A program made the position numbers and the translations under genes. From Glycine soja (taxonomy: Eukaryota; Streptophyta; Magnoliopsida; Fabales; Fabaceae): a stretch of DNA of 64,000 bases. Below are positions 1 through 64,000 of the stretch, in pieces. Below the pieces are notes generated by a model. It was not told the DNA's origin. It saw nothing but the letters and a program-made list of their open reading frames with translations, and ran no database searches. Location: positions 9,513,656-9,577,655 of the forward strand of contig NC_041011.1 of assembly GCF_004193775.1 (NCBI RefSeq), written 5' to 3'. How positions within the stretch are numbered: the first letter of the stretch is position 1; the number at the start of each line of letters is the position of its first letter.

Positions 1-1
1 T

Positions 2-1424
2 TAAAAGATCTATTGCTGTAAAATGGGTTTTTAAAGTGAAGAGAAATCCTGCTGGTGAAGTAGTTAAACACAAAGCCTGATTGGTGGCAAAAGGATTCCT
101 ACAGAAAGAAGGTGTAGACCATGGTGAGATCTTTGCCCCTGTGGCAAGGATAGAAACAGTGAGACTTGTAGTTGCAATAGCAAGCATGAAAGGCTGGTCA
201 ATGTATCAACTTGATGTAAAATCCACATTTCTGAATGGTCTTCTTGAAGAAGAAGTGTTTGTCAAACAACCACCTGGATTTGAAGTTGTTGGACATGAAG
301 GAAAGGTATACAAACTGAAGAAAGCATTATATGGCCTGAAGCAAGCTCCAAGAGCTTGGAACAAGAAGATTGACAGTGTCCTAATTCAGATTGGCTTTAG
401 CAAGTGCATATTTGAACATGGAGTATATGTAAAAGGAGAATATGAGTCAGACTTAGTAATATTGTGCCTCTATGTTGACGATTTACTCATCACAGGAAAC
501 AACTAGATAGAGATTGACAAGATTAAGCAGCTGCTGAAGAATCAATTTGAAATGACTGACTTAGGATCTCTCTCATACTTCCTTGGAATTGAGTTCAAGG
601 AAACTGAAGCTAGAATTGTGATGCATCAAAGCAAATATGCTACAGACCTGTTGAAGAAGTTTCGAATGACTAACTGTAATGCAGTAGCCACCCCAGCTGA
701 AACAGGATTGGCATTGAGTTTGAGAGATGAAGGAGAACCAGTTGATGAAACTCAGTATAGACAGATTATGGGTTCATTAAGGTACTTGTGCAATACAAGA
801 CCTGATTTGGCATTCAGTGTTGGACTGATCAGTAGGTTTATGCAAGCTCCAAAAACTCCTCACACGATGGCAGCAAAGAGAATTCTAAGGTATATTAGAG
901 GTACAATTAACTATGGTATTCTACTGCCAAATACCATCACGAATTCAAACATGGAATTGGTTGGCTATACTGACTCAGAATGGAGAAGAGATAATGATGA
1001 TAGAAAGAGCACTGCTGGATATATTTTCCTACTTGGAGATGCACTGGTGTCATGGAGTTCAAAGAAGCAAGATCCGGTTGCCTTATCAACTTGTGAAGCT
1101 GAATACATAGCAGCATCAATGTGCTCGTGTCAAGGCTTATGGCTAAGAAAATTGTTGAAAGAAATGAAGATCCAGAAGACTGAAGCTATAAACATACTGG
1201 TGGACAACAAATCTGCAATCAGCCTTGCTAAAAATCCGATTGATCATGGTGGAAGCAAACACATAGAAACAAGGTACCATTTTATTCGGGACAAGGTGAG
1301 CAAAGGGAAGGTAAAATTGCTATATTGCAAGTCGAAAGATAATCTTGCAGACTTACTGACCAAACCTTTGAAGAAGAACAGATTTGAAGACTTGAGAAAC
1401 AAGATGATGATCATGATTGAATAA
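2..1424 (+). pseudogene. Ty1/copia pol remnant: reverse transcriptase and RNase H
   Basis: One reading frame covers the window start to the TAA at 1424, broken by TGA at 78-80 and TAG at 504-506. The reverse transcriptase part shows QLDVKSTFLNG, YGLKQAPRAW and the catalytic LYVDDLL motif just before the second stop. The RNase H part shows YTDSEW, KSTAGY, SWSSKKQ, STCEAEYIA and KHIETRYHFIRD. The RT-then-RNase H order and these motifs are characteristic of copia elements. The polypeptide would copy element RNA into DNA in cytoplasmic particles, but the two stops mean this copy cannot make it. The gag, protease, integrase and 5' LTR lie outside the window or are lost. It runs directly into a polypurine tract and 3' LTR. 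Confidence 0.95.
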
Positions 1425-1444
1425 GAGTCAGAATTATGGGGGAG

Positions 1445-1737
1445 TGTTAGAAATGATAGTAATTCTGAATTTGTTTGTTAAGCCTTTCTAATATAGGAAG
1501 TTAGTTGGTTAGTTAATAATGATGTAATCAAGTTGTTAGTACCAAAATGCAAAATACAATTCAGTCTTTGTCCCTCTTATATAAATACTATTTCATTGTT
1601 CTTTCAATAATACTTTTTCATATTCTTTCATTCTCCTTATTCTGTTAGTTTGCTTCTCTTTGAACCTCTCTCACTTTTATCCTTTCTCAAGTTACCTCTT
1701 TGATTATGTGTGTGAGCAAGAACAGCAAGTTCTAACA
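1445..1737 (+). repeat. 3' LTR of the copia element
   Basis: This 293-bp LTR begins TGTTAGAA and ends TTCTAACA, a perfect 8-bp inverted terminal pair. It is preceded by the purine-rich tract ATTATGGGGGAG (1433-1444), the expected plus-strand primer just upstream of a 3' LTR. A TATAAATA box lies near 1579-1586, the likely element promoter or terminator region. The partner 5' LTR is outside the window, so the target duplication cannot be checked. Confidence 0.92.
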
Positions 1738-2436
1738 AAACATCCGAAGACCAAGTACATGATCAATGTGAAACTTGTCCTAAGGTTTGACACATTCATC
1801 ACCATCTAAATATTTGAAAATAATAGTAATCATACCAAAATTAATCTTCACTTTAAATTAAAACTCTTTAAGAACCTCAGATTTAAGGTTAAAAACTGCT
1901 AGTTACAAACAAAATCTGCATAGTAATCATGGCTCATGAGTAATATTCCACAATTACCTCTTTGATCCCCCTCCTCCTCCTCACCCTTGCACTGAATATC
2001 TTGTTCAAATCTATCCAAAGCATGTAATTCATGGCACAATTCCTGCAGCCACTAAATGGTTAAATGTACCGACAGGTTTCTACAGAGCTAAGGTAGATGA
2101 ACTCAGAAATTCCCCATTATATCTTTTTGCATAAATTACGATACATATAAAAGGTATTAAGTAGGAGACAGAGAAAGTAATGGAAAGAAAGAAAACTCTA
2201 TACAATTGATATTGATATGTAATACAACATAAGGTAAAGTAGATCAAAATCCTTTTAAAAAAATTTGTCTATAATACATTTTCGGGAAAATTACAAAACA
2301 AAATCATCGGAAAAGTATTTCTTATTTAGGGACAATCACTCTCTCAAGTCTCAACTTATTAACAATATTGAAATGTATTACAATTTTTGGTAAAGTATAT
2401 CAAAATCCTTCAAAAAAAATTCCCTATAAGACATTT
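1738..2436. other. AT-rich spacer with a short direct repeat
   Basis: No gene is recognised here. A ~50-bp diverged direct repeat (taaagta.atcaaaatcctt... cattt.c.gga) occurs at about 2233-2285 and again at about 2391-2442, spaced ~158 bp. Confidence 0.5.
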
Positions 2437-2469
2437 CTAGGAACACAAATACTCCACGTTACACATTGG

Positions 2470-3000
2470 TTTTAGAAGAATCTCTAACCCATGATTATGA
2501 GTGATATCCACCATCACCAACTTGGGAATACTCTGAAACTTTACAATATCATCATCCTGAAACTTAACAATATTCAACTTGGGATAAATAAACACAGCAC
2601 AAATCCCAATTGGCAAAAATAGAATCGAAATGTAGCGTTTTGAGCACGGGCAAGTGAATGGACCCAATGGTGGCCGGTGTACCTGGATGACGAGTGTTGT
2701 GCAGTTGAAGACATTGCTCAAAAATTTGAACGCCCAGGGAATCAAGCGATGGAGGTGCTCGAGGCTGCTGAACGACGACGTTTAGCCATGTCTCTGTGTC
2801 AGAGTAAAAGAGATCGTTACGGTCTCAGAACTTCCTGGAGTTGAAGCGGAAGCGCGTGAGGGGATGGTGCGGGATGAGTGAGCGAATGGCGGTGTCGACG
2901 AACGTAAAGAAGAAGGACAAGTAAGCTCCACCATGCAACCACACAGGTGCGCAATCTCCTCCATCATGGCATCAATCTGGTGTCAGAGGCACTTCTCCTC
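2470..3000 (-). pseudogene. F-box/LRR (FBD-type) gene fragment
   Basis: Read on the minus strand, the region gives FVDTAIRSLIPHHPLTRFRF, a stop (TGA near 2822), then SDTETWLNVVVQQ. After a frameshift it gives SLEHLHRLIPWAFKFLSNVF followed by NCTTLVIQVHR. The series FVD..., W(I/L)N..V.., LEHL.L..P and F.CTTLV is the usual layout downstream of the F-box in plant F-box/FBD/LRR proteins, which select substrates for SCF ubiquitin ligases. No clear F-box is visible upstream, and at least one stop plus one frameshift break the frame, so this is a decayed fragment. It lies directly inside a CACTA-type terminus ending at 3471, so it may be captured cargo. Confidence 0.65.
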
Positions 3001-3344
3001 CACCAACCACGTGTTCCGGTGCAAGGTGAAGAACGAGGGGTGTGCGGTGGAAGCGATTGAAGAAGAAGGCAATGACGGCGATGAACGAGGTTAGGGTTTG
3101 GAGTAGAGGGGGATGAAATGCGAGGTTGTTTTGGGACGAGGCTCTGATGGAATGTAACCTAAACGAGAGGAGGAAGACAGAAAGGCAGGTGGTGCTGTGG
3201 AAGGAGAAAGTCCCGTGGAACGGTGGAAGAAACGAGAAGATAAGGCTGAGTGTGACAAACAAGAAGATAAGGCCCATTTCGCGAGAATGACACAAATTTC
3301 AAAGATGGTTTTAAGAAAACCCATCTTTGAACAATCATTTTTAA

Positions 3345-3471
3345 TACGGTTTTGTAAGACCGCTGTTGTATGTATTCTTTATTTATAAAAATACCACTAT
3401 TTTATATATTAAGCCGGTTTTCGGGAACCGTTTTAAAAAACGCGTCGTAAAAAGATAGTTTTTTAGTAGTG
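3345..3471 (-). mobile_element. Orphan CACTA-type terminus
   Basis: The sequence ends TAGTTTTTTAGTAGTG, which reads CACTACTAAAAAACTA on the other strand: a CACTA transposon tip. Just inside are short inverted motifs typical of subterminal regions, such as ccggttttcgggaaccgttt at about 3414-3433. The three bases beyond are ATT. I found no partner CACTAC terminus preceded by ATT to the left within the window, so the element is truncated or starts before position 1. Confidence 0.6.
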
Positions 3472-4214
3472 ATTGTAGCAATTTCAATCACTTATCCCAG
3501 CTAAAATTAAAAGAAAACGTTGGCTGCATTGGAATCAACTCTATATCCATTGGAAGTTCAATTAGTTAAATCAAGTATACAAGCATAAATATTATTTTAG
3601 ATATATGATCCAATTAGAAAAGATTTCAATTTATCCATTAACAGTTCATTTAGTTAAATAAACTTTATATCCATTGACAGTTCAATTAGTTAAATCAAGT
3701 AGACATGCACACATTATTTTAGATAGATGATCCAATTACAAAATATTTCAATTTATGCATGATATGTATCTAGGCAAATGAAAATGATCCAAGCATTCTA
3801 ACACCTTCAGTTTAAGGTATTGAAGATTTTAATATGACCAAACAGTATAACTAGAGGAAACATTTGGGAGAAAGATCGAGTGGGCATCATAAACTCTAGT
3901 TTATATAGTACAATAAATTCTACCGGAAAAAAAAACATCGTGAGTCATGAATACATATATAACCTAAAATGACTCTTTAATGCTAAAACCTATAAACAGT
4001 GATATAGACTTGATAGATGATACATGTCATGAAAGAGATCAACTGTATGAATTGAAAGAGTATAAAATAGAAAGATAGGGAGAGAAATAGTGAAATACAG
4101 ACATAGAAATAGAATGAGCCTTTAAAAAACCACAACAGGAGAAATTCAAAAGAAACAAGAGAACAAGTCTGGCTTACAAAAGATGTGGAGGAATAATCTG
4201 TGGCTATAAAGTCC
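3472..4214. other. AT-rich spacer, no gene seen
   Basis: No convincing coding or RNA feature. The phrase tccattgacagttcaattagttaaat recurs in diverged form around 3547, 3636 and 3671, a weak short tandem duplication. Confidence 0.4.
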
Positions 4215-4385
4215 AGCAAAAAACTCAACACAACACTAGTGAATGAGGCTCCCACCTAATGGATTATGGGGAGGGTATATTTCACAACCTTACCCTTAAA
4301 ATTAGGGAGGCTGTTTCTAGGAATTGAACTGATGACCATCCGACAACCTCACCCTTACGCCAACTTAATTTCCCTCTTAAAGGAG
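4215..4385 (-). mobile_element. tRNA-derived SINE
   Basis: On the minus strand there is an A-box-like TGGCGTAAGGGTGAGG, then a B-box-like CAGTTCAATTCCTAG about 30 bp on. These are followed by gaaacagcctccct, ggtaaggttgtg and accctcccc, the body seen in many dicot SINEs. The two boxes are internal RNA polymerase III promoter elements inherited from a tRNA. It is not a functional tRNA gene: no cloverleaf was recognised. Exact ends are uncertain. Confidence 0.6.
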
Positions 4386-4954
4386 CACAACACCATAGCA
4401 CTTATATTATCAATTTTGTTCCCAAAACATTTACATCAAGTAGAGAAAAAGACTTCCAGGTTTTGCATACATAGCAGCAATCTCCAAACAATAAATTTAG
4501 ATCATCTCTAATTAAGAATAGTTTGAAAAAATTAGAGCAAATATTAAAGTGTGAGAGGATAAAAGTCATAAGAATTAGAATTGTCCTTTGATTTTCACCA
4601 ATGTCTTTCACCCAAATTTTAGAGAGAAAGAATAGCATTGTCAAAACACTGAAAAGAATAAAGGGAAGGAATTAAATTTTTTTTTAGCAAATTAAGATAG
4701 AAATTAGAGTCCATTTGTTTAGCAAAAACATGACTTGGTAAAACACATCTTCCACATTTTTCTTGTTTGGTATGCAAATCAGCAACATGTACGTACAAGA
4801 TGTTTGGTGCAATAATTCCCAAAAAAGATATTCATAATTAATGGAAAGTTGGATTCCAAAGCTCTATACGCAGTACAATCTTCTCTATGTAGTATTGTCT
4901 TATCAAATGAGTGAGATAAGCTAAAACCTATGAACTTTTTAATGCATCTACAAG

Positions 4955-4957
4955 TAA
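4955..4957. repeat. Left TAA target-site duplication of the CACTA element
   Basis: TAA immediately precedes CACTACTAAAAAAAG at 4958. The same TAA follows the other terminus at 37046-37048. Confidence 0.75.
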
Positions 4958-5170
4958 CACTACTAAAAAAAGTACTTTTTACGACTGTTGATCTACATCG
5001 GTTAATGTAGACTTGATGTAAAAGCTGGGGCGGTGGCATTTTTGTAATTATTGGAAAAAAATTTGCATTTTACGACATACTTTCTAAGGCGGTTATTAAA
5101 AACCACCTTAGAATGTTATATGCAAAAATATTTACAACGGGTTTAAGTTGAAGCCCGTCGTAATTGGGGG
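4958..5170 (+). repeat. Left TIR and subterminal inverted motifs of the CACTA element
   Basis: After the TIR come ctacatcggttaatgtag (~4993), the palindrome TCTAAGGCGGTTATT...CCACCTTAGA (~5083-5112) and ACGGGTTTAAGTTGAAGCCCGT (~5137-5158). Such motifs are the expected TNPA-type binding region. Only the first resembles the repeat that dominates the right end, so the two ends are asymmetric. Confidence 0.7.
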
Positions 5171-5585
5171 AAAAAAATTAATTAAGCACGTGTTCGAAGT
5201 ACTTAGCTCCCACAGGTTTAAGTTCGAAGTACTCAGCTCCTGGAGGTCGTACCTTGTGCTTGCTTCTCTTTCGTTGCAAATCGAACCCCAGCCCTTCTTT
5301 CATTGCAAATCGAACCCTGTGCTTACTTCTCTTTTATTCTTCTTTCGCTTCGTTTTATCTGCCGTTTTCGTAGCTCGACTTCAGTAGCACCAGAACCCTA
5401 GCCCCTCTTTCGTTGCAAATTGAACCCTAACCCCTCTTTCATTTGAGAATTTCTTTTAGTTAAGTGTGTTAATTATGATTAATTTTATACAGGAACGCAA
5501 TTTAAACGGCTTCAATAGTGCTTTACTTAAGTATACATATGTAATTTCTTTGCTTTACTTAATTATGCATTCTTTGGTCTTGTAG

Positions 5586-6566
5586 AAATATGCAGCAAAT
5601 TTGTTGGAAGGATTTTCTCAGACCCAGATTAGCACATTAGCCGTCAAGGATAATCTTCTTGTTGCTGGTGGCTTCCAAGGAGAGCTTACTTGTAAGGTGA
5701 GTCTACGTGATTTGTTCCTCATTGTATACATGTTCTTTAGGCTTCTGATACTTCATTGAATGATAAGTAACTTCTTTAGGCTACAGATACATCTCTCTCT
5801 TGGGGGCAGGGGATTGCTATTGTAGTTACTTCACTTGCCAATATGATTATTTAAAATGAGGAAATAATGTCTGGTATGCCACTTTTTATTTTTCCATGCT
5901 TGTTCCCTGGGATGTGGGTTGCTGTGAACAAATTCTCCCATGGCAAATGTAGGGCAGGTGGTTAGAGAGGGCTACACATTCATTAAAAGAATTGCAGGTT
6001 ATCAGTATGGAATCAGTGATCTGGAGGGTTTGGTTGATATGTGGTCCTTTGCATTAAGTTACTAAAACTTTGAGTCTAAACTCACTCTTGTGAAAACCTT
6101 ATCTTTTATATTATCCTTATGATCCTTGTATGTACTAAAGAGGAACACATTTTTCTTTATAGATTTTCATTTCTGGCTGATTCCCTGTTAAATATTGTTG
6201 AACTTTTGACTTTGAAGAGTAATATCTAGAGGTAAGATTGAATCTTGGGAAACAAAAGGCATGTTTGACCAGTTTGGTTAAAAATACCACCTTGTTTACA
6301 CTTTAATAAATGGGTACCTCTGCTTGTGAGGAGCTTGGTCTCCCTTATTTCTACTTTTCCTATTTCTGTCACAATCACTTCTCAATCAAGCTCCACTTAA
6401 TAGCCTAAGATTAACTTGTAGTTAATCACACTTGCTTTTGGGGGTGAAACCTTCCTTAATTCACAGGGCTTGCCTTAATAGATATTCATGATTCTATAAT
6501 CTCGGTGTTTTTTCCTCTCTTTCTCCTCTTGTGGCTTGCTTTTGTCTGGTTTGGCAATATATACTT

Positions 6567-6625
<59 letters not shown>

Positions 6626-7027
6626 ATTAATTTATTCATTTTATTGGATATGTAGTAGGAATTATTGATGCTACACAAGCCTGCTACTTCTCTTTGTTTC
6701 TCTAGTTTGTCCTATTAGGATTATGTTGAATGCAGCTTATAATGTCTATATTGAATGCAGCGTTTGAATAAGAAAGGAGTAAGCATTTGTACACGAACCA
6801 CACATGATGATAATGGTATAACAAATGCAATTGAAATATATGACACCTTAAGGTATTTTTCGTACCAAGTTTATTTGTCTTAGTTTGGAACATGAACATT
6901 GCTTGACATGGAAACTTTTGCAGTGGTGCAACTCATATTATTGCTTCTAATAATGATTGTGTTGTGAGAGAATGACACAGAAAGGTTTCAGCTTTTGAAT
7001 AACTTCCAGTTCTCTTGGCCGGTGAAT
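5586..7027 (+). pseudogene. Captured WD40-repeat protein fragment
   Basis: Three exons with GT-AG junctions are visible. Exon 5586-5696 reads ...QISTLAVKDNLLVAGGFQGE..., 6761-6852 reads ...CTRTTHDDNGITNAIEIYD..., and 6924-7027 reads GATHIIASNNDCVVRE. This series matches the middle of a conserved plant WD-repeat family (proteins annotated like S. pombe C2A9.03), recalled rather than searched. In the last exon a one-base shift puts TGA after VVRE (~6973); the next frame resumes as DTERFQLLNNFQFSWPVN. The 5' and 3' thirds of the gene are absent. It lies just inside the left CACTA end, in the same orientation as the transposase. Retained introns indicate capture of genomic DNA, not cDNA. Confidence 0.72.
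6567..6618. repeat. (TG)n(TA)n microsatellite
   Basis: A run of TG dinucleotides passes directly into a long TA run within an intron of the WD40 fragment. Confidence 0.95.
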
Positions 7028-8757
7028 GTGAGCACTCTATATGCAATCTGACTGATGCAGTATATTTTTTATTTTCTTTTCCTTTTTTAGCTAATTATTC
7101 TCCCATTCGGGTTCATTTCAACTGTCCTCTCTTATACTGCTGTATTTTTCTTATTATTTTCCATAGTTGATTAGAAAAAAAATTGTATAAGGAGTAGAGA
7201 GAAAACAGATAAAAAAGATGCAGGATAAGAACTCATAGAACTGATAAAGAAAATCAAAACAGAGACACAAAAGTTGAAGTCCTATAACTATAAAACTAGT
7301 TAGTGTAGAAAAGGTGTCCAATCTCTTTGTATATATTATATGTTGATTCCATGAACTAATTCATGTGCTGAAGACCAACGGGAAGCCACACACACACTTC
7401 TATCTATAGCAAATTTAGAGGATATGATGCACCCTTATAGATTGAAGCATTCCTTTCCAGTCACATACACCACACCTCACAAACCACATAGGGCCAAATT
7501 GTTTTGATTTTCATTTTAATTCTTATTTCCAAACCCTTGAAAGTGGGCATGAAGAAACTGATCCAACCAACTAGGACAAATTCATCTCTAGCTGGAAAAA
7601 ATTGACCTTAGAAGAAGCTTTGAATTTCCAAATTGAATTAACTAGGGAAAGCTTTCCCTTGTAGGAAAATAAATGAGAAATTGAAGATTTGAATGAAAAT
7701 TTGAAAAATACCAGAAGAATCCAGGTTCCAAATTCCATATCTCCTGTGGATAAGATGGTTATAGTGAACTATTGAAATTCATTTGGCTAACCTTCCCTGC
7801 TCACCATTTATTTCTTTAGTTACATATCAGCACATTACATATCAATGGCAGGAGGAGGAGATGAACATTGATACTGCATTTTTAATTGTTCTTGCAGTTC
7901 ACTTTGTTCCTATACATCTCTATTTCATCATAGAGATAAATAATCTTTTGCTCAAGTCAAATATAGAGATACCAATCCATCCCTCCCCCCCATCAATCTT
8001 CAAAGAAAGAATGTTGAGACAGAAAATAAAAGTTATTTTTTATTTTGTAGACCAGGATACATAAATAAGCCAAAGTGATTCCAAGGCTCCTAGCCCCAAT
8101 GACTGAAACCTTACTAGTGCAATTGATAAAATTATTGACTTGACAGTACTTGTTGGAAAAAAAAAATTCCCATTCTGAACGACACCATCTTCTCTTTATT
8201 TTCCTGAATCTCCCAGATATTATGAAATCTGGAGCTACCTTCTAAAATGCTTGCTTCATTGAAATTATCAACAGAGAAAATTTGAGTCATTGACAATATT
8301 TAGTTTCAATAGGCTAAGCGCATTGTTGAGATATGAAGAACAAAGGTTTTATCTAGTTCCATATAAATAACCATAGAGGACTAGATTTTGTGCAGGGATT
8401 GATTTTAGGTACTAGATTCAATGCTTCACCAAATTTTCCATGATATAATTGACTGAAAGATGTAAGGTAATAATCTCAATTGCTAATTCCTTTCCCCCCT
8501 TAACAAAAAGCAATTAGCCTCATTTAGGTACAATTTCATAGTGCGATCAATTTCATAGGTCCATTAATATATTGACCATGTTTGTTGTATGAGAGGTCTC
8601 TTTTCATTATAAGTATAGTTATCCTTAATTTTTTTTCAAACTGCATTTGATACTATGGCTATATATGTCATTCTTCTATGCACAATTTCTCTGCTGAACT
8701 TTAAATGCAAATTTTGACCATATGCCATGTGTTACATTGTATGTCTAGGTGACCATA
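7028..8757. other. CACTA interior without recognised gene
   Basis: AT-rich sequence with short open frames, for example 7783-8064, that show no recognisable family. It contains one copy of a ~60-bp repeat at 8052-8113 (see the pair at 11918-11980). Confidence 0.4.
8052..8113 (-). repeat. ~60-bp direct repeat, copy 1
   Basis: This stretch (aagccaaagtgattccaagg, then ctcctagccccaatga) recurs nearly unchanged at 11918-11980. The two copies flank the solo LTR. On the minus strand both could encode KVSLIGARSLGITLA-like residues, so this may be a duplicated exon piece of an unrecognised gene. Confidence 0.75.
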
Positions 8758-11437
8758 TGTAACATCCCATTTTTCATAAACTAATTTAAAAAGAATTATT
8801 ATTTATAAATAAATAAAGTTTTAAAAAAATGATCATGTTTTTATAAAGAAATAAATAATGAAAAATAATGGTTTGAAGAAAAAAAAAAGATATTTGATTT
8901 ATTCATTTGATAAGGAATAAAATAGAGTTTCTTTTTATAAAATATTAAAAATAAATAAATAGACTAATAATAAGTTGTGTGTACCCTAGGTATAAATAGC
9001 GATGTTAGGTCAGTTTTAGACTGACGATGTATTTTTTTTCCCTCATTTTCGTTTTCTCTCTTCTCCTCTCCAAAACCCTTTCTTTTTCTCGCAGCCCACA
9101 AAACCTATCTCAGAAAAATGATGATCTCACACTCATTCACCGTTGGATTGTCGCAAAATTTGAGTACCAAGTTCGCAACACAATTTCGAGCATTCTCACC
9201 GTTGGGAATTGCAAAATCATGTCTGAGCTTAGAGGAAAACCCTTCACATTGTAGCCTTTTATTTTCCCACAGAAACCCAAAACTATCTCGGTAAAACTAC
9301 GATCCCGGTTTCGTTAACCGTTGGATTTTCATGAAATCTAGATATGTTGTTTGAAATTCAATTGTGCTTTCACCGTTGGGATTTGCGAGATAATATTCGT
9401 AGATGGAGAAAAAGGAATCGCATAAAGACAGTACAAGTGGAGGCTTCAATCTCTTATCCGTCTCTATGACGTTCGAGAATTCTATCGGAGCAGTCGGAGG
9501 AAAAACTGGAGGAATCTCAGGGAACCGCTAGAGATGCCACTATCATTGTCGGAAGACACGTGAGTCCGCTTTGAGGTAAGGGATGAGTTATTTACAATTA
9601 GGAATTAGTGAGAACATGTGTAGGGATCCTTAGAGATATCAATTGGAATGAGTTTTGGGGTGTTTTTGCAATTTTCATTTTATCCTTATAATTATTATAG
9701 TGAATTATATATGTTTGACAGACCAATTTTTATGAAATTGATATGCTATTGTGTTGAGCGTGAATCCTATAAATCGAGTACTTTTTCTAATTAATATGAA
9801 TTGATGAAATAAAGTAAGGAGAAGTTTAGAGAGAGATATTGATTTTGTATTTTCTCTTTTTCTTGTTGTTTAGGATTTTATATATAATTTAAAAAATTAA
9901 TATCATAATTGAAACTGACCAAAATGTTCATATAATTATTTAGAATTTGTGCATTGAAAGCTTACTTTGAAATTTGTGATTCAATATGTTGTATGCTAGT
10001 TTATAGATATAGAGGTAGTTATTTATATTAATAATTTATGTAAATAATATTGTAGAGTGTTATAGTATGATTCCAAAAATTATTAAGTGTTGGAGTTTGA
10101 GAATATTATGTTTAAATTTCATGAACATGTGTATGTTGTACCTTATGAATATTATTGGGAATGTTATGAGATGGTTGATGTGACATTATGAGATGTGAAA
10201 TTGTGAATGAGTTTTGGTTGTGAATAAGTGTGTGATTAACTTTTGATGCGACATTATTTGTGTTTTAAGCTGTGAATTGTACAATAACCCGACCAGTGTT
10301 ATCTTGAGAAAAGTGTAAATGCGTAGTGTTAAAGAGAAAGTGTAGGTTTCCTATTTAGGAACCAGTGTTAAAGAGAAAGTGTAGGTTCCTATTTAGGAAC
10401 CAGTGTTAAAGAGAAAGTGTAGGTTCCTATTTAGGAACCAGTGTTAAATTGTAGCGTAATATGTTGTACGTGCTTAAGACACGAGTGTGAGGTCGTGGGT
10501 ATTGTATAATTCACTAGCAGTGTCTGCGTGCTAAAATGATTTTAGGGGTTGGACCTGAATCAAGAGGGAGAGGCCCTGACGAACTCTTCGGAGTGTAGGC
10601 CTTGGGGGTCACCGGGTTTGAGTGCTCCTTTAAGCCTATGCTGATCCCATATGGTTGGAGCATTCTCGCAAAACATCGTGACCCTGACTGGTCTCCCTAT
10701 GATCTTACTTAGTGAGAGTGACCTGGCAAACCCATTGTGTGGTGTATCTTGTTATGTACTCCTAAGCGCCCTAAGGTGGTTTTTCACTGACATGGTACCA
10801 CATTGCATGTAGGCTTGAGTCTTAGCATAATTGTCTCATGCGCTTGCTAATTGTTTATTATGAAATTGAGGTGTTATTATGTCTTGATCAGAACGTGTGA
10901 TTCTTGTGTAATGTGATTAATGATTGAAAAGTGTGATTGATGGATGAAAAGTGAACTTTGAATGACAAAGTGGTGGAATTACGTGAATTACGTGTAAGTA
11001 AGTTTTATTTGGTTTATATGATATGTATATCTAGTTGTCTTGTTCTCTATTAGTTAGGAATGTGATAACTCACTCCCAGTTTGTTGTTTGTGTTTGGATC
11101 CTGTGATGATCTTGAACTTTGTGTTCGGAGGAGCAGATGACTAGGTGAACTACTTTAAGAAATATTGTGCTTAAGGACGTCGGGACACAACGCTCTGATA
11201 AGATGTGACATTGGGATATAAGTTTTTATGTTAATTTTATGACGTTAGTTTATTTTATTTCACCTCACTGATTTAACAAAATATTTTTGTAAATTTTGAC
11301 GGCCTTATTTTGAGCCGAATATGTTTTTAATGAGTTTTATTTGGTAATTGAAGTGAATGTGAACCTTTTACCCATGTGATTTTGTTTACCAATATATTTT
11401 ATTTATTGATATATATATCGGGGTAGAGGGTGTCACA
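8758..11437 (+). mobile_element. Solo LTR of a gypsy-type retrotransposon
   Basis: The sequence starts TGTAACATCCC and ends GGGTGTCACA, and is flanked on both sides by CCATA (8753-8757 and 11438-11442), a perfect 5-bp target duplication. At 2,680 bp it is long for an LTR, as in large plant gypsy families. A TATAAATA box at about 8991-8998 gives the plus orientation. There is no internal region, so the element has probably collapsed by recombination between its LTRs. It lies wholly inside the 32-kb CACTA, so it inserted after the left arm was assembled there. Its short open frames are not convincing genes. Confidence 0.88.
10326..10447 (+). repeat. Tandem repeat, ~37-bp unit, about three copies
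   Basis: The unit agtgttaaagagaaagtgta + ggttcctatttaggaacc is repeated three times, with a partial fourth copy. Each unit contains the palindrome GGTTCCTATTTAGGAACC. It lies inside the solo LTR. Confidence 0.95.
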
Positions 11438-14083
11438 CCATACATCATTAAAGGAAATGTGAATCCTTGAAGTTTCTTCTTTGAGGACCACATTGTTGTA
11501 ACATGGAAAGGGGTTTGGCAATAACCCTTTGATAAGTGCAATCATTCCTTTATACCACCCCCTAATCATTGTGTCTGGAATTTGGGGGTAAAATCACAAT
11601 AAACTGATGTTAACATGGGAATTCTCAGAGAATATATTTTTGTAGTCCTTCAATTTCAAAAATAATCTTTTTTTCTCTTGATCTCCATAAAAATAAATAA
11701 GCATCACAATTACCCTAAAATTATTATGAGATTTTTTTCATAAAGAGTGACTAAATAATATTTTTTTAAAATTGAGGGGCAAAAAATAAATTATTTCTTT
11801 TTACAGCAAATAAATTTAAATTAGAAAACCAAAAATAAAAATGACTCAAATTAAATTTTAGTAACATGTCATAAAAAAATTGATTGGAACTAATTATGAA
11901 TAGTTGGTGTTCTTAGACCAAGATACATAAACAAGCCAAAGTGATTCCAAGGCTCCTAGCCCCAATGAGTGAAACCTTACTTCAGAAAAATCAATTTTAG
12001 AGTTTGCGTGTATCTCTCCATTGCTTAAGTAGGTCCTCAAACTTCTATCATTGGGTTTTAGTTTGGCATCTTCACAATCCTCTTCCTCTCTGCAAATGTT
12101 ATTTGACAACAAGAAACCTCATCATAAAAAAACAATTGAATATGATAGATTTATTTTAAGTTATGGGTAGGTATAGGTTTAAGGTGAATTGTGTCTATAA
12201 TTATAGATATATTTATAAAAATATTGATTTAATAGATAGAATACATGTATTAAGCTTTACCAATTCTTTAAAGTTGCCTAAATAAATTCTTTAAAGTCTG
12301 ATTAATTATTTTGTTCAACATTAGATTTTTTTGGCTTTATAAATAAATAAAAGAATGGCTTGTTACAAACTTTTTCATCCACTACAAAACGCTGCAGAGA
12401 TGTGATATTTATAGAAAAAATAATTATTTTATATAAATGAATTTCTTAGCCTAATTATAAATATATGTATATTATTCACCGAAAAAAATATGTATTAAGT
12501 TTCTATTTTGTTTTCTATTTTAGAATAAAAATTTATTTAAATTGATACTATTTTTGAATAAAATAATTTTTTATTCAATTTAAATATGCATAAAAAAATA
12601 CTAACAACCTTAAATTAGAACATATAATGAATTACAGATTGTTAATTTAATATATATGTTTTATACTAATGGGTTTTCACCCTTCTTCTTCACCCCCAAC
12701 CCTCCACTACTTGTATTTTTCATTAAAAATAATCTTCAAATATATAAAATTATTATAGGTGACAATTTTTCTAATAGCTGTATGCTGACAATTTAAACTT
12801 GAAATTAATCTTTAGTTAAATTAAATAATTTGTGTTAATTGATTCATGTGTATGGTTTCATTATTATAATGTCCTTGTTCCAACAAAGGCTATGACAAAG
12901 CATTTTAAAAAGCCCGGGTTTACTCAAATCCAAAGCATGACCAAAATAGTTGCCAACTAGGGACTAAATGTAGGAACTGATAGTTTTCTTTATTATGGTT
13001 TTTGTTTTAAAATTTATTGATAGTCTAGTTCTTTCTAGTCCAGTCCATTTATTATTGCTACAGAACTAGAAATCCTGAGAAATTATTATGATTCACTTAC
13101 ATACCCAAAAAACAAATCAGTACTGTACTCACATATATCAATGGCATAACAAATTGCTCCAGATCATGTATATTAATTTAAAACAAACTTTTATGGGATT
13201 AAGTGGAGAGATAAGTTGGAAACTTAGTGCAATAGTCAAAAGAGTGATAGAAAGTAAACCGAAATTAGTAATTGCTATTGCCAGGTCATTTTGAGGTCCT
13301 TCCATTCTGACTTTTGTTTATGTTTAGAAGAAATTCGTTGGTTAAACTATTTCTTTGTGCCTTATAGTTCCTATTTTAAATTTTAGTCATTGCACAAGAA
13401 AATTGTGAGTTGTAGTAGCCATATGAGAAAACATTAAGTGCTAGCCTCTACACATGCATAAGAATTATTAGTTTATACTGTGATGAGAAATCGCATCCTG
13501 TCATCCATGTCATACAGTACCATACTAATAAGTTCTAGAAAACTCATAGTTATACTCAGTTGTTATGACTTGAACCTAAAAATCAATTTTCTGTTGTAAT
13601 CACAGGTTCTTGAATTGAATAATTAAGTATATTTGGGACGTCGTGTTCGATTTTTTATTGCTAAAGGAAAGGGTCAATATACCTCCAATACAAGGTAATG
13701 TACATATTTAATGAAACTTTGCAATTGCTTTGCCTCTGGTGACTGTTTATCAATCAATTATTAACTATATCAATTTTTTTTATATATGCTAATTATTAAA
13801 TATAATGGATTTTATAAATAATGATAATAAAAATAGTGTCATCTTTTTTTGTTCATTCAGCATAATCAATATAGGCAACAAAACTAGCAGAATCTACAGC
13901 TTCCAAGAGAAGCATTTGAACATGGGAAAGTGCTCCAAAACTAAAACATGTTGAGACCAAGACGCTTCACGTTCAACTAAAACATCAACATTTTTTACCT
14001 TTTGTGAGGGTATGCTAGAAGTTAAGCAGCCAATCTTCATTCTTGAAAGTCCCTATATATTATAGGTGCATACGAATTACTAC
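11438..14083. other. CACTA interior, no gene recognised
   Basis: Very AT-rich, with only short open frames. It holds the second copy of the 60-bp repeat at 11918-11980. CACTACAAAA at about 12379 resembles a CACTA tip but has no partner. Confidence 0.4.
11918..11980 (-). repeat. ~60-bp direct repeat, copy 2
   Basis: It matches 8052-8113 with only a few differences by eye. The reading frame through this copy is a little longer (11894-12112, minus) and contains HSLGLGALESLWLVYVSW in one frame, which I do not recognise. Confidence 0.75.
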
Positions 14084-14455
14084 CTGTTTTAGGCCTTCCT
14101 TGGTAGCAGAGACCAACTTCTTTCCCTTAAATTCCTTAAGTTGACCAACAGCGTACTCATCAATAGCATCAACCATGTAGAGAACCTCGTACCCCTTCTT
14201 CCTAAGCTTTTCAAGGAAGGGGGAATTCTCGACAGCTTTCTTGCTTTCACCAGTAATGTAGTAGATGTCATTTTGTCCTTCCTTCATCCTCGTAACATAG
14301 TCCTTGAGGCTGGTCATCTCATCACCACTCTTACTCAAGTCATACTTGAGCAATTTAGCTAGCTTTGTCTTGTTCTGAGAATCCTCATGAATACCAAATT
14401 TCAAGTTCTTAGAGAAGCCTTCATAAAACTTGTTATAGTCTTCCTCAAAATGTAT
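14084..14455 (-). pseudogene. Captured HSP90 exon fragment
   Basis: The minus strand encodes [90 protein letters not shown] and [18 protein letters not shown]. This is the highly conserved middle/C-terminal junction of cytosolic HSP90, the ATP-dependent chaperone. Similarity stops after ATKEGLK, where a possible donor AAACAG|GTAGTA occurs. The ATPase domain and the MEEVD tail are absent, so no chaperone can be made. The exon itself has no stops, implying fairly recent capture or a short decay time. Neighbouring fragments on this arm are also minus strand. Confidence 0.92.
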
Positions 14456-17021
14456 GTTGATATCCTTAATAAAATGACATGAATTTGTTTCCTTAAAATA
14501 AATTTCTATAGCACCATGTAACTAATATGAAAGTCACAAGAGGTAAAGAATAGTAAAGAGAAGGTTAAAAAGTGGTTGTTGAAATTGAGGTTTTTCATTT
14601 ACTTCTCTAATGGCCAAAGTTGGGATGTAAAAGTTTCGATTTTTCACTTTCGATCCAACCTCCTGTTTGCAGCATAATTGTTGAACATAATGATAAGAAC
14701 GCCAAACCAAAAGAATCAGTGCGTGTGTGTGTTGGAGAAAAAATTGAAACAAACTTATCCCACACCAAACCAAAGGTGTTGTCCATTTGATCACATAGTC
14801 CTGCGCCTCTATATTCCCTTCCTTTTTATTGTTGTGATCTTCTCTTTCATGCACTCTCACTGATGGGTATGAACATTTCTATATCTGTCAAATAATAAGG
14901 GATAATATTATCTAATGCATAGCGACAACATCAAGGCTTTCCTCCATATCAGTACCCATATATACCTTTATAAGTTTGCGACCAGTTCTGCCTCTGGTTT
15001 TAGATTCATTTTATGATGGTTTGAAACTTTTCTGATCTTGAGGCCTTGCCACTAACACATTTTTAAAACATTGCATTTGCCCTTGGCACTTTATACATCA
15101 ATTTTTTTCCTGATGCTTTTCCTCTTCATGCTACATATATGTCTTAACTTGAGAGCCAAGACACAAAGTAGAACAAAAATAAAACTTTGAATGGAAGGGA
15201 GCAAAGGTGGTCAATTGATGCAATGATCTATGATCTTTTGCTGATTGACAAGCATATATTATATGATTCCCCATTAATTAACCTTCTTACTGTATTTTTG
15301 ACATCTAATTTTATTGATATTTGATGGGGACTAAACAAGAGGTTTGGTGAAATAGTGAGAATGGACACTTGAATGAATATCATCAATTTGAGGGATGGTT
15401 GATTTTGCTATAAGATAATAATGAAAACACAACAAAATTTACTTGTAAATTAAATTTTTTTGATGCTGTCAGACATTCAATTTCTTCAAATGCTTGTGTA
15501 CTTTAACATAAAGAGAAAATTGTAATGAAAGGAAACTTTACCTAGAGTGGATTGTTTTCAAGATAAGAGGATTAGGATGGAAACCCGAGTTCTGATCATT
15601 AAAAAATCAAAGATTGATTAGGTGCCAAATGTATGTCTAATAAGATCAAAAAGTAGTATATAATTCTGTGTTTAAGGGAATACTTCCAAAAATAAACCTA
15701 TTTGACATGAAACATGCATGCATGGATGCCACCTTAACTCTCAATCCAATAAACACTTGTTTGCATTAACGGCTAACCTAATTTATTCCAACTACCACAC
15801 ACTAAGTCTTCTTTCTCGAAAAACTTTAAATAAATGATTGAGAAAACAAAAGGGAGCAACTTGTGTGCATATTTGGCAACTAAGATGCTAAAAGTACTAT
15901 TTATTTTTTCAGGGTGAAAATTTCTGAGATATTTTAATTACCATTTGTTCTTCAAATGGATTAAAGGTTAAAAGATCTTAAAAGTCTTTTCTAATACGTA
16001 CCATAGATGCTTTGCCTAACTAATTGACTTCCCTAACTACTAAAAGTTGACCAATCAAGTATCTGAACTTTATCAGAATCCTGATGGGTATGTGGCCACA
16101 CATCATATATACAACTCAAAGAATAAGAGAGGAGTGATCCATATAAAACATTGAAATGATAAAAGATACAATGAAAGTAGGTGAGTGCTCTTTATAAAGC
16201 TTTTCTACAATAAGTGAGGAGCTTATCTCTTAAGAACTGGTTAGATACAAGTCAGAAGTGTTTTTGATAGTTTTTCTACTTGAAATATAAAGCTTTTTCA
16301 GCAGAAAAATTCTCAAAAAGACTTCTAATTAACCTTGTATCCAAACAGCTATTCTCTAACCATCTAATTTTACTCTTAACACTCTTCTTCTACACCTCCA
16401 TTTAGGAGGTGAGTCATCATACCTTCGGTGGAACCTCTCTCTTATGACCTGAATACAATAGTGTTTGTTGATTTCCTCTCATCCTTTGATTCCAAGGGTG
16501 AAGGATTGGGAAGAATCTCTTTTGAGTGAGGATGGGTTGTAACTTTATTGCTCTAATGTTATCGGTCTAGTTTGAATGAATATATTTTATGTATGGATTA
16601 TTTTGGTTATTGTTGCGACATTGGAACCGCGGATTCTTGGTGACTTTGATGGGCAAAGGCTTAGGAGTGGTTGAGGTTGAGAATTGCATGCCACTAGTAA
16701 TAAAATTGTTTAACTTCTTGGCAAGTGGAAACACTTCCAATACTAGATATATATGTGCATGTTATCTCTTTTTCTCCTGCGAGTCCATCATTTGTAGATC
16801 ATGTATATGCTGTACTTGAGGACCATGGGAATGTTATTCTTGAAGTTGATTTAAAAGGTATAGGATTCCAAATTATTATGTATCAGCTAGTACTGATATT
16901 GGCCATAAAACAGACCAATTTGTACGCCAGACTTGGACCATTTTCTGCAAATAATTATCAAATATTATATTGATAAAGTTAAAAAGTTATTTATGACAAA
17001 ATTCATAAAGAAAATGGTTTA
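14456..17021. other. CACTA interior, no gene recognised
   Basis: Short open frames occur (for example 14534-14860 minus and 16589-16973 plus) without a recognisable family. The 16.6-16.85 kb stretch is less AT-rich and reads VDHVYAVLEDHGNVILEV in one frame; it could be another decayed exon, but I cannot name it. Confidence 0.35.
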
Positions 17022-17465
17022 TCACATTTTCTTCTCAATGTTCATTAACGCGTCGTCTTTTTTCTTTAGTTCACCCTTTAGCTGGAAAACTTGTTTTCTC
17101 ACATTTTCTTTCTCAGCCTCATCCCCAAGAAGATAACTTTTCAAGTCATTATATTGAGTTCTAAGTGCTTCTAACTCTGACTGCAACACTCTACCCGCCA
17201 ACTCTTTTTCATACTCTAGATTCTTCATCCTATTTAGCTCATCAAGTGACCTTTCTGCTTCCTTCTTCAATAAAGCAATTTGACTCACCAGCTCATTGCT
17301 TTCCACTGTTCTACTCTATAACTGAGCCTCAGATTCCTCAAGTGATTTATTCATAAGCTCCAACTCATTTCTTAACATTTCTTTTTGTTCTACTTGGTCA
17401 GATAGGCATGATATCTCCACTTTAAGCTTTATTAGTTTGTAGACCAAGTCATGATATCCAAGCCA
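17022..17465 (-). pseudogene. Captured coiled-coil protein fragment
   Basis: The minus strand reads KLIKLKVEISCLSDQVEQKE, MLRNELELMNKSLEESEAQL, a TAG stop near 17319, then ESNELVSQIALLKKEAERSL and LQSELEALRTQYNDLKSYLL, ending GELKKKDDALMNIEKKM. The heptad-rich, Lys/Glu-rich composition is a long coiled coil. The ending EKENVRKQVFQLKGELKKK recalls the C-terminal part of plant myosin-heavy-chain-like (NT-C2 domain) proteins, but that assignment is from memory and weak. One stop and loss of both ends make it a pseudogene fragment. Confidence 0.65.
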
Positions 17466-18745
17466 TTGTCTCCTACTCGGTCACACCTAGATTAATTAAT
17501 TATACTTTATTTATTGATGCTTTTTAAATAACTATATAGTTAATTTTTAGTTACAATATTGATTTCTTAATTATTTTAGGTGTATTGATTTCTGAACGTT
17601 ATGTGTTTGATAGAAGTTGTAAAAAAGTTTTTTAAAAATTGGGGCCGGGGATAATTAAATTGATAAAAGAATTACTTATATTTTGTTTGTTGTGTTTGTA
17701 TTTCCATAATAAACAGTGTAATGTTATTTAAAATAATTTTATAAAAAATTATTAATAATCGTGTTTTAAAATTGATTTAAAAATAACATTTGAAACAATG
17801 ATATTTAAAAAAAAAAACAATATTCCTTTTGAATATGCTCATTTAGCTTATACCAAACAAAAGGCAATCTTCCAAAGGATGGGACACAGATTCAATGAAC
17901 TTCATTTATTTTAATTGTTATAAATAAATTCTTTTAAATTTCAAAGAACCAGACCTATAAGTAATCAGCATAAAAATAAATAATGTACATGCTTGTATAG
18001 TGGGTCCTGGGGACTTTTATTTTTATTTTTTTTCTTATCTGTGGGGGACTTATATATATACTTGATGGGGTACAACTCATCATGTTGATAAAATTAAAAA
18101 TATCATGATTTTTTGTGTTTTGCCTCCCTTATTTTTATAAGAAAAAATATATTCTAGGTTCCTATGATTTTACGTTGATAAAAATATATTCTAGGTTCTT
18201 ATTAATGAAAAACTATGATCAAGTGTTGAAAATGTGAGAAATTGAATGTGATTTGTATGGAGTAAACTCTAATTTTTTTCGTTAAAATTGTAAGCATTTT
18301 TTAACTTAAAAAAATTAGTATTTTATTCCCTACTTTGCAAAATATGATTTAGTTTAGTCTATTTTAGTGTAAAATGACAATAAAAATATACTTGCTTTGT
18401 AAAAAATAAAAAAGAATGCATGTGTCAATGTGTCAATGACATAATGACAGACAACAGAGAAAGTTACGGTACTTTTATTAGTCAGCAGCACATAAGAAAG
18501 AGCAAACTGGTCATCGGAAACAGGACATGTCAAAATTTTAACTCTTAATATGTAAGGAATGCTTGCTTTGTGATTGTGTGATACCATAACACATTCTAGT
18601 CTAAATCTCTGGACATAATCTTCTAATAATAGTAATGATAGTAATATAATTATAATACATTAGTGACCTAAATAGCTAGTTTAAGGTAGATGGGACTCGG
18701 GAAAGGCAAAAATGTATAATAGCATAAACAAGGGACCAAAATTAC
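17466..18745. other. CACTA interior, no gene recognised
   Basis: AT-rich, with a short duplicated phrase (aaaatatattctaggttc at about 18146 and 18182). No coding feature is supported. Confidence 0.4.
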
Positions 18746-20009
18746 CAGTGTCAAAATTCGCAATAATAGTATCTTCACCATATCTGGCCTTCCTAAACAG
18801 TGAATCAGAGGGAATTACCCTATCATTCCCTTCCAGGTCCATGAATTTCCACGAATGAGTAGTGTGTAGTTTTCTTCCTTTTTGTTTTAGTGAATTTTTA
18901 ACACAAAAAATGAGACACCTGTGCAAAAAGTGAAAAGGAAATCAAACAAACTCACCTAGTGACTCTAATAAAAATTCATAACTTCTTTTCTTAACTTTGA
19001 TGTTGACCTTGAGCAAAAACTTCTCATTTGAGAGCCTCCTCAACAGTTCTCATTGAGCCTGAGCAAAAATTCACCAACAATGACATTGGATGCGGTGTCC
19101 AGTGCTTTAGGATTGTTCTTACTGATAGTTTCTAATCCAAGAAAATCCCAAGAATGTGTTGTGTGAAGTTTATTCATTTTGCTCTCAAATACGGACAATA
19201 CTGATTCATATTCTGAAACACAATTCAAAACGTCATTCAGAGCCTGATCAAGAAAGTGGTGAATGAATTCCATATAGAATATGCTTATCACTATGAAACT
19301 TGAAAATATACGGCTCCAAATTATTGGAGGCTTGGAGCCACCCCATTTAAATCGAGAAGCCTTTCTCAAAATATTGAATTAGTCTTCCATCTATTATTCA
19401 AAATGTTTCCTTGGCCAATATAGTGGGAAAGATAAAGACAGAAGGGTATAACACTGGAATAAATACCTGCAAGTTGACTAGCTTGCTCTGGTGTAATCAT
19501 GGCTGAGAAACCTTGGAAGCTTTTACTATAATGGTGGAGTGCTGCTGCTTTTGCTTCACTGAGGCTAAAAAGTGCAAAGAATTTACAGAGGAAGACTATG
19601 TTAGACTACGCTATTCCATTCTGAATAAATCAAGCTTAAAATAACATCATTAGTTATAATGAATTCCATGAGTTTTATCTTAAATTGAGTGACATGCCTT
19701 CTAGTAACTGAAGCTAGTATCTCATGGTTTGCTCTGATTACAGATTCTGAATTAGGGTGTGAATGATCTCCCATGTAAACTATATAATGCTACATTAATG
19801 CAAATCCCAAAGTTAGTTTTGTTCTATATAAGTAAGTAGTTAGGAGCTGCTAGTAATGTAGCTCATAGGCTGTAGATGCATGCAACTCACATTGATAGCA
19901 TGCATTAAGTTCAAGTGAATATGCTCCTTACCTTTGGTGTGGATCCATTCACCAAAGTATACCCAATGAACAGAAGGCTGAAAGAGCTCAAAATTTTGGC
20001 AAACCTCAT
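18746..20009 (-). pseudogene. Captured subtilisin-like protease (subtilase) fragment, chimeric
   Basis: On the minus strand exon 1 (20009-19932) starts MRFAKILSSFSLLFIGYTLV, a signal peptide, and ends at an intact donor. A further exon (~19565-19486) reads SEAKAAALHHYSKSFQGFSA then MITPEQASQLAG, the I9 propeptide. An exon from ~19216 reads EYESVLSVFESKMNKLHTTH, SWDFLGLETISKNNPKALD and DVIVG-like residues, then loses similarity. A second, different copy of the same region (~18900-18746) reads GRKLHTTHSWKFMDLEGNDR, then FRKARYGEDTIIANFDTG before a donor. Plant subtilases are secreted serine proteases. The mature catalytic triad region is missing apart from the start of the Asp block (NFDTG). 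Two non-identical HTTHSW exons in a row suggest joining of pieces from two paralogues. Confidence 0.88.
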
Positions 20010-21516
20010 GATAAGTTGAAGGGGTCCAAAATAGATGCTAGATGTGGAAATGTTGATTCATTTTTTGGTTGGTGATTCACCTATTTTATAGCATACACGG
20101 ACCAACTTATATGTCATGTCACACATATAAAAATAATCATTGCCGGCTTTATATGTTTCTGGTTATAACTTAGTGTACATTTGGGATTCTTCAAAAACTT
20201 AAATGACATTCACAAGAGGAGATAAGATGAATATATATTTAACGAACTAACATCATTTGGACGAATTATAAACAACAATTATTGGATTGATACTTGTATC
20301 ATTCACGGCTACCTTATTTGGAACTAATACAAATTTTTCAATATTTTAGACTGCAAAGGATGATGGGTGGTTCCCTTGTCTGAACTTTGAGAGTATGTTA
20401 TTGGCAACCACAAATTGCATATGCTTATAGACCATAAGCTACAGTGCAATTAAGATTCTTAAAAAAAAAATAAAAAGATAGAAAATATAAGCTATATTTC
20501 ATTACTAGGTGCTTTGCCAAAAATGTTCCATCCTTAGATTCTTTTGGCATGTTTTGTATCAACAAAGGTTAGTTTTGTTAAAAATATCACTTGGGGGGAT
20601 TCGAACTCATGACTCTCCCTCCTCCCTTCTCCCCTCTCCAACCACTGGGCCATATCAAACTTTAAAGTTCTAGTATTGTATGCTCATACAGAGACGAATG
20701 GTTGAATCCTTCTAATTAATGTGGTTTTTCTTTTTTACACTAGTTCTTTTTCATACTTCATAATTTTCCCTAATTAATCCCTCTGCAAAATATGTAAACA
20801 AACCTATTTTGTTTTTTAATATATCTATTTGGCAGATCACCTCCTCACATTTGGAACTGATTGTAACTAGACAGCTTACATGCCATTCACTTCTTCAAAT
20901 TATCAACTGGCCGTCCCTACGATTCAAGCAATTAGAGGTGGCCAAATTTTTTTTGTTTCCATTGATAATTTCAGACCGTGTCATCATTAGCAATGCCTTC
21001 GGTTCTCTTACAAGTCACATCTAATAAAGATGACCTTTCCAAGCATTTTTCGCATATATAAACCACGTTTAGGACAATTTATATGCTTTTCTAGGACTAA
21101 CTTGAATTGCAAAGTAATATCACATTTGGTTGAACAACCTGCTCAAAACTTGATTTTACAGTTAAACGAATATCTTAATTGGCATCTTTAGGGATGAAAT
21201 TAGTTTGTCTCTTGCGGCTGGGTGAAGCATAGCAGCTGAAATTGTCAACCCTCACCCCAGCTTGGAATCTGAAAAAACTCAAACCTATAACTATCATAAA
21301 ATTTGTGACATCTACATTCAAAAAGCCGACCAACATGAGTAACTGGAATCACATATTCACATAAAATTTATTTTTCTGATCATTTCATCAGTCTGTTTTT
21401 ATACACAAATTATGATTAGTAAAAATATGCATTTCACTTGATCCAATAGCTCTGTAGATTACAAATCATAACATGTTTAAACTAGTGAAGATGGTTGAAG
21501 AAAAATTCTGTCAGAA
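20010..21516. other. CACTA interior with one SINE, no gene recognised
   Basis: No exon is recognised. A tRNA-derived SINE candidate occupies about 20570-20665. The rest is AT-rich. Confidence 0.4.
20570..20665 (-). mobile_element. tRNA-derived SINE candidate
   Basis: The minus strand carries TGGCCCAGTGGTTGGAGAG (A-box-like) and, ~30 bp on, GAGTTCGAATCCCC (B-box). The spacer between them is a purine-rich run (ggggagaagggaggaggg). The boxes are those of an internal pol III promoter, but no tRNA cloverleaf is seen. Ends are not defined. Confidence 0.5.
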
Positions 21517-22320
21517 TTATCCTTCCTCTCCGAACTCCTTTGTGAATCCCATGTTTAAACTAGGAGGTGGCAGGATCTGTACAGCAAACAAGAACATAAA
21601 AACTCTTATTCTCTAATTCTCATTTAGAAAAAGAAGTTATGCAGTCCTACTATCATCAAAATCTGCAGCATCTTGAATACCTTAGAAGCAAGTCCTTTCG
21701 CAGCAAGATCCTACATTGTAGTTTGTACTGCACTCTGTTGCTTTGGTCCACATGGGATCCACATATCATCAGGATTCCTAAAGAAAAACATGGCATCTTG
21801 GGTTTTGCGAACAGGTTCAAATAAAACATCCTTCACCTGTAGAATAGGTCCAATTACCTTTAACACTAATCCAAATAAAATGATCATTATTCTAACCAGG
21901 TATTAAATATAGAAGTCAAACTTACACAGACAGATATATCTAAACCTGAAAACCCCTCTGTCTTGCGAGCCAAATGTTCAAAATCACTTTCAGCCAAGTT
22001 ATGGGGAGTATCTCCTAGGTGCACCTGTTCAATTTATCAACCAAGAAAAAGACATTGTAAGGCCATTTGCTAGGTTCACAATACACAATAAGACCAATGA
22101 ACATCATCATGTATATTGCCCATGCCTTGAACATGTGTTGGCGAGTCTTTAAATCAGGTAGGGGTATGTATATACGCTTATCGAAATGCCGTTCCCATTG
22201 ACTCAATAAAAATAAAAAAAGTAAATAGAACTATTGTCTTCTTACCTGGTCTAGAGCATAAGGTGTATTTGTAGTTGCTAGAACAAGAACTTTCTGATCA
22301 TTGTGTCCTACACCCTACAA
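21517..22320 (-). pseudogene. Captured VPS4/SKD1 AAA-ATPase fragment (3' half)
   Basis: Minus-strand exons with GT-AG borders read, in order: GVGHNDQKVLVLATTNTPYA (to ~22247), HFDKRIYIPLPDLKTRQHMF (~22195-22130), [20 protein letters not shown] then [14 protein letters not shown] (~22022-21925), VKDVLFEPVRKTQDAMFF then MWIPCGPKQQSAVQTTM (~21838-21700), and ILPPP...FTKEFGEEG with stop at 21517. This is the C-terminal half of VPS4/SKD1, the ATPase that disassembles ESCRT-III at endosomes. Defects: a TAG follows SAVQTTM; the last exon has an internal deletion joining ILPPP to FTKEFGEEG; and the MIT domain and Walker motifs are missing. Confidence 0.9.
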
Positions 22321-23828
22321 TGTAAAGTGGACAAACTACATTATGATTAGGAACAAACACGAAAAAGAAAATTGACACCAAAGCTGTTGGAAACCTTGGA
22401 TCTTCTGAATTAGGAAAATAAGGATGCATGATAATAGTAAATAGTAATTATTGGGGGAGGGATTGAACAGTTTGTTTTTTGAAAAAAATTACAAGCTACT
22501 ATGTTCAGCTTAAAGAAAGAAGCTAAATACAGCCGGATTTAAGTCGTTAGTAAAAAAGTTGAGTGCAACTTTCTGTATGACTAAAAACCATCAAACAAGT
22601 TACTTTCCAGATTTTTTTACCAGCAAAAAATAGTATAATAATACTATAGCCAAGTATAATAGTCAGGTGATGATGGATGCCCCCCCAAAAAAAATAACTG
22701 CAAAATGTTCACACCATTAAAATATTGAATAATTTATGTCAAGAACCACACTTTCTATTTTTTAACAAGATAATTATCTAGGATTTTAAAAACTCTGAAA
22801 ACCAAAAAATACAAAAAAAGAAGCAAGAATGGAATATAATAGATGTGGATATACAAGGCAATATGCACAATGGTGGAAAACTAAAACAAATTTGCAGCAT
22901 AAGTCAAGGATAAGAACTGCTTGAATTATAATGTTTAGGTAGTAGGCAAAGGGAGAAAGAGATAATAAAGACAATAATATTCTCAGATTGATATTGTGTG
23001 TAAGAAATGATAGATACAATAGTCCTAGGCCTAGCTATAAAAGTATGCACCTCTGTATATGGTTCAGCACTTGTATTATCATAAAATTTGTTTGTCAATT
23101 GAGTTAGCAATGTATGATTTTATTTAAATTTTCATCAACTGCTGATAAACGATGTATAATTTGTTGTGCTTCACAGTTGTCTACACATTGTTGTGGTTTT
23201 CGTGGCTACAATTTACGAGTTTTGTATTGGACAATTCAGACTTTGTTGGTTAACCCACGAGAAAATTGATAGTATTTGAAGCTTCCATTACCGCAGCCAT
23301 CTATCTAGGTATGTAAGTTAATAGGAATTTTATTTGGATTGTAAGTTTGTTGTTCCATAAATTACTATTATTGTTCATAACAATATGTGCATTGTGAGTG
23401 AACCCTAGTTTCCCGTTTGAGATTCCATACCATGATTAATACGGATAGTTTGGATTAGTTGTGGTATGGATTCTTGAATTGTCCGTTCGGACAGTTTGGG
23501 AACTCTCTTTTTTTACTTCATTCATAGTTATAGGTTAAGTATGTTGTGGTATATTTGATTTGATTTTGGTTTATTGCGTATTGCTTTGTTCTCCGAGTGC
23601 ATACTTGATTGTGGTCAATTTAGGTGACCGCTTTCATTTTGTGTATTTGGAGACCAATGCGGAATGCTGCCAAAATTTCATCAAATTTAGCATAACATAC
23701 TTAACTTGTACATATGAATGAAGCAAAAAAAGTTTGTTCCTGAATGGGATAGGACCCGACCTTCATATAAAAAAAGTGAGACTTTCATGCATATGCCATA
23801 ATAGACGCCCTCTTGTAGAACAAGAAAC
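22321..23828. other. CACTA interior upstream of the transposase
   Basis: No gene recognised. The 23.1-23.8 kb part is less AT-rich and lies where a TNP2 5' leader would be. A small hairpin TGTCCGTTCGGACA sits at about 23479-23492. No promoter can be defined with confidence. Confidence 0.4.
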
Positions 23829-26800
23829 ATGAATAGAAGTTAGATTCAAGCACCACGCATAAGCGATGAGTATGAAAAGGGGGTTGAAGATTTCTTGAAG
23901 TTTGCACAACAACATGCACCAGCTGTGGGTGGAAAGTATTTCTGCCCGTGCGTAAAATGTGTGAATGGAAGGCGTCAGGCATTAGTTGTCATTAGATCAC
24001 ATCTGATTTGTGATGGCTTCATTCGGAGTTATACAAATTGGATATGGCACGGTGAATTGCCAGAGGTCTCATTACCTGCCGACAATGAGGCGGTACCGTT
24101 AGAAACCGGAGATCGAATGGAAGACATGATACGTGATCTTGCGCAAGAGGGATTTTTGGAAGCTCATGCACCCTATTATGAAGATTTGGAAACAGATTCC
24201 AAGTTATCGTTGTACTTCGGGTGCACAACTTTCACTCGGTTATCTGCAGTGCTAGCTTTGGTCAACTTGAAGGCTAGATTTGGGTGGAGTGACAAAAGTC
24301 TGACTGAGTTGCTTGTCTTATTGAAGAATATGCTTCCCAATGATAACAAGTTACCAAATAGTCACTACGAGGCTAAGAAGATATTATGTCCTGTGGGTCT
24401 GGAGTACAAGATGATTCATGCTTGCCATAATGATTGCGTGTTGTACAGAAAAGAGTTTGCCGAATTGCGGAATTGCCCAACATGTGGGGTATCACGATAC
24501 AAACAAAATGACGGGGAATACACTGATGATGTAGCCACATCCAACCCTCGTCCAACAAAGGTTTGTTGGTACCTTCCAATTATACCAAGGTTTAAGCGAT
24601 TGTTTGCTACTGCACACGATGCTTCTAACCTTAAATGGCATGCAATTGACAGAATAAATGATGGGTTTCTCCGACATCCAGCTGATTCTCCACAGTGGAA
24701 GACAATTGATAACTTGTATCCTGAATTTGGAGCGGAACCAAGAAACCTTCGACTTGGTCTTGCTTCGGATGGCATGAATCCATTTGGTAACTTGTCCATT
24801 AATCACAGTTCATGGCCTGTTTTGCTAATGATTTACAACCTTCCTCCTTCGTTATGCATGAAGCGCAAATACATTATGTTGTCTATGATGATATCGGGTC
24901 CAAGACAGCCAGGAAACGATATTGATGTGTACCTTACTCCTTTGATTGGAGACATGCGCAAGTTGTGGGTAGACGGGGTTGATGTGTATGATGCAAATCA
25001 GGGTAAGACTTTCAGGTTGCATGCGATGATATTTTGCACCATCAATGACTTTCCAGCTTATGGGAATTTGAGTGGATATAGTGTGAAAGGTCACCAGGCT
25101 TGTCCAATTTGTGAGCAAAACACAAGTTTCATCCAACTTAAACATGGGAAGAAGACAGTTTATACACGACATCGTAGGTTTTTAAAACATTATCACCCTT
25201 ATCGACGATTGAAGAAAGCATTTAATGGTAGCCAAGAGACTGAAGAACCCCCAGAACCGTTAGCTCCCCATGAAGTGTATGATCGGGTGAAAGACATCGT
25301 AACTGTTTTTGGTAAGACACAACAGAAGGATCATGCTAACAAGAATATTTGGAAGAAAAGGTCAGTGTTCTTTGATCTTCCTTATTGGACCAATCTACAT
25401 GTTTGGCATTGTCTCGACGTTATGCATGTGGAGAAGAATGTTTGTGATAGTTTACTTGGCACCCTTCTTAACATCAAAGGCAAGACAAAGGATGGTCTAA
25501 AATGTCGACATGATTTGGTCAATATGGGTATACGAGAACAGTTACATCCGCAATCACAAGGTCAGCGAACTTATTTGCCCCCAGCATGTTACACAATGTC
25601 AACAAAGGAGAAAAAATAATTTTGTCATTGTCTTAAAAATGTGAAAGTCCCACAAGGATACTCTTCCAATATCAAGAGCCTTGTGTCAGTTAATGATTTG
25701 AAGTTGGTTGGCTTGAAATCTCATGATTGTCACGTGTTAATGCAACAATTGTTGTCAGTGGTTGTGCGTGGTATTTTGCCTAAAAAGGTAAGGGTTGCGA
25801 TCAACCGCTTGTGCTTTTTCTTTAATGCAATCTGTCGTAAGGTCATTGACCCAAAACAATTGGATGATTTGGAGAACGAGGCAGCCATTATCCTATGTCA
25901 ATTAGAAATGTACTTTCCTCCATCGTTTTTTGACATCATGGTTCACTTAATTGTTCATCTTGTACGTGAGATTCGGTTGTGTGGGCCCGTGTTTTTACGA
26001 TGGATGTATCCAGTTGAACGTTACATGAAGGTGTTGAAAGGATATACAAAAAATCTATATCGACCAGAGGCTAGCATTGTTGAACGATACGTTGTTGAGG
26101 AAGCTATTGAGTTTTGTTCACAATATATAGAAATGGCTACACCAGTGGGACTTCCTCAAAGTCGTCATGGCTCCACCATGGAAGGTAGGGGCACACGGGG
26201 GTTCAATGTTGTAACCATGGATCGCCAACAGTTGGCACAAGCTCATCTATATGTATTACACAACACAGCTGAGGTAATCCCTTACATAGATGCTCACAAA
26301 CAACATCTGTGTCGTATTCACCCAAAAATGAACATGATGAGGTTGTTGCAAGAGCACAATAGAACTTTCATATCATGGTTTAGACAAACAATCTTCGCCG
26401 ATGACAGTGCTTCAGACACATTAAGATTGCTAGTTGTGGGTCTAAATATGAATGTTCCAACTTGGAAGGGATATGATATCAATCAATATTCTTTCTACAC
26501 AAAGTCCCAGGATGATAAAAGTAGTGTGCAGAATAGCGGGGTCAGTGTTGATGGTCAATCAGAGCACTTTTGTAGTGCTGCTGACAATAATCCCATTGAA
26601 GCTTGCATGCCTTACTATGGAGTCATTGAAGAGATTTGGGAGGTTGATTACGGTGAATTTAGAGTACCTCTTTTCAAATGTAAGTGGGTCAATGGAAACA
26701 CAGGTGTGCGTAAAGACAAAATGGGATTCACTTTAGTAGACCTTAAAAAAGTTGGTTACAAGGACGACCCATTCATAATGGCAGCGCAAGCTCGACAAGT

Positions 26801-27020
26801 GTTTTATGTAGAAGATCCATGCGACTCTAGATGGGCAGTGGTTTTGCAAGGGAGAACAATTTGTATCGGTCACCATGTTGATGGATCAACACTTGATGTC
26901 ACTGACATGCTATCTTTCTCCAAAGATATGCCTTCAAGTACTGTTGAACAAGAAGAGGATGATGTATATGCAAATCGTACTGATCATGACGAGGGTTTAT
27001 GGGAGAACATTCGTACGTAA
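23829..27020 (+). pseudogene. TNP2-like CACTA transposase, two nonsense codons
   Basis: A single frame of 1,064 codons runs from ATG 23829 to TAA 27018-27020, interrupted by TAG at 23841-23843 (fifth codon, where the family normally has Trp in MxRSW) and TAA at 25617-25619. Domains in order: an N-terminal transposase-associated zinc region (YFCPCVKCVNGR), the tnp2 core (~residues 230-560: RFKRLFATAHDASNLKWHA, VDVYDANQGKTFRLHAM, HQACPICEQNTS, FFDLPYWTNLHVWHCLDVM), a DUF4218-like part (LKSHDCHVLMQQLL, RLCFFFNAICRKVID, YPVERYMKVLKGY) and a DUF4216-like part (VPLFKCKWVNGNTGV, MGFTLVDLKKVGYKDDPFI). TNP2 proteins bind the element ends and catalyse excision and insertion in the nucleus. Apart from the two stops the frame is well preserved, so inactivation looks recent. 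Initiation downstream of codon 5 could bypass the first stop but not the second. Confidence 0.93.
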
Positions 27021-27163
27021 CTATGTAAGCACAACCATATAAGTATTACTTAACATTTCTAACATTTTTCATGCATAAATTGCTAAGTTGTTTTGAAAAT
27101 CATGCACCCTATTACATCATTGAATTTGACATATTTATTACACTTTTTTTTTTCCACAGGGCC

Positions 27164-30107
27164 ATGGAAACACCACCACCGTCCCCGCCACAATCAGAAA
27201 ACCCTCCTGAGGTTACTTCGAAAAGGACAAGACAATCCACGAGGCTCAGAAGTTTGACGTTTAGATGCTTAGATGGCCCATGGCCAGTTGTGAACGTGAA
27301 TCCGGCTACAGGTAGAGGGTCAGGGCCTCATAAAGAGATATTTCACAGTTATTTAGGGGTTGTCGCAAGGGAAAAAGTTCCTATTGTACACACGAATTGG
27401 AATGTTGTCCCCGACAATCTAAAGAGCTTAATATGGAAAGATATTTTGGTAAGTAATTCTAAATACACTTGTATTCATGATTTTGTTGTTAAGTTACTTT
27501 TAAAGGATTCATTTACATACTGTTACATAACTCCTTTTGTTGTGCAGCGCAAATTTGATATCCCTGAAGGTAAAAATGCAAAAAAAAAAAAAAAGGTGAT
27601 GTCAACAGTTGCAGCAAGATGGAGGAAATTTAAGTCTTGGTTGACTTCAAAATTTGTCTTTGCTGACAATGAAGGTCAACAAATATCTGATCCTACAGCC
27701 AAGTATGGCCTTGATCCAGAAACATAGGCGGAATTTGCAAAAAGCCGCAAAACCCCTAATTGGCAGGTTTGTTTAAGTATTTCTGTATCTACAATAATCG
27801 ATTCAATTTTTGCTTTCATTGTTTTGTAACATATATATGACTAGTACCAGCTTGTCTTTTTAAGGGTATACGAAAGAAGGCCCAGGAAATTCAAAAATTT
27901 AATGACTGCCCACACCTACTGTCTCGTGGGGGGTATGAACTACTTGACAAGAAACTTATGGAGGAGAAGAGCAAGTGTGGACATGAGGAACATTCGTGTA
28001 CTGAAAGCCCAACACTCAACGTCGACCCACCATCCCCAGTTGCAAGACACATGAAGTGGAAGATCACCAGCACAAAGCGGCATGGCCAAATGACGTATGA
28101 AGTGGCACAAGAAATTGCAGACAAAATTGTGAGTTCATATATTTTTTGGTTACTGTCATTGCCAAATAATGGTTAGCTAACCTAGTCAAATTTATTTTAT
28201 TCAAATTCAACAATTGTATATCCATGCTGGATTCATTACAGGAACAAGCAACATAGGGGAGTTTTGTTCCACATGGGCGACAGGACATACTCAACACGAC
28301 CCTTGGCCGACCTGAGCATCCAGGCCGTGTTCGCGTCGCAAGGACAGGTGTCACAATAAGCCAATACTTTGGCCAAGCCTCACATGCTTCTAGCACATCG
28401 TCACCATCGATCAACCAACAACAATTGGCTGATATCATCGGTGGAATTAAGGATGACATAAGAAAGCAGCTACAAGATGAGATAAGAAAGGAGGTACAGG
28501 ATGAGATAAGAAAGGAGGTACAACAAGAACACAAGCAGCAACAAGAGGCTTGGATGAGGGCAGTTGAAGAAAAACAGTGGCAAATTTTGGAGATGATGAA
28601 GCAAGAGTTAAAAAAATCACTGAAAGTAGAGCTATCTCATATTGCATCACATCAGTCAGCCCCCATTGAGGCGTTAGAAATACAAGCTCTACTTGCGCGT
28701 GTTAGCACAAAGGGTAGCTACCCCCATTGATGACGATCTGATGGGCTTGTTCATAGTTGTTGGGCAAAATACTGTGCTTGCGGGCTTGGGAAAAGTGTTT
28801 GAGAATTCATCCACCATACATAATGTTCGTTATGAAAATGATGTTGTTAAGGTTCAGGTTGTCAGAACATATATGCCTCACGCTGAGGTCCCTATTCCTA
28901 CATCAGAGGTTCATTATCTTGAGCAGGCCGTTGGCACATTCGTCGCATGGCCGACACATCTTGTTAGGGAAGTAACTAATGAGGTTAGTTTTTTTCTCTT
29001 ATGAATCTGTTCTATTTGTTGACATGCTTCTTCATCATGTACACTAACTTCAATTATCATAGGTGGTCGTAGGACTCGATAAGCCTCCATCAAAGTCTGT
29101 TGGAGAGCCGAACAGGTTAACATCTGTGGCCACAAATGACCCACTAGGAGAATTGGTTAAGAAGTCATATGTGGTTTACACAAAGCCAATGGATTTGGCA
29201 TGGGACGGGGCGAAATTCGGGTTACCTAATGCCACAAATGGTTTTTTCATCACACATGCAGATGTGACTGAAATCATTTTAGGTGACAAATGTTTAAACA
29301 TATCTGTACTGCAGCTGTGGATGATGTAAGTAAATCATATTATTTGACTGGTTGTCATATCTTATTGTCCACTCCATATTTGTCTAAGAATATTGTTGAT
29401 TGTGTTTAAAACAGGTTTATGAATGATTGGAGTACAAGCATTAGTTTTTCTCCAGTGTACGGTTTCCTTGAGCCCCAGTCTATACGCTGCACAAAGGACA
29501 CGCGTGAAGAATGATGTTCACATTAAGTTTGCAGTGAACAAGTACTTCGCAACCTTATTCAATTTAGCATTGGTCATTACTTGTAGTTTACTAGTCAAAA
29601 CATTACATGTTAACTTCGGCTTTTGTTATTGTCAAACTTAGTGCAATGAAGAAAATATGCAGTAATCTCCAAGGCAAGGACAATGCACCTCCACCTCCAC
29701 CTCAATGGATTGAGGCTAAGGTATGTTGTAATCCCTATTTTTTTGAAAATTTGAAATAAGTCTGATGTTTCAATTGGAATGATCCAGCATTTATTGAGCG
29801 CTTATATTGCATGTAGAGCCATGTACAACAAGGAGCATATGAGTGTGGATATTATGTGATGCATTGGATGTGGTGCATCGTTAGTGGCGGTTTGAAAAAT
29901 GAACTCCACAACGTATGTCCTCTATTAGACTAACAAATGAATTTGTGTAGTATGAAATCATACTTAAATGGTTGATGTACTAACTAAATTTTATTTTCTT
30001 CCCCTTGGTAGTATTTTTCTGATGGAACAGCATTAGACACTGACACCATGACGACACTACGCAAGAAATGGGCAGCCTATTTTCTAGAAGTTGGAAAATG
30101 GATGTAA
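27164..30107 (+). pseudogene. Second CACTA gene: PF03004-type transposase / Ulp1-like (C48) protein
   Basis: Multi-exon gene 143 bp after TNP2. Exon 1 (from ATG 27164) reads KRTRQSTRLRSLTFRC and HTNWNVVPDNLKSLIWKDIL. The next reads VMSTVAARWRKFKSWLTSKF then a TAG at 27725-27727. Later exons read KAQEIQKFNDCPHLLSRGGY, another TAG near 28255, SFVPHGRQDILNTTLGRPEH, and a coiled coil DDIRKQLQDEIRKEVQDE repeated (28440-28560). Then come LGELVKKSYVVYTKPMDLAW, FFITHADVTEIILGDKCLNI and FMNDWSTSISFSPVYGFLEP. The last exons read AYECGYYVMHWMWCIVSGGL and TMTTLRKKWAAYFLEV. The first half matches plant Ptta/En/Spm transposase proteins; the end matches Ulp1-type cysteine protease domains fused in legume CACTA ORF2s. 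The block expected to hold catalytic His and Asp is missing near 29500, with a frame change, while the Cys in ECGYYV remains. Confidence 0.85.
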
Positions 30108-30915
30108 ATTAGACAAATTTAGATGACATAGGAACATTTATCACCTTTGTAACGTAAAATTTTCATTGCACAAGACACATCATTATGTATGGTCATGACT
30201 TTTAATTCGGCATCGTTACATGATTATGTGACTTGTTTACGTTATTAGTGTGCACTGCTTTTGGGTTGCATTTTGTATTGGTCCCAATATAGGATCAGTT
30301 TTTTTGTTGTGCAACTCTAATTGTATGCAGGTCAGCGTTTGAAATGTTCCTGCTTGGGTCGTTCAATCCGCCGCAACCTTTTCATACATTGGTCCAAGAA
30401 ATCATCGGAAAAGCTCCTCAGGTGCTGCAATAATCACCTCTCTCCTTTTTTTTAAATTCAAATTTTATAAGTTTATAATTACAAATAAAAATGCTATGTT
30501 ATTTTGATATTGTTGATGTATGGTATGCCAAGATGGTAGCCTACTATTGATTATAGATTTTATTTGAATTTGATATTGTTGTTCAATGATTTTCAAAAAA
30601 GAAAAAAAGCAAACAGAGGATGGTGAAACTGGTTTGAATTTAAGGTGTTTGATAAATAGAGCGCATCTTTTTTGTTTAACAGTGCTAAATTTTCACACTC
30701 AAGATTGAATGGAATACATCGATTCAAAATGTTATCCGGTACTCTAGTCTCAGAATGAAAATGTCCTTTGATGAATGATTTGTTGTACCTTTGTTTTGCA
30801 TTAAATTCATATTCTTTCTCTAGAGACATTGAAAGGGCTCTTGGATTCTTTTTTTATTTTTTATGTGGTTATTCTTTTGCTAGCAGAACCAGGGGTGTAA
30901 GAAGAAGTTGAAGTG
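30108..30915. other. CACTA interior between ORF2 and captured genes
   Basis: No gene recognised. A 78-residue minus-strand frame at 30593-30829 is unfamiliar and probably chance. Confidence 0.4.
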
Positions 30916-31416
30916 ATGGAACCCCAGGATGAAGAAGAGATCCATAACTGTTTGATCAAGCTGGTTGCTTTATTGTTCCTTACATTGGGTTATCTTTCTA
31001 GTTACTTTCTTTAATGCAACATCAATGCAAGTGAAGGAATTGACTCTATTGTTGATATTTCATTACAGAGAAGTAATCCGGAAAGGCGAAGGGATAAGGT
31101 CTACATTGGTTGTGGAGCTGGGTTTGGTGGTGACAAGCCCTTGGCTGCTCTTAAGTTGCTTCAAAGAGTTCAAGAACTAAATTATCTGGTTCTTGAATGC
31201 TTGGCCGAGCGAACTCTTGCTGATCGTTATCAAATCATGATGTCTGGTGGTGATGGTTATGATTCTCAGAGTAGGTGTTCCCTGCTCTTGCATTGTTCTA
31301 ATCTTATTCTTAAGTTTAATTTTTGTAAAAATTTTCTGCAGTTTCTAACTGGATGCATATGCTGCTGCCTCTGGCTTTGGAAAGAGGAACTTGCATAATT
31401 ACCAATATGGGTGCAA
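30916..31416 (+). pseudogene. Captured AtuA/DUF1446-type gene, first three exons
   Basis: Exon 1 (30916-30963) reads MEPQDEEEIHNCLIKL; exon 2 (31069-31270) reads RDKVYIGCGAGFGGDKPLAA, LKLLQRVQELNYLVLECLA and ERTLADRYQIMMSGGDGYDS; exon 3 (31342-31416) reads SNWMHMLLPLALERGTCII then TNMGA. GT-AG junctions join them in frame with no stops. This is the N-terminal part of the plant protein family related to bacterial acyclic terpene utilisation protein AtuA (DUF1446); its plant role is not established. The remaining gene body is absent, replaced 65 bp on by LETM1 exons. It is the best preserved capture and could be spliced from a transposase-strand transcript. Confidence 0.85.
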
Positions 31417-31448
31417 GTAAGAATTTCTAATGCTGCATTATAAACCTG
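31405..31448 (+). repeat. Exon/intron junction repeat, copy 1
   Basis: Caatatgggtgcaagtaaga and the following attataaacctgg also occur at 34712-34825, where an extra ~70 bp separates the two parts at an ATTATA microhomology. See the second copy. Confidence 0.8.
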
Positions 31449-31481
31449 GCAGCAAGTAAAAAAATGCAAATGTGAAAATAG

Positions 31482-34067
31482 GGATGACTGGGCAAAGAAG
31501 TTTCGTCATTGGTGGGATGAATTTAAGTCTACCCTGCAACACTACTAGTTTGGTACAAAACTACTTTGGGCTGATATTAGGATAAGCTCCAGATTATTGT
31601 TGAAACTTGTCGGTGGAAAAAGTCTTTCTAGAAGGGAGAGGCAGCAACTCACAAGGACAACAGCTGATATTTTCAGCCTAGTTCCATTTGTTGTATTTAT
31701 CATAATTCCATTCATGGAGTTATTGTTGCCAGTATTCCTTAAATTATTTCCCAACATGTTGCCTTCCACTTTCCAGGACAAGATGAAAGAACAGGTGATT
31801 TTATTGTACTCATCAAACAATACATGCTTGACTACTGGTGTGCTTTATTATCACTCAATTTTGGGAAGGCTTAACTTGTAGGAGGCATTGAAAAGAAGGT
31901 TAAATGCAAGAATAGAATATGCCAAGTTTCTTCAAGATACTATAAAAGAAATGGCAAAGGAGATTCAGAACTCACAAAGTGGAGAAATGAAGAAGACAGC
32001 AAAAGATCTTGATGAATTTATGAACAAGGTCAGCTGTACTTTTCAAGATATAGTTGTTTTATGTTTTAGACACCCCCTTATATGTGCAATACTTGTATCA
32101 TTATTTTGTATTTATTATGTTATTAAAATAGGTCAGAACAGGTGCTCGAGTTTCTAACGATGAAATCTTAGGATTTGCCAAATTATTTAATGATGAGCTC
32201 ACCCTGGATAACATTAGCAGGTTGGTGCTTCTACCATTGCTTATGTTCAACAAGTTGTGCTCTCCAGTTATTAATCTTATATTTTGGGGTTCTGCTACTG
32301 TATTAATATGCCTATTTGGTTATGAAAATGGAAAACAGGCCTCTCTTGGTAAATATGTGTAAATATATGGGCATCAACCCATATGGAACTGATGCATATT
32401 TGCGTTACATGCTCCGCAAAAGATTACAGGAGTAAGATTCATTTATTCATTTTCCCTTTCTGTTAACTCTGGTTCTTCTCTGGTAATTTTCATTTTATGC
32501 TTTATGGTGAAAATTTTCTTTGTATGGTGGTTTAGATAAGGATTTTTGCAATTTCTTAGATTTCTTAAATATTTGTTTCACCAATATCTGGATGTCTGCC
32601 TCCTCGTTCACTTCTTGGTTAGTCATAGTGCATGTGTCAATTGAAGAATACATGAGGTTCTTACCTTATCTTATTTTGAGAGGGGGCTAAAAGTAGAACA
32701 TTATTTCATGATGTTGTACTTTTCTATCATTGAATAGAATTTGGTTAGAGCTGAATCGACAGCTCTGATGGAAGTTCAAATGTTATTGTTGTAGGAGAAA
32801 GTTATCTTCTTTGCATGGCTTGTTATGCTAATGTTAAGGGAATAACTCTTGTCGGCATTCAAAGAACTTAGATGGTTATTATGGTCCTTTAGTGTCTTTG
32901 ACTTTTTTAGAGTATGCATTAGTATATGTTTGGTTTAGAGTTTGATAGAATTGATTTTGTGTGAACTAGTCTTCTGTGCACGACACTCTTAGCCTAATAT
33001 TAGTACTTGTTTGGTTTAGAGTTTGATAAAATTGACTTTGAATTGTTGAATGTGATTGAGAATTTGAGATATGTATCTAAGTAAATCTGAACCACATATT
33101 TACATTGGAACATGTGTGTTTTCATAGAAAAGTGCCAGAATTGATTTTCTAATTTTAAAACAGACATTGCCTTAATATATAAATATAATTGATGTGAGCC
33201 AAACAATTTATGTTAGTGCATCCCCTTTATGATCTCTCTCTTTTACATGTTCAATTCTGATTTCGCAGAAACTCTAAATTCTCTGCAAGCAAATCTTTGA
33301 CCCATCCGCCCCAGTTATAATATCCAATAATCATTGTACCCATCCCCTCAATAAAACCAAGTAAAATATTACTTGTATCACAGTGACATCATAATTAAGA
33401 CTTGCAAGGCTAGAGCTTGCTTTAGAGCAGTAATAGTTCAGCGACATTGGTTATTTTGGGGTGAAAAAGTTACAAAAGCATCTGATCCGAAATCCAATTG
33501 TTTCTATTAGCAGTCTAGAGTTTCAACATTAAGACGTTAGCAATGGAACCCAGCCGCCAATTTGGCATAATGAAGGGGAGGAGGTTGGTAATTCAGTCTA
33601 TGAGATGTCTATCCACAAGATTTTCCAAATCCTATTTCTCTTTCATTTTAACTGAGAATTAAATGTTTTGACGTTCTACGAAACAAGCGCTACTTACATA
33701 CCCACAATTGAATCCATTACTTGGGATCCTCTCTCTCTTATGAATTAAGTCATTAACCAGTACCAGAACTCTGTGGCCGTTACTCCTCCTGGAAATGAAT
33801 CCGTCCCAAGTTTTCAATTCATATAGAATTTATAAGATTCTAGTTAGCACTGAAACATGGATAAAGGTTTTTATTTCTTTTCCCTTAAAAATCTTTATGA
33901 CTAACTGTTGGAAATAAATGTCATTCAAATGCTTAGTCATGTTCTGGCAGGGATTATGATGGGAAAGTGACACCTGAGGAGGTAGTATCTGTTGCTATGT
34001 ATCTGAAGGACACTCTGGGCAAAGAAGGAATTCATAAGCTTATCAGCAACCTTTCCAAGGATAGCGG
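31482..34067 (+). pseudogene. Captured LETM1-like gene exons
   Basis: Exons with GT-AG borders: 31482-31794 (DDWAKKFRHWWDEFKST, LVGGKSLSRRERQQLTRTTA, then the hydrophobic LVPFVVFIIIPFMELLLPVF, LKLFPNMLPSTFQDKMKEQ); 31882-32028 (EALKRRLNARIEYAKFLQDT); 32132-32220 (RTGARVSNDEILGFAKLFND); 32339-32431 (PLLVNMCKYMGINPYGTDA, YLRYMLRKRL); and, after a 1.5-kb gap, 33951-34067 (RDYDGKVTPEEVVSVAMYL, GKEGIHKLISNLSKD), the C-terminal EF-hand. LETM1 is an inner mitochondrial membrane cation/proton exchanger. Defects: TAG at 31546-31548 where Trp is expected, and loss of the presequence and of all exons between the ribosome-binding-like domain and the EF-hand. Confidence 0.93.
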
Positions 34068-35564
34068 TCAGTTCTTGTGTCATTTTCCTCCTTTATCTCA
34101 TACTGCGGCAATAGATATCACTAATGAAATGTCACTGATGTGCCCTCTCCAGTTAATGCAGTTAAAAATTTCTAATATAAAAGCACAAAACAGCACCTAA
34201 TGCAACTTAGGCTTTCCTTTATAGCTTTTTTGTCTTTCCTTTTTTTAGCCTTTTTTACTTTCTTCCTTGCTATAATTATTATGAGCCACGTGACCAACAG
34301 CTCCTGAGAAAACACTTGTGTGTGAATGCGCGTAACTATAACTTACATTATAACTAAAAAGAAAGTTGGGTACATTAGTTCAACTCATTGTCAAAGACAG
34401 TTTCCCAAGCCATCTTGGGACTTCAATGATAAATTTCTTCACAACTGAAAATGAATCATTCTCTAAACCAAATGAAAGTCAGTCACCTCCGTGATGGTTG
34501 TTTGAATTGGACCTTGTGCATATTCTTCCATGTATGTCATAGTTCTTTAATTTTTTTTTACAATTTTATTATTCAATGTTATCTTGATGACTCATCTGCA
34601 ATACCTAGAGGGGTGTATGGAACTGTGAAATTGTGTAGATAATCCAACATCTTAATTTGAAAGTTATTTCTGTTGCCAGATTGACCACTCTTTTTGCATT
34701 TTTTTTTTAGCAATATGGGTGCAAGTAAGAATTTCTAATGTTGCATTATAGATAATCCAACATCACAGACAACTAGTGAAGATAATAGGCTATGCATGGA
34801 TGGGCTTTGGATTATAAACCTGGTTCTGCACGTGTTTGACCAAAATTCTTAATGTCCAATTTTTATAGCTGAGAATTATAAACCTGTGTCAAATTAACAA
34901 TCAACGTTCTTCTAATTTGGTGATTTTTGATTAAACCATAATTTTATTTCCAAGGTTTCCCTGAACTTGCTGCTATATCGTCATGTCGCTTTGGATTATC
35001 AGATTCTGCACTGCACATTAGAATTTCTATGTTCTTGAAGTTTTCAGTTCAACTGTTATAACACAAACTTGCTATTAATGACTTGGGAAACTCCAATTGT
35101 GAATGAAGTTGGAGCAAAAATTTGAAACTGAGTTGTTGAACTTTGAAGAGCTAGTTAGTTGTATTAGTTATCTGCAAATTAGTTCTTTATTTTGGTTTGA
35201 ATGCTATTTAAAGTAACACATTAATTATGTGACCTTCTCGGTCTAAGGAAGTAACACGTCATAAAGGTTTCTTACATACCTCACGTGTTTCTTTTCATGG
35301 GTGAGATAATAAGTAGCAATTGACATATGAAGCCAACAATTTTTTTGTAGATCGATACTGTGTGGGGTATGTAAAATTTTGTATTACTATGATACTTGCA
35401 TATGTGCTTTTATATTAGTTCACTGGCTCAATGGTACATATATGGAGGGTTTGGTCCTTTCTCATATGCATCCCCCCCCCCCCCAAATATCTTTTATATT
35501 AGTCAATACTATTTTTTAATTCGCTTTTATGTTGACTTACTTTTTTATTTTCATCTACATATAG
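34068..35564. other. CACTA interior between LETM1 and aldolase fragments
   Basis: No exon recognised apart from the repeat at 34712-34830. A 13-bp C homopolymer lies at 35472-35484. Confidence 0.4.
34712..34830 (+). repeat. Exon/intron junction repeat, copy 2
   Basis: Caatatgggtgcaagtaaga with its following bases matches 31405-31440, the end of the AtuA-type exon 3 and its donor. It is preceded by a T-run ending TTTTAG, as at an acceptor. Here the intron continues for ~70 bp before attataaacctgg, so copy 1 looks like a deletion between two ATTATA sites. Confidence 0.8.
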
Positions 35565-35962
35565 TGCAAAAGTGACCATGGAAGCTGCAAAAGCTGCAAT
35601 AACAGGTGGCATTTCAGTTGTGAGTATACTTTTGATGTTCTTTTATTTTGAGTCATATGTATATAACTCAGGACATTTTATATGGCCTGTTTTGTCTAAT
35701 TTTTAAAATTGGTCCTACTAGTTAATTACTTTAAATGCTTTTTGGGCCATATATATGTTAATGGTGTGCTTCTCATCATCTATTTTCTTTTTACATGTAG
35801 TTGGAGATTGTGGTGTCGACCTCAGGTGTGTTTGAGGTTGTTTACCTAAATTTGTCTACTTCCTTACTAGTCTTGTTCTTCGATTTATAATTCATATGCT
35901 TGGTTCGATCTGTGCAGGTTCTACAACAGCTGGTGAAGGAGCATCCTACAATGGCCCTAGAG
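35565..35962 (+). pseudogene. Captured KDPG/KHG aldolase fragment
   Basis: Three short exons with consensus borders: 35565-35619 (AKVTMEAAKAAITGGISV), 35801-35836 (LEIVVSTSGVFE) and 35918-35962 (VLQQLVKEHPTMALE). Joined, they give the early beta/alpha segments of plant 2-keto-3-deoxy-6-phosphogluconate aldolase-like proteins, a class I Schiff-base aldolase family. The Schiff-base lysine and the rest of the barrel are absent, so no enzyme can result. The frame has no stop through these exons and has the same orientation as the transposase. Confidence 0.8.
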
Positions 35963-36469
35963 GTATGCTTTAATCCTCTAAGTTTCTATCTAGTTTTTCA
36001 CATGGCATCAATGTTCTTTGTTAGGGTGTATATCAGGTGAACCCGCCAAAAGTTTATGAATCTGGAGAACATATCATTGTCATTGCATTCTCTCAGTTCA
36101 TTGAATTTTAGGACTGTGTCTGTGTATAGCACATCACCTAATGGACATGCTGATTGACTAACACATAGTTTTGAAATTTTCTGTTTACCATAATCCATAT
36201 GCTTTTTTGGGTTGCATTTTTAATTGATCATATAATAGTTGAAATTGTAATTATATTCTTGTTTTCTGTAGCATGTTCCCTCAACTCATGAGACTTTTTC
36301 ACAATTAACCATTATACTGGAGATGTAAGCTGGAGAATTTGTATTGTATTACATAGGTTCAAAATATTTTGTTAAATTTCATTATTTGTACTGTATTACA
36401 TATAAGCAACGTAACTTCTTGTACTAATTTAACCTGAGTTTATAAATTTTCAAAAAGTAAAAAAAAAAA

Positions 36470-37045
36470 TCTCATATTCTACATCGGTTCAATTATAAAC
36501 GATGTAGAAAATATCCTCATTCTACATCGGTTAGGCGATAAACGATGTAAAAACCCTTCAAATTCTACATCGGTTGATTGAAGACCGATGTAGAAACCTT
36601 TCCATTCATGCCCATTCTACATCAGTTTAGTGATAAACGATGTAGAAAATCTCCTCATGCTACATCGGTTTGACGATAAACGATATAAAAACCTTTTATT
36701 TTCTACATCGGTTTATTGATAACCGATGTAGCCACGTTACCATATTTAGTCATTCTACATCGGTTTAACTATAACCGATGTAATAACCTTTCATTTTATA
36801 CATCGGTTGATTGATAACTGATGTATAAACCTACCCATTCAACATCGGTTTCAGCCTTAGAACTGCTGTAGAAACCTACCCATTCTACATCGGTTGTAGC
36901 TGCACAACCGATGTAGAAAAGCCGCCCTTCAAAGATGGTCATAAAACCGATGTTGTGATTCAATGACCCCGGGTTACCACCACGCGTCATAACCGATGTA
37001 GAAAGGTCGTTATAATCGATGTAGAAGGCCTTTTTTTCAGTAGTG
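36470..37045 (+). repeat. Right subterminal palindrome array and TIR of the CACTA element
   Basis: About ten copies of a ~32-bp imperfect palindrome, ctacatcggtt...aaccgatgtagaa, start near 36479, 36521, 36562, 36614, 36659, 36703, 36754, 36798, 36840 and 36885, with half-copies to 37026. The array ends in ttttttcagtagtg at 37045. Arrays like this are the binding sites of the accessory TNPA-type protein in En/Spm elements (established for maize; inferred here). Confidence 0.9.
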
Positions 37046-37048
37046 TAA
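37046..37048. repeat. Right TAA target-site duplication of the CACTA element
   Basis: TAA follows the AGTAGTG end and matches the TAA before the left end at 4955-4957. Confidence 0.75.
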
Positions 37049-37160
37049 CTAATATAACACACAACCCAATGCAATCCAAAAAGAAATATTGCCACTTCAT
37101 TACTATTAATAATGGTGAACGACAATAATGTACAGATTAAACTTTATAGTAATATGAAGT

Positions 37161-37765
37161 GAGTGAATAGATAATTTAGTTCCTGAGATTGTACCCATTT
37201 TGTATATTAGTCTCTAATTAAATCCAAAATAGTCTCAATCTTTGTATAAGTGTTGCAAAATATTTCTTCCGTTAAATTTTAAAGTAATGTTATTAGTGAG
37301 GTCAATTTTAGTGTCACGTGAACTATTTAACGTCACGTGGACGTGTCTCTTAAAAGATGTCACGTCATTTGATGATAACAAAATGAGTAAATAGATAATT
37401 TAGTCTCTGACTTTGTACCCTTGTTACATATCAGTCCCTAACTCAATGAATAATTCAAAATAGTCTTTATCTTTGCATAAGTGTTACAAAATAGTCCTTC
37501 TGTTAAATTTTAAAATAACGTTGTTAGTGAGGTCAATTTTAGTGCCACGTGGACTATCCAACGTGGCACTAAAGGATGATGTGGCATGACACGTGAACGT
37601 GTCTCTTAAAAATATCACGTCATTTGATGATAACAAAACGAGTAAATAGGAAATTTAGTCTCTGACTTTGTACACCTGTTGCATATTAGTCCCTAACTTA
37701 ATGAAAAATTCAAAATAGTCTCTATCTTTGCATAAGTGTTGCAAAATAGTCCCTAACTTAAAAGA
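37161..37765 (+). repeat. Tandem repeat, ~225-255-bp unit, about 2.5 copies
   Basis: Units start gagt(g/a)aatag at 37161, 37385 and 37640. Each carries tttagt.cctgactttgtac, gtgttgcaaaatagt and tgtcacgtcatttgatgata. The second unit has an extra ~30-bp segment with an added cacgtg-containing block. The last unit is partial. Confidence 0.9.
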
Positions 37766-38870
37766 TGTAATATATCTCTAAAAGGTGTAGTTTGAGGGAA
37801 ATACCTTGACAATTTTCATCAGCATTACTACCACATTAGTAACAACCTGTTGAGAACGGTGTCTCTCTTCCTGACTTGTATCCGTATGTGCATCTAGACA
37901 GGCATTGTGGACTTCTTATATCATGTTAGATTTCAACTTAAAATCAATTGGCATTAAGTGAAGTTGTCCATCAGATATATAAGTTGTATCCCAAGAACTG
38001 AGACAGACGATGTGGAACTTTCTAATAATGTTAAGAATGTTGTTGTTTCCCGAAACAATCTCCTCTCCAAATTAATTGATCATTCATCGTTGTCATTAGC
38101 TCGATGGAGTTTAGCTGAAAGGGAGGGAGAGAAAAATAACAGAAGTGGCATGGAGAGGAAACACATGTTGAAGAAAATACTGATTCAGTGGTCCTTTACG
38201 ATCCCATCAACTGTTGCTTTTTTGGGTGCGTCGTGATCCTCTTCTGCTGCACTAAGGAAGAATTATTAAACATTTGAATTGTAATTTAATTTTTGCATTT
38301 TGTCTTAACGCAAATCAGTATGTTCAGTTGCATACCTTAATCCACACGAACATATTACAGATCGGGACATAACCAAACAAAGGAAAAATCATGCATGTTG
38401 CAATCTGACATCAAACCTAGTTATAAACGAAAAAATTCCCAACAATATCAAATACAGAAAAAGATCTTACGTTCACATTGGACACCAAAGATAACAAGAA
38501 AAAGGTGAAAATTAAAAAGAAACAAGCGTGAAGAAAAACAAACTGATGAGTTGAAGTGCAATAATCCTTCCTACGCGCAATGGAAGTGGACCACGACATA
38601 CCCAAAAAAGTACCTGTTGATGGGATCGAAGAGAAGCAACGAATGAGTGTTTTGTTCAGAAGCTGGAGCGGTATCTTAGATGTTTTTGTGTTTCACCCTC
38701 TCTCAAGCAGAATTCAAGAAGATGAAAGAGGGTTATGCAACACATGTTTTCCCACATAGGTTTGTAGAAAGCTATGTATATATAGCCCACCAAGGAAATT
38801 TAGTTCAATTGGTGTGTGAGTATTGGATTTAATTCCTACCGATCCAAAAAAATATACGTTAAATAACACT
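37766..38870. other. Spacer without recognised gene
   Basis: Open frames at 37958-38236 (+) and 38417-38605 (-) have no family I recognise. The phrase cacatgtt(gaagaaaat) near 38162 and the TATATATAG run near 38775 are not decisive. Confidence 0.4.
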
Positions 38871-38879
38871 TAAATGCAT

Positions 38880-39960
38880 AATAAATGTGGTAAAAAAAAA
38901 CTTACTCAAAGTATTAAATAATTTTTTAAAATAATTCATTCAATGCATAATGAATATAGTCAAAAAATTTATTCAATCCATAATGGATACAGTGAAAAAA
39001 TTATTCAATACATAATGAATGTAGTACAAAAACAAGTTAATCAATGCAATAATAAATATAGTAGTAAATTTAATTCAACCCTTTATTCGATGCATAATGA
39101 ATACAGTAATAATTTATTCAATGCATAATAAATGTAATAATTTTATTCAAAGTATTAAATATTTTATTATAAATAAGTGATTAGTTAATATATATATTTT
39201 TTCAAGATAAAAACACGTACTTATAAATAAATGTAACAATATATGCAACTAATCGTTACTTTATACAATAAAGATCTTGAACTTTAAAAACTACAGATAA
39301 ATAGAATTATATTTTTTTTCAAAAATTCAACAATTAAGAAAAACAGAGGTAATAGTTTTCTTAAATAACTTACACAATGCATAATAAATGTAGTATAAAG
39401 AAACTATTCGATGCATAATGAATGGATTAATATTTAATTAAATATTCTATCAAAAATTTATTTAATTAAATAATTTATTTAATGATTTATTAAATACATG
39501 GTGAATATAGTAAAATAAATTATTCAAAGTATTAAATATTTTTCTCTAAATAAAAATGCATGCTTATAAATAAATGTAACAATATATGCAAATAATCGAT
39601 ACTTTATATAATAAAGATTTTGAATTTTACAAATAACAGATAAATAATATATAAACACATTTTTTGTTCAAAAACTCGGCAATTAAAAAGGAATAGAGAT
39701 AATAGTTTTTTAAATAACTTATTAAATGCATAATAAACATTCTAAAAAAATATTCAATGAATAATTAATATAGTAAAAAACTATTCAATGCATAATGAAT
39801 ATAGTCAAATATCCTATTCAATGCATAATGAATAGAGTAATATTTAATTAAATATTGTGTAAAAAAATTGTTTAATGAAATAATTTATTTAATGTTTTAT
39901 TCGAGCATAGTGAATATAGTAAAATAAATTATTCAAATATTAAAAAATTATTTAATGGTT
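38880..39960 (+). repeat. Degenerate satellite, ~30-bp unit with a higher-order duplication
   Basis: The motif ttcaatgcataatgaatata + gtaaaaaa recurs many times with strong divergence, for example at 38937, 38970, 39003, 39090 and 39785. A larger block containing aaatgtaacaatatatgcaa and taatcg.tactttata occurs at about 39225 and again at about 39569, so the array was duplicated with a ~344-bp period. Confidence 0.9.
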
Positions 39961-40575
39961 AATAAAATAATCATATTTAATTGACTACCTTTTCCTACTC
40001 TATATATTTACCACTTGCAAACTCTCTCGCTCACTTCTTGTCGTCTTCATCGATGCCCCCACCATTTCTCATCTTTTCCCTACCTAAGAAACATCACCAT
40101 TTCACTTTTTAAAAAAATTAACTAAAGCTTTTATCTTCAACCTCCATCACCCACCACTCAAAACAACCATTATTGGCCACCAAAGGAAACTTTGGAGCAA
40201 ACAAGCTCTCCCTATCCTCTTCCTCTCTTCCCACTGGTTATGTAGGTAGCGAGGAGAGTGGGCTTTTGATTTCTACTTGATTTTTTCCTATTGACGGTGG
40301 ATTATTATGTTATTGATTTACTTGTGTAAATTCTCATTTTATGTTCTCTTTTTTTGTACAAATTCTCATTTCATGCTTGAATCTTAATTCCTTGATGATT
40401 GTTATTTGGGCTAAAAATTCGTTGATAAAAACGGGTTGTTGTCTTCTTGATAAGGTCGGAAGTCTCTAAATTATGGAGAAATTTTGCCCTTGTTTTTATA
40501 TATATGCTAAAAAAAATCATTTTTCCTCGACCATACAAACAGGCTTCCCTTTCAATCCCATACAAAAGTGTTTCC
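39961..40575. other. Spacer with possible promoter-like sequence
   Basis: A ctctatatatttacc box near 39996 followed by CT-rich sequence resembles a plant core promoter with 5' leader, but no coding region follows. No gene supported. Confidence 0.3.
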
Positions 40576-42005
40576 TAGTGGTACGGGCGACGGTGCAAGC
40601 AATGGTACCGGCAGCAGTTTCACCATATTTTTTATCCTTTTATTCCCCCTCTATTTCTTCTCTCTCAGTGTACGTCATGTCTTTTATTGTTGGAGTTGGA
40701 GACTTAGTGGCGCTGAAAAACTACAAAAAGAGAAGGAATAGTGGTGGTGTCAATCGTTTGCTCTGTATCGCTTTCTTTTTTTTCCTCAATTTTTGTTTCT
40801 TTAAAAACTAAAATTGTTAATATTTGATTTTGAATAAATATTGAAACTCTGTACAAATTTGAATGGTGTTCTTTAACTGGGTAATTCATGTCAAATGATA
40901 TGCATCGTTGTTATGTTAATTTTACTCTCAGCAGTGGTTGATGTATTAATTGTAGGAACATATATACCCATTGGAATGCACCGTAAAAAACCCCATCTTA
41001 GAACACTTGTATGAAAATCTCATCACATGTTAAACACCATTTAAGAGAAGAGCTTTGATTTGAAGGTAAGTGCGAGAGAAAGTGCTAAACTTTTTTAATT
41101 TTTCTAGGCTTTCTGTTGCTTTTGTCTAATTATGGATTAGCTTTTGATTTTAACGAAGCAAGAGGTACAAAGAGGTGGCGGTGATAGCCTGGTAGACGAG
41201 TTGATAAAATAAATAAAAATTGAAAAGTTTTATAAAAAAATTCAAGTGTTAAAACCAGTTTTTTAGTACATTTAAAAAAAAAAACTCTTTTATTTCATTT
41301 TATCAACTCTACCAGGCTTCTATCACCATCTCTGTACAACTTGCTTCTAATAGGTGTTGAATTCCAAGAGCTTTAAAAGTTCATCTTTGTTAAAGTCAAA
41401 AACTAAACCATAATCAGATAATAGCAATAGAAAGTCTAGAAACATTCAAAAAGTTTAGCACTCTTCTCTCACATTTGCTATCAAATCAAGTGCCTAGCTT
41501 CAATGCCTCTTCTCTTACATAGGGTTTAACTTGTGAGATTTTCATGAGTGTTCTAACATGGGTTTTTCTATAAAATCCATTTTAGTTTCCAATGGGTATG
41601 TTCCTCCAATTACGTCAACCACTATAGAGAGTAACAATAACATAACAAACGATGCAGAACATTTGAGATGAATTTCCTAATTTAAAGAGCACCATTCAAA
41701 TTGGCACAAAGTTTCAATCTTAATAAAAAAATCAAATTTGTACAATTTCAGTTTAAGCACTGAAAATGGAAGAATAAAAAATGAGAGAATCTAAGATCTG
41801 AAAAAAAAAATGGAAAGGGACAAGTAATGAAGCAAACGACACCACTATTCTCTCTTTTTTTCCAGTTTTCCAGCACCATCAAGTCTCCAACTCCAACAAA
41901 AATAAAAGGCTTAGCGTACACCAAGAGAGAAGAAATAGAGTGGGGAAAGAACAAAAAAAGAAAAAAAAAAAAAAACATGACGGTTGCGTCGCCGCCCATA
42001 CCACT
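40576..42005. repeat. Large foldback (inverted repeat, arms ~640-700 bp)
   Basis: The arm 40576-41213 reappears inverted at 41298-42005. Matching landmarks include ttgttggagttggagact (40687) with agtctccaactccaacaa (41882), gcctggtagacgagttgata (41189) with tatcaactctaccaggc (41298), and cccattggaatg (40968) with ccaatgggtatg (41590). The spacer is only ~85 bp of AT-rich DNA. Arms differ by substitutions and small indels. A transcript across it would form a long hairpin, so it could be a foldback transposon or a siRNA-generating locus; neither is proven. The short open frames here are not genes. Confidence 0.88.
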
Positions 42006-42544
42006 CTCTGAGTTTAGGTGTAGACAAGTCAAATCTAACTGCTCATTCTCTAGCTCGAGCATCTAAATCTTGCTAGTCCACATATCTTTAATAGCATTCC
42101 TTGTTGAATTCTAGCTATTATTATTAATGAAAAGATAAGTACCTTGCAGTGAGAAAAAAAAAGAGTGTTAATTATTTAAGGATTGTGTGATCAAATTATG
42201 GATTTTGTCCGACTATAAAAATCAAAAGCAAATCAGCAAGATTGAGATGCTTATTCTAGATAAAAAGTTAAATAAGAACTATTTTAATTTAAGTCCATAG
42301 AGTTTAATTTCATGCCAGAATTGATATTCTCTTTTTCTTATTCTCTATATAGATTGGAAAAATTCATGTATGTGTGAAAAAAATATCTGGATAATTTTCA
42401 AGAAGTATTTATAGAAATTATTTCCTTAAAAATCTTTTGGTTGCCCAAAACGATCCAAATTAACTTCAAAGCTACACGCCATAAATTCAAGTTTGTCTTC
42501 TTTCAACAACTATTTGTTCCTCGACAAAGGCTGATGAAATTGAC
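42006..42544. other. AT-rich spacer, no gene seen
   Basis: No coding or RNA feature recognised between the foldback and the first RPA70-like exon. Confidence 0.4.
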
Positions 42545-43410
42545 TTTTATCATTTCGATTTCATGTCTTTCAAAGACATTTTGGCTTCATTGAAGGAAGA
42601 CTTATTGTTAGGTTGGCTTTTTGGAATCTCTTATTTGATTTCGAAGTTTTTTTATGGCTTACTTTTTAAACATTTTACTGGGCATGTTGCGACTGTTTAT
42701 TGTAGATGTGATTGGCCACGTATTTGAGAAGGACAACATTAAAGAAATTGAGAAACAAGGAAAAAAAGTCTAAATTGGTTTATATATATAGTCCTTCAAG
42801 ATCTGGAGTAATATTTATTATTGTATGGTTGAATTTTTGTATCTGTAACTTAATTTGATTGAAGTTTAATTCTCCGTGCACCTTATATACATCAAAGGTA
42901 TGATTCAGTCCATTATACATTCATCTGCCTTATCTTAATTTTCTTAAGTTAAACCTGAACTTATATTGTTTTGCTTAAATGCCTTTTCCGGTTTTGATAT
43001 TTTATTTTTATTTTCAAAATCTTCAGAAGTGTTTTGTTACGGTTCTTGTCAAAGTTATTGAAGTTGAGAGTGAAAACGGTTGGTGTTACAAATCATGTTT
43101 AAAATGTATACAAAAAGTATTTCCAAATTGGAACCAAGTTTTTTTGTGAGAATTGTAAGAGGATGGTGATTGTTAATTGTACCTAGGTTTGTAATTTATT
43201 TTAATTATTTATTTTAACAATAGATTTATTGGTTGATTGCATTATGGTTTTTCTAAAATAATTGGTGAATTTTGTAGGCTCAAGTTGCATATATAATGTA
43301 ACAGATAACACCTGTTTTGCAATATTTATATTGTTTGATCATTTTGTTTAATATTTCATTGGAAAATCAACAAAAGATTTGTTTGAAAAATATATTTATA
43401 ATTTATTGTT

Positions 43411-43947
43411 GGTTTAATTACTTATTTGGTTCCTACTTTGTACCGTCTTTATAATTTTAAAGTGGTTTTTTAGCTTCTATAATTTACATTTTAATTCTCT
43501 TTTAAGTTGAAAGTGATTTTTGTAGTCTTTATAATTTGTATTTTAATTTCCTTTTAATTTATATAGTTTGAAAGTAATATTTTTAGTCTATATACTTTAT
43601 ATTTTAATTCCCTCCTAGTCTTTCCTATATATCAAAATATGAATAATATTATCAATTACAATTAATTATAAAAATATTAGCAAATAATTCGTAACTAATT
43701 TATCACAAGATAATTTATAATAAAAATAGTTAATAATTTATAACTAATTTGTAGCTAATTATATATATATAAGGACTAAAAGGTAATTAAAATATAAATT
43801 ATAGGGACTAAAAATATCATTTTCAAATTGTAGGAACTAAAAGAGAATTAAAATGTAAATAATATGAATTAAAAAAATCACTTTCAAACTATAACAACTA
43901 AAAGATACGAATTGTGAAACTATAAAAACTAAATAAGTAATTTAACC
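43411..43947. mobile_element. MITE with ~22-bp terminal inverted repeats
   Basis: It begins GGTTTAATTACTTATTTGGT and ends with the inverted ACTAAATAAGTAATTTAACC. Inside, the left half (ttctataatttacattttaa) is largely the reverse complement of the right half. It has no coding capacity and sits in an intron of the RPA70-like pseudogene. Confidence 0.8.
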
Positions 43948-44506
43948 TGTATTCATTCTGTTTGGTCGTAATTTTTGCAGCATCATTGGTTAATATTTTA
44001 TTAGAAAATCAACAAAAGATTTGCTTGACAAATATATTCATTTATGTTTCATCATGTTGTTCGTAATTTTTTCAGCATCATTGATTACGTTTTAAAGTTT
44101 TTCTTCAACGTATTAATTAGAAATCTAAAAAGAAAATTTTCCTACATTGTTGAACTCATTTTTAGATCAAGAATTTATGTTCAAGATTGAGGTCAACAAA
44201 CGTAATATTCACCAAAAGTGGCAAAGCCTTATTGACAAAAGCCTATCAAATAATAACCAAACCGACCAACAGTTTAAAAGTAAGAATCAGATAACGGTAC
44301 TTAGTGTTTTGCATATAATTAGATTGATTTTATATTTTCAATAATTTGTTGTTGTTATTATTATTATTGAGATAATTAAACTTTACAAGTGTAGGTTGTC
44401 AACCTTGAAGATGAGGCAAACTTGATGGACACTCTTAATCAAATAGCTGAAAAATCATTGGTAATTTGATTAGTTTGATGTAGACTGGGATTGAAGATGG
44501 AGATTC

Positions 44507-44886
44507 AGTAATGAACCTTACCACGTAATGGAAGGGCTGAGTCAACAAAAGAGAGAGAAAATGAGAAGTTAGTTACAAATGGTCCAAGAAATGTGTGTGT
44601 GAGGAAAGGCAGCAGAGTGTGCTTGGCCAATAGCAGGCTAAGGGGATTTTGTGTGAAAAGTTGGTTATTAAAGGGAAGGGAAGGGTAATTATTGTGAGGG
44701 GTGATGGGTAAACTATGATTTTCTCTCTTTTCCTCTAAATATTTTCTCTCTTTCACCCCTATTTGTCTTTTGCTATTGTACTAGTCCTCTCTCCTACACG
44801 GTTGAGAGTGGAATTTGCATTGTCCACAACAATAACACAATACAATTTTAATTCCTTTTTTCCTTTGGTGCATTACAAACCTTACA
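44507..44886 (+). repeat. 5' LTR of the gypsy element
   Basis: It aligns over its whole length with 47458-47834. The first bases read AGTAATGAAC instead of TGTAATGAAC, so the terminal T is mutated. It ends CTTACA. Divergence from the 3' LTR is obvious by eye, suggesting an older insertion. Confidence 0.9.
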
Positions 44887-44907
44887 TTTGGTGTTTTTAT
44901 CATCTTC

Positions 44908-45777
44908 ATGGCAGAGAATACACACCTGAAAGAAAAATTCCAACATTATTGAAAAAAATATGTCGATCTCCAAGAAAAGATGGACCATATGCAACTGGCG
45001 AATGAGTCCAAGTTCAATCACATCACGGAAGCATTGATAACTCTATTGCAGTGCCAAACGCCCCCTCCAGGTTATCCCCATGTTGATTCAAACTAACTGA
45101 AAGCACCATTCAAGGTGTGCTCCGTTAAGCTGGATTTCCCACGTTTTGGTGGAAAAAATTTACGAGATTGGATTTTTCGAGTAGAACAATTATTTGATTA
45201 TTATGGAATGTCTGATTATGATCGTTTAACCATTGCTTCGGTTCATCTTGACCAAGATGTGATTCCCTGGTTCCAAATGATGCAAAGGGCTAATCCTTTT
45301 TCCTCTTGGCATGTTTTTACAAGAGCCCTCAAGTTGGATTTTAGTCCTTCTGTTTATGAGTGTCCAAGATCCACTTTGTTTAAATTGATGCAAATTGGTA
45401 CTGTAGGTGAATACTATATGGATTTTACATCCCTTGCTAACATAGTTGACGGTTTGAGCAGTGAAGCTTTGATGGATTGCTTTCTTAGTGGTTTAAAAGC
45501 GAACAAATGTAGGGATGTCCGAGCCATGTCCCCTAGTACCCTGGCCAAAGCAGTAGCACTAGCCAAACTGTTTGAGGAAAGGTATGAACCAAGTTCTAAA
45601 CCCAAATTCTCTAATAGCCAAGCCAAAACCTCAACTACCAACCAACCTTACCAGAAATACACTTACAACCCCGTCAAGACTGATGTTCCAAACCCCAACC
45701 CCAAAAACAACCAGCCACCCTTACTACCTTTTGATAGGCTTTTGGCAAAGCCTTATTGCCAAAATCCTATCAAATGA
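44908..45777 (+). pseudogene. gypsy gag remnant
   Basis: A frame from ATG 44908 is interrupted by TGA at 44950-44952 and TAA at 45094-45096. The retrotransposon gag domain follows at about 45130-45590 (KLDFPRFGGKNLRDWIFRVE, DQDVIPWFQMMQR, STLFKLMQIGTVGEYYMDF, DCFLSGLK). It then passes into Pro/Asn/Gln-rich sequence and stops in a hairpin repeat at 45777. It would form the particle coat, but this copy is broken. No zinc knuckle is seen, as expected if the deletion removed it. Confidence 0.9.
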
Positions 45778-45870
45778 TAATCAAACCCAAATTCACCCAA
45801 ATGATAATCAAACCCAAATCCACCCTTACTACCTTTTGATAGGCTTTTGGCAAAGCCTTATTGCCACAAC
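45719..45870 (+). repeat. Duplicated segment with a strong hairpin at the gypsy deletion joint
   Basis: The phrase cccttactaccttttgatag + gcttttggcaaagccttattg occurs at ~45719 and ~45825. The first copy continues as ccaaaatcctatcaaa, so TTTTGATAGGCTTTTGGCAA and TTGCCAAAATCCTATCAAA form a ~19-bp stem with a 7-base loop. A related half (ggcaaagccttattgacaaa) lies outside the element at 44220. Confidence 0.85.
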
Positions 45871-47605
45871 CCCTGAAATTTGCCATAAAATCATATCAGA
45901 AAGGTTTGAAAAGTCTCTTGGATCAATCACTACAAACTCCTAAACAGCAAGCATGGTTGCATAAATCCATTGGTAATGATTTTCGAATTGAATACAAGCC
46001 AGGGAAGGATAATGTCACGACTGATGCTCTTTCCCGAGTGTTCTTTATGGCTTGGTCAGAACCACAATTTCAATTGATTGATATATTGAAGAGAGAAATG
46101 CTTCATGATGAACAGACACAAGTCATCATGAACGATTGCCAAAATGCTCAGCTACCGGATTATCCATAAAGGTCAAAGATGGGTTATTATTTTGGAAGGG
46201 GGGTCATGTTGTAATTGGTAGAACAGTGGCTAGAATTTCGGCCCAATTTTATTGGCCTAAACTCAGACAAGATGTGAAGGAGTTTGTACGAACTTGCACC
46301 ATTTGTCAGCAAGCCAAGTCGGAGCATGTCGTACTGCTGGTTTATTGCAACCATTACCTATTCCTAACCAGGTATGGGAGGATATCGCTATTGATTTTAT
46401 CATTGGATTGCCTAACTCTAGTGGATTTACTGTTATTATGGTTGTGATTGATAGATTGACAAAGTATAGTCATTTTGTATCAATGAAGTCTAATTGCACC
46501 AGTAAGACTCTCGCTGAAGCTTTTATGTGCCATATAATTAAGTTACATGGTGTTCCCAAGTCCATCGTCTCGGATAGAGATAAAGTGTTTACCAGTAATT
46601 TTTGGCAACACCTATTCAAAATACAAGGGACTACCTTAGCTATGAGTTCCGCTTACCACCCTCAAACGGATGGACAATCGGAAGCTCTTAATAAGTGCTT
46701 GGAAATGTATTTGCGGTGTTTTACTTTTGATAATCCAAAGGCCTGGGCTAAGTTGTTGGTGTAGGCAGAATTCTGGTACAATACCTCTTTCCACAGTAGT
46801 TTAGGAATGACACCTTTTCAGTCCTTGTATGGAAGGGAACCTCCAGCTTTACTTAGATACAATGGTAGCTCTCAAGATCCGCCAGTAGTGCGGGAAGTTT
46901 TACATAACATACAAATGCTATTGGACAGGTTGAAAGGGAATTTGATCAAGGCACAAACAGCTATGAAAATTCAGGCGGATAAGAAAAGGCTTGATAGAAA
47001 GTTCCAAGTGGAAGATGAAGTGCTAGTAAAACTCCAACCATATAGACAACATTCTCCAGCCCTATGAAGAATCAGAAATTGTCCATGCGTTATTTTAGTC
47101 CATTCACGGTGCTTGCATTGAGAAAATTGGCAAAGTGACTTATAAATTGTAGTTTCCTAACACCGCAAAGATTCACCCTGTTTTCCATGTTTCTCAACTC
47201 AAACAATTCCAAGGAGCTGCCATAGAGCCTTATGTGCCACTACCACTTACCACATCTAAATTGGGACCCTTATTGGGCCCTACAACAATGCTTGAAACTC
47301 GGACCATTGTTAAAGGATCCACTCTAATTCCTCGAGTACTCATTCAATGGAAAGGTTGTAGTACGACAGAGACAACTTGGGAGGATGTTGCAGAAATTCA
47401 AGCCAGTTATCCACAATTCAACCTTGAGGACAAGGTTCCTTTTAAAGGGGAAGGCAATGTAATGAACTTGCCAGGTAATGGAAGGGCTGAGTCAACAAAA
47501 GAGAGAGAAAATGAGAAATTAGTTACAAATGGTCCAAGAAATGTGTGTGTGAGGGAAGGCAGCAGACTGCACTTGGCCAATAGCAAGCTAAGGGATTTTG
47601 TGTGA
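45861..47605 (+). pseudogene. gypsy pol remnant: RNase H end, integrase, chromodomain
   Basis: The piece starts in the C-terminal end of RNase H (FRIEYKPGKDNVTTDALSRV). It continues through a zinc-binding region with its His side shortened (FYWPKLRQDVKEFV, TCTICQQAK) into the integrase core. The DDE residues can be seen in VVIDRLTKYSHFV, IVSDRDKVFTSNFW and QTDGQSEALNKC. A TAG at 46762-46764 and several frame changes (~46170, ~46330, ~47070) break it. A chromodomain-like end (LIQWKGCSTTETTWEDV, ~47340-47395) would target insertion to chromatin. Reverse transcriptase and protease are absent. Confidence 0.9.
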
Positions 47606-47834
47606 AAAGTTGGTTATCAAAAGGGAAGGATAATCATTGCGAGGGGGATGATGGGTAAACTATGATTTTCTCTCTCTTCATCTAAATATTTCCTCTGTTT
47701 CACCCGTATTTGTCTTTTATTATTGTACTAGTCCTCTCAACTACACTGGTTGAGAGTGGAATTTGCATTGGCCACAGCAATAACACAGTACAATTTTAAT
47801 TCTTTTTTTCCTTTGCCGCATTACAAATCTTACA
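47458..47834 (+). repeat. 3' LTR of the gypsy element
   Basis: It begins TGTAATGAAC and ends CTTACA, immediately followed by the GATTC duplication. It matches 44507-44886 in full. Confidence 0.92.
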
Positions 47835-48084
47835 GATTCAAATACCAAAGCATTGTTGGCTACTACTGATGTTGAAGAGACTCCAACCAGTAGAATGTGG
47901 CAAAATATCATGTGTAGAATTGGAAGACAAATACTATTGTCTACGACTTGGGGAAACTCAAGCCTCTACCACTAAAGATTCAAAGAAGCTTTCAGTTAAG
48001 ATGGAACCTATAGAATGACTTGTCAAGAGAGTTTTCTTCAAATGACATGTTGAGCAAATTAAATGTCCCTGTAGTAGATGATCT

Positions 48085-48228
48085 GTCTGTTTTTCGTCTT
48101 TTTGGAAGTGTAATTGTGCTTCCAAAATTTTGGCTTTTTCATGGAGACTTATGCATGGGCGAATTCCAACTCGTGATGCATTGGCACAGAGGGCTGTTCA
48201 GATTGCTTCAGCCTCATACGTTTTAAGT
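48085..48228 (+). pseudogene. zf-RVT (LINE-type) fragment
   Basis: The frame reads CASKILAFSWRLMHGRIPTR then DALAQRAVQIASASYV, the pattern of the reverse-transcriptase zinc-binding domain (zf-RVT, PF13966) at the C-terminal end of plant non-LTR retrotransposon proteins. No RT domain is visible upstream, where the RPA70-like stop lies 70 bp away, so this is an isolated scrap. Confidence 0.65.
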
Positions 48229-48239
48229 CTTTTTAAGTA

Positions 48240-49239
48240 AAAAGTTGACCACACATTATGTATTCTTGACAATTAATGTTTCCTAGCAAGAATGGTTATA
48301 AGTAGTTTAGATATAATTATTATTTATTTTTATATAAATTATTATTAGTGTTTCAAAATTCAAATGATTACTATCTAATTTTATTTTTTAAGGGTTTAGA
48401 TATATTCTCTCCCGTATCAAATATAAGTCAAAAAAAATATAATATATATTAATTAAGAAAATTAGTTAACATATCTAATTTGTACTAATTTTATTTAGAA
48501 ATTATTTTTTTTAAACTACTCTTCATTAAAATTTGATATAAAAAATAAAATAAGGTCATTAAAAACAATCAATTAAATAAAGAGTATTTTAGAGATATAT
48601 CATATCATTAAATATGGTGAAATTAGTTGAAATTTATTTATATTTGAGATAATATATATGGATTTTTATTTTATATTTTTGCTTACATCTGAGAAGAGAG
48701 AAAAAAATATAAATTTTTCATCTGCTTATAGTAGATTTCATTATCAAAATAGTTACTAATGGATTTTCATTTTCTAACAAGGGATTTCATTGTTTATGAC
48801 AATAAATATGATTATTTTGTCCATATAAGCTTTTGTATAGTTTAACATTACAATTGTTACATTTGCAATAATAGTCATAAATTTTATGAATAAAATTGAT
48901 ATATGTCAACTTATTACTATAGTTACAAATTGTTTTAGTACGTAGCAAGATAAAGACCAACCTGACTCGTGCGAATGCATATGGGTCAACATCGTGGCTA
49001 ATTTTTAATTATATTTGGAGTTTTATTGTATAATTCCTCTATCTCTCAAATTAACCTGTAATAAAAAGTGACACATGATACTAAATTTGGGTGTTCAATT
49101 TTTTTAATATTTTTAAATTTAAAAATACCATTTTTTTCTCGAATTGATTGTAATTGTACTTGATTTAAATATAATAAAAAAATAATTTCTCAAAATTTAA
49201 ACATATCCAAATTTAACTTCTCAAAATAAAGTCTAAGCC
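48240..49239. other. Very AT-rich spacer, no gene seen
   Basis: No coding or RNA feature supported. The segment 48400-48680 shares phrases (aagagtatttt.gagat, aatttatttatatttg) with 59890-60040, so a diverged dispersed repeat is present at both places. Confidence 0.45.
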
Positions 49240-51710
49240 ATACATTTTCCCAAGTGGGTGCAGGTCAAGTCATTCATGACTTTGATGTAGGTCGAAGCAA
49301 AAAGTATCCATTCAATTTAAACTTCTAAAATAAGGTCATGCCTTAATCCTAGTGAAGTTTTGGTTTATATGGATTATTTTAGGATTACACCTATCTGGGG
49401 CCATGATTGAATTGGGCTAAAAAAGTTCATGTTTTATCTGTACTTAAAATATAGGGTCTAGCTTACATTTCATTTAACTAATTTGGATTAGGTTAGTTCA
49501 ATCATTGACTCGATGTGGGTCATGAATTATAGTAAGTTGAGTCATAAATTCTAGATTAAATTTGGTTTCTATGAGAATTTTGTGGGCTAAGCCCCAATTG
49601 GAGTAAAATAGCTCATATATTAATACATGCTCAAAATTTAAAACTCCAACCCAATATTTTACTAAGCGAGTTTGGATCGCAAGCTCGATGCTGGATTGCA
49701 AGTTAAAGGATATAGCAGGTTAGGATATAAAGCCATATTCAATTTGGGCTTCTAAAATGAAGCTTGTGGGGTGAGTGAAAGTCCAATGTGTAAATACTTT
49801 TGTAGGCTAAATTTAGATAAGTATGATTGGACCAGGCTATTAAAATTTATTTTGTGCTCAATATTCAAAGCCATTAGCCTACATTTCGTAGAACAAATTT
49901 AGGTAGGTCCAGTTGTGGGCTCAATGCATGTTGCAAGTTTTAGTTGCTAAAAAAACTCATATTCAACATGGCTTCTAAAATGAGGCTCGCACTCAATTTG
50001 CATATTTTTTTTGTGGGATAAGCCCATATACGACTGAAAGGCCTAAATTTAATTCATACTCAAAATTTAAAGCCAAAACATAACATTTCATCGAGTAGGC
50101 TTAGGTCGAGAAAATGTGAGCTTGATTCAAGTAACAAATTATAGTAAGTAGAGTTAAAATTTTCAAATTCAATATGACCTTCTAAAACAAGGTCAAAGCC
50201 TAGTGAAAGCTGGATTTGTACAAGCTTTTGAATGTAAAGTTCATATTAGTTCATGATCAAATAAGTTAAAAAGGAACAAATAAGCTATCAGTTCATCGAA
50301 CGAATTATAGTCAAGCTAAACGAGAACTTGGTGAGTTGCATGCAAAAGTGGGTCAGGAAAAAAAAAGTTGATCAAATTCAATTTATTCATCTAAAATGAG
50401 TTTGAACCCTACTGAAAGCTTGGTTTTGTATTTCCTTTTATGGGACAAGTCCAAATTAGATCATGATTAGATTGAGACAAAAAAAAGTATTTAATTGATT
50501 CATGCCCACCATTTCCTTTGGTGGATTTGGGTTAATTAGGTTAGTCACTTACTCAATACAGGTTAGGCATCTGCTTGGGGCACCCAATGTTTTTGCTGGG
50601 ACACCCAACAGATTTTCAAAATGCCAAAAATACCCTTATAAATAGCATGTTTCGTTTTTCATTTCTACAATGCCTTTTTTTTTGTAAAATCTCACTCCCT
50701 TGTGTAATTTGCTTCTGTTAGCCTCCTATTTGGAGCATTTGTTGTCTCTGGCGGTGTACGTGTGTTATTTATAAATATACGGTGAAGTTGGATGATTTTT
50801 CGTCGTCAGAGAAAAAGACGTGCATAATTTTTTTAAAAAAAACATGTAGATTGCTTATCCGTATGGCCTTACGGATTGTTAATTTGTTTGTCTCATACGA
50901 ATTGCTGATCCGTAGGGCTTTTTAAAAAAAATAAAATTGTGAATATATTTTTTTTAATTTTTTTTGTAGTGTAATTTTTTTTGTAATAGTTTTAGCAATT
51001 TTATAAATATGAATTTTAAATTTTAATTTTTGATAAAAAAATTAAAAAGAAACTCATACGGATTGATGATCGTATGAGTCATACAAATTGTCAATCCATA
51101 TGAGTTTTTTTTTAAAAAAAAAAATATTATTTTTTAGAAAAAATTAAATAAAAAAAACCTCATACGGATTGATGATCTGTATGAGTCATATGGATTCCAT
51201 ATGACTCATATGGATCATCAATCAGTATGAGATTTTTTTTTTAATTTTTTTATAAATATGGATTTTAAATTTTATTTTTAAAAAATTAAAATTAAAAAAA
51301 TCATACAGATTGTTGATCCGTATGAAATTCATATGACTCATACAGATCATCAATCTGTACCAATTGTTTTTTTTAAAAAAAAAACTCATACGGATCACCA
51401 ATCTGTATGAGTCATATGAAACGTCAATCCATATGTGTTATACAGATCATCGATCTGCATTTAAAAAAAAAGGTGAAGGATATTTTAACCCTTCCACCTG
51501 TATTACGGGGTGTCCAAAGCAACTGCCTACCGGTTGTGGGATATAATGGGTCAGGGGAAAAAATCCAAATTCAATTAAGCCATTTTAAATTACAGGATTT
51601 TTTTGGTTGAACTTAGATCGGACTATGATAGAATTGGGTTAAAAAAAAAGGCTCATTTTGGTTCATGATCCAAAATTAAAAACCCAACTGCTATATTTCA
51701 CCAAGCAGGT
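49240..51710 (+). repeat. Degenerate ~200-bp tandem repeat, interrupted by a TIR element
   Basis: Recurring phrases mark the units: attcaatttgggcttctaaa, atgaggct(t/c)g, tttgtgggctaagccc, ctcaaaatttaaagcc, acatttca.cgag.aggtt and gactcgatgtgggtc. They recur near 49240, 49480, 49740, 49970, 50180 and 50370, and again at 51550-51710 beyond the inserted element. Copies are strongly diverged and no coding function is evident. Confidence 0.75.
50564..51529. mobile_element. 966-bp TIR element packed with CATACGGAT palindromes
   Basis: It starts TAGGCATCTGCTTGGGGCAC and ends with the inverse (gtgtccaaagcaactgccta), a ~22-bp imperfect TIR. Between ~51050 and 51460 short palindromes such as catacggattgatgatccgta and catatggatcatcaatc alternate with A/T runs, forming many nested hairpins. 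There is no coding frame. Flanks aggtt and cggtt may be part of a degraded target duplication. It is possibly a MULE-like or other non-autonomous DNA transposon; the family is not determined. Confidence 0.75.
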
Positions 51711-52385
51711 TTGAGAGAGACTTTACCTGTTTTACCACCTCTTGCAAAGTGTGAACGGGAAGCAAAGAAGATTAGGTGTGCGAGGTGGAGTAGAGTGAAG
51801 GAAAATTTCAAAAGGAACAAAACAGCCTCTAAAAACTTAAAATTACCAAAAAGCATTTGTTTTATTTATTTCCAAAAGAGATTAAATGGTTTTAAAAAAT
51901 CATTTAAAAAACATTCGAACCCCATTTATCAAAACAAGGTATATTTTCAAATTTAAGTTCGAAAACAAAAAAAAATAAAATGAAAACTTACGACCACCCC
52001 CAAATGGAGCTCCAACTTTCTATTTGTTGATTACATTATGAGTTTTTGTTATTGATTCCTGAATCATTGCTCATATTTGTGTTTTATTCTTGGTTAAGCT
52101 TTCTTCATTTTGGGTTTATTCTCCTATACATTGAATTATATTCTAATATTTTTTTTTCTAAAGATTCAAACTTTAAATCATATTGTATTATCTCTTAATT
52201 GCATTTTTTTCTAAGATCATATTTTCTTTTTCAAATTTATGAAAATTACTTTGGCAGTAATTTTGCATAACAAAACTAGTCTAATGAACTCTTTTTTTTC
52301 CCGTATTTTACTATACTTAATTTCCAAAGTAAATGCCAAAGATCTTTCACGTAGAAAGCTCAACTAGTCTTACTACTATTTTTTT
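51711..52385. other. Spacer, no recognised gene
   Basis: A short Lys/Arg-rich open frame (51711-51956) has no recognised family. Confidence 0.4.
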
Positions 52386-52680
52386 GGTTTAATTATGTTT
52401 TTAATTCTTAAAATTTGGAGTGAATCCGGTTTGGTCTCCAATTGTTTTTTTAAATAGTCCATCAAATTTGAAAAAAGAATACAGTTTTAAGTAGTCTCTC
52501 AAATTTATAGTTTAGGGACTAAAAATGGTTTTGAAAAAAATCATTTTAGTCTCTCAAATTTTTTGCTTAGGACTAAACATTTTTTTAAAATTTGAGAGAC
52601 TTAAATATTTTATTTCCAATTTCAATGGATTAAAACCAAATTCACCCCAAATTTCATGGACTAATTAAAAACATAATAAG
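52386..52680. mobile_element. MITE-like inverted repeat
   Basis: The left end ggtttaattatgtttttaat + ..ttggagtgaat is inverted at the right end as attcaccccaaatttc + ..taattaaaaacataat. The interior also folds on itself (tagtctctcaaatt / aatttgagagactta). No coding capacity. Confidence 0.75.
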
Positions 52681-53740
52681 TCTTTTTTCAATGAAAGCAA
52701 ACGTCCAATCCAATCATTTTGATAACAATGAGTTTTCTAAAGTTGACACGAATGCTATATCCTTGACAATATTTTCTTGAACATATGTGGTTATATTTAG
52801 TTTAGATACAAGTATTAATTATTTTTCTATAATTTATTGTCTGTGTTTCAATGGAAAAAAAAAATTACATTGGTCTACCCATGTGGAATTCTAGTTTCTT
52901 GGTCGGGGTACCATGATCATTTAGAAAAAGAACTTGGTGATGAAGTGTCAACAGGAAATCAGGTTTTGTAGAAGAAGCTTGATTTTCAGCTATGTGCCAA
53001 TTGTTATGGCAATATGTGAAGACAAACATATTATCAGCTACGTTGTTTTTCCAGGAAATATTAATCAATAAGCAAGAAAAAGAGTTTAGCGTCAAAATTA
53101 CTGGTCAAACATGGAGATATATACCAAATCATTTATTGACATAACTGCATTGTGAGGTACTTTCTTCATAGATTTTAAGAATCATGGAATAGTTGGAAAT
53201 GGTTGATGCTGAACAGTCCCATTTCCCTCAGTTGATACAGTAATTGTGTTAAACTTTCATTTCTTTCTAAAGCATTAAATATTGAGCCCTTCCATCACGG
53301 GAGATTTATTATTTTCCTTCTCATTGAGTGCTGATGATATGGGTTAAATCTGTATATCCCTGTTTGTGCCAGCAAAACCAGCTGCATTATATATACTAAC
53401 AAACTCAAGGAAACACCAAAAGGTCAAAACCCTTGTCATTTGGTCTAGTGAGTATTACAGTATTAGTATCTCATAACATTCTAGAGAAATTTTGAGAGAA
53501 AAAGAAATCAAGACATTGTTCATCATCAACCATTCCCAACAAGTCCAAGGTTCACTTCAAAATAATCCCCTCTCAATGCAGTTACAAAGATAATTTTGTC
53601 GTTATTGATCTGTTTTAGTTCTCATATTCAGACTTTAGATCATTAATTCTGAATATAATTTTAGTTTTCTTTTTCATTTTTCAGCATGTGTGTGTGTGTT
53701 TGTGTGAAGTATAAATGTAATTTATGTTACATGTATCTTG
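52681..53740. other. Spacer, no gene supported
   Basis: A minus-strand frame at 52865-53095 has ISWKNNVAD..., faintly like the RNase H end of a retroelement, but too little to call. A short (TG)n run is at 53689-53705. Confidence 0.4.
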
Positions 53741-54381
53741 TGTTGGAAAATAAAATAAAAATGAAGGAAAATAAATACGAAGAAGATGCACAGTCTTGAA
53801 TTAAATAACAAAATAACAGTAGCAAAATAAATTTAATTGACAACACATAAATAATGCATTATATCATACAATGAGTACAAGGAAAAATTAAATTAAGGGA
53901 AAGAATTAAATAGTCTGGGTTGAAGCGCGTAAACGCTATCCTTAGAGAGAAAACGCCCCCACTGCACGGGTAAGAAATTCTGATTGCGCTCCTCTCCCAA
54001 GATACGACAACCCGTTGGTTCCAATCGTGTGCAGCGAAAGGATCCCCGAACCTTATGAACACCAATGCTCTTACTCTCAAGAAATAAATTATTTTACAAG
54101 AGAAGATATAGAAAATTTTGGGCGAAAAAGATGAGAATGTAGTTCTGTCATCTTTTTAGAAAGGAGGAAAGAGAATATATAGGCATTTTGCAACAACAAA
54201 ATATGACCATTGGAAATATGACCGTTGAAAAACCAACCTACAGTTGTCACAACAAACATAACAAACTAGTTGAATCATTAAAACAAAATCTTAAGAAAAT
54301 CTAAAATAAATATTTTATTTTATAAAATGGAATTAATATATATTTATAAATTTTAAATTAAAACACAAATATTTACCAACA
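53741..54381 (-). repeat. 3' LTR of the minus-strand copia element
   Basis: Same length as 56861-57501 and nearly identical. It adjoins the polypurine tract on its inner side. Confidence 0.92.
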
Positions 54382-55175
54382 TTCCCCCACATAATTTAAA
54401 ATTTTAAAATATATTTTCTAAAAGATAATTTGTATAAAAACATAAGAGAAAGAGCATGTGATATTGTATTTCGGTATAAGGAACCTTCCGGGTTTGAGCC
54501 TTATACCTAGTGTTTATGAACTTCCATCCGAGAAAAATGTAGTGACTTGATTGTCTTGAACTACATATTCTTTAACCGGACTTTAGTACACAACCCCTAC
54601 AATATTGGTGTTCAATTAGGTTTTAATCAGTGGTAGCGCGTTACACGGCCTTGCGCTTGTGTCTTGTTTCGTGAGTGTCACTTAGAGATTAACCCATATC
54701 TCACAGTGGCGGCCCCACCACCACACTCACTAGGTGAATCCTCAAAGAGTGAGTTGTGACCCCCACCCCTACAATAATTGTCATCGGATTCATTAAGAGG
54801 TATTTTGTTTTTTTACCAAAAATACACATATATAAATACCTCAACCTTAATATTGCCACAATTTATAATACACATCGTCATAGGAATGAGAAATGGAACA
54901 GCTCCGTCAAATTTCATTTTGGTGTACTTTAGTCAACAAACAATTTCGTTGTTACCCGTTGAACTCCATTCATGGGATCACCAATCACACGGAGACGGGT
55001 GTCCATTGTTGTAACTAAATAATGGGCTTTAATCTCATTTCCCTCGACGACTCAAATACTTGTTGACATGTCAACCTTATTGTAAGCGGATCCGCAATAT
55101 TATTTTATGACCTGACAAAGTCAAGAGAAATGACACCATGAGAAATCAAATTTCTAATAGACTTATGTCTCACTC
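54382..55175 (-). other. Non-coding 3' interior of the copia element
   Basis: Between polypurine tract and RNase H lies ~790 bp with relatively GC-rich, stem-prone sequence (for example gcgcgttacacggccttgcgc near 54637). It has no convincing frame and is probably element 3' untranslated sequence. Confidence 0.5.
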
Positions 55176-56330
55176 TTAAGTGTCTTCTTTTTTCATTAAA
55201 ATTTTGCTAGTCACTTTAGATATAACAATTTGACTATCACAATGCATTGGAATTGGAGGTATACGCTTATTCAACAATGACAAATTGCATAATACATTTT
55301 TAAGAAATTCAACCTCACTAGTAGCAGTATTTAAAGCAATAATTTTTGCTTCCATGTGAAATAATAATTTGTCTAATAGATTTTCATGATACTGCACAAC
55401 CAGCTAAAGCAAAGATATGACCACTTGTTAATTTTATTTCATCAAAATCAGAACTTCAATTTTGTATCACTAAATTTCTCAATTACTTTCAAATCTACCA
55501 AGTGCATGTGCAATATTAGACAGGCCTAGAGAAGTTTGTCAAATGCAACAAAGAACCGATACTTTGAGAATATTTATGTGAAGAAATTCCTTTACTCAAA
55601 TTTTCTTTAACTTGATGGATAAGAGTCATAAGGAGTAAAAGCATGTTTCGCATCAAAATAATTAAACTTCTTCAATAGCTTTTCAACATAATAAGATTGG
55701 GTAAAAGTCATGCCATCATTTTTCTTTATAAGCTTAATTCCCAAAATCACATCTACTTGATCAAGGTCTTTTATGTCAAAGTTTCTTAAACAATAAGGAC
55801 TTCACATCATTTATGAAATGCATATTACTACCAAATATCAATATGTCATCCAGATTCAAACATAAAATGACACATCCGTTATCATAAAAAAATTTCACAT
55901 ACACACATTTATCACTATCATTAATTTGAAAATCATACGAAAGAATAACTTGATCAAACTTGTGTGTCATTGCTTTGGGGCTTGTTTCAAACCATATAAA
56001 GATTTAACAATTTCTTTTTTAAGGAAAAAGATTTTCAAAGAAAGTGATATCTCTAGATTACATAATAGTAACATTATAAATTTTAGTCACTTCTGAATTA
56101 ACAACTAAGAATCTATAAGTAGTATTATGTAAAAAATATCCAACAAAATACAATTAACATTTTTTTTCAATTTTTCTTTTCTTATTAATAGGGATATTGA
56201 CCTTTACTAGACACCCCCACACTTTAAGATATTTCAGATTTGGTTCTCTTTTTCTCCATAGCTTATAAAGATTTTTTTTTAAATTTTTTTTTTATAAGGG
56301 ACTCTATTAAGAATACGACAAACAAAATAT
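55176..56330 (-). pseudogene. copia pol remnant: integrase end, partial RT, RNase H
   Basis: On the minus strand the order is: a piece resembling the end of integrase (TYRFLVVNSEVTKI, SRDITFFENLFP, ~56150-56030); a jump into RT (KSLYGLKQAPK, frameshift, KFDQVILSYDFQINDSDKCV, CLNLDDILIFGSN) at ~56020-55776; and an RNase H part (KIIALNTATSEVEFLKNVLC, IPMHCDSQIVISK) at 55397-55176. The usual YVDD active-site motif reads NLDD. Frameshifts, stops and the missing N-terminal RT region make it inactive. Confidence 0.85.
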
Positions 56331-56860
56331 AAAGCTTCACCACCAAAGTGTTTATTTTATTGTTTTTATGTTTTATCAATGAGTTATATATAAAGAGACA
56401 ATCAGTCAACAAGTAACAACAAAATATTTGCAATAATAATAACGTTAAACAATAGAAATTAAAAAACCTAACAACAAATGTCCTGATTTTAAAGACTTGT
56501 GTTCACAGGATCATTTGATCAAGTAAAAGATAACTTCCTAAGGCAGGAATGGAAGTAGTGAGATATTTCTAGTTTTTCACATAAACTAATTCTAAAAGCA
56601 TTTTATCTTAAATAAAAATATAATTGATAAAGAAAATATTTTTCAATAATTTCATACTAATTTAAAATTTCAGGAAATAAAATAATATAATAAAAACATT
56701 TTTAATGGAACATAATGCATTGCATTTTCACCCGTAATATTTTTTTAGGATAATCAGAAAAGAACAAAATCATATTCATGATAATCATTTTGATAAGATA
56801 GAATGTTACAACAGAGAAGACTATGCAAGAAGAAAGTGAAATCGATTTTCTCTCTAAAAC

Positions 56861-57501
56861 TGTTGGAAAATAAAATAAAAATGAAGGAAAATAAATACGA
56901 AGAAGATGCACAGTCTTGAATTAAATAACAAAATAACAGTAGCAAAATAAATTTAATTGACAACACATAAATAATGCATTATATCATACAATGAGTACAA
57001 GGAAAAATTAAATTAAGGGAAAGAATTAAATAGCCTGGGTTGAAGCGCGTAAACGTTATCCTTAGAGAGAAAACGCTCCCACTGCACGGGTAAGAAATTC
57101 TGATTGCGCTCATCTCCCAAGATACGACAACCCGTTGGTTCCGATCGTGTGCAGCGAAAGGATCCCCGAACCTTATGAACACCGATGTTCTTACTCTCAA
57201 GAAATAAATTATTTTATAAGAGAAGATATAGAAAATTTTGGGAGAAAAAGATGAGACTGTAGTTCTGTCATCTTTTTAGAAAGGGGGAAAGATAGTATAT
57301 AGGCATTTTACAACAACAAAATATGACCGTTGGATATATGACCGTTGGAAAACCAACATACAGTTGTCACAACAAACATAACAAACTAGTTGACTCATTA
57401 AAACAAAATCTTAAAAAAATCTAAAATAAATATTTTATTTTATAAAATGGAATTAATATATATTTATAAATTTTAAATTAAAACACAAATATTTACCCAC
57501 A
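56861..57501 (-). repeat. 5' LTR of the minus-strand copia element
   Basis: 641 bp, matches 53741-54381. The inner flank reads GTTTTAGAGAGAAAATCG on the minus strand; it is not an obvious match to the usual initiator-Met tRNA primer site. Confidence 0.9.
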
Positions 57502-58586
57502 TCTTTGAAACTTCAAAATAGCAGTCATCTAGCTACCTGCTATCCAGCTGTAACATTTTTGGAGTTGAGCACTCTGTCACTTTGAAATTGAGTCTAAATG
57601 CATCATAGGAAAAGACTAATTACTACATAGACTTGTGAAAGAGAAGTTTTTTAATATCTACTTGGACTGGACTCATTTTATTGATCACTCTGTTTTCCTT
57701 CCTTTTTCCCATTTTATTGTATTGGACTGCACTCAATAATTCTGAAAAGGAACCATTTCCTTCTCCAGGATTCCAATGCTTCACTTCACACGTTGCAATG
57801 GTGATGTGTTCTGCAACAATTTCCTCACTTCTCTCGCTTCTCTTTCTCCTTCCAATTCTGCTTTTCTTGATCCATCTACCAATTTTTACTCTTCTATGCT
57901 ACCATGATTCTTTTCTTGCCTCTTGATCCTTAAAACTTCATCTGCATTTTTGTTTTCTTCTTCAAACATGAAATATTCCTCCAAAATGAAACTAGGGAAA
58001 AGTCTCCTAATCTTTTTATAGTTTATTCCCTATATTATAGGCTGCTACTAGTCTGCTAACATAAACCATTGTATTTCATTGACTAATAAATCTAACTAAC
58101 TAAGGGTATATCTATCATACTTCAATTAGCCTTCTCTGTGTATATAAATGTATAATGGGAAGAATAAATAAGCACTGAACATATTACAAGCAACCTGTGA
58201 TGAGGATTTTGAGAGGGTCAATGACCACATTTTGTTAATTAGTTTCCAATGGTTGCATAATGAAGCAAAATTAATCATACAGTATTCTTTCAATAGTATT
58301 AACTTATCAAATCAAGAGACGTGGACCTGTTCAGATAGCTTTTAAGAGTTTCTCTCCTGAAAATACAGAGCTTTCTCCATTAAAGCTCTTGAAAGTTCTT
58401 GTATTATTATAAATAGGGTGAAGAACAACACAAAAAAACATATGAACTGTTTAACTCATCCACCAGTATCTAATACAACACAACACAAAAAAAATTGTTT
58501 CCTCTTGTATTATTACAAATAGGATGAAGAACAACAATACACAAACTACACCCTGGGGCATGTTACATAAGTCAATTACTCACATA
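57502..58586. other. Spacer upstream of NHL gene 3' end; short direct repeat
   Basis: A small hydrophobic frame beginning MVMCSATISSLLSLLFLLPI (57800-57926) has no family I recognise. A ~45-bp duplication (cttgtattatta.aaatagg + .tgaagaacaaca) occurs at ~58398 and ~58505, the second copy just beyond the NHL stop codon. Confidence 0.45.
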
Positions 58587-59255
58587 TTAAACTACATAAC
58601 AATCAGAAGTAGAAACCAATCTTCCCGTACTGTTGTTGGGAGGGAACACAACCTTCAACGGGTAACACTCAAGCTTCAAAGTGTGAACCCTGGTGTGCAA
58701 GGAGCCACAAGTGAACCTAACCCTACCAAGCAACGTGACTCCGAAAAGGACAGAACCCCGCCGACGCTGCTCGGTGATTCCCTTGACGACTCCTCTAGGG
58801 AACAGCCTGCGGGTGACTGCGAACCGCGCCCGAACCAGGGTGTCGGTCTCGGCCCCGGTCGAGAATGGCAACGGCTCGACCGGGGCAGAGGAGATGATGA
58901 GGTCGTCGTCGTCATGGTGGAACGAGAGCGCAAGGTCGAGGCTCTCGTACCGGACCGAGAGCACAACGTTGGGGTTCCCGAGGACGCCCTCAACGTGGAA
59001 TTTTGCCGTTAACTCCGCGCCGGTGTTGGTTCTTAGGGACGTGACGTTGAGGGACGTTACATGGAAGCACGGGAAGTGGGGTGTGAAAGCCATCCATAAA
59101 AACACAGCGACAAGAGAGATCATGGCGCAGTAGCTTATTCGGGAGAGATGGTCTAGGTTGAAGCTGAAGGAGTTTTTCGCCCTCGGCATGGTTGGTGGTG
59201 AAGGATGAGAGTTTTGGGTTTGGTACGTAGAAGAAGGTGCCATGGGATTGTACAT
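58587..59255 (-). CDS. LEA2-domain NDR1/HIN1-like (NHL) membrane protein
   Basis: An intact single-exon frame of 222 residues starts at ATG 59255; a second Met at residue 5 is also possible. The N-terminal ~40 residues are Ser/Pro-rich and cytosolic. One hydrophobic segment at ~41-57 (SYCAMISLVAVFLWMAF) should anchor the protein. The rest is a LEA_2 fold with the conserved NPN at 94-96 and a C-terminal LECYPLKVVF strand. NHL proteins sit at the plasma membrane and several take part in pathogen and stress responses; the role of this member is unknown. The coding part is much more GC-rich than its surroundings. It has the same orientation as the second NHL gene 2.4 kb away; low similarity between the two argues against recent tandem duplication. 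Confidence 0.85.
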   Translation of the reverse strand: MYNPMAPSSTYQTQNSHPSPPTMPRAKNSFSFNLDHLSRISYCAMISLVAVFLWMAFTPHFPCFHVTSLNVTSLRTNTGAELTAKFHVEGVLGNPNVVLSVRYESLDLALSFHHDDDDLIISSAPVEPLPFSTGAETDTLVRARFAVTRRLFPRGVVKGITEQRRRGSVLFGVTLLGRVRFTCGSLHTRVHTLKLECYPLKVVFPPNNSTGRLVSTSDCYVV

Positions 59256-61606
59256 ATAAGAAAGAAAAGGAGAAGAAACATTGGGGGGTGTGAATCAAAT
59301 GTGGCTCTTCATGGCGGAAATGAGTGTGCCTACTCTTACAGGTAATGCAAACAACGGTTTCTTCTGAAAAGTTCATGAAATTAAGGAGATCTTTGTATAC
59401 GCGGACAGGTAATGACACAATGCAGATTCTCATGAACGTGAACTTCATGAAATTGGAGCGGATCATCGGTCGGTTTTGGTTGGTTTGGGGCCCAAACAAC
59501 GTCAGCTGACCTAAATAGAAAATGTCTAGAATGTATTTCTTCCTGTTTGATTCTAAGAAAAAAAATTAACTTCTCACTGGTTAAAAATTAATTAATATAT
59601 ATACTCTGTTGGGATGTTATATATAAGACTCATCTAATTTAGTTTATCATTTTAAAAAAAAAACTATTATTATCATTAATAAATATCTCTCATAATTGTT
59701 TGTTAATATATTATTTCTCTTTTTTTAATAAGAAGTATTTTTAATTTAAAAATAATTAATGTAATAAATATTATAAAATGAGTACTCTTATAAAAAAAAC
59801 AAACATCAATTTAAATTCGAGTATTGTAAATAAGAATGGAGAAACTATTGTTAAATTTTATTCATCTCAAAATAAATTTTCTTTTTAAATTATCATTTAT
59901 TAGAATTTGATATCAACTATCAAAGAATAAAAAGATGTCATTAAAAATAGAATCTCAATTAGATAAAGAGTATTTTGGAGATGATTTTTTTAAATATTAT
60001 AAAATTAATTAAAATTTATTTATATTTGTATGATCAAAATATATACAGGAAGAGTAATTCATTTCTTCTTCTTTTTTTGGTACGTACAGAGTAATTGATT
60101 TCTAAGTGTATAATATATTATCGGGTGTTGGATATATCGAATGGAGCTATTCGGTTTTTGACTTTCTTTGCTTAGTTATCTATTTGGTCCTAGATTATTT
60201 TAAACAATTTAATTTGATCCTAAAATTTTTAAAGGTTGAATATATACTTAAATTCTTAAAAATGAATTAATTTTATCTCCAAATTTTTTTTAAAAAATAA
60301 TTTAATCTTCAATTTTTTAAAAATAAATCAATTTCATCCCCAAATCATTTTAGATGGTTAAATTTGGTTCTCAAGTTCTTGAAAATTTGGGAACTAAATT
60401 TATTTATTTTTAAGAATTTGAGGGTCAAATTAAACCTTTTAAAAATTTGAGGATCAAATTAATTTATTTTTAAAAATTTGAGGATCAAATTGAATCTTTT
60501 AAAAATTTAAAAATCAAATTGAACCATTTAAAATAATTTGGAGGTCAAATAGATAATTTACATTCTTTTTTCCTTTATCACCATTATCAAGTACCTAATT
60601 ATTTAATTATGGAAGAGCTTATCATTAAGCTTTAATTTGTATCTGTTAAACATCCATTTGAACTAATCTCCTTATAAAATCCCATCTAGCCTTTATGAAT
60701 CACCCACACATTACAAGCCTTCAAACATTATATCGAACCCAAGAAAACAACCATCATGGAATAAAATATTACTATTTGAAAAATGATAAGATGAAGTACA
60801 AAAATTAAGACCAATGAAAATAGATTTCTTTAACTTAGAGTAGAGAAGCATTGAACGAAAAAATAAAAAATCAAAGTGAGGGAAATAGGAGCAAGGTACG
60901 GTCAAGAAAGGAATTGGAAAAAATAATAAGACAGGTAATTTTGAGTGCGATGAAATCATTAGATGATGAATTATAGGTTAATGAGAAAATGAAATAAAAG
61001 GATCATTTATTCTTTAATGGACAATTTTAAGAAAACACCGCATGTGTTAAGAGAGTAAAAGAATGTTACATAGATAACCATGTTAAATTGGATGGGAAAT
61101 GCCACATGTACTTTTAAAATGAATTGGATGGTAACGAATTGAAACATATAATTGGGACAGGTGATTTTTGTCCCACATACGATACATTCTTGTATTGATA
61201 CTTTCACAAGACTCTAGCTTTTGGCTAGAAACCAAACTAACTTAATTATGATGATGCTAGAACAGGATATATGAAAGAAAGATGAGGAAAACTGCTAAAA
61301 ACAAAGTAGCATGCCAAATTAATTTAATTTCTATATAGCTACAAGGCTCAAGCTTGTTTTTATCTAGATCCTCAATCTCCAAACAAGACATCATTACTAA
61401 ATACAATTTTATACACGAATAACCATTCTCTTCCTCCACATAAGACAAAGGTTGTTTTTAGAAACTATGTTTCTCTACGGTAAACAATCTTGTTAATGTT
61501 CTATATGATTACTATTATAAATCAAGTTCTTCCTTCAAATATTTAAACATATACGTATAAAGACTCAAACTTGCTCGGTCACACCAAATGTTGTTGATAA
61601 CCCGCT
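59256..61606. other. Intergenic region between the two NHL genes
   Basis: No gene supported. It should contain the promoter of the 58.6-kb NHL gene (reading leftward) and the 3' region of the 61.6-kb one. A MITE-like inverted repeat lies at 60175-60562. Confidence 0.5.
60175..60562. mobile_element. MITE-like inverted repeat
   Basis: The left arm (ttatctatttggtcctagat, then ttaaacaatttaatttgatc) is inverted at the right (gatcaaattgaat..., ttggaggtcaaatagataa). Interior short repeats aaaaatttgaggatcaaatt occur several times. No coding capacity. Confidence 0.7.
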
Positions 61607-62458
61607 TCAAATATATAGCTGACAATCAGCAGGTTTTCCCCTATTGTCCATTGTCCCAGTGGTGGCATTATTATTCTGAAACACAACCTTCAACCCCTCA
61701 CAAATTGCCACTATCTCTTCAGTCCTCGTGGAAATTGAACCTGACTTAAACATGTTCACGGAAGACACCCTCAAAGTGAAGGTAACGGAGCCGGTACTTC
61801 GCTCTTTGACCAAGTCATCCATCGTTGTCTTTTCCAACAAATTTACATTCCCTTGGTTAGACAAACCTGCCACGTTCACATCCATATGATCATTTGTATT
61901 CAACACAAACCCAGGCGCATGATTAATTGCCATAACGCCATCCTTGTACGCCACGTCAACCTTGAAGTTGGAAAAATAAGCGACAAGTTTGTCATTCGGG
62001 TTGTCAATGCTTATTTTTGTGTCCCATTGACCAGCCAAGGTTGGCGTGGTTGTGAAGTTATTTACATTGAAGGAGACAACCTTGTACACAGGTAGCTCCG
62101 GACGTAGCATCAAGGCTAAGACGAGGCTCGAGAGAAAAAAGAACGTGAGGATCATCATAAAACATAATATGAAGCTTCGAATGAATCGGGTACCGGGTGA
62201 AGAGGTTTGATAGGTGGGAGGAGGACCATAGTAAGGTGCGTTTTGGGGGTAATGGTAACCGGGCGGGTAACCGGGTGGGTAACCGGGTGGGTATTGGGGG
62301 TATGTGTGAGGGTTTTGGTAATACATTGGGTGAGGAGGTGGATGGGTGGGGTGTGTAGTGGTTGGTGGTGGTGGGTCGGTGTGTTGTTCTGAGGATTGGT
62401 TAGTCAATGGTGGTGATTCTGTTTGGGAATTACCTTTTTCTTGATTGGACGAAGCCAT
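61607..62458 (-). CDS. Proline-rich LEA2/NHL-type membrane protein
   Basis: An intact 283-residue frame starts at ATG 62458 (MASSNQEKGN); the codons upstream in frame lack another ATG. Residues 1-90 are hydrophilic and rich in Pro, Thr, His and Tyr, with three tandem PPGY repeats (57-68). A transmembrane segment lies at ~95-117 (FILCFMMILTFFFLSSLVLA). The LEA_2 domain follows, with NPN at 153-155 and a final ICEGLKVVFQ strand. The protein is expected in the plasma membrane with the LEA2 domain outside, as for characterised NHL proteins. The Pro/Tyr-rich cytosolic tail distinguishes it from the smaller NHL neighbour. No frameshift or stop is present. Confidence 0.9.
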   Translation of the reverse strand: MASSNQEKGNSQTESPPLTNQSSEQHTDPPPPTTTHPTHPPPHPMYYQNPHTYPQYPPGYPPGYPPGYHYPQNAPYYGPPPTYQTSSPGTRFIRSFILCFMMILTFFFLSSLVLALMLRPELPVYKVVSFNVNNFTTTPTLAGQWDTKISIDNPNDKLVAYFSNFKVDVAYKDGVMAINHAPGFVLNTNDHMDVNVAGLSNQGNVNLLEKTTMDDLVKERSTGSVTFTLRVSSVNMFKSGSISTRTEEIVAICEGLKVVFQNNNATTGTMDNRGKPADCQLYI

Positions 62459-64000
62459 GTTGATTACCACAAGGTTTTAAATTGTGGTCACAATATTATA
62501 GTCTCGTTATGTTCTTTGATACTACAAGAAATTGCGGTTGATATGGTTGCAATAAGATATATATCCTAAAAACTTTGATGTTGCAACTAAAATTGTAGTA
62601 GTCCCAAACCTTTTTCTTAAAACTTTGCTTGATGATGGTTTTTGGTTTAATATTTTATCTCTCTCCCAATGATGACGATAGTGAATGGGAGGGAGGGAGG
62701 GAGAGGGGAAAGAGAGGCAATATGGTGAAGGGTGATATATGAAGTCTATCTACCCCAAGGAAGAAACAAAGAGAAAGGAGGTTCTTGGTGATGAAAGCAA
62801 CGGAAGACACAAAATTAGATTGATAGAAATGTGTGAAGACCGTAGGTTTCGTTGTTTCTATATTGTAATGTGTGTAAATATAAAAACGATTAAATTAGAT
62901 AAATGGGTTAAGTAAAGGAAGCCAAATGTAGTAAGTTGTTGATGGTAATTGCTAAAGTAATTATGTTGTGGGTTTTTAAGATAAAATTTAGTAATTTACT
63001 GTCATGATAAAATAATAAAAATGAGTAATAAGTTACAACAACAAGCTTTTTATATGAAAATATATTTAATTATACATAATTTAAAAATAATCTAATTTAT
63101 GACAGAAGTGTTAAACAGAAATCCCAACTTACCATAAAACAGATATATATACACTATTGAATAAAAATCCCAGCGTATTTAACTAAAGAAAGAAACAAAA
63201 ATCCCAACTTACCAAAAAAAATATAATTGATATTTAAAATTATTTTTATGAAAGATATGTATAATTAAATGCATATATTACTTACCATTGTTGGTCAATA
63301 TTATTATTCAATTAATTAACATTTATCTGTTAGTTTTATTTTCTGTAAATATTTTTATCATTTTCAATTGATATTTTAACCAAGTGTGTTGATTAACTAG
63401 TGTTGAATTATTTTAGTTTAATCAATAGTCTTAAATTTTAGTTAAATATTTAGGGAAAGAATTTTGTCATCTTTAAAGTTCTATGTGGCCTAAGTGGGGT
63501 TAAATTTGTTAATTTTATCCGATTTCTGATTTGTTAACACATTTTTAAATCACAATTTCAATTTTCAATATTATATATATTAATGTTGCTAATATTTTTT
63601 ATATATTAATGTTGTTAATATTTCGATTTTCATTATTTTAAAACCTGATTGAAAAATGAAATCTCATAAAAACAAATTGATCAGATTTTTAAATAAAGAT
63701 TAGTATATCTCACCAATATTATGAGTTAAAAAAATATAATTCTCACAACTGATTTTTTTTTTCTTTTTGACAACTCTTTTTCGGCAGTACTCATAACTGA
63801 TTTTGAATAACCATTTTAATACAAATGCATTCGGATGTCGCGGGATTTGATCTCCATCATCTTTATTTTCGGTAACACCTTCATTTTTATCTAGTGTATG
63901 GACTAGGTTATCCCTAAACCCAAGTTAGAAATTAGAGAATTATAATTTTAGAACTATAATGAAAGAACTTTTAAGACCGTGATATGTAATTGGACTTAGG
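62459..64000. other. Upstream region of the 61.6-kb NHL gene and AT-rich flank
   Basis: The 5' leader and promoter of the minus-strand NHL gene should lie here. A GA-rich run (gggagggagggagggagagg at 62688-62707; CT-rich on the coding strand) is typical of plant leaders. A small inverted repeat (actacaagaaattgcggttg / gttgcaactaaaattgtagt, ~62520-62602) could be a short MITE. Beyond ~62.9 kb the DNA is very AT-rich, with no gene seen. Confidence 0.45.

Follow-up and report, generated by a model that had tools for sequence, protein, structure and literature searches.

In soybean, the 5.7 kb CACTA element Tgm-Express1 has been described as carrying parts of five host genes, both introns and exons (PMC1947982), and its subterminal motif is reported to be identical to that of Tgmt*, a 20.5 kb soybean CACTA element with 13-bp ends, a 3-bp duplication and a tnp2 gene (PMC2613891). 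In the Tpn1 family of Ipomoea, the copies characterised earlier had no intact transposase genes, and a putative autonomous member, TpnA1, has been added (PMC5105172). On wheat chromosome 3B, 145 genes have been attributed to 140 CACTA capture events, some of them giving chimeric genes (PMC4290129). The terms Pack-CACTA and Pack-TYPE refer to non-autonomous elements, those that match transposases being set apart as autonomous or autonomous-derived (PMC8903248). Here we analyse a 64,000-nucleotide stretch of Glycine soja DNA (the window) in which a single CACTA element holds pieces of about nine host genes, probably from about eight captures.

Extent and ends of the element

The original prediction had set the limits at 5586 and 35962, which do enclose the gene pieces within CACTA ends, although the element itself runs from 4958 to 37045 (Table 1). 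Its 13-bp ends, CACTACTAAAAAAAG at 4958 and CTTTTTTTCAGTAGTG up to 37045, match in inverted orientation at 12 of 13 bp, and TAA adjoins both, as in a 3-bp target duplication (chance of a random match of flanking 3-mers, 0.022). The subterminal repeats are unequal, about 22 arms at the right end versus one at the left, as in other CACTA elements, and the right end is strongly folded (z −3.6 to −8.0 in three pieces). Of four right-type termini in the window (at most two mismatches), only that at 37045 has a CTACATCGG repeat cluster inside it; a further one, at 50971, is followed by TAA but has no such cluster. Exact copies of the subterminal motif are absent from the interior of the element, where five scattered copies appear if two mismatches are allowed. 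Another CACTA-type end lies at 3471, about 1.5 kb away, and the left end resembles it (E 2.7e-7) more than it does the element's own right end (best E 0.002).

The tnp2 transposase typical of the CACTA superfamily is present, interrupted by one internal stop, and is the only transposase locus detected, the other Pfam-scanned ORFs of the element having given none. The second, TNPA-like protein of such elements, which binds the subterminal repeats, would correspond to exon-like ORFs that matched no Pfam family. By its ends, flanking triplet and transposase this is a CACTA element, and the gene pieces, introns and strands within it can be read directly from the DNA. The left arm also contains a solo-LTR-like insertion that had previously gone unmentioned. 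A search of the window against Rfam gave nothing at gathering scores.

Table 1. Features of the CACTA element and their positions in the window.
Feature	Position	Strand	Details
Whole CACTA (EnSpm) element	4958–37045	+	32,088 bp; TAA at either flank
Left end	4958–5165	+	CACTACTAAAAAAAG; three short palindromes, one with CTACATCGG motif (4993)
WD40-repeat protein fragment	5586–7040	+	3 exons, 2 introns; 78/83 aa identical to Glycine max P0125
68-bp direct repeat	8048–8115 and 11914–11981		65/68 identical, E 4.5e-26
Nested solo-LTR-like insertion	8758–11437	−	2,680 bp; TG...CA; CCATA at both flanks
HSP90 fragment	14063–14521	−	uninterrupted ORF; Pfam E 1e-55; PDB E 2.7e-48
Coiled-coil (C2-NT/myosin-like) fragment	17025–17480	−	1 internal stop; 122/132 to Glycine C2-NT protein
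Second subtilase fragment, SBT5.4-like	18744–18881	−	41/46 aa identical to Abrus SBT5.4 P0334
SBT5.3 subtilase fragment	19073–20009	−	130/136 (95.6%) to Glycine soja SBT5.3 P0242
SKD1/VPS4 fragment	21517–22314	−	3' exons to stop codon; PDB best E 2.1e-30
Transposase, first half	23844–25616	+	Transpos_assoc and Transposase_21 (tnp2), Pfam E 7.1e-92
Transposase, second half	25620–27017	+	DUF4218 and DUF4216, 3' of in-frame TAA
Probable second element gene (exon-like ORFs)	27029–30106	+	no Pfam family matched
AtuA/DUF1446 fragment	31069–31416	+	2 exons, 1 intron; spliced Pfam E 1.5e-16
44-bp AtuA exon/intron segment, copy 1	31399–31442	+	42/44 versus copy at 34707–34750
LETM1 fragment, block 1	31482–32431	+	4 exons, 1 internal stop; 203/213 to Glycine max P0002
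LETM1 fragment, block 2	33951–34066	+	exon from EF-hand region
44-bp AtuA segment, copy 2	34707–34750	+	E 6.5e-14
KDPG-aldolase-like fragment (weak)	35572–35962	+	3 short exons; Pfam E 0.013 (below cut-off), PDB E 0.12
Right end	36476–37045		22 CTACATCGGTT-type repeat arms (at most 2 mismatches), stem-loops, terminus CTTTTTTTCAGTAGTG

Captured gene pieces

All eight gene classes originally reported for the interior were found between the ends, KDPG-aldolase being the weakest of the class calls and only a weak one. Reading eight unrelated genes as eight captures is not supported, as SKD1 and SBT5.3 may represent one capture; moreover, the subtilase piece, rightly classed, holds an SBT5.4-like gene that had been missed as well as SBT5.3, which makes two genes. 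The corrected inventory is nine host genes, with LETM1 in two blocks. The strand pattern is as predicted, all right-arm pieces being on the plus strand and, in the left arm, WD40 on the plus and the remaining pieces on the minus strand.

Among the left-arm pieces, WD40 yielded no convincing Pfam match; its third exon carries a frame shift through a 2-bp loss (judged by eye, as was the end of the fragment), and its nearest named Glycine protein is a Glycine max WD-repeat protein on chromosome 02. The HSP90 fragment is nearest to cytosolic forms, the homology covering residues 25–145 of 153. The coiled coil matched no Pfam family over its cut-off and has its nearest named Glycine protein on chromosome 05. 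The SBT5.3 fragment comprises a start codon and signal-peptide exon followed by I9 prodomain exons (spliced Inhibitor_I9, Pfam E 4.4e-15). For the SBT5.4-like piece, the top matches among the 120 of 370 listed come from Abrus and Psophocarpus, none of the best being from Glycine. SKD1/VPS4 is shortened in its C-terminal part and has one internal stop. A 13-bp repeat at this shortening is weak evidence of filler DNA and was dropped as proof, direct 13-mer repeats within 120 bp being not rare in the element (about 10 such close repeats outside the right end). SKD1 and SBT5.3 may have been neighbouring genes taken up as one stretch, for in two gene models from Sesamum SKD1 is fused to a subtilase in the order and orientation seen here; that subtilase and the SBT5.3 piece share only about 56% identity.

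In the right arm, the two LETM1 blocks (Pfam E 2.1e-25) belong to one gene, about 281 residues of which are absent between them, and the nearest named Glycine protein is on chromosome 18. Copies of the 44-bp AtuA segment flank LETM1 on either side, a repeat that scores 73.7 bits, where the highest score in 20 Markov-resampled sequences was 46.8 bits.

Capture at the DNA level, introns included, is borne out by GT/AG-flanked introns wherever exon borders are visible, i.e. in WD40, AtuA, LETM1 and KDPG, and also (by eye) in SKD1 and SBT5.3, although one donor site in SBT5.3 and one acceptor site in SKD1 are imperfect. No intron is visible in either HSP90 or the coiled coil, and these two pieces are uninformative on capture from genomic DNA. 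A Pfam scan for missed captures covered 148 ORFs (141 of the 221 element ORFs of at least 45 aa plus seven shorter ones, leaving aside those of the transposase region and some others); among these, matches better than E 0.001 were to the known classes only. Ten additional families, each with a single member and best E-values between 0.0026 and 0.037 (Cytochrome_B lowest), were taken as chance.

Fragment divergence and the coiled-coil module

Stepwise capture had been expected to show as different ages of the fragments. Measured against the nearest Glycine protein, WD40 differs at 5/83 positions, SBT5.3 at 6/136 (two of them gaps or an unclear exon joint), LETM1 at 9/212 (stop excluded) and the coiled coil at 10/132, with no difference in divergence among the four (chi-square p = 0.55) in a test that covered four of the nine genes and left out HSP90, SBT5.4-like, SKD1, AtuA and KDPG. 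Counting SBT5.3 as four differences gives p = 0.33, and adding the longer WD40 reading (7/103) gives 0.28. Age difference was rejected as evidence on these values (p 0.28 to 0.55); serial capture of host genes is itself plausible. In trees of these short pieces, the coiled coil groups with P0127 and a chromosome 05 copy (100/99, in a tree that omitted the chimeric models discussed below and P0123/P0124), SBT5.3 groups with P0242 (94/91, marginally under the tool's own mark), and WD40 and LETM1 are placed without resolution.

At nine alignment columns the coiled coil has a state that none of the nine donor-type orthologues shows, and several of these states reappear in four chimeric Glycine models (P0121, P0122, P0140, P0235): Q53, Y76, L80 and T94 in all four, V113 in three, M137 and M144 in two and D9 in one, E75 being found in the window only. 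Two partial paralogues from Glycine max, P0123 and P0124, have Y76, L80 and T94 and lack Q53, V113, M137 and M144. On the 5' side of the coiled coil, a 15-residue non-donor stretch (17427–17471) recurs in P0140, where 50 of 51 residues are identical over a longer segment whose other 36 residues are donor-like; the coiled coil itself matches P0121 at 110/112. All four chimeric models include trehalose-phosphatase and PPR pieces, three include kinesin and two UDPGT. In P0235 and P0140 a short HSP90 piece also follows the coiled coil, that of P0235 matching the HSP90 in the window at 35/71 with gaps and at 21/27 in an ungapped core (by eye). Inheritance of the coiled coil and HSP90 as one block was rejected, the HSP90 of the chimeric models being far more divergent than their coiled coil.

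These shared post-donor changes, together with the shared non-donor junction, are better evidence of serial capture than fragment ages. Because the altered piece is shared with chimeric Glycine models, it points to spread of the coiled coil after its capture. The composition of the models suggests that certain Glycine genes now annotated as trehalose-phosphate phosphatase are not enzymes but chimeras made by a transposon. More tentatively, captured pieces might be exchangeable modules, the coiled coil having been captured once in Glycine, changed, and then included in two or more chimeras of unlike composition (this element and the models with trehalose-phosphatase, PPR, kinesin and UDPGT), with the CACTA elements of one genome trading captured exons with each other by template switching and chimeric genes entering annotation; we put this forward as a possibility that falls short of an even chance.

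Origin of the captured pieces

The explanation we favour, with a probability of roughly 75%, is that this is one large CACTA (EnSpm) element of a Glycine-like legume, with its own broken transposase, that gained pieces of about nine genes through repeated abortive gap repair. The process would begin when the element excised or suffered an internal break; repair synthesis, switching templates, would then copy unlinked host loci, and the product would be joined into the element, more than once. Later spread of the element or parts of it would have brought the coiled-coil piece into other chimeric Glycine genes as well. Template switching would be expected to leave such traces as the AtuA repeat and the interruptions in the LETM1 and SKD1 copies. 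What counts against this explanation is the closeness of the left end to the 3471 end, the lack of any sign of different ages in the divergences, and the SBT5.4-like piece, which has no Glycine among its best relatives in the 120 of 370 matches listed.

In a model proposed for Arabidopsis Pack-CACTA elements (review PMC13317346), the left end of one element and the right end of a neighbouring one pair and enclose the chromosome stretch between them as the interior of a new, larger element. Such pairing would accommodate left and right palindromes that mostly differ, a left end nearer to the 3471 end, and SKD1 and SBT5.3 as a possible contiguous stretch, but nearest relatives on several Glycine chromosomes are ill-suited to one stretch, the subterminal motif has only the five scattered, inexact interior copies, and an imbalance of repeats between the ends is ordinary in soybean Tgmt*, which has 4 on the left and 24 on the right (PMC2613891). 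We consider it unlikely here. A number of smaller CACTA elements, each carrying separate captures, might instead have nested into each other and since lost their inner ends, and both the 3471 end, only 1.5 kb off, and the solo-LTR-like insertion, which indicates that nesting occurs here, speak for this; yet no inner terminus with a subterminal repeat cluster was found within the element and the ORFs scanned gave a single transposase locus, which leaves the nested history quite improbable.

The original prediction named as its refutation that the pieces are ordinary decayed genes. Such genes of this chromosome, with CACTA ends that belong to unrelated elements nearby, would draw on the chance of about 0.02 for a random triplet match and on the extra right-type terminus with TAA at 50971, but that terminus is without a repeat cluster, the pieces are fragmentary with the transposase sitting among them, and chimeric genes of Glycine contain the coiled-coil piece as well. 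Protein searches placed five fragments, four of which have Glycine proteins as their closest matches; three of these proteins are named on chromosomes 02, 05 and 18, and because they lie on different chromosomes decay in place is disfavoured, to the point that we give it hardly any weight.

Comparison with known systems

Like Tgmt*, the element is a large CACTA with 13-bp ends, a 3-bp duplication, few left and many right subterminal repeats, and tnp2. The Tgmt* motifs TTGGCAG and AATCTTACAG (from PMC2613891), by which the Tgm group (Tgmt* subfamily) is recognised, were not found in 4958–5558 or 36245–37045 (two mismatches allowed for the 10-base motif); Tgm-Express1 is reported to have the same subterminal motif as Tgmt*. 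The parts of PMC2613891 consulted describe no captured gene fragments in Tgmt*. With Tpn1 it shares a CACTA-type interior swapped for captured host genic DNA, although the host there belongs to a different plant family and the earlier Tpn1 copies had no intact transposase (PMC5105172). Captured coding DNA lies between terminal inverted repeats, as in Pack-CACTA and Pack-TYPE elements, but a tnp2 gene, though broken, is present, unlike in those non-autonomous elements. In wheat there is mostly one gene per event (PMC4290129), in contrast to about nine genes in the one element here.

The closest likeness is to Tgm-Express1, also a Glycine CACTA with host gene parts, introns included, though that element has 5.7 kb and five fragments whereas this one has 32 kb, nine genes and a transposase (PMC1947982). 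Because capture by a soybean CACTA was already known from those five fragments, we see here a new, crowded member rather than a new phenomenon: gene hoarding is familiar, and the novelty lies in the crowding and in traces of possible stitching-in. With nine genes, most with introns, all in one element, together with a possible two-gene capture, a repeat-bracketed insertion and a module common to other chimeras, the locus is a good test case for how CACTA elements acquire host DNA.

Element boundaries and transposase

The termini of the element, a CACTA (EnSpm) transposon, read CACTACTAAAAAAAG on the left and CTTTTTTTCAGTAGTG on the right, their outer 13 bases being identical at 12/13, and TAA abuts both. 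As random flanking triplets would match with a chance of 0.022, the TAA is supporting, not conclusive, evidence for these limits. A scan of the window (≤2 mismatches) found two left-type and four right-type termini, among which only those at 4958 and 37045 have CTACATCGG, without mismatch, a short way inside. With up to two mismatches allowed, the right end counts 22 arms of the motif in 570 bp and forms far better folds than shuffled sequences (z = -8.0, -6.0 and -3.6 for three pieces); the left end carries one such arm and two other palindromes. Excerpts of PMC2613891 describe likewise unequal subterminal repeats for soybean Tgmt* (4 left vs 24 right). The element's left end is closer to a second right terminus (Table; E 2.7e-7) than to its own right end.

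Exon-like ORFs 3' of the transposase, to about 30106, gave no Pfam match. The element is thus of the transposase-bearing kind and has probably lost its autonomy. Elsewhere in the window, two long minus-strand ORFs are presumably host genes of NHL/LEA type.

Features of the element and its surroundings in the window
Feature	Position	Strand	Evidence or remark
CACTA element, one in window	4958-37045		Termini and flanking TAA
Transpos_assoc + Transposase_21 (E 7.1e-92)	23844-25616	+	Pfam
DUF4218 + DUF4216, after intervening TAA	25620-27017	+	Pfam
44-bp AtuA exon/intron segment, two copies	31399-31442 and 34707-34750		Flanking LETM1 piece
Second CACTA-type right terminus	3152-3471		1.5 kb left of element
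Palindromic TCATACGGATTGATGATC-type repeat cluster	51020-51420		Immediately right of CACTA-like terminus at 50971
Ty1/copia-type pol reading	1-1430		YVDDLLIT-like motif (by eye only)
Solo-LTR-like insertion in left arm	8758-11437		CCATA either side
Ty3/gypsy remnant	44517-47834		Retrotrans_gag E 2.1e-10; direct repeats of 90-92% identity, spacing about 2.95 kb
300-bp direct repeat	53741-54040 and 56861-57160		98% identical, spacing 3.1 kb
ORF, 289 aa	61607-62476	-	LEA_2 below cut-off, E 0.014
ORF, 235 aa	58587-59294	-	No family matched (Pfam)

Captured genes and their origin

The original prediction placed fragments of eight gene classes in the element. HSP90, LETM1, AtuA, SKD1 and subtilase were confirmed directly by Pfam and PDB searches, and the WD40 and coiled-coil pieces, for which Pfam was negative or below cut-off, by Glycine proteins that are 94% and 92% identical to them. 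The KDPG aldolase call, three short exons with weak scores, is weak, and 'subtilase' proved to be two genes, an SBT5.3 piece (130/136 against Glycine soja P0242) and an adjoining 46-residue SBT5.4-like piece (41/46 against Abrus P0334). LETM1 runs for 213 residues, then lacks about 281 residues of the gene, and resumes 1.5 kb downstream with an EF-hand-region exon of 38 residues. Exon borders were set by eye on the expectation of GT and AG, so that the dinucleotides alone are no independent evidence; the exon joints of WD40 and LETM1 align gap-free, which supports the introns and hence the predicted capture from genomic DNA.

Protein searches gave placements for five fragments. The nearest proteins to WD40, coiled coil and SBT5.3 are from Glycine; for LETM1, Glycine and Abrus tied in the search itself, and local comparison put Glycine max P0002 (203/213) ahead of Abrus (202/213). 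Those nearest the SBT5.4-like piece are from Abrus and Psophocarpus, among the best 120 of 370 matches, ranked mainly by SBT5.3. By name, the nearest Glycine proteins belong to chromosomes 02 (WD40), 05 (coiled coil) and 18 (LETM1). In trees, the coiled coil groups with the chromosome 05 copy, not the 08 copy (100/99), and SBT5.3 with P0242 (94/91); WD40 and LETM1 received no resolved placement. Together with the nearest Glycine proteins, these placements make it likely that at least two pieces were captured inside the Glycine lineage, and from this the window itself would be Glycine DNA.

One history or several

Stepwise capture, predicted to appear as differing fragment ages, left no sign in protein divergence, which is homogeneous across four fragments (p = 0.55; 0.28-0.33 under other counting), and thus stepwise ages are not demonstrated. 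The coiled coil is better evidence of a layered history. Nine columns set it apart from every one of nine donor-type orthologues; of its states there, Q53, Y76, L80 and T94 are common to it and to all four Glycine chimeric gene models containing the piece (P0121, P0122, P0140, P0235); V113 occurs in three of the four, M137 and M144 in two and D9 in one, and E75 is private to the window. Two partial Glycine max paralogues (P0123, P0124) lack Q53, V113, M137 and M144 and have Y76, L80 and T94, so that these last three may have been inherited from the donor lineage. P0140 also has the coiled coil's 15 5'-side residues that lie outside the donor protein.

The four models are themselves chimeras of several unrelated genes, three being named putative trehalose-phosphate phosphatase J. 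At the thresholds used, trehalose-phosphatase and PPR pieces occur in all four, kinesin in three, UDPGT in two, and an HSP90 match and a PORR domain in one each; none matches the window's WD40, SBT, SKD1, AtuA or LETM1 pieces at E 0.001.

SKD1 and SBT5.3 may represent a single event. Two Sesamum models (P0329, P0333; marked unverified in the source) hold SKD1 then subtilase within one protein, which suggests that such genes adjoin in Sesamum in one orientation; between the subtilase of these models and the window's SBT5.3 piece, identity is only 55-56%. On the window's minus strand SKD1 reaches its stop codon (21517), and about 1.5 kb with no recognised exon separates it from the SBT5.3 start codon (20009), the layout to be expected of one captured chromosome stretch.

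Stitching traces

The 44-bp AtuA repeat scores 73.7 bits, against at most 46.8 bits in 20 resampled sequences, and a 68-bp segment at 8048 recurs at 11914 (114 bits). Such pairs could arise if a template were left, another copied and the first then resumed. The model of Rubin and Levy is reportedly one of abortive gap repair. PMC8978399 cites these authors for the capture mechanism. Excerpts of two further papers describe this kind of filler DNA at break sites in plants (PMC2686159) and gaps filled with template switching in animal Pack-TIRs (PMC8277862).

Relation to known elements

Capture of host gene fragments by CACTA elements is established in soybean, Ipomoea, wheat and Chenopodium (PMC1947982, PMC5105172, PMC4290129, PMC8978399). 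In the literature searched we met no CACTA element that by itself reaches nine genes, and we do not claim absence from print. Four of the five superfamily features tested were found in the element; for the fifth, a second, TNPA-like protein, the exon-like ORFs without a Pfam match would be the candidate. It differs from soybean Tgmt* in the motif tested, and, because it has a transposase gene, lies outside the Pack-TYPE class.
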